From the NCBI RefSeq assembly GCF_004025965.2, contig NZ_SAYU02000041.1, positions 1-36,795 of the forward strand: a DNA stretch of 36,795 nucleotides, in the 5' to 3' direction. This DNA is from Phycicoccus flavus (GTDB taxonomy: Bacteria > Actinomycetota > Actinomycetes > Actinomycetales > Dermatophilaceae). The position numbers and the translations under genes were made by a program. Within the stretch, counting starts at the first letter, position 1, and every line of letters starts with the position of its first letter. The notes beneath the pieces are model-generated. The model saw only the letters and a program-made list of their open reading frames with translations, was not told where the DNA came from and did not search any database. Of the stretch, positions 1-36,795 are shown piece by piece.

Positions 1-137
1 AGCAGCCGATGGTCGACGGCGTCGCCCGGGTCGGCGACACGACGGTCGTCACCTCCCGCGGCGCCGGCGCCTGGGGTCCGGCGATCCGGGTGCTCGCGCC
101 GCCCGAGGTGCCGGTCGTCACCCTGCGTCGGTCATGA
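1..137 (+). CDS. Metallophosphoesterase, C-terminal fragment (5' end outside window)
   Basis: Only the last 44 codons are visible, read from base 3 to the TGA at 135-137. They include VGDTTVVTSRGAGAWGP and a following APPEVPVVTLR. This resembles the usual C-terminus of membrane-associated calcineurin-like metallophosphoesterases of the YkuE/YaeI type, in which a phrase like 'SRGLGTWGPPVR..APPEI' follows the last metal-binding His. No metal ligands fall inside the window. The stop overlaps the ATG of the next gene (tag) by 4 bp (ATGA), so the two are probably translationally coupled. The assignment rests on a short tail recalled from the family, so it is moderate. Confidence 0.55.
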   Translation, partial: QPMVDGVARVGDTTVVTSRGAGAWGPAIRVLAPPEVPVVTLRRS

Positions 138-772
138 GCGACGAGGCGTCCGCCACCGGCCGGGAGGCGCGCGGGGAGGGGCTGGTCGTCGGTGCCGACG
201 GGCTGGCCCGGCCGACCTGGGCGGCGACGGACCCGCTGCTGCGCGACTACTACGACACCGAGTGGGGCATGCCGGTCCGCGACGAGCGCGGCGTCTTCGA
301 GCGGCTCTCCCTCGAGGCGTTCCAGTCGGGTCTGTCGTGGGCGACGATCCTGCGCAAGCGGCCCGCGTTCCGGGTCGCCTTCGACGGCTTCGACCCCGAC
401 GTCGTCGCGGGCTACGGCGAGGCCGACCTCGCCCGCCTCCTGGCCGACGCCGGCATCGTCCGCAACCGCGCCAAGGTCCTCGCGACCGTCCGCAACGCCG
501 CCGCGACCGTCGCACTGCGCGAGGACCCGGACGGCGACCTCGCCGCCTTCGTGTGGTCCTTCCGGCCCGCCGACACCCCGCGCCCGCGCACCCAGCACGA
601 GGTCCCGACCACCTCGCCGGAGTCTCTGGCGCTCTCGAAGGCGCTCAAGCGCAAGGGCTTCACCTTCGTCGGCCCGACGACGATGTACGCCCTCATGGAG
701 GCGCTCGGCCTCGTCGACACCCACCTGCTGGGCAGCCACCGCCGCGGCAGCAGCGGCGTCTGGCCGTCCTGA
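134..772 (+). CDS. tag: DNA-3-methyladenine glycosylase I
   Basis: 212 aa; excises 3-methyladenine from alkylated DNA as the first step of base excision repair. Family landmarks are in order: YYDTEWG (residues 39-45), FERLSLEAFQSGLSW with the Glu that reads the alkylated base, the VWSF segment, SKALKRKGFTFVGPT and the C-terminal VDTHLLG. The ATG overlaps the upstream stop by 4 bp. In E. coli Tag a structural zinc is held by two Cys and two His. Here the N-terminal Cys is replaced (PTW instead of CGW), the His of YHDNEWG is Tyr, and the last Cys is Ser/His (LLGSH). The site is therefore degenerate and the protein probably folds without zinc. The N-terminus is about 20 residues longer than in E. 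coli. A hairpin at 850-876 follows. Confidence 0.93.
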   Translation: MSDEASATGREARGEGLVVGADGLARPTWAATDPLLRDYYDTEWGMPVRDERGVFERLSLEAFQSGLSWATILRKRPAFRVAFDGFDPDVVAGYGEADLARLLADAGIVRNRAKVLATVRNAAATVALREDPDGDLAAFVWSFRPADTPRPRTQHEVPTTSPESLALSKALKRKGFTFVGPTTMYALMEALGLVDTHLLGSHRRGSSGVWPS

Positions 773-849
773 CGCCCTCCGGCGGGGGCCCTCGGGGGCT
801 CCGCCCGGTGGACCGCTCCCGACCGTGGGCCGGTCCCGCACACGACGAC

Positions 850-876
850 GGGGCCCGGACGTGACGTCCGGACCCC
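850..876. terminator. Bidirectional hairpin between tag (+) and tRNA-Ala (-)
   Basis: The left arm GGGGCCCGGACGT faces the right arm ACGTCCGGACCCC with one mismatch and almost no spacer (about 5 nt of loop once strained pairs open). There is no T-tract, as is common in high-GC actinobacteria. It sits 77 bp after the tag stop and 11 bp after the 3' end of the tRNA on the other strand, so it can end both converging transcripts. Confidence 0.7.
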
Positions 877-885
877 GTGCGGATC

Positions 886-960
<75 letters not shown>

Positions 961-991
961 GAGTGGGTGTCCCCCTGAGGGGGCGTCGTGG

Positions 992-1020
992 AGTCTACCC
1001 ACGCCCCACCCCTCCCCCAA
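992..1020 (-). promoter_or_regulatory. Probable promoter of tRNA-Ala
   Basis: On the minus strand TTGGGG (1020-1015) is followed after 17 bp by TAGACT (997-992), about 31 bp ahead of the mature tRNA 5' end. The short leader contains CCCCCTCAGGGGG (983-971), a small hairpin that could be a processing signal or the terminator of the phosphatase gene upstream. Assigned by motif spacing only. Confidence 0.5.
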
Positions 1021-1092
1021 ATCGGCCCCGGCCGCCGCGCTCGCCCGCCGCAGGTCGTCCCGGGCCCGCCGGTCGGGAGGGTGCGGGCCGGG

Positions 1093-1758
1093 TCAGGGCG
1101 GCGGCATCGTGGGGTCGGGTGAGCCGTCTCCGGCGGAGGCGTTCCACGTCCGCAGGCGCCATCCCTCGCGTCCCTCGACGAGCTCTCCCCAGTGGCAGTT
1201 GCCGAGCCCGCCGAGCACCCGCCAGGCCAGCGGCTGCTCCAGCCCGAGGAGCCAGGCCACGGCCGCCCGACCGGCTCCGCCGTGGGTCGACACGACGAGG
1301 CACTCCCCCGCCCGGAGGTCCGCGAGGTGGTCGGTGAGACCCGCGCCCACCCGGGCCACGACGTCGGCCATCGACTCGCCGTCGCCGCCGCGCCGGATGT
1401 CCTCCCCGCGCTGCACCGCCGCCCGCTCCTGCGGCCATTCCGCCGCGACCTCCTCGCTCGTCAGCCCCTGCCAGGCGCCGGCGTGAATCTCCCGGAAGCG
1501 CGGCTCGTCGGCGATGGGGACGCCGGCCGCCGTCGCCACCGACTGCCCCGTGCGCCGGGCCCGGGTGAGGTCCGAGGTGACGACCCGCGTCGGCCGCAGC
1601 GCCGCGACGGCCGGACCGACGGCGGCCGCCTGCGCCTCGCCGCGCTCGCTCAGCGGGCTGTCGAGCTGGCCCTGCCAGATGCCGGCGGCGTTGTGCGTCG
1701 TCTCGCCGTGGCGCAGGACGACGACGCGGCGGGGGTCTCGGGCACTCGCCGGGCTCAC
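1093..1758 (-). CDS. Histidine phosphatase family protein, GpgP-like
   Basis: 221 aa, histidine phosphatase (phosphoglycerate mutase-like) fold. The phosphohistidine motif VVLRHGETTHN is at about residues 12-22, SDLTRARRTGQS and FREIHAGAWQG follow, and the second catalytic His lies in VVSTHGGAGRAA. The C-terminal LGGLGNCHWGEL matches the LGGMGN.SW segment of mycobacterial Rv2419c. That protein is glucosyl-3-phosphoglycerate phosphatase (GpgP) and sits in the same nadD-rsfS-gpgP order. Start is GTG at 1758, whose GTGA overlaps the rsfS stop by 4 bp, so it is coupled to rsfS. The family is certain. The GpgP substrate is inferred from synteny, and a broader phosphoglycerate mutase-like or alpha-ribazole phosphatase role remains possible. 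Confidence 0.88.
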   Translation of the reverse strand: MSPASARDPRRVVVLRHGETTHNAAGIWQGQLDSPLSERGEAQAAAVGPAVAALRPTRVVTSDLTRARRTGQSVATAAGVPIADEPRFREIHAGAWQGLTSEEVAAEWPQERAAVQRGEDIRRGGDGESMADVVARVGAGLTDHLADLRAGECLVVSTHGGAGRAAVAWLLGLEQPLAWRVLGGLGNCHWGELVEGREGWRLRTWNASAGDGSPDPTMPPP

Positions 1759-2135
1759 CGACCGCCCTGCTCGGTGCCGACGACGCCGAGGTCGACCGCG
1801 GGGCAGTCCTTCCAGAGGCGCTCGAGCTCGTAGAACTCGCGTTCCTCGTCGTGCTGGACGTGGACGACGACGTCGACGAAGTCGATGAGGACCCAGCGGC
1901 CCTCGCGCTGGCCCTCGCGGCGGGCCGGCTTGGCGCCGAGGGCGCGCAGCACGTCCTCGACCTCGTCGACGATGGAGCCCACCTGCCGCTCGGACTCGGC
2001 GGAGACGATGACGAACACGTCGGTGAGGGCGAGCTGGTCGGACACGTCGATGCCGGTGATGGTCGTGGCGAGCTTGTCGGCCGCCGCGGTGGCGGCGGCG
2101 CGGGCGAGCTCGAGGGCGCGGTCGGTGGCGGTCAC
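1755..2135 (-). CDS. rsfS: Ribosomal silencing factor RsfS
   Basis: 126 aa. RsfS (Iojap/YbeB family) binds L14 on the 50S subunit and blocks joining of the 30S subunit when nutrients are low. The family core is visible: [55 protein letters not shown] and the tail [12 protein letters not shown]. Length matches the family. GTG start at 2135 overlaps the nadD stop by 4 bp (GTGA), and its own stop overlaps the next start in the same way, giving a tightly coupled nadD-rsfS-phosphatase unit. In-frame sequence upstream of this GTG is antisense shadow of nadD. Confidence 0.96.
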
Positions 2136-2716
2136 GGTGCTCCTCGGTAGAGGCGGTGCTTGGAGATGTACTGGACGACGCCGTCGGGCACGAGGTACCA
2201 GACCGGCTCGCCGGCCCGGACCCTGTCCCGGCAGCCGGTGGACGAGATCGCCATGGCCGGGACCTCCTGCAGGGTCACCCGGTCCTTGGGCAGGCCGAGC
2301 TCGGAGAGGACGTACCCGGGCCGGGTCACCCCGACGAACCGCGCGAGGTCCCAGAGCTCGTCGGCGTCCTTCCACGACAGGATCTGGGTGAGGGCGTCGG
2401 CGCCGGTGATGAAGAACAGCTCGGCGTCCGGACGCTGCCGGCGCAGGTCGCGCAGCGTGTCGACGGTGTACGTCGGGCCGTCCCGGTCGATGTCGACGCG
2501 CGAGACGGTGAAGCGCGGGTTGGACGCGGTGGCGACGACGGTCATGAGGTAGCGGTGCTCGGCCGCCGACACCTCGCGGTCGTCCTTCTGCCAGGGCCGC
2601 CCGGTGGGGACGAAGACGACCTCGTCGAGGTCGAGCAGGGCCTGGGCCTCGGACGCCGCGACGAGGTGGCCGTGGTGGATGGGGTCGAAGGTCCCACCCA
2701 TCACCCCGAGCCGCAT
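2132..2716 (-). CDS. nadD: Nicotinate-nucleotide adenylyltransferase
   Basis: 194 aa; transfers AMP from ATP to nicotinate mononucleotide, giving deamido-NAD in NAD synthesis. The nucleotidyltransferase motif [12 protein letters not shown] is at residues 7-18, TYTVDTL and FITGADAL lie in the middle, and [10 protein letters not shown] is the C-terminal ATP-binding ISSTxxR motif. ATG at 2716 gives the usual compact N-terminus [12 protein letters not shown]. The gene starts 11 bp after the upstream small membrane protein gene and overlaps rsfS by 4 bp, so the operon reads small protein, nadD, rsfS, phosphatase. Confidence 0.97.
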
Positions 2717-2727
2717 CCGCGGGCCGC

Positions 2728-2970
2728 TCAGTGGTGACCCGGGTGCTCGGGCCAGTGCGCCCCGTCGTCCGTGCCCTGCGGGGCCCCGGGGACGGGACCG
2801 CCACGACGCGGCGGCGGGGCGTACTTGTGGTGCGTGCCGCGGAAGGACCAGGTGACCCCGAGGAGGAAGGCGAAGGCCAGGATCGCGAGCACGCCGATGA
2901 GCAGCGGCGGGATCGGGAGCTCCCGGTGTCCGGCTTCCTCGGCGGCGACCAGCACGGCGAACGTCGTCAT
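2728..2970 (-). CDS. Small single-pass membrane protein of unknown function
   Basis: 80 aa. A short N-terminal part ([18 protein letters not shown]) is followed by one hydrophobic helix, about residues 23-41 ([19 protein letters not shown]). A polar tail rich in Pro, Gly and His ends PEHPGHH. Length, helix and His-rich end suggest a small membrane protein; I do not recognise a named family. It is the first gene of the nadD operon, 11 bp ahead of nadD. A -10-like TAGGGT (2984-2979) lies 8 nt before its ATG, so the operon mRNA may have almost no leader. DnaA-box-like sites lie just upstream. Confidence 0.75.
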
Positions 2971-2978
2971 GGGGCCCA

Positions 2979-2984
2979 ACCCTA
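2979..2984 (-). promoter_or_regulatory. Putative -10 element of the nadD operon
   Basis: TAGGGT on the minus strand, ending 8 nt before the ATG at 2970. There is no convincing -35 hexamer. The first DnaA-box-like site (2994-3002) would overlap the -10/-35 spacer, so occupancy of that box should affect this promoter. Confidence 0.4.
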
Positions 2985-2993
2985 CCGTCCCGG

Positions 2994-3060
2994 TTGTCCA
3001 CGGATTTCGTCCACAGCCCTGTGCACGACGGGCCGTTTGAGCACCACGGTCTGTGGACGA
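2994..3060. promoter_or_regulatory. Cluster of DnaA-box-like 9-mers
   Basis: TTGTCCACG (2994-3002), TCGTCCACA (3007-3015) and, on the other strand, TCGTCCACA (3060-3052) each differ by one base from the actinobacterial DnaA box TTGTCCACA. A weaker site with two mismatches, TGTGCACGA, lies at 3020-3028. The first three start points are 13 bp apart (2994, 3007, 3020). The cluster lies between the nadD-operon promoter on one side and the proposed RNA promoter on the other. No dnaA, dnaN or rpmH is present, so this is not an obvious oriC. Confidence 0.5.
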
Positions 3061-3104
3061 CGCGCCGAGCCGGGTGGCGCCCCTGGAAACTTCCTGCGAA
3101 CGGC

Positions 3105-3134
3105 TTGCATGCGGCCACCGACGGCGACTAGAAC
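3105..3134 (+). promoter_or_regulatory. Sigma70-type promoter of a proposed structured RNA
   Basis: TTGCAT (3105-3110), an 18-bp spacer, then TAGAAC (3129-3134). It is one of the better -35/-10 pairs seen in the window and is not followed by an open frame with a ribosome-binding site. Transcription would begin near 3141 and run towards the terminator at 3425-3457. Confidence 0.5.
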
Positions 3135-3140
3135 AGACCC

Positions 3141-3457
3141 CACGCCCGCTGCGAAGGGTCGGACCGGACGGCGAGAGCATCCGGTACGGCTCGGCCCAGG
3201 GGGTGGGTCGATCGGATAACGGGACGAAGTCCCCACCCGGCAACGGGAGGGGCCGCGCGCCCCTCCTCGGGGGTGCGTGCCGCGCGCGACGGTGCGGGTG
3301 CCGCGGCCGACGGCCCGAGTCGAAGTCCGTCCTCAGGGGCGGCGCCACCGTCGCGTGGCAGACCTCGTGCGGCTCGCCGCAGGGACCGACCGGCTCGCGC
3401 ACAGCCGGCGGCCGTGCCGCCGGTGAGGGCCCCCGAATCTCATACTCGGGGGCCCTC
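3141..3457 (+). ncRNA. Candidate structured RNA or long leader (unidentified)
   Basis: About 317 nt between a promoter and a strong terminator, without a credible CDS. It holds a series of perfect hairpins: GGGAC-GAA-GTCCC (3221-3233) enclosed by GGGTG/CACCC; GGAGGGGC with loop CGCGC (3246-3266); GCCAC/GTGGC (3344-3359); TGCGG-CTCG-CCGCA (3368-3381); CGGCT/AGCCG (3391-3407); CCGGCGGC-CGT-GCCGCCGG (3405-3423); then the terminator. The last two compete for 3405-3407. I looked for RNase P, tmRNA, SRP RNA and the cobalamin, c-di-AMP, c-di-GMP and M-box riboswitches and recognised none of their conserved strings. It could be a free small RNA or an attenuated leader of the glycosyltransferase gene that begins 66 nt after the terminator. 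High GC inflates chance hairpins, so confidence is moderate. Confidence 0.42.
3425..3457 (+). terminator. Strong intrinsic-type terminator
   Basis: GAGGGCCCCCGA (3425-3436) and TCGGGGGCCCTC (3446-3457) form a perfect 12-bp stem around a 9-nt A/T-richer loop (ATCTCATAC). No T-run follows. It lies 66 bp before the ATG of the glycosyltransferase and must end the transcript that starts near 3141. Confidence 0.75.
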
Positions 3458-3511
3458 CGCCGTGTACAGGCCCTCCACGGCCGATGCTGGGCCCCGCACA
3501 GCGGCCCCGCC

Positions 3512-3517
3512 TACCCT
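3512..3517 (+). promoter_or_regulatory. Putative -10 element for leaderless glycosyltransferase mRNA
   Basis: TACCCT followed by exactly 6 nt (GGAGCC) and ATG at 3524. The same hexamer at the same distance precedes proA and the radical-SAM gene at 24848. With transcription starting at or next to the ATG, no Shine-Dalgarno site would be used. Confidence 0.5.
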
Positions 3518-3523
3518 GGAGCC

Positions 3524-4597
3524 ATGTCCGAGGTCGAGCTGAGCGTCGTGGTCCCGATGTTCGACGAGCAGGAGGTCATCCCCCTGTTCGTCGAGCGGCT
3601 GCGGCCCCTGGCCGCCGGGTGGGGCTGCACGTACGAGGTCGTCTGCGTCGACGACGGCTCGCGCGACGCCACGCCGGTGCTCCTGCAGCGTCTGCGCCGC
3701 GAGTGGCCCGAGCTGCGGGTCGTCCGGCTGCGCGCCAACGCCGGCCACCAGGCGGCCATCTCGGCCGGCCTGGCCCGGGCCCGCGGGCGGTACGTCGTCA
3801 CCATCGACGCCGACCTCCAGGACCCGCCCGAGACCATCGGCCGGATGCTCGAGGTCGCCCGTGAGGAGGACGTCGACGTCGTCTACGGCGTGCGCTCGGA
3901 CCGCTCCACCGACTCCGCCTTCAAGCGCGTCACGGCGCGGGCGTTCTACCGCTCGATCCGCGCCCTGTCCGACGTCGACGCCCACGTCGACGCCGGCGAC
4001 TTCCGGCTCATGTCCCGCGCCACCGTCGACGCCGTCAACGCCCTGCCCGAGCACGACCGGGTGCTGCGGCTCGTCGTCCCCGCGCTCGGCTTCCCCAGCG
4101 CCTCGGTCGACTACCGCCGTGAGCCGCGGGCGGCCGGCGAGTCCAAGTACCCCCTGGCCCGGATGCTGCGGCTGTCCGTCGACGGCGTCACGGGCTTCTC
4201 CATCGCACCGCTGCGGTTCGCCACGTGGCTGGGGCTGCTCGGCGGCGTCGCGGCCATCGTCGTCCTCGTCTACGCCGTCGTCGCCATGCTCCTCGGCGAC
4301 ACCCTGCCCGGCTGGACGTCCACCGTCGTCATCGTGTCGGCGGTCGGCGCCGTCCAGCTGCTGGCCCTCGGCATCCTCGGGGAGTACGTCGGCCGCACGT
4401 ACACGGCCCTCCAGGCCCGGCCGACGTACTTCGTCGCCCACGACTCGCTGGTCGACGCCGGCACCGCGCCCACCGTCCCGGCCCGGCCGCACGTCGTCCC
4501 GGTGCGCACGGTGCCCGAGGACGGGTCGGACGACGACCTCGCCCCGACCGCGGACGAGCCACCGCCCGCGCGCGGCGCCGGCGGTTTCCGGGCCTAG
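3524..4597 (+). CDS. Glycosyltransferase family 2, polyprenyl-phosphate hexosyl/mannosyltransferase type
   Basis: 357 aa. A cytosolic GT-A domain (about residues 5-220) is followed by two membrane helices (about 230-255 and 262-290) and a polar tail rich in Pro/Asp. Key motifs are VVVPMFDEQEVIP, VCVDDGSRDAT (nucleotide-binding DDGS), RLRANAGHQAAISAGL, TIDADLQDPPE (metal-binding DAD), DAGDFRLMSR and GESKYPL. This arrangement is that of DPM1/GtrB/ArnC-like enzymes, which move a sugar from a nucleotide donor to undecaprenyl or decaprenyl phosphate at the inner membrane face. The sugar cannot be read from the sequence. ATG at 3524 is chosen because the protein begins right at the GT-A fold and a -10-like TACCCT lies 6 nt upstream. 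It stands alone between divergent and convergent neighbours. Confidence 0.9.
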   Translation: MSEVELSVVVPMFDEQEVIPLFVERLRPLAAGWGCTYEVVCVDDGSRDATPVLLQRLRREWPELRVVRLRANAGHQAAISAGLARARGRYVVTIDADLQDPPETIGRMLEVAREEDVDVVYGVRSDRSTDSAFKRVTARAFYRSIRALSDVDAHVDAGDFRLMSRATVDAVNALPEHDRVLRLVVPALGFPSASVDYRREPRAAGESKYPLARMLRLSVDGVTGFSIAPLRFATWLGLLGGVAAIVVLVYAVVAMLLGDTLPGWTSTVVIVSAVGAVQLLALGILGEYVGRTYTALQARPTYFVAHDSLVDAGTAPTVPARPHVVPVRTVPEDGSDDDLAPTADEPPPARGAGGFRA

Positions 4598-4665
4598 ACC
4601 CGCTCCCTCTGCTCGGGCGTCCCGCCTCGGTGGGGTGCTCCGAAACGTTCCGGGCGACGTCGTCG

Positions 4666-4823
4666 GGGCGGAGGGCCGGCTGCCTCACCGACCGGCCGTC
4701 CGACCGCTTGACCCCCCCTCCCCCCCGGAACAGGGGGCGTCGTCGGGGCCGACCTGGCCGTCTCCCTCGAGCGGGCTGGGTCAGGGCGGAGAGCGGGGTG
4801 CCTCACCGACCTGCGGTTCCGAC
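4666..4823. repeat. Degenerate 40-bp direct repeat between glycosyltransferase and proA
   Basis: Copies at 4666-4704 and 4784-4823 share the framework GGGCGGAG..., TGCCTCACCGACC and ...CCGAC. The 229-bp gap between the converging genes holds nothing else but a C-rich run (4712-4728). There is no coding signal. The second copy ends 3 bp before the proA stop codon. Confidence 0.55.
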
Positions 4824-4826
4824 GGC

Positions 4827-6119
4827 TCAGGCGCGGACCTGCCCGTCCCCCTCGACGACCCACTTGGTCGTCGTCAGCTCGGGCAGCGCCATCGGCCCGC
4901 GGGCGTGCAGCTTCTGGGTCGAGATGCCGATCTCGGCGCCGAAGCCGAACTCCCCGCCGTCGGTGAACCGGGTGCTCGCGTTGACCATGACCGCCGCGGC
5001 GTCGACCTCGGCGGTGAACCGGCGGGCGGCGGCCCGGTCCTCGGTGACGATGGCCTCGGTGTGACCGGACCCGAAGCGCCGGATGTGCGCCAGCGCGGCG
5101 TCCAGGTCGTCGACGACGCCCACCGACATCTCCAGCGCGTGGAACTCGGTGGCGAAGTGCTCGTCGGTCGCGAGGTCGTGCGGGACGCCCGCGGCCTCGG
5201 CCGACCGCGTGGCGAGCGCGTCGGTGTGGAGGACGACCCCCTCGCCGGACAGCGCGGCCAGCGCCTTGGGCAGGAACTCCTCGGCGACCGCCGCGTGCAC
5301 GAGCAGCGACTCGGCGGCGTTGCAGACACTCGGTCGGTGGGTCTTGGCGTTGACGGTGATGGCCAGCGCCCGGTCCAGGTCGGCGGCCGCGTCGACGTAG
5401 ACGTGGCAGTTGCCGACCCCGGTCTCGATGACCGGCACCGTGGAGCCGGTGACGACGGCCTCGATGAGGTCGGCGCCGCCGCGCGGGATGAGCAGGTCGA
5501 CGAGGCCGCGCGCGGTCATCAGCGCCCGCACGGCTCCGTGCCCGCCTTCGAGCAGGCCGACGGCGCCCTCGGGCAGCCCCGCGTCGGCGAGGGCCTGGCG
5601 CAGCACCGTGACAAGGGCGCGGTTGGTGTCGGCGGCGGCGCTGCCCCCGCGCAGCACGACGGCGTTCCCGGACTTCAGGCCGAGCCCGGCGGCGTCGACG
5701 GTGACGTTGGGGCGGGCCTCGTAGATCATGCCGACGACGCCCATCGGCACGCGCACCTGCCGGATCTGCAGGCCGTTGGCCAGCGTCGACCCGCGGACGA
5801 CCTCGCCCACCGGGTCGGGCAGCGCGGCGACGTCGCGCAGGGCCTGAGCCACCGCGGCGACGCGCGGAGGGTCGAGCCGCAAGCGGTCGAGCAGACCGTC
5901 GCCCATCCCCTGCTCACGGCCGCGGGCCAGGTCGAGCGCGTTGGCCGCGACGACGTCGTCCGTGGCCGCCACGAGGGCGTCGGCGAGGACGTGCAGGGCG
6001 GCGTCCTTCTCGGCGCGCGAGAGCAGCGCGAGCCGGCGTGCGGCGTCGCGGGCCGCGGTGGCGAGCACGCGGACCCGTTCGACGTCGGCGGGGTCGATGG
6101 CGGTGTCGCGCTCGGACAT
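4827..6119 (-). CDS. proA: Glutamate-5-semialdehyde dehydrogenase (gamma-glutamyl phosphate reductase)
   Basis: 430 aa; reduces glutamyl-5-phosphate to glutamate-5-semialdehyde with NADPH, the second step of proline synthesis. Typical features are [25 protein letters not shown]-like [26 protein letters not shown], and [15 protein letters not shown] with the catalytic Cys. The C-terminal part contains [20 protein letters not shown]. Length matches the family. The ATG at 6119 lies 6 nt after a -10-like TACCCT, so the transcript is probably leaderless. proB is 3.3 kb away on the same strand, beyond two oppositely directed genes, so proA has its own promoter here instead of being in a proBA operon. 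Confidence 0.97.
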
Positions 6120-6125
6120 GCGACC

Positions 6126-6131
6126 AGGGTA
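6126..6131 (-). promoter_or_regulatory. Putative -10 element for leaderless proA mRNA
   Basis: TACCCT on the minus strand with 6 nt to the ATG at 6119. It fits the recurring spacing seen at several genes in this window. Confidence 0.5.
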
Positions 6132-6214
6132 GGCGCGCCCACCGTCGCCCGTCCCACCCCGCCCGCATGCCAGCCAGACCGACGTCGACCGCTGGCCCCC
6201 AACCGCAACGGGCC

Positions 6215-6726
6215 GACGACACGTCCAGCCCTCACCCGGCGTGTCCTCCGCCTCGTCGGGATCCGCGCGTCCACCGTGTCGTCGGTTCGCGGGCCGTCCG
6301 GGGGCAACCGGGCCCCCCACGACGGGAGCAGCCTCGGCCTCACCAGACAACCCGCCTTGGCGCAGGTCGCAGGGTCCCCACGACGGGACGACGACACGTC
6401 CAGCGCTGGCCCGGCGTGTTCCCCAGCACGTCGGGGCCCGCGAGTCCACCGTGTCGTCGGTTCGCAGAGCCGTCCGGCAGCAACCGGGCCCCACGTCGGA
6501 AGCATCCTCGGCCTCACCACACAACACGCCATGGCGCAGCTCGCAGCGTCCCCACGACAGGGCGACGACACGTCCAGCGCCGGCCCGGCGTGTCTCACAG
6601 CACGCCTTGCTTCCGGCAACCACCGTGTCGTCCGCTCGCAAGGTTCCACGACGGGGTGACGACACGTCCAGCGCCGGCCCGGCGTGTTCCCAGGCACGTC
6701 GGGGTCCGCGGGTCCACCGTGTCGTC
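6215..6726. repeat. Four 69-bp units bounded by inverted 9-mers, proA/CYTH divergent region
   Basis: Units at 6215-6283, 6390-6458, 6564-6632 and 6658-6726 are each exactly 69 bp. All begin GACGACACG and end CGTGTCGTC, its perfect reverse complement. Inside, the best-conserved part is TCCAGCGC(C/T)GGCCCGGCGTG, which can itself form a small hairpin. The DNA between units 1-2 and 2-3 (106 and 105 bp) is also repeated, so two full copies of a 174-175 bp period are followed by two shorter ones. The 639-bp gap between the two divergent starts holds no credible gene. Confidence 0.85.
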
Positions 6727-6758
6727 CGCTCGCTCATGCCGGCTGGGAGGATCGCCGG

Positions 6759-7277
6759 ATGACGCCGCCCGCCGACGCCCCGGCCCACGAGTTCGAGCGC
6801 AAGTTCCTCGTCACCGACCCCTCGGTGGTGCAGGGTCGCCCCTGGACCGCGATGCGCCAGGGCTACCTGTTCGCCAACTCCGGCTATGCGCTGCGCATCC
6901 GCCTCACCGAGACCTCGGACGGCACGGCCGGCGCCGTCCTCACCCTCAAGGGCCCGCGCTCCGGGCTCGGCCGTCCTGAGTCGGAGTGGGAGGTGCCGGT
7001 GCAGGACGGCCTCGTCCTGCTGGAACAGGCGTCGGGCACGGTGGAGAAGCGTCGCCACCTGCTCGAGCACGACGGCCTCGTCTGGGAGGTCGACGTCTTC
7101 GAGGGTCGCCACGACGGGCTCGTGCTGGCCGAGGTCGAGGCCGACGAGGCCGCCGTCGTCGCGGCGCAGCCCCCACCCTGGGCCGGCGCCGAGGTCACCG
7201 ACGACGTCCGCTACTACAACTCCTCCCTCGCCGCCGCCGACGGCCCGCCCGGCCCGGCACCCACCGGCCGGGCCTGA
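6759..7277 (+). CDS. CYTH domain protein (inorganic triphosphatase-like)
   Basis: 172 aa. It opens with HEFERKFLV, the ExExK signature of CYTH domains (triphosphate tunnel metalloenzymes). [19 protein letters not shown] and SEWEVPV follow, then [20 protein letters not shown] and [11 protein letters not shown], the remaining acidic and basic strands of the tunnel. Bacterial single-domain members hydrolyse inorganic tripolyphosphate or, less often, make cAMP; the sequence does not separate these, though the short soluble form favours triphosphatase. The ATG at 6759 is 6 nt after GAGGAT, a weak -10 match. The downstream pdxY gene starts 54 bp later and has its own putative -10. Confidence 0.87.
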
Positions 7278-7331
7278 GCCCGAGCGTCGTCGCCCACCCG
7301 CCGCGCGAGCCCGCGGTGACAGGATGGGACC

Positions 7332-8186
7332 GTGACGACGATCCTCTCCATCCAGTCCTCCGTGGCCTACGGGCACGTCGGGAACTCGGCGGCCGTCTTC
7401 CCGCTCCAGCGCCTCGGGGTCGAGGTGTGGCCGGTGCACACCGTCCACTTCTCCAACCACACCGGGTACGGCGCCTGGCGCGGCCCGCTCATGGCCGCCG
7501 ACGACGTCCGCGAGGTCGTCACCGGTGTCGAGGAGCGCGACGCCCTCGGCGAGGTCGACGCCGTCCTGTCCGGCTACCAGGGCGGGGAGGAGATCGGCGA
7601 CGTCATCCTCGACGCCGTCGCCCGCACCAAGGCGGCGAACCCGTCGGCCATCTACGCGTGCGACCCCGTCATGGGCAACGCGAAGTCCGGGTGCTTCGTC
7701 CACCCGGCCATCCCCGTGCTGCTGCGCGAGAAGGTCGTTCCACAGGCGGACCTCATCACCCCGAACCAGTTCGAGCTCGGCTACCTCACCGAGACCGAGC
7801 CCGGCGACCTCGACTCCACCCTGGCGTCGGTCGAGGCCGCACGCGCCATGGGCCCGTCGACCGTGCTCGTGACGAGCGTCCTGCGCCCCGACCGGCCCGC
7901 GGACACCATCGAGATGCTCGCCGTCCACGACGACGGCGCCTGGATCGTCCGGACGCCGCACCTGCCGCTCAAGGCCAACGGGTCCGGCGACGTGACCGCC
8001 GCGCTGTTCACGGCGCACCTGCTGGAGACCGGTGACGCCGGGGTGGCCCTGGGCCGCACGGTCTCGTCGGTGTTCGATCTGCTCCAGCGCACCCTGGACT
8101 CCGGACGCCGCGAGCTGCAGCTCGTGCAGAGCCAGGACGAGATCGCCAACCCGCGGATGCAGTTCGAGGTCGAGCGCCTCCACTGA
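7332..8186 (+). CDS. pdxY: Pyridoxal kinase
   Basis: 284 aa; phosphorylates pyridoxal to pyridoxal 5'-phosphate in the B6 salvage pathway. The N-terminus [75 protein letters not shown] and [14 protein letters not shown] (the anion-hole GSGD motif) identify the PdxY/PdxK ribokinase-fold family. GTG at 7332 is the start, with CAGGAT 6 nt upstream as a possible -10 of a leaderless mRNA. The gene ends 15 bp before a large palindrome that separates it from the converging amidohydrolase gene. Confidence 0.96.
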
Positions 8187-8201
8187 CCCCCTCCCCCGCC
8201 T

Positions 8202-8292
8202 CGACTTTCCCGCCCCATCCGGGAAGTCCGGGGTTCGCGTACCCGGTCGACCCTTGCGAACCCCGGGGAACCCGGATGGGGCGGGAAAGTCG
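8202..8292. terminator. Nested long palindrome between pdxY and amidohydrolase genes
   Basis: Outer arms 8202-8223 and 8271-8292 are perfect 22-bp reverse complements (beginning CGACTTTCCCGCCCC). After 4 nt on each side come perfect 11-bp inner arms CCGGGGTTCGC (8228-8238) and GCGAACCCCGG (8256-8266), closed by a 17-nt loop. The whole 91 bp can fold into one rod. It lies between converging genes and can serve as a bidirectional terminator. The outer arm is much longer than termination needs, so a palindromic repetitive element is also possible. Confidence 0.7.
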
Positions 8293-8298
8293 GGACGG

Positions 8299-8437
8299 CG
8301 GGGTGGTTGGGGCGTCGTGGGGTGGTCGGGGGTGGTGAGGTGGTTGGGGCGTCGTGGGGTGGTTGGGGGTTGTGGGTGGTTGGGGTGGTTGGGGGTCGTG
8401 GGGTGGTCTGGGGACGCGAGGTGGTGGGGTTGGGGGG
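8299..8437. repeat. G-rich (+ strand) low-complexity array with quadruplex potential
   Basis: About 140 bp built from GGGGTGGTTGGGGCGTCGT-like units with more than a dozen runs of three or more G separated by 1-7 nt. This meets the usual G-quadruplex pattern many times over on the + strand. It begins just after the palindrome and ends 6 bp before the amidohydrolase stop codon, so it is the 3' flank of that minus-strand gene. No gene is visible in it. Confidence 0.75.
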
Positions 8438-8443
8438 TTGACG

Positions 8444-9400
8444 TCAGGGGGGTGACGGGCGCTCGAGGAGGCGGTGCGGGGTGGACCAGCAGACCTCGCG
8501 CAACCAGGCGTCGTCGAGCCGCGGCTCGCGGTCGCGCAGCCGGGCCAGCGCCTCCAGCTGGTGCGCGTACGGGTAGGGGATGGTGGGAAAGTCCGAGCCG
8601 AGCAGCACCTTGGGGCCGAGGTCGGCGAGCCGCGGCAGCAGCACCTCGGGGAACGGCCCGGCGCCGTCGATGGCGGAGAAGAAGGCGGTGAACACCATCG
8701 TCGTGTCGAGATGGGTGCGCTCGTACCGCTCGGCGAGCGCGAGGAAGTCCGCGTACTCCGGCGCGCCCATGTGCGCGACGACGGCGGTGAGGCGCGGGTG
8801 CCGGTGGAGGACCCGCCGCAGCGGCTCCGGGCCGGTGAAGGCGTTCCCGACGGGGCCGGACCCGACGTGGACGACGACCGGGGTGCCGGCGGCGGCCAGC
8901 GCCTCCCACGCGGGGTCGAGCAGCGGGTCGTCGAGCCGGAACTCGCCGACCTGCACGTGCACCTTCCACACCTCGACCCCCGCCGCGACGAGCTCTGGGA
9001 CGTAGGTCGCGACCTCGGGCTCCGGGTAGAAGGTGGCGCTCCACAGGGCCTCGGGCACGGCGGCGGCGAAGTCGCGGGCCCAGTCGTTGAGGTACCCGGC
9101 GACGCCCGGCTTGTGGGCGTAGGGCAGTGCGCCGAAGCGCCGCACCCCGAGCGCGCGCAGGTGCTCGAGCCGGTCGGCGGTGCGCCCGCGGTAGGTGATC
9201 GGCCACGGCCGCCCGATCTTCGGGCCCCGGGCGTCGAAGACGTCCCACACCGCACGCTGGATGTTCGGCGGCATGAAGTGGACGTGGACGTCGTAGAGGC
9301 CGGGCAGCCCGAGGTCGCGCCAGAAGGCGGGCACGGCGGCGTCCTGCGCGGGCGGGACGAGCGGCGGCAGGGACTCCGGGTCCGGCCCGCGGGGGCTCAC
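8444..9400 (-). CDS. Amidohydrolase family protein (COG2159/Amidohydro_2 type)
   Basis: 318 aa TIM-barrel metal-dependent hydrolase. Putative metal ligands appear in order: DVHVHFMP (HxH, about residues 37-44), [30 protein letters not shown] and [13 protein letters not shown] with the catalytic Asp. This is the pattern of the ACMSD/gamma-resorcylate decarboxylase-like group, whose members hydrolyse or decarboxylate small molecules; the substrate is unknown. GTG start at 9400 overlaps the proB stop by 4 bp (GTGA), so it is translated as the last gene of the rplU-to-proB cluster. That position is where proA would be expected. Confidence 0.85.
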
Positions 9401-10527
9401 AGGACGACGAGGTCGTCGCGGTGGACGACCTCCCGCTCGTAGGCCGGGCCGAGCTCGCGGGCCAGGTCGCGGGTCGTCCGGCCGAGCAGGCGCGGCAGCT
9501 CGGACGAGGCGTAGTTGACGAGCCCGCGCGCGATGACCCGGCCGTCGGCGGCGCACACGTCGACTGCGTCCCCGGCGGCGAAGGCCCCGTCGACCGCGGT
9601 GATGCCGGCCGGCAGGAGCGACGTGCGCCGCTGGGTGACGGCGGTGACGGCGCCGTCGTCGAGCACGAGGCGACCGCGGGCCGTCGTCGCGTGGGCCAGC
9701 CACCGCTTGCGCGAGGCCTTGGTCGCGGCGACCGGCGCGAACACCGTGCCGACGTCCTGTGCCGCCAGCGCGTCGGCGACGTCGGGCAGCCGGGTGAGGA
9801 GGGTGGGGATGCCGGCCGCGCCCGCGATGCCGGCGGCCTCCACCTTCGTGACCATGCCACCGCTGCCCACCGACGAGCCGGTGCCGCCGATGGTCACCGC
9901 GTCGAGGTCGCCCGCCCCGGCGACGAACGGGACCCGCCGCGAGCCGCCCCGGGACGGCGGTCCGTCGTAGAGGGCGTCGACGTCGGTGAGCAGCACGAGG
10001 CCGTCGGCGCCGACGAGGTCGGCGACGAGGGCCGCCAGCCGGTCGTTGTCGCCGAACCGGATCTCCTGCGTGGCCACGGTGTCGTTCTCGTTGACGATGG
10101 GCACGATGCCGAGGTCGAGCAGCCGCTCCAGGGTGCGCCGGGCGTTCGTGTAGTGGCTGCGGCGCGTCGTGTCGTTGGCCGTGAGCAGGACCTGCCCGAC
10201 GGTGAGCCCGTGCCGGCCGAAGGCCGCCTGGTAGGCGGCGACGAGCGCCCCCTGCCCGACCGACGCCGCCGCCTGCTGGGTGGCGAGGTCGCCCGGCCGG
10301 CGCTCGAGCCCGAGCGGGCCGATGCCCGCCGCGATGGCGCCGGAGGAGACGAGGACGACCTGCCCCCCGCCGGTGCGCCGCGCGGCCAGCGCGTCGACGA
10401 GCGCACCGAGGGCGCCGAGATCCAGGGCGCCGCCGTCGGCGCTGGTGAGCGACGACGAGCCGACCTTGACGACGAGCCGGCGCGCCTGCGCGACCCGCTG
10501 CCGCAGCCGGCCGGCGTCGTCGGTCAT
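9397..10527 (-). CDS. proB: Glutamate 5-kinase
   Basis: 376 aa; phosphorylates L-glutamate, the committed and proline-inhibited step of proline synthesis. The amino-acid kinase domain shows [67 protein letters not shown] and [18 protein letters not shown]. The C-terminal PUA domain (about 285-370) includes [22 protein letters not shown]. The ATG at 10527-10525 shares one base with the obg stop (TGATG), and the stop overlaps the amidohydrolase start. proB is therefore embedded in the obg operon, away from proA. Confidence 0.97.
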
Positions 10528-12053
10528 CACTCGTCCCGGGCGCTCGACCAGTGCCCGGACCGGCGCTCGGCCGCGAGCTCGTCGCGGGCGGCGGTCTGGG
10601 CGTCCTTGCGGGCGTGGAACTCCTCGCGCTTCTCGGCCCGGGACTTGCGCCCGGACTCCTCGAGGCGCACGTCGGTGCCGCGGGGGCTGCCGAGCAGCTC
10701 GGCGCCGCTGCTCAGCGTCGGCTCCCAGTCGAAGACGACGGCGTCGTCCTCGGGCCCGACGAGCACGGTCGAGCCCGCGACGGCACCGGCCGCGAGCAGC
10801 GCCTCCTCGACACCGAGCCGGTTGAGGCGGTCGGCGAGGTAGCCGACGGCCTCGTCGTTGCTGAAGTCGGTCTGGCGCACCCACCGGGTGGGCCGCTCGC
10901 CGACGACCCGGAACACCTCGCCGTCGGACGTGGTCTCGCAGCGGACCCGGAAGCCGCTGTCGTCGACGGCCTGCGGGCGCAGCACGACCCGCGGCGGCGG
11001 GGCCGCGGCCGCGGCGGCCTCGACCTCGGCGCGCGCGGTGGCGACGTGGCGGGCCAGGGCGAAGGTCAGCTCCTTGAGGCCCTGGTGGGCGACGGCCGAG
11101 ACGACGTGGACCTCCAGGCCCCGCTCCTCGAGCATGGGCCGCACCATCTCGGCGAGCTCGCGAGCCTCGGGGACGTCGGCCTTGTTGAGGACGACGACGC
11201 GGGTGCGCTCGGACAGCGGCCGGCCGCCCAGGGTGTCGTCGGGGACGTAGGCGGCGAGCTCGGCCTCGATGACGTCGAGGTCGGTGAGCGGGTCGCGGCC
11301 CGGCTCCAGCGTCGCGCAGTCGACGACGTGGACGAGGACCGAGCACCGCTCGACGTGCCGCAGGAACTCCAGGCCCAGGCCCTTGCCCTCGCTGGCGCCG
11401 GGGATGAGCCCGGGGACGTCGGCGACGGTGAACCGCTCGCTGCCGGCGGTGACGACCCCGAGGTTCGGCACGAGGGTGGTGAACGGGTAGTCGGCGATCT
11501 TCGGCTTGGCGGCCGAGAGCACGGAGACGAGCGAGGACTTCCCGGCCGACGGGAACCCGACGAGGGCGACGTCGGCCAGCGACTTCAGCTCCAGGACGAC
11601 GTCGAGCGACTCCCCCGGCTCGCCGAGCAGCGCGAACCCGGGCGCCTTGCGCCGGGGGCTGGCCAGGGCCTTGTTGCCGAGGCCGCCGCGCCCGCCGCGG
11701 GCCAGGACGATGCGGGCGTCCGGGCCGACGAGGTCGGCGACGACCCGGCCGCGGGCGTCCTTGACGACGGTGCCCTCCGGCACCGGCAGGACGAGGTCGG
11801 CGCCGTCGCCGCCGTTGCGCTCGTCGCCGCCGCCCGGCCGGCCGTTCTCGGCCCGGCGGTGCGGGGTGTGGTGGTAGTCGAGGAGCGTCGTCTCCTGCGG
11901 GTCCACCGCGACGACGACATCACCGCCGTGCCCCCCGTTGCCGCCGTCCGGGCCGCCGAGCGGCTTGAACTTCTCGCGGCGCACCGACGCGACCCCGTGC
12001 CCGCCCTTGCCGGCGGTGACGTGGAGGACGACGCGGTCGACGAAGGTCGCCAT
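10527..12053 (-). CDS. obg: GTPase Obg/CgtA
   Basis: 508 aa; essential GTPase that binds the 50S subunit and links ribosome maturation to the stringent response. The glycine-rich Obg fold fills residues 1-160 ([34 protein letters not shown]). The G domain follows with P-loop [10 protein letters not shown], switch [18 protein letters not shown] and NKAD. An actinobacterial-type OCT domain ([17 protein letters not shown] to VVFDWEPT) is followed by a charged tail with [13 protein letters not shown]. The ATG at 12053 gives the standard MATFVDRV start. It lies 103 bp after rpmA with a 16-bp stem hairpin between them, and its stop overlaps the proB start. Confidence 0.98.
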
Positions 12054-12081
12054 GGCTGATCCTGCTCCTGCTCGTGGGATG

Positions 12082-12117
12082 CGTGAGGGGCGGGCCGTTC
12101 GCGGCCCGCCCCTCACG
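12082..12117 (-). terminator. 16-bp perfect hairpin between rpmA and obg
   Basis: CGTGAGGGGCGGGCCG (12082-12097) and its reverse complement (12102-12117) enclose TTCG on the + strand, which is CGAA in the minus-strand RNA. It starts 39 bp after the rpmA stop in transcription order. It probably gives partial termination, lowering obg-proB expression relative to the ribosomal proteins, or protects the rplU-rpmA 3' end from exonucleases. No T-run follows. Confidence 0.75.
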
Positions 12118-12156
12118 ACGTGGTGCGTGGTGCCGGGCGGTCCGCCCGGCTGCACG

Positions 12157-12423
12157 TCACTCGGCGGCTACGGCCGCCGGCGTGATGTTGACGGTCTTGC
12201 GACCGCGCTTGGTGCCGAAGGTCACCGCACCCGGGACGAGCGCGAACAGCGTGTCGTCGCCGCCGCGGCCGACGCCGTCACCGGGGTGGAAGTGGGTGCC
12301 GCGCTGGCGGACGATGATCTCGCCGGCCTTGACGACCTGGCCGCCGTAGCGCTTGACGCCGAGGTACTGCGCGTTGCTGTCACGACCGTTGCGGGTCGAG
12401 GACGCGCCCTTCTTGTGTGCCAT
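12157..12423 (-). CDS. rpmA: 50S ribosomal protein L27
   Basis: 88 aa. The N-terminus [19 protein letters not shown] has no cleavable leader, unlike Firmicutes L27, so the protein can reach the peptidyl-transferase centre directly. [25 protein letters not shown] and [17 protein letters not shown] are family hallmarks. An SD-like AAGGAAC lies about 6 nt before the ATG. It begins 36 bp after rplU, in the conserved rplU-rpmA-obg order. Confidence 0.99.
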
Positions 12424-12459
12424 GTCTGGGTTCCTTGTCCGTCCGGGAGAGCGTCGGGC

Positions 12460-12765
12460 TCAGGCGTCGATCGCGGTGATCTTGACCTGGGTGAGCGGCT
12501 GGCGGTGGCCCTGACGCTTCCGGTAGCCGGTCTTGTTCTTGTACTTGAGGATCGTGATCTTCGGACCCTTGGCGGCCTTGACGACCTCCGCGGTGACGGT
12601 GACCTTGGCGAGCTTGGAGGCGTCGCTGGTCACGGTGCCGCCGTCGACGACGAGCAGCGGCTGCAGCCGGATCTCGTCACCGGCCTGGCCGATCTTGTCG
12701 ATGAGCAGGGTGTCGCCGACGGAGACCTTCTCCTGGCGACCGCCCGCACGCACAATCGCGTACAC
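12460..12765 (-). CDS. rplU: 50S ribosomal protein L21
   Basis: 101 aa when started at GTG 12765 ([18 protein letters not shown]). L21 binds 23S rRNA domain I. The internal [29 protein letters not shown] is diagnostic (signature [14 protein letters not shown]). An AGGAAG Shine-Dalgarno about 10 nt upstream supports this start; longer in-frame extensions run antisense through the leader. It is the first gene of the rplU-rpmA(-obg-proB) unit, preceded by a promoter at 12866-12895 and a leader of about 90 nt. Confidence 0.98.
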
Positions 12766-12865
12766 GATGGTTCTCACTTCCTGTTCGGGTGTGCCTGCTG
12801 CGACCGGCCGGTAGCGACCCCGTGGACGACACGGGACACCGGCTCGGTGGGCGCACCGACCTCCG

Positions 12866-12895
12866 AGGGTACCGGCGCGCGGACCGGCCCTCCAA
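12866..12895 (-). promoter_or_regulatory. Promoter of rplU-rpmA
   Basis: TTGGAG (12895-12890), an 18-bp spacer, then TACCCT (12871-12866) on the minus strand. The leader to the GTG at 12765 is about 95 nt. It contains the 6-bp hairpin CCCGTG/CACGGG near 12820-12840, room for ribosomal-protein autoregulation. There is no experimental evidence, only motif and spacing. Confidence 0.55.
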
Positions 12896-12920
12896 ATCGC
12901 ACGGCGGGTGCCGCGGACGC

Positions 12921-15900
12921 TCAGCCCTCGTCGGACCCGGCGCCGTCGGGGACGACAGCCGGCTCGCTCCCGGGCGGCGGTCCGGCCGGGGCGACGACCC
13001 GTCCGCGACGACGTCGCGGGCGGGCGGCCGGCGGCTCGGGGGCCGCGACCGGCTCGGGCACCGGGGCGGGCTCGGGCTCGACCGACGGCGGCGCGGACGG
13101 CGCCGACGGGCCGGCGAGGTCCGAGCTCTCGGCCACCGGCGCGGCGTCCGACGACCCCGCCTGCGGGGCCGGCGGCTCCGACGTCGCCGTGGAGCCGGTG
13201 CTCGCTGCGTCCTCGGCCGGGGGGACGGTCCCGCCCGTCGTTTCCTCGGAGGCGCCGGCGACGGCCGGCCCCACCTCGGCGGCGACCTCGGCCGCCACCT
13301 GGTCCGCGACCTCGGTCTGGTCGGTGTGCTTGAGCGCCGCGGCGTGCGCGGCGGCGGCGATCTGGGCCGCCGTCGGCCCGCTCGGCCTGTGCTCCTCGTC
13401 GTGGCCGTTGCCGTTCGAGGAGCCGGACCCGGACGAGTGGCCGTTGCCGCCGTGCTGCTGGCCGCCGCGCGAGCGCGAGCGGCCGGAGCGGCCCGAGCCA
13501 CCGGAGTCGCCGCCGTTGCCGCGCTCGACGGGCTCGGTGTGGACGACGATGCCGCGGCCGGCGCAGTGATCGCACTGCTCGGAGAAGACCTCGATGAGCC
13601 CGGACCCGACGCGCTTGCGGGTCATCTGGACCAGGCCGAGCGAGGTGACCTCGGCGACCTGGTGCTTCGTGCGGTCGCGGCCGAGGCACTCCAGCAGCCG
13701 GCGCACGACGAGGTCGCGGTTGGACTCCAGGACCATGTCGATGAAGTCGACGACGATGATGCCGCCGATGTCGCGCAGCCGCAGCTGGCGGACGATCTCC
13801 TCGGCGGCCTCGAGGTTGTTCTTCGTCACCGTCTCCTCGAGGTTGCCCCCGGAGCCGACGAACTTGCCGGTGTTGACGTCGACGACGGTCATCGCCTCGG
13901 TGCGGTCGATGACGAGGGAGCCGCCGGAGGGCAGCCACACCTTGCGGTCCATCGCCTTCGCGATCTGCTCGTCGATGCGGTGGGCGGCGAAGACGTCACC
14001 CTCCTCGGTCCAGCGGGTGAGCCGCTGCGCGAGGTCGGGCGCGACGTCCTCGACGTACTCGCTGACCTCCGACCAGGCCTTCTCGCCGGAGACGACGAGC
14101 GAGGCGAAGTCCTCGGTGAAGACGTCGCGGATGACGCGGATGGTGAGGTCGGGCTCGCCGTGCAGCAGCTGGGGCGCTCCCCCGCCGCCGGACTTCTTGG
14201 CCCGGGCGGAGTCGGCCTTCTTCTGGATGCGCTCCCACTGCTTGGTGAGGCGCTCGACGTCGGCGGTCAGCTCGGCCTCGGACGCCCCCTCGGCCGCGGT
14301 GCGGACGATGACGCCGGCGCCGTCGGGCACGACCTCCTTGAGGATCGCCTTGAGCCGGGCGCGCTCGGTGTCCGGCAGCTTGCGCGAGATGCCGGTCATC
14401 GAGCCCTCGGGCACGTAGACGACGTAGCGGCCCGGCAGCGAGATCTGCGAGGTGAGACGGGCGCCCTTGTGCCCGATCGGGTCCTTCGTCACCTGGACGA
14501 GCACGGTGTCGCCGGAGGACAGGGCGTTCTCGATGCGCTTGGCCTGCCCGCCCTCGAGCCCGGCGGCGTCCCAGTTCACCTCGCCGGCGTAGAGGACGGC
14601 GTTGCGGCCCTTGCCGATGTCGACGAACGCCGCCTCCATCGAGGGCAGGACGTTCTGGACCCGGCCGAGGTAGACGTTGCCGGCCATCGACGCGGTCGTC
14701 TCGCGGGAGACGTAGTGCTCGACGAGGACGCCGTCCTCGAGGACGCCGATCTGGGTGCGGCCGTCCCGGCCGCGCACGACCATGGTCCGCTCGACCGACT
14801 CGCGGCGGGCGAGGAACTCGGCCTCGGTGATGACGGTGCGGCGGCGGCCGGCCTCGCGGCCCTCGCGGCGGCGCTGCTTCTTGGCCTCGAGCCGGGTCGA
14901 GCCCTTGACGGCGGTCGGCTCGTCGCGGTCGCTGCGCGGCTCGCGCACCTTGGTGACGGTGCCGGGCGGGTCGTCACCGTCGGCGCCGGAGGACCCGCGA
15001 CGACGACGCCGGCGGCGCCGGCTGGACGAGCCGGACTCGCCCTCGTCGTCGTCCCTGGTCTCGCCGCGGCCCTCGGCCTCGCCGCCCTGACGGTCCTCGC
15101 CGCCCTTGGCCTGCCGGCCCTGCCGGCCGCCGGAGCGGCCGCCGCCCTGGGCGTCGTCGGAGCCCTCGCCGGACTCCTCGCCGTCGGAGCCGGTGTCGCC
15201 CTTCCCGCGACCACGCCGTCCCCGGCCGCCCCGGCGCCGGCGACGCGAGCCGCCGGCCTCGTCGTCACCGCTGCCGTCGCCGGCCTCGCGGTCGCCGCGG
15301 GTGTCGGTGTCGTCGTCGTCGGGGGTCGCCGCGGCGGGCTCGTCGTCCACGGCGGGACGCTCGGTCTCGACGGGCTCGGGGCGCACCTCGGCGGGGGCGC
15401 CGGCGGCGGAGCTGGCCCGGCGGCGGGTGGCCCGCGCGGGCTCCGGCGCCTGGAAGAGCAGCCCGAGGCCGGGGGCGCCGGTGGGCGCCTCGGCGGCCGG
15501 GGCGTCGGTCTCGTCCTCGTTCTCGTCCTCGACCTCCGGAGCGGCGACGGGCGCCGGTGCCGCGACGGGCGGGGCGAACGGGTCGGCCGCGGGCGGCTCG
15601 ACGGGAGCGGCCTCGGCGGCGGTCCGGGTGGCGCGACGGCGCGCCCTCTTCGCGGGCACGGCCTCCTGCGGCGCCTCGTCGGGCGGCGTGGCGCCCTCGC
15701 TCGCGGCCTCCTCGGGCGCGACCTCCGACGTGGGGGCGGCGGACTCGGCGGGCTCGGCGGCCTTCTTGCGGCTGCGGGTGCTCGCCTTGCGGGCGGTCTT
15801 CGTCGCCTTCTTCGCGGCCTTCGCCGGGACGGCCTCGACGTCCGCCGCGGTGTCACCGGCGGTGTCCGGGACAGGCTCGTCGGCGGCGGCCGCGGCGCCG

Positions 15901-16070
15901 GTGTCGGCGGGCGCGGCCTCGGGGGCGGCGGCCTTCTTCGTCGCTCGCTTGCGAGGAGCGCGCTTCTTCGCGGGGGGCGGGGTGTCGTCGCCGGCCGCCG
16001 GGGTGGCGTCGACCGGGAGGGTCGGGGGTTCGCTGGCCTCGGGGGCGGCGGGGTCGTTCTCGGAAGCCAT
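12921..16070 (-). CDS. rne: Ribonuclease E/G family endoribonuclease with long disordered arms
   Basis: 1049 aa. Catalytic core about residues 410-840: S1-like RNA-binding start ([21 protein letters not shown]), [21 protein letters not shown], metal-binding Asp in [12 protein letters not shown] (about 728) and [11 protein letters not shown] (about 773). The zinc-link [17 protein letters not shown] follows near 832. RNase E/G enzymes cut 5'-monophosphate RNA and start mRNA decay and rRNA/tRNA maturation at the core of a degradosome. The first 400 residues are low-complexity, with Ala/Lys-rich blocks ([17 protein letters not shown]) and Arg-rich blocks ([18 protein letters not shown]). The last 200 are Ala/Pro/Ser-rich. 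Such sandwich architecture is typical of actinobacterial RNase E. ATG 16070 is chosen over a GTG 18 bp upstream because AAAGGGG lies at SD distance. Confidence 0.95.
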
Positions 16071-16108
16071 GTCGGCCCCTTTCGTCACCCGCGACCGACG
16101 TCCACACC

Positions 16109-16126
16109 GGTCCCGCGGGCGGGACC
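16109..16126 (-). other. Hairpin in the leader upstream of the RNase E/G gene
   Basis: GGTCCCGC and GCGGGACC (16109-16116, 16119-16126) form a tight palindrome about 40 nt ahead of the ATG, within the 147-bp gap after the TIGR03936 gene. E. coli rne mRNA is autoregulated through structured leader hairpins; an analogous role here is inference. No clear promoter was found in the gap. Confidence 0.4.
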
Positions 16127-16217
16127 CCGTCGACCGCGGCGTGCGATCGGATCGTGCGGGGCGAGCCCCACACGGAAGTCGGCAGCTACCCCGGGGCGGG
16201 CTCGCGCGGACGGCGCG

Positions 16218-16976
16218 TCACCCACCGGGGCCGACGGCCTCCCGGTCGGCGGCCAACGGATCGGCCACCCCGTCCCCTGCCTCGACCAGCGGGCCTTGCG
16301 CGAGCCTGGTCACCAGTGGTGGGACCGGGGCCGCGAACCCCGTGACGGCGTGCAGAGCGGTCAGGATGTCGTCGGGGCGTACGGACGGTGTGGTGTGCCG
16401 TACGACCACGCGCAGTATCGCACACCCGACCTCGTCGACATCGCAGACCCGGGCGTCCAGGACCGCCTCGCGCGTGTCGAAGGTCCGCGGTCCGCTCTTG
16501 AAGGTCCGGGTGGTCTCGGCCCGCTCGCACGCGAGGTAGGCGGCCAGGGCGGCACGGACCTCGTCGGCGTCCGCCCCGCGGACGACGATCCGCCACTCGC
16601 TGGCCTCCAGCCGGTCGGCGAGCGCCCCGGGCCCCGCCTCGACGACGTCGACGACGTCGAGGCCGTCGGGCAGCGCCTCGTCGAGGGCTTCGCGGACGGC
16701 CGCGGGGTCGACCCGCTCGGTGACGCGGATCTGGAAGTACTCGGCCTCGCTCGCGGTGCCGGTGGGCGCGGCGTTGGCGTAGGAGATGAGCGGGTGCGGG
16801 TGGAACCCCGCCGAGAACGCCATCGGCACGCCGGCGCGGCGCAGCGCCCGATCCAGGGCTCGGGAGAAGTCGCGGGTCGAGGAGAAGCGCAGGCGGCCCC
16901 GCTTGGCGTACCGGATGCGCAGCTTCTGCACCGCGGGCGGCGGCGGGGGGCCCTCCGGGGTGCGCTGACGAGCCAT
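16218..16976 (-). CDS. TIGR03936 family radical-SAM-associated protein (DUF2344)
   Basis: 252 aa. It starts with the family phrase KLRIRYAKRGRLRFSSTRDF and contains RAGVPMAFSAGFHPHPLISYANA, SEAEYFQIRVTE and a C-terminal half with FDTREAVLDA and a final domain RPDDILTALHAV. In many bacteria this protein is encoded next to, or fused to, a B12-binding radical SAM protein (TIGR03960). Both lie beside rne/rng-rplU-rpmA, suggesting a role in rRNA/tRNA or ribosomal modification, but the reaction is not established. Here the partner is 5.9 kb away (22881-24848) behind accessory genes. A -10-like TAGCCT lies 6 nt before the ATG. Confidence 0.9.
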   Translation of the reverse strand: MARQRTPEGPPPPPAVQKLRIRYAKRGRLRFSSTRDFSRALDRALRRAGVPMAFSAGFHPHPLISYANAAPTGTASEAEYFQIRVTERVDPAAVREALDEALPDGLDVVDVVEAGPGALADRLEASEWRIVVRGADADEVRAALAAYLACERAETTRTFKSGPRTFDTREAVLDARVCDVDEVGCAILRVVVRHTTPSVRPDDILTALHAVTGFAAPVPPLVTRLAQGPLVEAGDGVADPLAADREAVGPGG

Positions 16977-16982
16977 GGCGCC

Positions 16983-16988
16983 AGGCTA
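16983..16988 (-). promoter_or_regulatory. Putative -10 element for leaderless TIGR03936 mRNA
   Basis: TAGCCT on the minus strand with exactly 6 nt to the ATG at 16976, matching the spacing at proA and the radical-SAM gene. Confidence 0.5.
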
Positions 16989-17042
16989 CGAGGCGGGCTG
17001 CCCCGGGCCGCACCCGGTGCGGCGACCGGGTCCGGACACGCA

Positions 17043-17081
17043 CGGTGGCCGGTCCGCTCGCGGGGAGCGGACCGGCCACCG
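17043..17081 (-). terminator. 17-bp perfect hairpin downstream of the sedolisin gene
   Basis: The arms 17043-17059 and 17065-17081 (starting CGGTGGCCGG) are exact reverse complements around GCGGG. The hairpin lies about 80 bp past the sedolisin stop and about 60 bp before the TIGR03936 -10 element, so it should insulate the two genes. Confidence 0.8.
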
Positions 17082-17096
17082 GATCGACGGGCTGAG

Positions 17097-17163
17097 GACA
17101 GGTCAGCCGTCGGTCGACGGATGCAGACAGGTCATCCGTCGTGCGGCGGAGGAGGACAGGTCA
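17097..17163 (-). repeat. 29-bp tandem repeat including the sedolisin stop codon
   Basis: GACAGGTCA (+ strand) recurs at 17097, 17126 and 17155, exactly 29 bp apart, followed by variants of (T/G)CCG(T/C)CG. In gene orientation the first unit holds the last codons and TGA of the sedolisin gene (GGCGGATGACCTGTC). The next two repeat the sequence around that stop just downstream. Confidence 0.75.
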
Positions 17164-19110
17164 TCCGCCGTACCCGGAGACGGCGTCGAGCCAGGCGCCG
17201 CCGTCCGGGGATCCGACACCGGTCACGTCGTCGTAGCCAGGACGGACGTGGATGGTGAGTGAGTGGTCGGCGTCGAAGTACCGCGCCGAGTACCGGTAGC
17301 CGCCCGCGCCGCTCTCGCCGTCGACGTAGTCGACGCGCACGGTGCCCGGGTAGGTGCTGAGCGGCGCCGTCGTGATGTCCAGCGTCCCGCTGCCCCGTGC
17401 CGCGTAGAGCGCCGGGTTGGCCAGGCCGTAGGGGTGGCCGGCCCGCTGCATCGCGTCGGCGAACATCCCGGCGTAGAGCGGCGAGGAGAGACTCGTGCCG
17501 CCGATGCGGTACTCGTCGTAGTACGTGCCGTCGGAGAACGCCTGGGTCTCGCCGACGAGCATCCCGGTGTTGGGGTCGCCGAGGGCCGACACGTCGGGCA
17601 CGGTGCGCATCGCGCCGCCGCCGTAGGTCGTCGCGATCGAGTCGGGGACGACGCCCTTCTGGTACGACGGCTGCGCGAAGAGCCGGGAGGTCCCGCCGCC
17701 GCTGCCGTAGAGGTAGGTGGGTGTGCCCCACGTCGTCGTGGCCGGGTCGAGCGAGCTGCGGGCGGTCTCCCAGCCCACCTCGAACAGCCGCTGGTCGCTC
17801 CTGGTGACCCCGAGGGAGGTGCCGCCGACCGCGGTCACCCACGGGCTGGACGCCGGCCAGTCCGGCGTCGGGGTGGCCCCGGCGACGCCGCCGGTCTCGT
17901 CCCCGCTGTCGCCGGAGGAGAAGAACAGGCTGATGCCCTCGGCGGCGGCCTGGATCTGGGTGTCGAGCTGGGGCGCGATGTAGCCGCGGGGCAGGGCCTC
18001 GCCGCCGTAGCCGTAGGAGTTGCTGACGATGTCGGCGAGGTGGCCGTCGACGACCCTGTTCATGATCGCGTCGAGGTCGCGGTAGTTGTTCGGCGCGCCG
18101 ATGTAGACGAGGTCGGCGCCCGGAGCCATCGTGTGGACGGCCTCGAGGTCGAGGGTCTCCTCACCGGCCCAGCCGCCCGGGTCGTGCCGTGGGTTCGTCG
18201 GGTGCTGGTAGGTGCCGGGGGCGACGACCTGGCGGAAGTGGCCCTGCACCGACGGCAGCCCGTGCGCACGGGAGTAGGTCTCGAGGTCGGACTGGATGGT
18301 CGGCGAGGCGTAGGCGTCGATGACGCCGACGGTGACGCCGCGCCCGTCCGTCCCGCTCGCAATGGAGTCCTTCAGGCCGTAGGCGCCCTGGAGCTGGGAG
18401 CCGGCGTACCCGCAGGGGGCGAAGGTGCTCGGGCTGTCGGGCAGGGTCGTGCCGTCGGGCGTCGCCGTGTTCTGCACCGTCCTCTGGCCCCAGTACTCCG
18501 AGCAGGGCCGGGCGTTGCGGAAGCCGGCCGGCGGGTCGGCGAGCTTGTCGGCGTGGGCGAGGGTCTGGCTCTCGTCGAGCCCGACGACGGCCTCGACGCC
18601 GGTGAGCCCCGCGGGCACGTGCAGCGGCGTCGTGTTGCCGCGGACCGTGCGCCCGTCGACGCGGAACTGGGCGAACGAGGTGCCGAACGCCGCGGCGGCC
18701 CGGCCGGCGGTGCCGGTGGCCTCGACGTACTTGCGGTTGGCCGGGACGCTGCCGACCGAGAAGCCCTCGTGGCGCAACCAGCCCGAGACGGCACCGACGG
18801 TGCGGGCGGTGGGCGAGAAGCGGGCGCGGAACTGCTGCGGGGTGAGGAAGTGGCCGTAGTCGGCGCTGCCCTCGGTGGACACGGCCTGCGCGTACGCGGC
18901 GGCGCCGGCGGGGTCGCGGTAGCCGAGGTAGACCCGGAAGGTCACCGACGTCGAGGGCGCGGTCGCGCCGGTGCGGTGGGCCGCGGTCGCCCAGGACGGG
19001 ACGCTGCCGGGCAGGGTCTGGGCCGGGGTCGCCGACGCCGCGGCGGTGCCGGTGGCACCGAGCGCGAGCACGCCGGCGACGGCCAGCGCACTTCTGCGGG
19101 CACGGGACAT
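17161..19110 (-). CDS. Secreted sedolisin (peptidase S53, pro-kumamolisin type)
   Basis: 649 aa pre-pro-protease. Signal peptide: MSRARRSALAVAGVLALGA... with a likely cut after ASATPA (about residue 26-30). The pro-domain (about 45-190) includes the S53 activation fold (YGHFLTPQQFRARFSPT). The catalytic domain carries Glu317 and Asp321 in AGEETLDLE, oxyanion Asp401 in SSGDSGD and nucleophile Ser540 in GGTSLSSP. A terminal calcium-site loop is GYDDVTGVGSPDGG. Sedolisins are acid-active serine-carboxyl peptidases that self-process outside the cell. ATG 19110 has GGAGG 7 nt upstream; in-frame sequence before it lacks a signal. First accessory gene after the rne cluster; flanked by a 29-bp tandem repeat and a hairpin. 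Confidence 0.94.
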   Translation of the reverse strand: MSRARRSALAVAGVLALGATGTAAASATPAQTLPGSVPSWATAAHRTGATAPSTSVTFRVYLGYRDPAGAAAYAQAVSTEGSADYGHFLTPQQFRARFSPTARTVGAVSGWLRHEGFSVGSVPANRKYVEATGTAGRAAAAFGTSFAQFRVDGRTVRGNTTPLHVPAGLTGVEAVVGLDESQTLAHADKLADPPAGFRNARPCSEYWGQRTVQNTATPDGTTLPDSPSTFAPCGYAGSQLQGAYGLKDSIASGTDGRGVTVGVIDAYASPTIQSDLETYSRAHGLPSVQGHFRQVVAPGTYQHPTNPRHDPGGWAGEETLDLEAVHTMAPGADLVYIGAPNNYRDLDAIMNRVVDGHLADIVSNSYGYGGEALPRGYIAPQLDTQIQAAAEGISLFFSSGDSGDETGGVAGATPTPDWPASSPWVTAVGGTSLGVTRSDQRLFEVGWETARSSLDPATTTWGTPTYLYGSGGGTSRLFAQPSYQKGVVPDSIATTYGGGAMRTVPDVSALGDPNTGMLVGETQAFSDGTYYDEYRIGGTSLSSPLYAGMFADAMQRAGHPYGLANPALYAARGSGTLDITTAPLSTYPGTVRVDYVDGESGAGGYRYSARYFDADHSLTIHVRPGYDDVTGVGSPDGGAWLDAVSGYGG

Positions 19111-19303
19111 GAGGCCTCCAGGACTTCGGCGGTGGCTGCGGTGGCAGCCGCGTTCACTGAACCCCGGCGCGGCGGGTTCCACCCATGACGATCGTCACGA
19201 GGCGCGTGACCCGCGCGCCGGGCACGGCCCGGCGGGGTCAATGGGTGTGCGGCCGGTGCGCACCGGACGCCCAGCGCACCTCCAGCAGCCGTCCGGCGGA
19301 GTG

Positions 19304-20263
19304 TCAGTCTCCGAACCGGTCGCGGATGGCGACGAGCTCGACGGCGTGGGCGTCCAGGGCCCGGTCCTCGGCGCTCGCCGGCACCCACGCGGGCGTGGGC
19401 CGGGCGCGGCGCTGCGCGTCCAGGCCGACGAGGACGGTGCGGCAGTAGGTGGTGAGCTCCAGGGCGTCGGCGCCGCCGGCCGGGTCCCCGGAGCGGACGT
19501 GGACGCCGACGTGCATCGACGTCCGCCCGGTGTGCAGCAGCCGCGCCTCGACCTCGACGAGGTGCCCGATGCGCAGCGGCCGGTAGAAGCGCACCCCGCC
19601 GGTGAAGATCGCGACGTTGTCCGCGCTGCCGGTCCACCGGGTGGCGAGGACGTGGGCGGCCTCGTCGATCCACCGCATGACGATGCCGCCGTGCACCTTG
19701 CCGCCCCAGTTGACGTCGGTCGGGGCCGCGAGGAAGCGCATCGTGACCCGCGGTGCGGTGCCGGCGTCGGTGTACTCCTGGCCGGCCATCGCCGTCTCGA
19801 CCTCGGCGCGCAGCTCGGCCCGGCGCACCGCCCACTGCTGCTGGAGCTCCTCGCCGAGGGTCGTGGGGACCAGCGGCGGCACGGGGGTGGAGCGGCCGTC
19901 CTCCCCCACGGCGACGAAGACGATGAGGCAGCGGGTGGCCGGCTCGAGGGCGCGGGTGCGCGGCTGGCCCGCGGAGACGTCGACGGTGATGTGCATGGAC
20001 GTGCGGCCGGTGTGCACGACGGTGGCGGTCACCTCGACGAGGTCCCCGACCTCGACCGGGCGGGTGAAGCGGACGTTGCCGACGTAGGCCGTGACGCAGT
20101 ACGTGCCGCTCCAGCCGGCCGCCGCCGCGTACCCGGCCTTGTCGATCCACTCCAGCACCCGGCCGGCGCCCACCGACCCGGAGTGGCCGGCGTCGGTCGG
20201 GGCCGCGAGGAAGCGCAGCGTCACGTGCGTCGGCGGCCGGGGTGCGGGGTCCACGGGCCCCAT
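19304..20263 (-). CDS. Acyl-CoA thioesterase with two tandem hotdog domains
   Basis: 319 aa. The two halves align with each other. Domain 1 (about 8-140) reads THVTLRFLAAPTDAGHSG, RVLEWIDKAGYAAA, VRFTRPVEVGDLVEV, HTGRTSMHI. Domain 2 (about 165-290) reads VTMRFLAAPTDVNWGG, IVMRWIDEAAHVLA, VRFYRPLRIGHLVEV, HTGRTSMHV. This double-hotdog layout belongs to the acyl-CoA hydrolase (COG1607) group, which cleaves fatty acyl-CoA to free acid and CoA. The paired domains probably supply one full active-site set per chain. An ATG at 20263 and a GTG at 20254 are both possible. The GTG fits a leaderless start 7 nt after CAGGAT; I list the longer form. It follows the GNAT gene and a hairpin on the same strand. 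Confidence 0.9.
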   Translation of the reverse strand: MGPVDPAPRPPTHVTLRFLAAPTDAGHSGSVGAGRVLEWIDKAGYAAAAGWSGTYCVTAYVGNVRFTRPVEVGDLVEVTATVVHTGRTSMHITVDVSAGQPRTRALEPATRCLIVFVAVGEDGRSTPVPPLVPTTLGEELQQQWAVRRAELRAEVETAMAGQEYTDAGTAPRVTMRFLAAPTDVNWGGKVHGGIVMRWIDEAAHVLATRWTGSADNVAIFTGGVRFYRPLRIGHLVEVEARLLHTGRTSMHVGVHVRSGDPAGGADALELTTYCRTVLVGLDAQRRARPTPAWVPASAEDRALDAHAVELVAIRDRFGD

Positions 20264-20316
20264 CCTGGCGAAGCGGGCGGCGCCGGGTCCACGGGATGTG
20301 GGCGGCGCCACGGGCC

Positions 20317-20348
20317 GACCGCCCGGGTCTGCGCCGAGACGGGCGGTC
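20317..20348 (-). terminator. Hairpin after the GNAT gene
   Basis: GACCGCCCG (20317-20325) and CGGGCGGTC (20340-20348) pair perfectly around 14 nt, in which TCT/AGA can extend the stem. It lies 18-49 bp past the GNAT stop and about 54 bp before the thioesterase start on the same strand. Confidence 0.6.
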
Positions 20349-20365
20349 GGGCGGGAGCGAGCCCC

Positions 20366-20845
20366 TCACCGCTCCGCGCGCAGCTCCAGGACCATGAGGT
20401 CGTCCGCGGGCCGGAAGCCGGCCGAGCGGTAGAGCGGGCGGGAGACCTGGCTCGGGTTGAGGACGACGCGCACCATCCCCTCCTCACGGCACCAGGCGAG
20501 CATCGTGTCCACGAGCAGCCGGCCCACCCCGCGCCGCCGGTGGGCGGGGTCGGTCCAGACGTTCGCGACGTAGGCCCACCGGGCGTCGGGCGTCCCGGGG
20601 CGCGGCATCCGGTCGAAGACCTGGAGGTTCGCCATGCCGACCGCCCGTGCGTCGCCGGTGCGCACGACCCAGAGGCGCCGCGACCCCGCCTGCGCCTCCC
20701 ACCACTCCCCCAGCCGACGGGCGAAGCCGTCCTCGGCCGCGTCGGACTGCTCGCGCGTCCACGCCGTCCGCATGGCCGCGAGGTCGGCCAGGTCCGCGTC
20801 GCGCCCGGGGTCCAGCACCTCGACCCGGTACGCGTTCTCGCCCAA
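20366..20845 (-). CDS. GNAT family N-acetyltransferase
   Basis: 159 aa from TTG 20845 (MGENAYRVEVLDPG...), or 170 aa from an ATG at 20878. The acetyl-CoA site is seen in YVANVWTDPAHRRRGVGRLLVDTMLAWC (Q/RxxGxG/A as RRRGVG), followed by VRVVLNPSQVSRPLYRSAGFRPADDLMVLEL, the C-terminal strand-helix of GNAT folds. The substrate cannot be predicted. The TTG lies exactly 6 nt after TACGGT, the leaderless spacing seen elsewhere. The ATG at 20878 would sit in the same CATG as the divergent DUF1905 start, leaving no room for a promoter, so I prefer the TTG. Transcribed away from the DUF1905 gene. Confidence 0.85.
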   Translation of the reverse strand: MGENAYRVEVLDPGRDADLADLAAMRTAWTREQSDAAEDGFARRLGEWWEAQAGSRRLWVVRTGDARAVGMANLQVFDRMPRPGTPDARWAYVANVWTDPAHRRRGVGRLLVDTMLAWCREEGMVRVVLNPSQVSRPLYRSAGFRPADDLMVLELRAER

Positions 20846-20851
20846 TTCGCC

Positions 20852-20857
20852 ACCGTA
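20852..20857 (-). promoter_or_regulatory. Putative -10 element of the GNAT gene
   Basis: TACGGT on the minus strand, 6 nt before the TTG at 20845. It decides the start choice for the GNAT protein. Confidence 0.35.
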
Positions 20858-20876
20858 GGTCCTGCACACTCCGGTC

Positions 20877-21314
20877 ATGGAGTTCACGGCGGAGCTGGAG
20901 GCGACGGGCGGGAGCACGACGGGCTTCGTCGTGCCCGACGAGGTGGTGGAGGCGCTCGGCGGCGGCCGGCGGCCCAAGGTCGTCGCCACCGTGGCCGGGC
21001 ACAGCTGGCGGACGAGCATCGCGTCGATGGGCGGACGTTTCCTCCTCGGGGCGAGCGCGGCCGTGCGCGGCGCGGCGGGCATCGCGGCCGGGGAGACCCA
21101 CACCGTCGGCGTCGAGCTCGACACCGCGCCGCGGACCGTCGAGGTGCCGGACGACCTCGCCGCCGCCCTCGCCGGGTCACCAGGGGCGGCGGCGGCCTGG
21201 CAGGCGCTGAGCCACAGCGCGCAGCGCCGGCACGCCGAGTCCGTCCTGGGGGCGAAGCAGCCCGCCACCCGGGCCCGGCGGGTCGAGGCCGTCCTCACCG
21301 CCCTACGCGGCTGA
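20877..21314 (+). CDS. DUF1905 plus YdeI/OmdA-like small protein
   Basis: 145 aa. The N-terminal DUF1905 domain (about 1-80) reads FTAELEATGGSTTGFVVPDEVVEAL, RRPKVVATVAGHSWRTSI and ETHTVGVELDTAPR. The C-terminal helical YdeI-type segment (about 85-140) has VPDDLAAAL, AAAAWQALSHSAQRRHAESVLGAKQPATRARRV. Proteins of this arrangement are annotated as YdeI/OmpD-associated or bacteriocin-protection-like; their biochemical role is unclear. The gene diverges from the GNAT gene with starts only about 32 bp apart. Its last eight codons and TGA match the consensus of the 27-bp tandem repeat that follows, so the stop codon is part of an array. Confidence 0.85.
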   Translation: MEFTAELEATGGSTTGFVVPDEVVEALGGGRRPKVVATVAGHSWRTSIASMGGRFLLGASAAVRGAAGIAAGETHTVGVELDTAPRTVEVPDDLAAALAGSPGAAAAWQALSHSAQRRHAESVLGAKQPATRARRVEAVLTALRG

Positions 21315-21650
21315 CCCGTCCGGACCGCCCTGCGCGGCTGACCCGTCCGGACTGCCCTGCGCGACTGACTGTCCCCACCGGCCTGCGCGGCTGATGCGGC
21401 CTCACCGCGACCCACCCGGCTGACCCGTCGAGGTCACCCTGCGCCGATGACCCGTCCGGACCACCCTGCACCGCTGGCCCGTCCCCACCCGTCCGCGCGG
21501 CTGACCCGTTCGCTCTGCCCGCCGCGACCGGCGTGTCCGCGTTGCTCTTCGCCGCTACCCCCGTCCGCTCGGCCGTACGCGACTGACCCGTCCACACCAC
21601 CGTGCTCGGCTCGCCAGTCCCCACCGCCTTCCGCGATCGACCCGTCCGCT
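21284..21650 (+). repeat. 27-bp minisatellite seeded in the DUF1905 gene 3' end
   Basis: The core CTGACCCGTCCGGAC followed by CGCCCTGCGCGG recurs with CTG(A) anchors at 21311, 21338, 21365, 21391, 21420, 21447, 21474 and 21501. Weaker copies in register lie near 21583 and 21638. The period is 27 bp (one 26, one 29). The first unit is coding: GTCCTCACCGCC, CTACGCGGC, then TGA at 21312-21314. Each 27-bp unit is nine codons, so in the gene's frame most copies repeat Leu-Arg-Gly/Asp-stop. The 419-bp gap to the trypsin gene holds only this array plus a promoter-like TAGCGT at 21677-21682. Confidence 0.85.
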
Positions 21651-21733
21651 CCGCTCGCCGCGGCCTCGGCGCGGAGTAGCGTCCCGTCGTCGGCACCCGT
21701 CCGCCCCGTCAGCGACCGCAGAGGAGCACCGCC

Positions 21734-22492
21734 GTGCTACGTCGTCTCACCATCGCCCTGGTCACCGCCGGCGGGCTCGCGCTCGCCGCGGTTGCCCCGG
21801 CCTCCGCCATCACCGGCGGCGCGCCCGACGGCGACGGCCACCCGAGCGTCGGGGGGCTCGTCGCCGACGCGGCCTACTCCGACGGGACCTGGGTGTACTG
21901 CTCCGGGACGCTCGTCAGCCCGACGGTCTTCCTCACCGCCGCGCACTGCGACGACGACGGCGCGTCGGTGCGGGTCACCTTCTCCTCGGCCTACGAGGAC
22001 GGCGACCGCACGTACTCCGGCACCTTCCACGCCGACGCCGCCTACGGCAGCGCCCAGAACGACCCGCACGACATCGCCGTCGTCGTGCTCGACGAGCCGG
22101 TCACGGGCATCACGCCGGCGCGGCTGCCCGCGGCCGGGTCGCTGTCGGACCTGCGGCAGGGACAGTCCTTCACCTCGGTCGGGTACGGCGCCTACGAGGT
22201 CACCCGCGGCCCCGGCGGGCACGCGTTCCTCTACGACGACGTCCGCATGGTCAGCCGCGGCACGCTGCGGGCGGTCACCCCGGCGTGGCTGCGGCTGTCG
22301 ATGAACGCGGCGACCGGCGACGGCGGCACCTGCTACGGCGACTCCGGCGGGCCGAACTTCCTCGGCGACACCGACATCGTCGCGGCGACGACCATCACCG
22401 GCGACGCCATCTGCCGCGCGACCAACACCGACTACCGGCTCGACACCCCCGACGCCCGCGCCTTCCTCGGGCAGTACGTCACCCTCCCCTGA
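21734..22492 (+). CDS. Secreted trypsin-like serine protease (peptidase S1)
   Basis: 252 aa. Signal peptide MLRRLTIALVTAGGLALAAVAPASA, then ITGGAP, the typical mature N-terminus of S1 proteases (I-x-G-G), so activation may need only signal cleavage or a very short pro-segment. Catalytic triad: His71 in TAAHC, Asp113 in NDPHDIAVVVL, Ser204 in CYGDSGGP. Cys pairs flank His and Ser as in trypsins. Starts at GTG 21734 with GAGGAG about 8 nt upstream. This is a second secreted protease in the same 6-kb islet as the sedolisin, but of a different clan and on the other strand. Confidence 0.94.
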   Translation: MLRRLTIALVTAGGLALAAVAPASAITGGAPDGDGHPSVGGLVADAAYSDGTWVYCSGTLVSPTVFLTAAHCDDDGASVRVTFSSAYEDGDRTYSGTFHADAAYGSAQNDPHDIAVVVLDEPVTGITPARLPAAGSLSDLRQGQSFTSVGYGAYEVTRGPGGHAFLYDDVRMVSRGTLRAVTPAWLRLSMNAATGDGGTCYGDSGGPNFLGDTDIVAATTITGDAICRATNTDYRLDTPDARAFLGQYVTLP

Positions 22493-22600
22493 CCCGCCGC
22501 CCACCCTGCGGGGTCACCCCGCCCCGTCGACGAGCCGCCAACCCGCCGGGACCACCCGACCCGTCGAGCTACCGCCAGCCGGGCGAGACCACCCGACCCC
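22478..22600 (+). repeat. Degenerate 35-38 bp repeat after the trypsin gene
   Basis: Units starting near 22478 (in the last codons, GTCACCCTCCCCTGACC), 22513, 22550 and 22587 share (G/A)(T/C)CACCC, CCCGTCGA and CCGCC blocks. Similarity is modest, but the first unit again contains the gene's stop codon, as at three other genes. Confidence 0.4.
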
Positions 22601-22627
22601 CTACCCCCCACGTCGCCCCTGCCACGG

Positions 22628-22708
22628 CCGACATCACCCCGCCTTGTCACCGAGACCCCGGAAACGAACCCCGGCCTCGGTGACATTTCGGGGTCACCCC
22701 GAAATGTC
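22628..22708. repeat. 81-bp palindrome-bearing direct repeat, copy 1
   Basis: It contains a hairpin TGTCACCGAG/CTCGGTGACA (22645-22654, 22676-22685). A perfect 27-bp palindrome follows (22682-22708), with arms GACATTTCGGGGT and ACCCCGAAATGTC around one base. The two structures share GACA, so they are mutually exclusive or stacked. It lies between the converging trypsin and radical-SAM genes. Confidence 0.85.
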
Positions 22709-22761
22709 AAGGCCAGGGGCGGCTGCCGAGGCCGGCGACCGGCCGTGGCCCCGGGTCGAGA

Positions 22762-22842
22762 CCGACATCACCCCGGTTTGTCACCGAGACCCCGGAAACG
22801 AACCCCGGCCTCGGTGACATTTCGGGGTCACCCCGAAATGTC
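22762..22842. repeat. 81-bp palindrome-bearing direct repeat, copy 2
   Basis: It differs from copy 1 (22628-22708) at only two positions near its left end (CCCCGGT versus CCCCGCC) and has the same two palindromes, the second at 22816-22842. It ends 38 bp before the radical-SAM stop codon. Near-identity over 81 bp, next to 53 bp of unrelated sequence between the copies, indicates a recent duplication or selection. Bidirectional termination is a plausible function. Confidence 0.85.
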
Positions 22843-22880
22843 CGCCGGCTCCGGGGGGCGTCGGGGTGGGTGAGCGGGGG

Positions 22881-24848
22881 TCAGTGGGCGTGCTCGGCCA
22901 TGCGGTCGCGGCCGGAGCCGAGGACGGTGAGGGGGAGGAGGGTCTTGCCGGTGGGCCCGATCTCGATGTCGGTGCCCATCTGCGGGCACACGCCGCAGTC
23001 GAAGCACGGCGTCCAGCGGCAGTCGTCGACCTCGGTCTCGTCGAGGGCGTCGAGCCAGTCCTGCCAGAGCCACTCCTTGTCGAGCCCGGAGTCGATGTGG
23101 TCCCAGGGCAGGACCTCGGTCTCCTCGCGCTCGCGGGTGGTGTACCACGCGACGTCGACCGGCCCGCCGGCGAAGGCCCGCTCCGCCGCGGCCATCCAGC
23201 GGCCGTAGTCGAAGTGCTCGGACCAGCCGTCGAAGCGGCCGCCGTCGCGCCAGACCTCCTCGATGACCCGGCCGACCCGACGGTCGCCGCGCGAGAGCAG
23301 CCCTTCGACGACCCCGGGCTGGCCGTCGTGGTAGCGGAAGCCGATGGAGCGGCCGTAGCGCTTGTCGGAGCGGATGGCCTCGCGCAGCTTGGCGAGGCGG
23401 GCGTCGGTCTCCTCCGCGCCGAGCTGGGCGGACCACTGGAACGGCGTGTGCGGCTTGGGCACGAACCCGCCGATGGACACCGTGCACCGGATGTCGCGGC
23501 GGCCGCTGACCTCGCGGCCGGTCTCGATGACACGCTTGGCGAGCTCGGCGATCTGGAGGACGTCCTCGTCGGTCTCGGTCGGCAGGCCGCACATGAAGTA
23601 GAGCTTGACCTGCCGCCACCCGGCGCCGTACGCCGCGGCGACGGTGCGGATGAGGTCGTCCTCGCTCACCATCTTGTTGATGACCTTGCGGATCCGCTCC
23701 GACCCGCCCTCGGGCGCGAACGTCAGCCCGGAGCGGCGGCCGTTGCGCGTCAGCTCGTTGGCCAGGTCGATGTTGAACGCGTCGACCCGGGTCGAGGGCA
23801 GCGACAGCCCGGTGTTCGTCCCCTCGTAGCGGTCGGCGAGGCCCTTGGTGACGTCGGCGATCTCGGAGTGGTCCGCCGAGCTCAGCGACAGCAGCCCGAC
23901 CTCCTCGAACCCGGTGGCGGCCAGGCCCTGCTCGACCATCTCGCCGATGCCGGTGATCGAGCGCTCGCGCACCGGGCGGGTGATCATCCCGGCCTGGCAG
24001 AAGCGGCAGCCGCGGGTGCACCCGCGGAAGATCTCGACCGACATCCGCTCGTGGACCGACTCGGCCAGCGGGACCAGCGGCTGCTTCGGGTAGGGCCAGG
24101 CGTCGAGGTCCATCACGGTGTGCTTGCTGACCCGCCACGGCACGCCGGGGGTGTTCGGCGCCACCCGCTGAATGCGCCCGTCCGGCAGGTAGTCGACGTC
24201 GTAGAACCGCGGGACGTACACGCCACCGGTCCGCGCCAGGCGCAGGAGCAGCTCGTGGCGTCCGCCGGGCCGACCGGCGCGCTTCCACTCGCCGACGATG
24301 TCGGTGATGGCGAGGACGGCCTCCTCGCCGTCGCCGACGACGGCGGCGTCGACGAAGTCGGACACGGGCTCGGGGTTGAAGGCGGCGTGACCGCCGGCGA
24401 CGACGACCGGGTGCTCGTCGGTGCGGTCGACCGCGTGCAGCGGCACGCCCGCGAGGTCCAGCGCCGTGAGGAGGTTGGTGTACCCGAGCTCGGTGGAGAA
24501 GGACACGCCGAGCAGGTCGAAGTCGCCGACCGCGCGGTGGGCGTCGACGGTGAACTGCGGGACGCCGTGCTCGCGCATCAGCGCCTCGAGGTCCGGCCAC
24601 ACGGCGTAGGTGCGCTCGGCGAGGGCGTCCTCGCGCTCGTTGAGCACCTCGTACAGGATCATGACGCCCTGGTTCGGCACGCCGACCTCGTAGGCGTCGG
24701 GGTACATGAGCGACCAGCGGACGGTGGCGTCCCCGGCGAGGTCCCAGGGCTTGACCGTGGAGTTCAGCTCGCCGCCGACGTACTGGATCGGCTTGCTCAC
24801 GCGCTCGAGCAGCGGCTCGAGGGCGGGGAAGACGGACTCTCCGGACAT
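22881..24848 (-). CDS. TIGR03960 family B12-binding-domain/radical SAM protein
   Basis: 655 aa. The N-terminal region (about 15-240) has the B12-binding-like fold (VGVPNQGVMILYEVLNE, DLLGVSFSTELGYTNLLTAL, VVAGGHAAFNPEPV). The radical SAM core carries IFRGCTRGCRFCQAGM with CxxxCxxC for the 4Fe-4S cluster at about residues 276-283, then GLTFAPEGGSERIR and FMCGLPTETDEDV. The C-terminus has Cys-rich CRWTPCFDCGVCP, probably a further metal site. The reaction is not established; co-occurrence with TIGR03936 and rne/rplU genes points to RNA or ribosome modification. A -10-like TACCCT lies 6 nt before the ATG. In this genome its usual neighbour is displaced by the 17161-22492 islet. Confidence 0.94.
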   Translation of the reverse strand: MSGESVFPALEPLLERVSKPIQYVGGELNSTVKPWDLAGDATVRWSLMYPDAYEVGVPNQGVMILYEVLNEREDALAERTYAVWPDLEALMREHGVPQFTVDAHRAVGDFDLLGVSFSTELGYTNLLTALDLAGVPLHAVDRTDEHPVVVAGGHAAFNPEPVSDFVDAAVVGDGEEAVLAITDIVGEWKRAGRPGGRHELLLRLARTGGVYVPRFYDVDYLPDGRIQRVAPNTPGVPWRVSKHTVMDLDAWPYPKQPLVPLAESVHERMSVEIFRGCTRGCRFCQAGMITRPVRERSITGIGEMVEQGLAATGFEEVGLLSLSSADHSEIADVTKGLADRYEGTNTGLSLPSTRVDAFNIDLANELTRNGRRSGLTFAPEGGSERIRKVINKMVSEDDLIRTVAAAYGAGWRQVKLYFMCGLPTETDEDVLQIAELAKRVIETGREVSGRRDIRCTVSIGGFVPKPHTPFQWSAQLGAEETDARLAKLREAIRSDKRYGRSIGFRYHDGQPGVVEGLLSRGDRRVGRVIEEVWRDGGRFDGWSEHFDYGRWMAAAERAFAGGPVDVAWYTTREREETEVLPWDHIDSGLDKEWLWQDWLDALDETEVDDCRWTPCFDCGVCPQMGTDIEIGPTGKTLLPLTVLGSGRDRMAEHAH

Positions 24849-24854
24849 CCCCCC

Positions 24855-24860
24855 AGGGTA
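24855..24860 (-). promoter_or_regulatory. Putative -10 element for leaderless radical-SAM mRNA
   Basis: TACCCT on the minus strand with 6 nt (all G) to the ATG at 24848. The G-run could also act as a weak SD, but it abuts the ATG, which is too close. Confidence 0.5.
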
Positions 24861-24976
24861 GGTGCGGCCCCGCGGGCACCCAAACCGGCCTCACCGGCGG
24901 CGAGGGGACCTCACGAGGGGATGACGGAGCGCGCCGGGTGGGTGCGTGACCTGCGCCGACGTGCTTGGCTACCGGC

Positions 24977-26353
24977 ATGAGCGAAGATCAGCACGTCGAC
25001 CTCGTCGTCCTCGGCCTCGGGCCCGGCGGCGAGTCAGTGGCCACGGAGGCGGCGAAGGCCGGGATGCGGGTCGTCGGGATCGACGAGCGCCTCGTCGGCG
25101 GCGAGTGCCCGTACTTCGGGTGCATCCCCAGCAAGATGATGATCCGGGCCGCCAACAGCCTCGAGGAGTCCCGCCGCGTGGCGACGCTCGCGGGCAGCGC
25201 CGAGGCCACCCCCGACTTCACCCCCGTCGCCCGCCGCATCCGCGAGGAGGCGACGACCGACTGGGACGACGCCGTCGCCGTGCAGCGCCTCGAGGACGCC
25301 GGCGTGCGCTTCGTCCGCGGGCACGGACGGCTGGCCGGCCCGGGCGTCGTCGAGGTGGCCGGGCAGCGGTTCGTCGCCTCGGCCGGGGTCGTCCTCAACA
25401 CCGGCACCGCGCCCGCCGCTCCCCCCGTCGACGGCCTGGCCGGCACGGGCTTCTGGACCAACCGCGAGGCGCTGCAGGCCACCGAGGCGCCCGCCTCGCT
25501 CGTCGTCGTGGGCGGCGGAGCCATCGGGTCCGAGCTCGCGCAGGCGTTCGCCCGCTTCGGCAGCCGGGTCTCCCTCGTCGAGACGGCCCCGCGGATCCTC
25601 TCGCTGGAGGAGCCCGAGGCCTCGGAGGTCGTCGCCGGCGCGTTCGCGGAGGACGGCATCCAGGTGCTCGCCGGGGCCTCCGTCGGCTCGGTGCGCGAGG
25701 CCGACGGCCGCTTCGCCGTCGTCGTCACGGACGCCGGCGGCACCGAGCTGACCCTCGACGCCGACCGGCTCCTCGTCGCCGCCGGCCGCCGCCCGAACCT
25801 CGCGGACGTCGGCCTCGACACCGTCGGGCTCGACCCGGCCGCACGCTCGGTCGAGGTGGACGAGCGGATGCGCGCCGGCGAGAAGCTCTGGGCCATCGGC
25901 GACATCACCGGCAAGGGTGCCTTCACCCACATGTCGATGTACCAGGCCGGCATCGCCGTCCGCGACCTCACCGGCAGCGACGGCCCCTGGGCGAGCTACC
26001 ACGCCGTCCCGCGGGTCACGTACACCGACCCGGAGGTCGGCGCCGTCGGCCTCACCGAGCAGCAGGCGCGCGACGCCGGCGTCGAGGTCCGCGTGGGCCT
26101 CACGACCGCGCTCGGCAGCCGGGGCTGGATCCACGGACCCGGGGGCAAGGGCATGGTCAAGCTCGTCGAGGACGCGGCGGCCGGGCACCTCGTCGGCGCC
26201 ACGTCCGCCGGCCCGACGGGCGGGGAGGTGCTCTCGATGCTCGCGACCGCCGTCCACGCCCGGGTGCCCACCGCCGTGCTGCGCGAGCAGGTCTTCGCCT
26301 ACCCGACGTTCCACCGCGCCGTCTCCGACGCCCTGGCGGACCTCGGCTCGTGA
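24977..26353 (+). CDS. Pyridine nucleotide-disulfide oxidoreductase (lipoamide dehydrogenase-like)
   Basis: 458 aa flavoprotein. FAD site VLGLGPGGESVATEAAKAG; redox pair GGECPYFGCIPSK (Cys-x4-Cys, about residues 44-49); NAD(P) site VVVGGGAIGSELAQAF; second FAD motif LWAIGDITGKGAFTH; C-terminal dimerisation domain. In lipoamide dehydrogenases this last domain ends with an HPT..(H)E motif providing the catalytic His-Glu base. Here the segment is FAYPTFHRAVSD, so His is Tyr and Glu is Arg. It therefore has the disulfide but not the acid-base pair and is unlikely to be the Lpd of 2-oxoacid dehydrogenases. A quinone- or small-disulfide reductase role is more likely. Its stop overlaps the methyltransferase start by 4 bp. 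Confidence 0.88.
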   Translation: MSEDQHVDLVVLGLGPGGESVATEAAKAGMRVVGIDERLVGGECPYFGCIPSKMMIRAANSLEESRRVATLAGSAEATPDFTPVARRIREEATTDWDDAVAVQRLEDAGVRFVRGHGRLAGPGVVEVAGQRFVASAGVVLNTGTAPAAPPVDGLAGTGFWTNREALQATEAPASLVVVGGGAIGSELAQAFARFGSRVSLVETAPRILSLEEPEASEVVAGAFAEDGIQVLAGASVGSVREADGRFAVVVTDAGGTELTLDADRLLVAAGRRPNLADVGLDTVGLDPAARSVEVDERMRAGEKLWAIGDITGKGAFTHMSMYQAGIAVRDLTGSDGPWASYHAVPRVTYTDPEVGAVGLTEQQARDAGVEVRVGLTTALGSRGWIHGPGGKGMVKLVEDAAAGHLVGATSAGPTGGEVLSMLATAVHARVPTAVLREQVFAYPTFHRAVSDALADLGS

Positions 26354-26946
26354 GCCGCACGCCCGCCGGGGCGCTGGACGTCGCCTTCGACGCCCAGCCC
26401 CGGGAGCGCTTCCTGCCCCGGGCGGTCGTCGGTGACGCCGGGCGCGACGGGCCGCTGGACATCGGCCACGGGCAGACCAACAGCCAACCGCGGACCGTCC
26501 GCGCCATGCTCGAGCTGCTCGACGTGCGGCCGGGACAGCGGGTGCTCGACGTCGGCGCCGGGTCCGGCTGGAGCACCGCGCTGCTCGCCGAGCTCACCGG
26601 GTCCGGCGGGGTGGTCGTCGGCGTCGAGCGGGTGCCGGCCTTGGTCCGCTGGGCGTCGGCGGCGGTCGGCGCGGCCGGTGTGCCGTGGGCCGAGGTCCGC
26701 CGGGCCCGCGAGGGCGTGCTCGGCCTCCCCGGCGAGCCGCCGTTCCACCGCGTGCTCGTCTCGGCCATGGCGCGTACCCTCCCCCGGCCGCTGCTGCGTC
26801 AGCTCGTGCCGGGCGGCGTGCTCGTCGTCCCCGTCGACGGTCGCATGCTGCGGGTGGTGCGCCCCGCCGCGCCGGACGCCGACCCCGAGGACGCGCAGGT
26901 CACCGAGCACGGCACCTACCGCTTCGTCCCCCTCGTCACCGACTGA
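26350..26946 (+). CDS. Protein-L-isoaspartate O-methyltransferase family protein
   Basis: 198 aa SAM-dependent methyltransferase. DIGHGQTNSQPRTVRAML corresponds to the PCMT substrate-site motif (IGxGQTISQP), with Asn in place of Ile/Thr. RVLDVGAGSGWSTALLAEL is SAM motif I; GVERVPALVRWA is motif II; LPRPLLRQLVPGGVLVVPV is the late motif. PCMT repairs isoaspartyl residues in aged proteins. GTG 26350 overlaps the preceding TGA (GTGA), so it is co-translated with the oxidoreductase. Length is at the short end for the family (about 210). The Asn change makes the repair function likely but not certain. Confidence 0.85.
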   Translation: MSRTPAGALDVAFDAQPRERFLPRAVVGDAGRDGPLDIGHGQTNSQPRTVRAMLELLDVRPGQRVLDVGAGSGWSTALLAELTGSGGVVVGVERVPALVRWASAAVGAAGVPWAEVRRAREGVLGLPGEPPFHRVLVSAMARTLPRPLLRQLVPGGVLVVPVDGRMLRVVRPAAPDADPEDAQVTEHGTYRFVPLVTD

Positions 26947-27003
26947 TCCCCGACGAGACCGGGAGGGGTGACACACTCCGGGCGGGACCGGACATGGAGG
27001 GGC

Positions 27004-27579
27004 ATGGGACATCCGGAGGGGAACGAGGAGGACCGGGCGCAGGCCCGGTTCCGGGAGGTCTGGGCCGCGGCCCACGACGACGTCCTGCGCTTCGCCGCGC
27101 GGCGCGTGCACCCGAGCCACGCCGAGGACGTCGTCGCCGACACCTTCCTCGTCGTGTGGCGGCGCCTGGAGGACCTGCCGGCCGACCCCGGTGAGGCCCG
27201 GGCCTGGATCTTCGGCATCGCCCGGCGCACACTCATGGGCGCCCAGCGGGGTGACCGGCGACGGGACGCCCTGGCGGTCCGGCTCGCCGACCCCGCGCTC
27301 GCGGCCGGGCCCCCCGGGACCGGCGACCCCGACGTCCTCGCCCGGCGGCTGGACCTGGCCGCCGCGTGGCCGCGCCTCGCCGCGACCGACCAGGAGGCCC
27401 TGGCCCTCGCCTACTGGGACGGGCTCACCTCCACCGAGGCGGCGACCGTCCTCGGCATCTCGCCCGTCGCCTTCCGGCTGCGCCTCACCCGCGCCCGCCG
27501 CCACCTGCACCGCCACCTCGACCTCGTCGAGCGCGCCACCGGCGGCCACCTGCCACTGACCGAAGGGAGCCCGTCATGA
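27004..27579 (+). CDS. ECF-type RNA polymerase sigma factor
   Basis: 191 aa. Sigma region 2 (about 20-90) has FREVWAAAHDDVLRFAARRV, SHAEDVVADTFLVVWRRLEDLP and ARAWIFGIARRTL. Region 4 (about 120-175) has RLAATDQEALALAYWDGLTSTEAATVLGISPVAFRLRLTRARRHL, the helix-turn-helix that reads the -35 element. There is no region 1 or 3, so it belongs to group 4 (ECF). ATG 27004 with GGAGG just upstream is preferred; a GTG at 26968 adds 12 residues but has its SD too close. The ATGA overlap with the next gene suggests the pair sigma factor plus membrane regulator. The target promoter is unknown. Confidence 0.9.
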   Translation: MGHPEGNEEDRAQARFREVWAAAHDDVLRFAARRVHPSHAEDVVADTFLVVWRRLEDLPADPGEARAWIFGIARRTLMGAQRGDRRRDALAVRLADPALAAGPPGTGDPDVLARRLDLAAAWPRLAATDQEALALAYWDGLTSTEAATVLGISPVAFRLRLTRARRHLHRHLDLVERATGGHLPLTEGSPS

Positions 27580-28439
27580 CCCGCACCGACCTCGACCCGG
27601 TCACCCGGGCGGCGTTCGACGACCTCGACCCCGCCCCGCGCGACCTCGACGCCGCGGCCCGGGCTCGCGCCGACGCCACCCTCGCCCGCGTCCTGGCCTC
27701 CGACCCCTCGACCCCCGTGCGCGCACTGCCCGCCCTCCCCCGCCGGCGCCGGCTCCGGGTCCTCGCCGTGCTCGCCGCCGTCGTGACGCTCACCGCCTCC
27801 GCGCTCGTCGTCCCCGGCGTCGTCCGGACCCAGTCCGCCGCGGCGGCCTGGACCCCGCGTCCGATCTCGGTGTCGCCCGGCGAGGTCGCGGCCGCACGGG
27901 ACGCCTGCAAGGACCTGCTGGGCCCGAAGGGCTTCGACACCGCCGAGGGCGACCCCTGGGCCGAGGCGCTGCGCCGCAGCCGGGCGGTCGCCGTCGACCG
28001 CCGCGGGGCCTGGCGGTTCGTCGTCCTCACCGACGGTGCCGGGTTCACGGGCGACTGCCTGCTGCAGGACCCGCCGCTGCTGCTCCGCCTGTTCGGCTCG
28101 CACTACGGCGGCGCCTTCGGCGGCACCTCCATGGGTCGCGTCCTCCCCCCGGCCCCGGACGGGGTCGCCGTCGACACGGCCGGCTCGGGCAGTAGCGACG
28201 ACGACGCCTGGGGCGTGGTCAGTGGGCTGGCGGGCGCCGACGTCCGTCGCGTGGTCGTCACCTCACCGGACGGACGGGAGTCCGTCGCCTCGCTCGGGGA
28301 CGGCCGGTTCGCCGCGTGGTGGCCGCAGCGGCGGACGGGCATGGCCAACGTCCGGCTCACCCTGACCCTGGCCGACGGCAGGGTGCTGCCGGCGCGGTCT
28401 CTCGAGCAGATCGCCGCGGAGGCCGCACCCGCCGGCTGA
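27576..28439 (+). CDS. Membrane-anchored protein paired with the ECF sigma factor (candidate anti-sigma)
   Basis: 287 aa. A cytosolic N-terminal arm of about 60 residues begins MTRTDLDPVTRAAFDDLDPAP. One hydrophobic helix follows (about 63-87: RVLAVLAAVVTLTASALVVPGVV), then an extracytoplasmic domain of about 195 residues with two Cys (DACKDLL, TGDCLLQDPP) that could form a disulfide. The N-in, one-helix, C-out layout and the 4-bp overlap with the sigma gene match actinobacterial sigma/anti-sigma pairs. However, no HxxxCxxC zinc anti-sigma motif is present and I recognise no named family. Function as sigma partner is inferred from context alone. Confidence 0.7.
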   Translation: MTRTDLDPVTRAAFDDLDPAPRDLDAAARARADATLARVLASDPSTPVRALPALPRRRRLRVLAVLAAVVTLTASALVVPGVVRTQSAAAAWTPRPISVSPGEVAAARDACKDLLGPKGFDTAEGDPWAEALRRSRAVAVDRRGAWRFVVLTDGAGFTGDCLLQDPPLLLRLFGSHYGGAFGGTSMGRVLPPAPDGVAVDTAGSGSSDDDAWGVVSGLAGADVRRVVVTSPDGRESVASLGDGRFAAWWPQRRTGMANVRLTLTLADGRVLPARSLEQIAAEAAPAG

Positions 28440-28472
28440 CCGGACCCCCCGGCGACCGGACCGACCGGCCGG

Positions 28473-30341
28473 TCAGCCGGAGTAGTGGGCGTCGAGCAGG
28501 GGCTTGTACTTCTCGGCGACGACCTTGCGCTTGAGCTTGAGGCTCGGGGTGAGCTCGCCGTCCTCGATCGAGAGGTCGTGCTCGAGGATCGTGAACTTCT
28601 TGATCGTCTCCCAGCGGTTGAGCCCGGCGTTGAGCTCGTCGACGTACCCCTGCACCATCTCGCGGCAGGCGTCGGACGAGACGACCTCGGCGTAGGGCCG
28701 GCCGGCCATCCCGTGCTGCGCGGCCCAGCCCTCCATCGCGTCGGGGTCGAGGGTGACGAGGGCGGAGACGAAGTTGCGGTCGGCGCCGTGGACGATGAGC
28801 TGGCTGGCGTAGGGGCACAGGCCCTTGAAGGTCGACTCGATGACCGCCGGGGCCACGTACTTGCCGCCGCTGGTCTTGAACAGGTCCTTCTTGCGGTCGG
28901 TGATCCGCAGGAAGCCGCGCTCGTCGAGCTCGCCGATGTCGCCGGTGTGCAGCCACCCGTCGGCGTCGATGGTCTCGGCCGTCGCCTCGGGGTTGTTGTG
29001 GTAGCCCTCCATGTTGCCCGGGCCCCGGAGCAGGACCTCGCCGTCCTCGGCGATCCGCACGTCGATGCCGGGCAGCTGCCAGCCCACCGTGCCGTACCGG
29101 TAGGCCCGGATCCGGTTGACGAAGGAGGCAGCGCTGGTCTCGGTGAGCCCGTAGCCCTCGGCGACGAGCATGCCCATGCCGTCGAACCAGCGGGCGACGT
29201 CCTGGTTCAGCGCGGCGGACCCGGAGATGAAGAAGCGCACGTTGCCGCCGAAGCGGTCCCGGATCTTGGACCCGACGAGCTTGTCGAGGACGGCGTGCTT
29301 GCGGGCCAGCAGTCCGGAGGGAGCCTCGCCGCGCTCGCGCAGCTCGCTGACCTGCCGGCCGGTGTCGCTGGCGGCCCGGAAGAGCTTGAGCTTGAGGCCG
29401 CCCTCCTCCTCCATCATCATCTGGACGCGGGCGTAGGCCTTCTCGAAGATGCGCGGGGCGGCGCCCATGAAGGTCGGCTTCACGACCGCGAGGTTGTCGA
29501 CGATCTTGTCGATGCGCCCGTCGATGGCGGTCGCGAACCCGATCTGCAGCGGCAGGGTCAGCAGGTTCTTGCCGAAGACGTGCGCCAGCGGCAGCCAGAG
29601 GTACTGGAGGTCGTCCTCGCGGATGATGTCGATGGCCTCGACCGCGGCGCCCTCGTAGGTCCAGCAGCTGTGCGGCAGGCGCACGCCCTTCGGCCGGCCG
29701 GTGGTGCCCGAGGTGTAGATGATCGTCGCCAGCTGGTCGGCGCGGGTCGCGTCGATCCGGGCGTCGACGGCCCCGGGGTCGCCGTCGAGGTACTCGCGCC
29801 CGAGCCGGCGCAGCTCGTCGAGGGTCAGCGTCCAGTCGTCCCCGTCCGGGGCGCCCTCCATGAGCACGACCTTGCCGACGCCCGGCGCCCGGTCGCGGAT
29901 GGAGCGCAGCTTCTCCAGCTGCTCGGCGTTCTCGGCGAAGACGACCTTGGTGCCGGAGTCGCTGAGGATGAAGGCGACGTCGTCGGCGATGGTCGTCGGG
30001 TAGATCGTCGTCGTGGCCGCGCCGGCGACCATGATCGCGAGGTCGGCCAGCGCCCACTCGTAGCGCGTGCCCGAGGCGATGGCCACGCGGTCCTCGGGCT
30101 CGACCCCGAGGGCGATGATCCCCGCCCCGAGCTCGCGGACGACCTCGTCGGCCTCGCGCCAGGTCACCGTCACCCAGTCCTCGCCGTCGCCCGAGGGCAC
30201 GGCGTGGAGGAAGGCGGGCCGGTCCGCGGAGGCGGCGACCCGGTCCCGGAACAGGTGTCCGACGCTCTGGGCGCGTCGCTCGAGGATGCCGTGGTCGACC
30301 GGCTCGTCCTGGGGGGTGTGGATCTGCGGCGTCGCGCGCAT
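28473..30341 (-). CDS. Long-chain fatty-acid--CoA ligase (FadD15-like AMP-binding enzyme)
   Basis: 622 aa adenylate-forming enzyme that activates fatty acids with ATP and CoA. P-loop TIIYTSGTTGRPKGV (about 185-199); PLAHVFGKNL; EGYGLTETSAAS; GWLHTGDIGEL; RITDRKKDLFKTSGGKYVAP with the hinge Asp and linker; C-terminal Lys in TPSLKLKRKVV. The full-length 600-aa form with an N-terminal helix of the LERRAQSVGHLFRDRV type matches the long-chain synthetases of actinobacteria. Start ATG 30341. A 76-bp gap after the RodA-like gene may hold its promoter (GTGACAAGAT near 30385-30394 on the minus strand). No partner fatty-acid genes are adjacent. Confidence 0.94.
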   Translation of the reverse strand: MRATPQIHTPQDEPVDHGILERRAQSVGHLFRDRVAASADRPAFLHAVPSGDGEDWVTVTWREADEVVRELGAGIIALGVEPEDRVAIASGTRYEWALADLAIMVAGAATTTIYPTTIADDVAFILSDSGTKVVFAENAEQLEKLRSIRDRAPGVGKVVLMEGAPDGDDWTLTLDELRRLGREYLDGDPGAVDARIDATRADQLATIIYTSGTTGRPKGVRLPHSCWTYEGAAVEAIDIIREDDLQYLWLPLAHVFGKNLLTLPLQIGFATAIDGRIDKIVDNLAVVKPTFMGAAPRIFEKAYARVQMMMEEEGGLKLKLFRAASDTGRQVSELRERGEAPSGLLARKHAVLDKLVGSKIRDRFGGNVRFFISGSAALNQDVARWFDGMGMLVAEGYGLTETSAASFVNRIRAYRYGTVGWQLPGIDVRIAEDGEVLLRGPGNMEGYHNNPEATAETIDADGWLHTGDIGELDERGFLRITDRKKDLFKTSGGKYVAPAVIESTFKGLCPYASQLIVHGADRNFVSALVTLDPDAMEGWAAQHGMAGRPYAEVVSSDACREMVQGYVDELNAGLNRWETIKKFTILEHDLSIEDGELTPSLKLKRKVVAEKYKPLLDAHYSG

Positions 30342-30417
30342 CAGTGGACCGTCCTCGACGTCGGTGGCGTGGTCCGACGCATCTTGTCACAGCGTTCCCT
30401 CAGGAGGAACGCCGCCG

Positions 30418-31581
30418 CTACCGGCGAGTCACCTCCGGGTCCCCGGCGGCGGCGTCGACGAGCCCCACGGCGAGCCAGGAGACGAGCATCGAGGTGCCGC
30501 CGTAGGACACGAACGGCAGCGGCAGGCCGGTGACCGGGAGCAGCGCGAGGTTCATCCCGACGTTCTCGACGACCTGCACGGCGAGCCAGGTCGCAACCCC
30601 CACGCCGACGAGCCGGCCGAAGGGGTCCTCGGCGCGGGCGGCGACGACGAGGACGCGCACCACGAGGACCCCGAGGAGGACGACGAGCCCCGCCGCCCCG
30701 ACGAAGCCGAGCTCCTCGGCGGCCACCGAGAAGACGAAGTCGTTGAGCTGGAACGGGACGAAGCCGCCCTGGGTGCGCGGCCCGGACATGAAGCCCTGCC
30801 CCCACAGCCCGCCCCCGCCGACCGCGCGCCGTACCTGCGCGGTCTGGTACCCGGCGCCGAGCGGGTCGGCGGTGGGGTCGGCGAAAGCGGTGAGCCGGGC
30901 CCGCTGGTAGTCGCTGAGCAGCGGGGTCGTCCACGCCGCGACGGCGGCCGCCACCGCGAGACCGAGGGCCAGGGCGACCCACCGGCGCGGCGCCCCGCCG
31001 ACGAGCACGACGGCGAAGCCCAGCGCCAGCAGGACCAGGGCGGTGCCGAGGTCGGGCTGGACGACCACGAGCGCCGTGGGCACCCCGACGAGGGCGGTGG
31101 CGGAGACCAGCCGGCGCAGCCCGGGGTCGCTGCCGCGGTCCAGCGCCCCGGCGAGCAGGGCCGCGAGGGCCAGGGTGAGGGCGGGCTTGACGAGCTCGGC
31201 GGGCTGCAGGGTGAAGCCGGCGGCCAGCGGGATCCAGGACCGGGACCCGTTGATCGTCGCGCCGACCGGGGTGCGCACGAGGAGCAGGAGGACGACGGCC
31301 GCGGCCCAGGCCCAGGGGGCGGCCGAGCGGAGGCGGCCGCGGCCGGCCCGGCTGACGAGCACGGCGACGGCCAGCCCCACGGCCGCCGTGACGAGGTGCC
31401 GCACGAGGTAGGCCGAGCCCGCGGTCCGCTCCGTCGCGGACCAGACGAGCAGTGCCCCGATGACCGAGGCGCCACCGGCGGCGACGAACAGCCCGATGTC
31501 GTGCCGGGCCCAGACCCCGCCGACACGGGCGCCCGACGACCCGGGCACCGCCGGCGCCGACCGGATCAGGCGGGCGGCCAC
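30418..31581 (-). CDS. SEDS family peptidoglycan polymerase (RodA/FtsW-like)
   Basis: 387 aa, about ten membrane helices. Signature stretches are GSRSWIPLAAGFTLQPAELVKPALTL, VQPDLGTALVLLALG, TTPLLSDYQRARLTAF, GAGYQTAQVRRAVGGGGLWGQGF, FVFSVAAEELGFVG and the last helix LLPVTGLPLPFVSYGGTSML. These match the RodA glycosyltransferase that polymerises lipid II; the Asp implicated in catalysis is expected in the loop after FQPAE. RodA is favoured over FtsW by GFTLQPAELVK and GLWGQGF. GTG start 31581 lies 7 bp after ribF, so it is probably translated from the ribF mRNA. No class B PBP, mreBCD or FHA gene is adjacent. Confidence 0.9.
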   Translation of the reverse strand: MAARLIRSAPAVPGSSGARVGGVWARHDIGLFVAAGGASVIGALLVWSATERTAGSAYLVRHLVTAAVGLAVAVLVSRAGRGRLRSAAPWAWAAAVVLLLLVRTPVGATINGSRSWIPLAAGFTLQPAELVKPALTLALAALLAGALDRGSDPGLRRLVSATALVGVPTALVVVQPDLGTALVLLALGFAVVLVGGAPRRWVALALGLAVAAAVAAWTTPLLSDYQRARLTAFADPTADPLGAGYQTAQVRRAVGGGGLWGQGFMSGPRTQGGFVPFQLNDFVFSVAAEELGFVGAAGLVVLLGVLVVRVLVVAARAEDPFGRLVGVGVATWLAVQVVENVGMNLALLPVTGLPLPFVSYGGTSMLVSWLAVGLVDAAAGDPEVTRR

Positions 31582-31588
31582 ACCGGGC

Positions 31589-32551
31589 TCAGGCGGGGAC
31601 GATCTTCGCGAGCCGCTCGCGGCAGTGCGCGACGTCGCGGGACATGGCCTCGGTCAGCTCGTCGACGCTCTCGAAGCGCAGCGTGGGCCGGATGTGGTCG
31701 ACGAACTCGACCATGACCGTCTCGTCGTAGAGGTCGAGGTCGTCGCGGTCCAGGACGTAGGCCTCGACGGTGCGCGGGTCACTGGTCTCGAAGGTCGGGT
31801 TGGTCCCGATGCTCACCGCGGCCGGCATCGTCCGGTCGGGCTCGCCCTCGGGCAGGTCGAGGCGGGTCAGCCAGCCGGCGTAGACGCCCTCCTCCGGCAC
31901 GAGGCCGAGGGAGTCCGGGCCGAGGTTCGCCGTCGGGTAGCCGAGCCCCCGGCCGCGGTGGTTGCCGTGCACGACGGTACCGACGACGCGGTGGGGACGG
32001 CCGAGGATCCGGGCCGCGTCGGCGACGTCGCCGGAGGCCAGACGCCGGCGGATCACGGTGGACGAGAAGCGCTCGCCGTCGCCGACGTCGTCGAGCGCGA
32101 TGACCTCGAAGCCGAACTGCTCGCCGAGGTCGACGAGCGTCCCGATGTCCCCGGAGTTGCGGTAGCCGAAGCGGGTGTCGACGCCGACGACGACGCACCG
32201 GGCGTCCAGGCCGCGCACGAAGACCGACCGGACGAAGTCACCCGGGGTCTGCTGGGCGAACTCGGTCGTGAAGTCCAGGTCCAGGAGGCCGTCGACACCG
32301 GTGTCGGCGATGAGCTCGTCCCGGATCCGGGACGGCGCGATGATCTCCGGCGCCCGCTCGGGGTGCAGGACGGCGATCGGGTGCGGGTCGAAGGTGATGG
32401 CGACCGTGGGCAGGCCCAGCCGCTGCCCCGCCTCGACGAGCGCGGTGAGCACCGCCTTGTGGCCGCGGTGGACCCCGTCGAAGTTGCCGAGCGTGAGCAC
32501 GCACGGGCGCAGGGCCTCGGGCGTACGGGCGGGGTCGGACCATCGGTGCAC
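31589..32551 (-). CDS. ribF: Bifunctional riboflavin kinase/FAD synthetase
   Basis: 320 aa; makes FMN from riboflavin and then FAD. The N-terminal FAD synthetase domain has VLTLGNFDGVHRGHKAV (about 18-34), ITFDPHP, FVRSVFVRGLDARCVVVGVDTRFGYRNSGD and STVIRRRLASGDV. The C-terminal riboflavin kinase domain (about 190-310) has VVHGNHRGRGLGYPTANLG, GVYAGWLTRL and EAYVLDRDDLDLYDETVMVEFVDHIRPTLRF. GTG at 32551 (VHRWSD) matches the usual M-x-R-W start and lies 7 nt after a -10-like TAGAGT. A GTG 9 bp upstream (32560), one base after the truB stop, is the alternative if it is only coupled to truB. Confidence 0.96.
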   Translation of the reverse strand: MHRWSDPARTPEALRPCVLTLGNFDGVHRGHKAVLTALVEAGQRLGLPTVAITFDPHPIAVLHPERAPEIIAPSRIRDELIADTGVDGLLDLDFTTEFAQQTPGDFVRSVFVRGLDARCVVVGVDTRFGYRNSGDIGTLVDLGEQFGFEVIALDDVGDGERFSSTVIRRRLASGDVADAARILGRPHRVVGTVVHGNHRGRGLGYPTANLGPDSLGLVPEEGVYAGWLTRLDLPEGEPDRTMPAAVSIGTNPTFETSDPRTVEAYVLDRDDLDLYDETVMVEFVDHIRPTLRFESVDELTEAMSRDVAHCRERLAKIVPA

Positions 32552-32558
32552 GGAGCCC

Positions 32559-32564
32559 ACTCTA
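32559..32564 (-). promoter_or_regulatory. Putative -10 element of ribF, overlapping the truB stop
   Basis: TAGAGT on the minus strand; its first three bases are the truB TAG stop. It is 7 nt from the GTG at 32551. If used, it gives ribF a leaderless transcript independent of infB-rbfA-truB. Confidence 0.4.
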
Positions 32565-33515
32565 CGAACTCGCGGGGGCGAACACGACGAGGGACCGCGC
32601 GGTGGCGCCGCTCTCGTCGAGCATCGCGACGAGGGTGCCGTCGGGACCGAGTGCGGCGACCGGGCCGGGGTGCCCCGGGCGGGCCGAGGGGACCCGCTGC
32701 CCGTGGCCGACGGCGCGGGCCTCGTCCGCGCTCAGCGCGCGCAGGGGGAAGGCGGCGCGGGCGGCGTCGGCCGACGGGAGCACGGGCATCGGCTCGCCCT
32801 GCCGGGCCTCGAGCTCGGCGAGCGGGTGGGCGTGCGCCAGGGTGAACCCGCCGACCCGGGTGCGCCGCAGGGCGGTGAGGTGCCCGGCGGTCCCGAGGGC
32901 GGCGCCGAGGTCGCGGGCCAGGGCGCGCACGTAGGTGCCCGACGACACGGTGGCCTCGACGTCGACGTCCAGCACCGGCGTCCCGTCGTCGGCGACGGCG
33001 GACCGGGTGGCCAGGACCTCCAGCCGGGAGACGGTGACCGGGCGGGCGGCCAGCTCGACCTGCGCGCCGGAACGCACCCGGTGGTAGGCCCGCTCGCCGT
33101 CCACCTTGACGGCGCTGACGGCGCTCGGGACCTGCTCGATGTCTCCGGTGAGGGCGGTGAGCGCGTCGGCCAGGGCCCCGTCGTCGACGGACGCGGCGCC
33201 GGGGGCCCCCGTCACCTCGCCCTCGGCGTCGTCGGTGAGCGTGCCCTGCCCGAGCCGGACGGTGGCGGTGTAGTCCTTGTCGCTCCCGACGAGGAAGGTC
33301 AGCAGACGGGTCGCCCGGCCGACGCCGAGGACGAGGACGCCCGTCGCCATCGGGTCCAGGGTGCCGGCGTGCCCGACCTTGCGGGTGCCGCACAGCCGGC
33401 GGGAGCGGGCGACGACGTCGTGGCTCGTCCAGCCCGCGGGCTTGTCGACGACGAGGACGCCGTCCGGGGACGGGGCCGGGCGAGGCCCGGGGGCGCGGTC
33501 AGACCGCGTCGGCAC
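32562..33515 (-). CDS. truB: tRNA pseudouridine(55) synthase
   Basis: 317 aa; isomerises U55 in the T-loop of tRNAs. The N-terminal VLVVDKPAGWTSHDVV, KVGHAGTLDPMATGVLVLGVGRATRL (with the catalytic Asp of GTLDP), KDYTATVRLGQ, VPSAVSAVKVDGERAYHR and VSSGTYVRALARDLG motifs are all present. A C-terminal PUA-like part ends at about 315. GTG 33515 overlaps the rbfA end by 17 bp, the usual rbfA-truB coupling. Confidence 0.97.
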   Translation of the reverse strand: MPTRSDRAPGPRPAPSPDGVLVVDKPAGWTSHDVVARSRRLCGTRKVGHAGTLDPMATGVLVLGVGRATRLLTFLVGSDKDYTATVRLGQGTLTDDAEGEVTGAPGAASVDDGALADALTALTGDIEQVPSAVSAVKVDGERAYHRVRSGAQVELAARPVTVSRLEVLATRSAVADDGTPVLDVDVEATVSSGTYVRALARDLGAALGTAGHLTALRRTRVGGFTLAHAHPLAELEARQGEPMPVLPSADAARAAFPLRALSADEARAVGHGQRVPSARPGHPGPVAALGPDGTLVAMLDESGATARSLVVFAPASS

Positions 33516-33948
33516 CCGGGTCCTCGGGCTCGCGCTCCTTGCGGTACGGGTCGGACTCGCCCGCGTACGCGGCCCCGACGGACGTGCGCGCCACCTCGGC
33601 GTCGCGCTCGCGGGCCTCCTTGAGCAGGTCCTCGAGGTGCGCGGCGTTCTCCGGGACGGCGTCGGCCACCCACTCCAGGGTGGGGGTCAGCCGGATGCCC
33701 AGCTGCTTGCCCACGAAGGAGCGCAGCCGTCCCTTGCTGGCCTCCAGGAGGCGGGCGGTGGTCGCGCGCTGCTCCTCGTCGCCGAAGACGGTGTAGAAGA
33801 GCGAGGCGTGCTGGAGGTCGCCGGTGACGCGGACGTCGGTGACGGTGACGAACCCGAGGTCGGGGTCCTTGACGATCGCGTCGAGGTTCTCGGCGGTCAC
33901 CGTCTTGATCCGGTCGGCGACCTTGCGGGCGCGGGCTTCGTCGGCCAC
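33499..33948 (-). CDS. rbfA: 30S ribosome-binding factor A
   Basis: 149 aa KH-fold protein that assists 16S rRNA 5'-end maturation and cold adaptation. Motifs: ARKVADRIKTVTAENLDAIVKDPDLGFVTVTDVRVTGDLQHASLFYTVFG, then LRSFVGKQLGIRLTPTLEWVAD (key part RLTPTLEWV). The actinobacterial C-terminal tail is acidic and basic (AYAGESDPYRKEREPEDPG). GTG 33948 has AGGAGGA about 6 nt upstream. It is separated from infB by 421 bp of hairpin- and repeat-rich DNA, more than is usual for this operon. Confidence 0.96.
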   Translation of the reverse strand: MADEARARKVADRIKTVTAENLDAIVKDPDLGFVTVTDVRVTGDLQHASLFYTVFGDEEQRATTARLLEASKGRLRSFVGKQLGIRLTPTLEWVADAVPENAAHLEDLLKEARERDAEVARTSVGAAYAGESDPYRKEREPEDPGADAV

Positions 33949-34014
33949 GGCGTCCTCCTCTGCTCGGTGGGCGGATGGGCGGCATCCACCCTAGTCGCGC
34001 AGCGGGGGACGACT

Positions 34015-34049
34015 CACGCCGCGCACCCCCCGTGGGGGTACGCGGCGTG
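34015..34049 (-). terminator. Two-part hairpin upstream of rbfA
   Basis: CACGCCGCG/CGCGGCGTG (34015-34023, 34041-34049) enclose a second perfect stem CCCCC/GGGGG with loop CGT, separated by a CA/TA internal loop. It is the last structure before rbfA in the infB-to-rbfA gap, so it could terminate or attenuate infB transcripts, or process the mRNA. Confidence 0.6.
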
Positions 34050-34090
34050 GGTCGTGGGTCTCGCCCGGGGCTCAGGCGCCCGGCTTCGAC

Positions 34091-34397
34091 CTCGCTGCGC
34101 TCACGCGCGGGGCTTCGCCCACGCAGAGCGTGGGACCCGCCGCATCTCGGGGGACGAGATGCGGTCGGCGCCCCACGCCCTCGCTGCGCTCACGCGCGGG
34201 GCTTCGCCCACGCAGAGAGCGTGGGACCCGCCGCATCTCGGGGGACGAGATGCGGTCGGCGCCCCACGCCCTCGCTCCGCTCACGCGCGGGGCTTCGCCC
34301 ACGCTGAGCGTGGGACCCGCCGCATCTCGGGGGACGAGATGCGGTCGGCGCCCCACGCCCTCGCTGCGCTCACGCGCGGGGCTTCTCCCGCATCTCG
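34091..34397 (-). repeat. 89-91 bp tandem array reaching into the infB 3' end
   Basis: CTCGCTGCGCTCACGCGCGG starts at 34091, 34180, 34271 (one change) and 34360, giving periods of 89, 91 and 89 bp. Each full unit holds two perfect hairpins: CCCACGC/GCGTGGG with loop AGA, AGAGA or TGA, and CCGCATCTCG-GGGGA-CGAGATGCGG. The last, shortened unit is the infB end: it contains the infB TGA (34372-34370) and the codons for MREKPRA. The copies repeat this stop region with about 20 bp inserted between GAGATGCGG and GAAGCCCCGCGCG. Any short frame inside is repeat-derived and not a gene. Confidence 0.9.
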
Positions 34398-36795
34398 TAG
34401 GTGGTGATGAGGTCCTCGAGCTGCAGGTCGTTGAACGACCCGAGGTTGATGCCGCACTCGAAGCCCTCGCGGACCTCGACGACGTCGTCCTTGAACCGGC
34501 GCAGACCGGCCACCTCGATGTTCTCGGCGACGACGACCCCGTTGCGCGTGATGCGCGCCCGGGTGCCGCGCCGGATCTCGCCGCTGCGGACGATCGACCC
34601 GGCGATGTTGCCGAACTTGGAGGACCGGAAGATCTCGCGGATCTCGGCGGACCCGAGCTCGACCTCCTCGAACTCCGGCTTGAGCATGCCCTTGAGCGCC
34701 TGCTCGATCTCCTCGATCGCCTGGTAGATGACCGAGTAGTACCGGATCTCCACGCCCTCGCGGTCGGCGACGTCGGCGTTCTGGCCCTCGGCCCGCACGT
34801 TGAAGCCGAGGATGACCGCGTCGGAGGCCATCGCGAGGTTGATGTTGTTCAGCGTGATGGCGCCGACGCCGCGGTCGATGATCCGCAGGTCGACCTCGTC
34901 GCCGACGTCGATCTGGAGCAGCGCGTCCTCCAGGGCCTCGACCGAACCCGACACGTCACCCTTGAGGATGAGGTTGAGGGTGTCGACCTTGCCCTGGGCG
35001 AGGGCCTCGTTGAGGTCCTCGAGCGAGATCCGCTTGCGGGCCTTCGCCAGCGCCGCCTGCCGGTCCGCGGCCTCCCGCTTCTCGGCGATCTGCCGCGCGG
35101 TGCGGTCGTCGGGGGCGACGACGAAGGTGTCGCCGGCCCGCGGCACGGACGAGAGCCCGAGCACCTGGACCGGACGCGACGGCTCGGCCTCCTCGACGTT
35201 CTGGCCGTGCTCGTCGAGCATGGCCCGGACGCGACCGTAGGAGGCGCCGGTGACGATGGCGTCACCGACCCGCAGCGTGCCCGACTGGATGAGCACGGTC
35301 GCCGTGGCGCCGCGGCCCTTGTCGAGGTTCGCCTCGATCGCGACACCACGGGCGTCCCGGTCGGGGTTGGCCCGCAGGTCGAGCGCGGCGTCGGCGGTCA
35401 GCAGCACCGCGTCGAGCAGCGAGTCGATGTTCTGTCCCTGCTTGGCGGAGACGTCGACGAACATCGTCTCGCCGCCGTACTCCTCGGCGACGAGGTTGTA
35501 CTCGGTGAGCTGCTGGCGGATCTTCTGCGGGTTCGCACCCTCGACGTCGATCTTGTTGACCGCGACGACGATCGGGACGTCCGCCGCCTGCATGTGGTTG
35601 AGCGCCTCGATGGTCTGCGGCATCACGCCGTCGTCGGCCGCCACCACGAGGATCGCGATGTCGGTGACCTTGGCACCACGGGCACGCATGGCCGTGAAGG
35701 CCTCGTGACCCGGGGTGTCGATGAAGGTGATGGCCCGCTCGGTGCCGTCGTGCTCGCGGTGGACCTGGTAGGCGCCGATGTGCTGGGTGATGCCACCGGT
35801 CTCGCCGCCCGCGACGTCCTCGTTGCGGATGGCGTCGAGCAGCCGGGTCTTTCCGTGGTCGACGTGACCGACGACGGTGACGACCGGCGGACGGGCCGCG
35901 AGGTCGTCGTCGTCCTCGGACTCGACCCCGAACTCCAGGTCGATGTCGAAGGAGTCGTAGAGCTCGCGCTCCTCCTCCTCCGGGGAGACCATCCGGATGT
36001 CGTAGCCGAGCTCCTGACCGAGCACCTGGAAGGTGTCCTCGTCGAGGCTCTGGGTCGCCGTGGCCATCTCACCGAGGTGGAACAGCACCGTGACCAGGGC
36101 CGCCGGGTTGGCGTTGATCTTGTCCGCGAAGTCGGACAGGGTCGCGCCCTGCCGGACCCGCACGACGGTGGAGCCGTCGCCGCGGGGGACGGTGACGCCA
36201 CCGATCGACGGCGCCTGCATCTGCTCGAACTCCTGGCGCTTGGCGCGCTTGGACTTCCGCCCACGCTGCGGCCGGCCGCCTCCGCGACCGAACGCGCCCT
36301 GGGTGTTGCCGCGGCCACCGCGACCGCCGGGACGACCGGCGAAGCCGCCGCCACCGCCGGGACCACCGCGGCCGGGACCGCCGCCGGGGCCACCACGGCC
36401 ACCGCCGCGGGCCGGGCGGTCGCCGGGGCGACCGACCGCGCTGCGGTCGGGCATCATGCCGGGGCTCGGACGCGGCCCGCCGGGACGGGGCCCGCCGGGT
36501 CCGGACGGACCAGTGGACCCGCCGGGGCGCGGCCCCGGACGGCTCTGCGGACGCGGCATGCCCTGGCTCTGCGCGAACGGGTTGTTGCCCGGACGCGGGG
36601 CGGACTCGCGGGAGCGGCCCATGCCCTGGTTCGTCGAGTACGGGTTGTTGCCCGGACGCGGGGTGCGCGGACCCGGACGGGGACCACCCGGCTTGCCGCC
36701 GCCCTCGCGGGCCGCCGGCTGCTGCGGCGCGGCCGGCTGCGGAGCCGCCGGGGCCGGTGCGGCCGGGGTGGGGGCCTGCGGCGCCGGGGCCGCCG
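34370..36795 (-). CDS. infB: Translation initiation factor IF-2 (5' end outside window)
   Basis: 807 codons visible. IF-2 is the GTPase that brings fMet-tRNA to the 30S subunit and promotes subunit joining. The visible part opens with an Ala/Pro stretch, then a Gly/Arg/Pro-rich linker with a repeated phrase [14 protein letters not shown] and [16 protein letters not shown]2_N-like [19 protein letters not shown] and [36 protein letters not shown] (P-loop GHVDHGKT) follow. Then come switch [14 protein letters not shown], and domains II-IV with [18 protein letters not shown] and [22 protein letters not shown]. The protein ends [11 protein letters not shown], where the terminal codons are the seed of the downstream 89-bp tandem array. 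rbfA follows after a 421-bp gap. Confidence 0.98.

Follow-up and report, generated by a model that had tools for sequence, protein, structure and literature searches.

The tandem arrays found at the ends of unrelated genes in Phycicoccus flavus are best regarded as ordinary minisatellites combined with a constraint at starts: gene ends tolerate repeats, gene beginnings do not. A probability of roughly 80% is assigned to this reading, which is preferred because the arrays cross stop codons as often as gap geometry predicts, avoid starts, and have no unit, frame or fold in common. On this view the arrays would for the most part be repeat DNA of a familiar kind and would not amount to a new system. 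The case illustrates how gap geometry, together with constraint at start codons, can generate a conspicuous pattern at several genes, and it supplies a straightforward null model for "repeats at stop codons".

Arrays and Genes in the Window

The window, that is, the whole analysed stretch of 36,795 nucleotides, contains the following genes and arrays, the latter as delimited by Tandem Repeats Finder (TRF).

17161-19110, minus strand: sedolisin (pro-kumamolisin) protease gene (Pfam pro-kumamolisin/subtilase), 3′ end overlapped by a 29-bp array
17097-17167, minus strand: sedolisin array, 29 bp × 2.4, with 7 nt, stop included, in the gene; three successive hairpins
20877-21314, plus strand: DUF1905/OmdA gene (Pfam DUF1905 and OmdA)
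21289-21654, plus strand: DUF1905 array, degenerate, 27 bp × 13.5, 66% matches, higher-order period 109 bp, with 26 nt, stop included, in the gene
21734-22492, plus strand: trypsin-like protease gene (Pfam trypsin)
22496-22599, plus strand: trypsin array, 37 bp × 2.8, none of it in the gene
34370-36622, minus strand: infB, translation initiation factor IF-2 (Pfam IF-2)
34090-34389, minus strand: infB array, 89 bp × 3.3, 96% matches, with 20 nt, stop included, in infB; strong hairpins
6214-6733, no strand: intergenic array, 174/94 bp, between two divergent genes, crossing no stop
8300-8430, no strand: intergenic array, 37 bp, G-rich, 113 nt past one stop and 13 nt from another, crossing neither

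All four gene-end arrays of the original prediction are recovered by TRF. The accompanying claim that they begin inside the genes, over the stop codon, holds for sedolisin, DUF1905 and infB (3/4) and fails for trypsin, where 3 nt separate the stop from the array start. The two intergenic arrays are counter-examples within the window itself. The stop was also said to lie in the first unit; this is the case in 23 of the 24 stop-crossing arrays of the genome sample described below, but it is expected nearly automatically because an open reading frame terminates at its first in-frame stop. An additional weak array, absent from the prediction, crosses a stop at 28423-28462 (17 bp × 2.4, TRF score 59; gene end 28439). 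The 5′ end of infB was left open to 36793 by the gene finder, near the contig edge. At gathering scores, the single Rfam match in the window is a tRNA (888-960).

Position of Arrays Relative to Gap Geometry

The genome sample comprised 1.82 Mb of the same genome in 101 stretches, including the window, with genes called by our own gene finder. In the geometric null model each unit was placed randomly within its own gap and was forbidden only from crossing starts. At a TRF score of at least 60, 24 of the 68 gap arrays cross a stop, compared with 22.3 ± 2.9 expected; at scores of at least 80 and at least 100 the counts are 18/51 (18.9 expected) and 12/37 (13.7 expected). Removal of the window gives 21/62, 16/45 and 10/32 at scores 60, 80 and 100, with 20.4, 17.1 and 12.1 expected. 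Stop overlap, for which the original prediction had proposed a TRF check with absence of enrichment as the refuting outcome, thus equals what gap geometry predicts. The periods of the 24 stop-crossing arrays range from 16 to 141 bp and, because gaps are short and units long, many units in downstream gaps must include the gene end. The depth reached into the gene is nevertheless at most 35 nt in all 24, although periods extend to 141 bp, and is shallower than the uniform model suggests.

Starts behave differently from stops: only 2, 2 and 1 arrays cross them at scores 60, 80 and 100, versus 10.2, 8.3 and 6.4 expected in a model that lets units cross starts freely. The start call may be wrong for one of the two (L008, 1,216 nt inside a gene). 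When placement is randomized ignoring gaps, stop crossings appear enriched (11 vs 3.7 expected), and purely intergenic arrays show an enrichment at least as large (16 vs 3.6). In gaps bounded by one stop and one start, with starts barred, the first 1.02 Mb gave 6 stop crossings vs 3.1 expected (9 arrays, score 80) and 8 vs 4.5 (18 arrays, score 60); the 1.82 Mb gave 10 vs 8.7 (28 arrays) and 12 vs 10.1 (38 arrays). When the 50 bp upstream of starts are also barred, the expectations for 1.82 Mb become 11.4 and 13.4 for the same 10 and 12 crossings. In 0.4 Mb of the congener G008, stop-crossing gap arrays number 1/12 (3.4 expected, score 60) and 0/8 (2.0 expected, score 80).

Duplications Anchored at Stops and Starts

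Anchored duplications were counted in gaps of at least 100 nt, at 471 gene ends and 690 starts. A duplication spans the stop at 14/471 gene ends, versus 0.0 after shuffling of the downstream side, and thus is not due to chance. The frequency is 29/471 at 30 nt past the stop and 27/471 at 60 nt, so that the stop itself has fewer duplications than the position 30 nt beyond it (p 0.028). At starts the count is 0/690, rising to 2/690 at 30 nt upstream and 12/690 at 60 nt upstream, and the difference between stops and starts is pronounced (Fisher p 2.9e-6). Inside genes, the count is 6/1241. In G008 (0.4 Mb), duplications occur at none of 137 stops and none of 178 starts, and at 10/137 positions 30 nt beyond the stop.

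These figures bear on the proposal that duplications originate at stop codons through a shared process operating on 3′ ends, such as transcription termination, R-loops or breaks. The 3′ flanks are richer in duplications than the 5′ flanks even at 60 nt, and unrelated arrays end the same DUF1905 gene across species, with a 27-bp unit here and, in G008 and G004, 51-bp units that begin 17 and 12 nt beyond the stop, respectively; an array is present at this gene end in 3/6 genomes compared. However, the peak of duplications does not lie at the stop, stop crossing matches the geometric expectation, and the excess over 5′ flanks would be expected from constraint on promoters, although a 3′-linked process could also account for it. 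Taken together, such a process, as put forward in the original prediction, is quite unlikely. Stop codons as hot spots were likewise rejected: the geometric null is matched, duplications are fewer at the stop than 30 nt out, and none of the 137 sampled stops of G008 has one.

For the preferred reading, ordinary minisatellites with constraint at starts, the following course may be envisaged. Local tandem duplications would arise via slippage or template switching in this 74% GC genome and persist where they are harmless. A duplication spanning a stop would leave the first copy, and hence the protein, intact, and selection would probably remove duplications that extend into a start or into the tens of bases immediately before it.

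Relatedness of the Units

Direct comparison shows the four array units to be mutually unrelated, in agreement with the original prediction that unit sequence differs at every gene and that no single repeat family is involved. By eye, the sedolisin and DUF1905 units have a short word in common, GGCTGACC(C/T)GTCC; the pair yielded no match in the unit comparison (E up to 1e-3). A common post-stop motif was rejected: the words recovered by a 9-mer scan were for the most part TGA-plus-GC ones (TGACCCCCC, for example), and GAGCGNAGCGA lies near 1/1585 gene ends.

Insertion of one mobile, REP- or MIRU-like repeat family at stop codons is very improbable. The hairpin word of the infB unit is dispersed, with 23-32 bp matches at one other place in the genome and at others in the genus. 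Furthermore, other intergenic palindromes of the genome are dispersed, giving 66 and 27 blastn matches (matches rather than copies, as one palindrome copy can yield two), and the unit of one stop-crossing array elsewhere (L023) is related to those of three other gap arrays (L107, L136 and L139). Against this, the DUF1905, sedolisin and trypsin units have zero matches outside the window (blastn, 1.82 Mb, E up to 1e-4), and no Y1_Tnp (RAYT-type) transposase occurs in the genome, with the positive control found in 5/14 genomes. For these four array units, the mobile-family reading is thus largely refuted.

Folding, Reading Frame and Possible Function

The infB array has a predicted fold of −218.7 kcal/mol (z −9.11 vs shuffles), and the sedolisin array forms three successive hairpins whose arm sequences differ while pairing is kept (z −3.86). 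With folding so clearly beyond that of shuffled sequences in these two, individual arrays may have a use. A general use, with 3′-end hairpins stabilizing mRNA, terminating transcription or slowing ribosomes at the stop, or with repeats as a source of backup stops, is nonetheless unlikely. In its favor, the available text of PMC12306157 reports that E. coli ribosomes stall at REPs located no more than 15 nt from a stop, and the DUF1905 unit of 27 bp is a multiple of three, so that the following stops fall in frame. On the other hand, neither the DUF1905 array (z +1.42) nor the trypsin array (z −0.46) shows structure beyond shuffles, which excludes shared stem-loops, and the infB array is missing from 8/12 congeners. 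The hairpin-then-T-run arrangement of tandem intrinsic terminators occurs at 0 sites in 16900-34560, where 1.6 are expected in shuffles, in a scan that covers the T-run type only. Finally, the best TRF period modulo 3 equals 0, 1 and 2 in 6, 8 and 10 of the 24 stop-crossing arrays (the 6 becomes 7 if DUF1905 is taken at 27 rather than 109), which reveals no frame preference and rules out in-frame backup stops as a general rule. The shared use suggested in the original prediction is accordingly not borne out.

The infB Locus

Among the four, infB is the best single locus. An array homologous to it is found in 3-4 of 12 congeners, G002, G007 and G010 among them; G006 is without it. The infB C-terminus is identical in 12/12, with 0, 1 or 3 extra copies of the gene end, a variation seen between species. 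The expectation that copy number can change without altering the protein is thereby supported, and infB offers a compact natural case of an essential gene whose end gains and loses an array while the protein remains untouched.

The infB unit holds both direct and inverted copies of the last infB codons. It is possible, although doubtful, that the coding end acts as donor. Template switching at a foldback would copy its last codons outward, inverted and direct. Concerted evolution of the coding and downstream copies would follow, with repeat homogenization determining which synonymous codons an essential gene carries; recombination between copies could always excise the array precisely, restoring an intact stop.

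Comparison with Known Systems

The arrays consist, by TRF, of head-to-tail units in the range of about 10-100+ bp that characterizes minisatellites (VNTRs). Mycobacterial MIRUs are tandem arrays of about 50-100 bp units between genes, variable in copy number and belonging to one dispersed family. The present arrays resemble them as actinobacterial intergenic tandem repeats but differ in that 3/4 match nothing outside the window; no related unit recurs across many loci, the infB unit being confined to infB apart from the 23-32-bp matches to its hairpin word.

REP/BIME palindromes lie close to or over stop codons, and REP ends can supply the stop, according to the available text of PMC3733652 and PMC12306157. 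Palindromes near or over stops are thus a common feature, whereas REPs are dispersed and accompanied by a RAYT (Y1) transposase; here the array units are not dispersed, the genome has no Y1 transposase, and 2/4 arrays lack structure beyond shuffles.

The closest published parallel concerns the VNTRs of Yersinia pestis (n=88), 16 of which overlap ORF ends (10 stops and 6 starts) and 84.1% of which have units of 7-21 bp; the available text also notes that copy-number change at a stop might affect the ORF less (PMC3689786). The remark in the original prediction that it knew of no named system behaving in this way is consequently superseded, as stop-overlapping VNTRs were already in print. A partial survey of the literature, which leaves absence unproven, found no paper testing minisatellite enrichment at stop codons against gap geometry. 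Relative to the portion of the Y. pestis study available, stop overlap and locus-to-locus variation of unit sequence are common to both systems, whereas the arrays described here occur at 74% GC, have longer units, overlap starts more rarely (2/68 gap arrays) and have had their position tested against the geometry of the gaps.

Arrays at the four gene ends

All four arrays proposed in the original prediction were detected with TRF in the window, which is contig C90 in a draft assembly of 153 contigs totalling 4.26 Mb (GC 74% in the genome sample). The neighboring genes encode a sedolisin, a DUF1905/OmdA protein (best named match an uncultured Tetrasphaera MAG, 80% identity, in a search that may omit very near genomes), a trypsin-like protease and IF-2.

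17097-17167, sedolisin array: begins 7 nt inside the gene, stop codon included
21289-21654, DUF1905 array: begins 26 nt inside the gene, stop codon included
22496-22599, trypsin array: begins past the stop, with 3 nt between
34090-34389, infB array: begins 20 nt inside the gene, stop codon included

The description of the arrays as beginning inside genes is therefore accurate for three of them, but not for the trypsin array. A further weak array at 28423-28462 (17 bp x 2.4) spans the stop of a gene ending at 28439; with a score of 59, it was left out of the counts, for which the cut was 60.

Stop crossing and gap geometry

The test of stop crossing covered 1,824,294 bases, made up of the window and 100 other stretches of its genome, where a purpose-written codon-model gene finder called 1,663 genes (89% coding) and TRF arrays of period ≥ 15 were merged. 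Gene starts are predicted, the sequence used amounts to 43% of this draft genome plus 0.4 Mb from another, and repeat detection is biased toward younger repeats. At score ≥ 60, 247 arrays were obtained: 176 within genes, 68 in intergenic gaps (7 of them start-start gaps) and 3 at stretch edges. Simple random placement, applied to the first 1.02 Mb, yields 11 stop-crossing arrays vs 3.7 expected; because arrays lying wholly between genes show no less enrichment (16 vs 3.6), the fitting null is one based on gaps. Each array was collapsed to a single unit, which was tried at all positions touching its gap.

The 68 gap arrays cross the stop in 24 cases and the start in 2. If units may not cross starts, this null predicts 22.3 ± 2.9 stop crossings; if they may, it predicts 19.6 at stops and 10.2 at starts. 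Stop crossings number 18 vs 18.9 expected at score 80 (n = 51), 12 vs 13.7 at score 100 (n = 37) and 8 vs 10.6 at score 150 (n = 25), while start crossings are 2 vs 8.3, 1 vs 6.4 and 1 vs 5.6, respectively. Excluding the window, since it was picked for its arrays, leaves 21 of 62 vs 20.4 expected. In congener G008 (20 stretches, 0.4 Mb), the stop is crossed by 1 of 12 gap arrays vs 3.4 expected at score 60, and by 0 of 8 vs 2.0 at score 80. The proposed enrichment at stop codons, for which a TRF test had been suggested, is not borne out against this null in the 1.82 Mb. The stop does lie within the first unit in 23 of the 24 stop-crossing arrays, as described for the four genes, but this is no special feature: translation terminates at the first in-frame stop, and for a unit containing that stop the position is nearly forced.

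A more sensitive test, independent of array calling, used an 18-nt word across the stop (≥ 6 coding nt) and counted gene ends with a copy of it (≥ 16 matching positions) at a downstream offset of 12-150 nt. For gaps ≥ 100 nt, duplications occur at 14 of 471 gene ends, compared with 29 and 27 when the anchor is moved 30 or 60 nt downstream. The mirrored test gives 0/690 at starts, 2/690 at 30 nt and 12/690 at 60 nt upstream; controls with shuffled copy side give 0 to 1 per class. Gaps ≥ 60 nt show 16/650 at stops, 29/650 at +30, 0/883 at starts and 6/1241 within genes, and G008 shows 0/137, 10/137, 0/178 and 1/256 in the same order. Duplication tolerance therefore increases in the order start (no case seen), coding sequence, stop and free gap, and the stop codon is a slope of tolerance rather than a peak. 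The absence of duplications at starts suggests selection there.

Shared use, frame and sequence

Folding scored against dinucleotide shuffles differs between the arrays (z = -9.11 for infB, -3.86 for sedolisin, -0.46 for trypsin, +1.42 for DUF1905), and no T-run terminators were found in 16900-34560. The 24 stop-crossing periods leave remainders 0, 1 and 2 modulo 3 in 6, 8 and 10 cases, DUF1905 being entered at its best-scoring 109 bp (the basic 27 bp has remainder 0). A 3'-end process or shared use behind the arrays is thus not supported, with stop crossing following geometry, no peak at the stop, unequal folding and no frame preference.

The claim that units are unrelated between the four genes is supported: across all gap arrays, no related unit pair involves any of the four. 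Such pairs do exist elsewhere, and the stop-crossing L023 has a family in L107, L136 and L139. The DUF1905, sedolisin and trypsin units have no match outside the window in the 1.82-Mb sample. The word GGCTGACC(C/T)GTCC, noted by eye around the stop in the sedolisin and DUF1905 units, is probably a chance likeness in a GC-rich context.

Array change at infB

The infB C-terminus (...EMREKPRA*) is kept in 12/12 genus genomes, whereas extra copies of the 16-nt gene end within 600 nt downstream number 3 in the window genome and G010, 1 in G002 and G007, and 0 in the other eight. As predicted, unit number can change without altering the protein. The infB tree requires at least two array changes on well-supported branches (four as drawn). 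One 90-bp unit distinguishes the sisters G002 and G006 (support 100/100 on this tree): it is placed between the stop and the same downstream sequence and is flanked by the repeated infB gene end, the pattern that gain or exact excision through recombination between copies should give.

The unit is homologous among the four array-bearing genomes; outside infB, matches are limited to its hairpin word (23-32 bp). That word also occurs at L002 1501-1527, upstream of a frame reading MKVILTHEVSGLGTAGDVV, presumably ribosomal protein bL9. In the G002 unit, the final infB codons recur twice, once inverted (21/24 positions by eye count) and once in direct orientation, the latter copy broken up by the hairpin word, a layout that could be left by template switching at a foldback. 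The infB end of the window genome reads GAAGCCCCGCGCGTGA vs the common GAAGCCGCGCGCCTGA, and its variants recur in all three downstream copies, consistent with either concerted evolution or a recent new expansion starting at the gene end; a strong claim is weakened by the array-less G003, which shares one of the two variants.

Other loci and repeat families

Five further genomes have a close DUF1905 gene (L155-L159, L159 covering < 100 nt beyond the stop), and the 27-bp array was not seen in any of them. Two of the five, G008 and G004, carry an unrelated 51-bp array there, 17 and 12 nt past the stop. No array crosses the stop in the six nearest genus sedolisins compared (44-47% identity, perhaps not true orthologues).

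A dispersed tandem family of 51-bp period is found in L155, L156, L222 and L232 (G008, G004), its unit combining a conserved core, CCCGCACGTGCGGGGTTATCGCTGTCCG, with ~23 bp that differ between loci and are mostly alike inside one array (four arrays). At ≤ 2 mismatches, the core has 56 matches in G004, 45 in G008, 11 in G005 and 0 in the other nine of 12 genomes (reversed-pattern control 0). Intergenic palindromes of the ACATTTCGGGGTCACCCCGAAATGTC type lie at window 22620-22712 and 22763-22842; counting self and double matches, this family has 66 blastn matches in the 1.82 Mb, of which 3 fall within genes. A Y1_Tnp transposase was not found in the genome bearing them. A long near-perfect inverted repeat at 8200-8296, directly 3' of a stop, has 27 blastn matches in 1.82 Mb, self matches counted, with 0 in genes. 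Between two divergent genes, 6214-6733 holds 174-bp and 94-bp repeats with CGACGACACG...CGTGTCGTC arms, related to two L124 arrays.

Comparison with known systems

The pattern at the gene ends is genuine and has an ordinary explanation. VNTRs overlapping stop codons, as three of the four arrays do, are already described in PMC3689786, which remarks that copy number at the stop might affect the ORF less. Likewise, PMC3733652 and PMC12306157 report REPs at or near stop codons.
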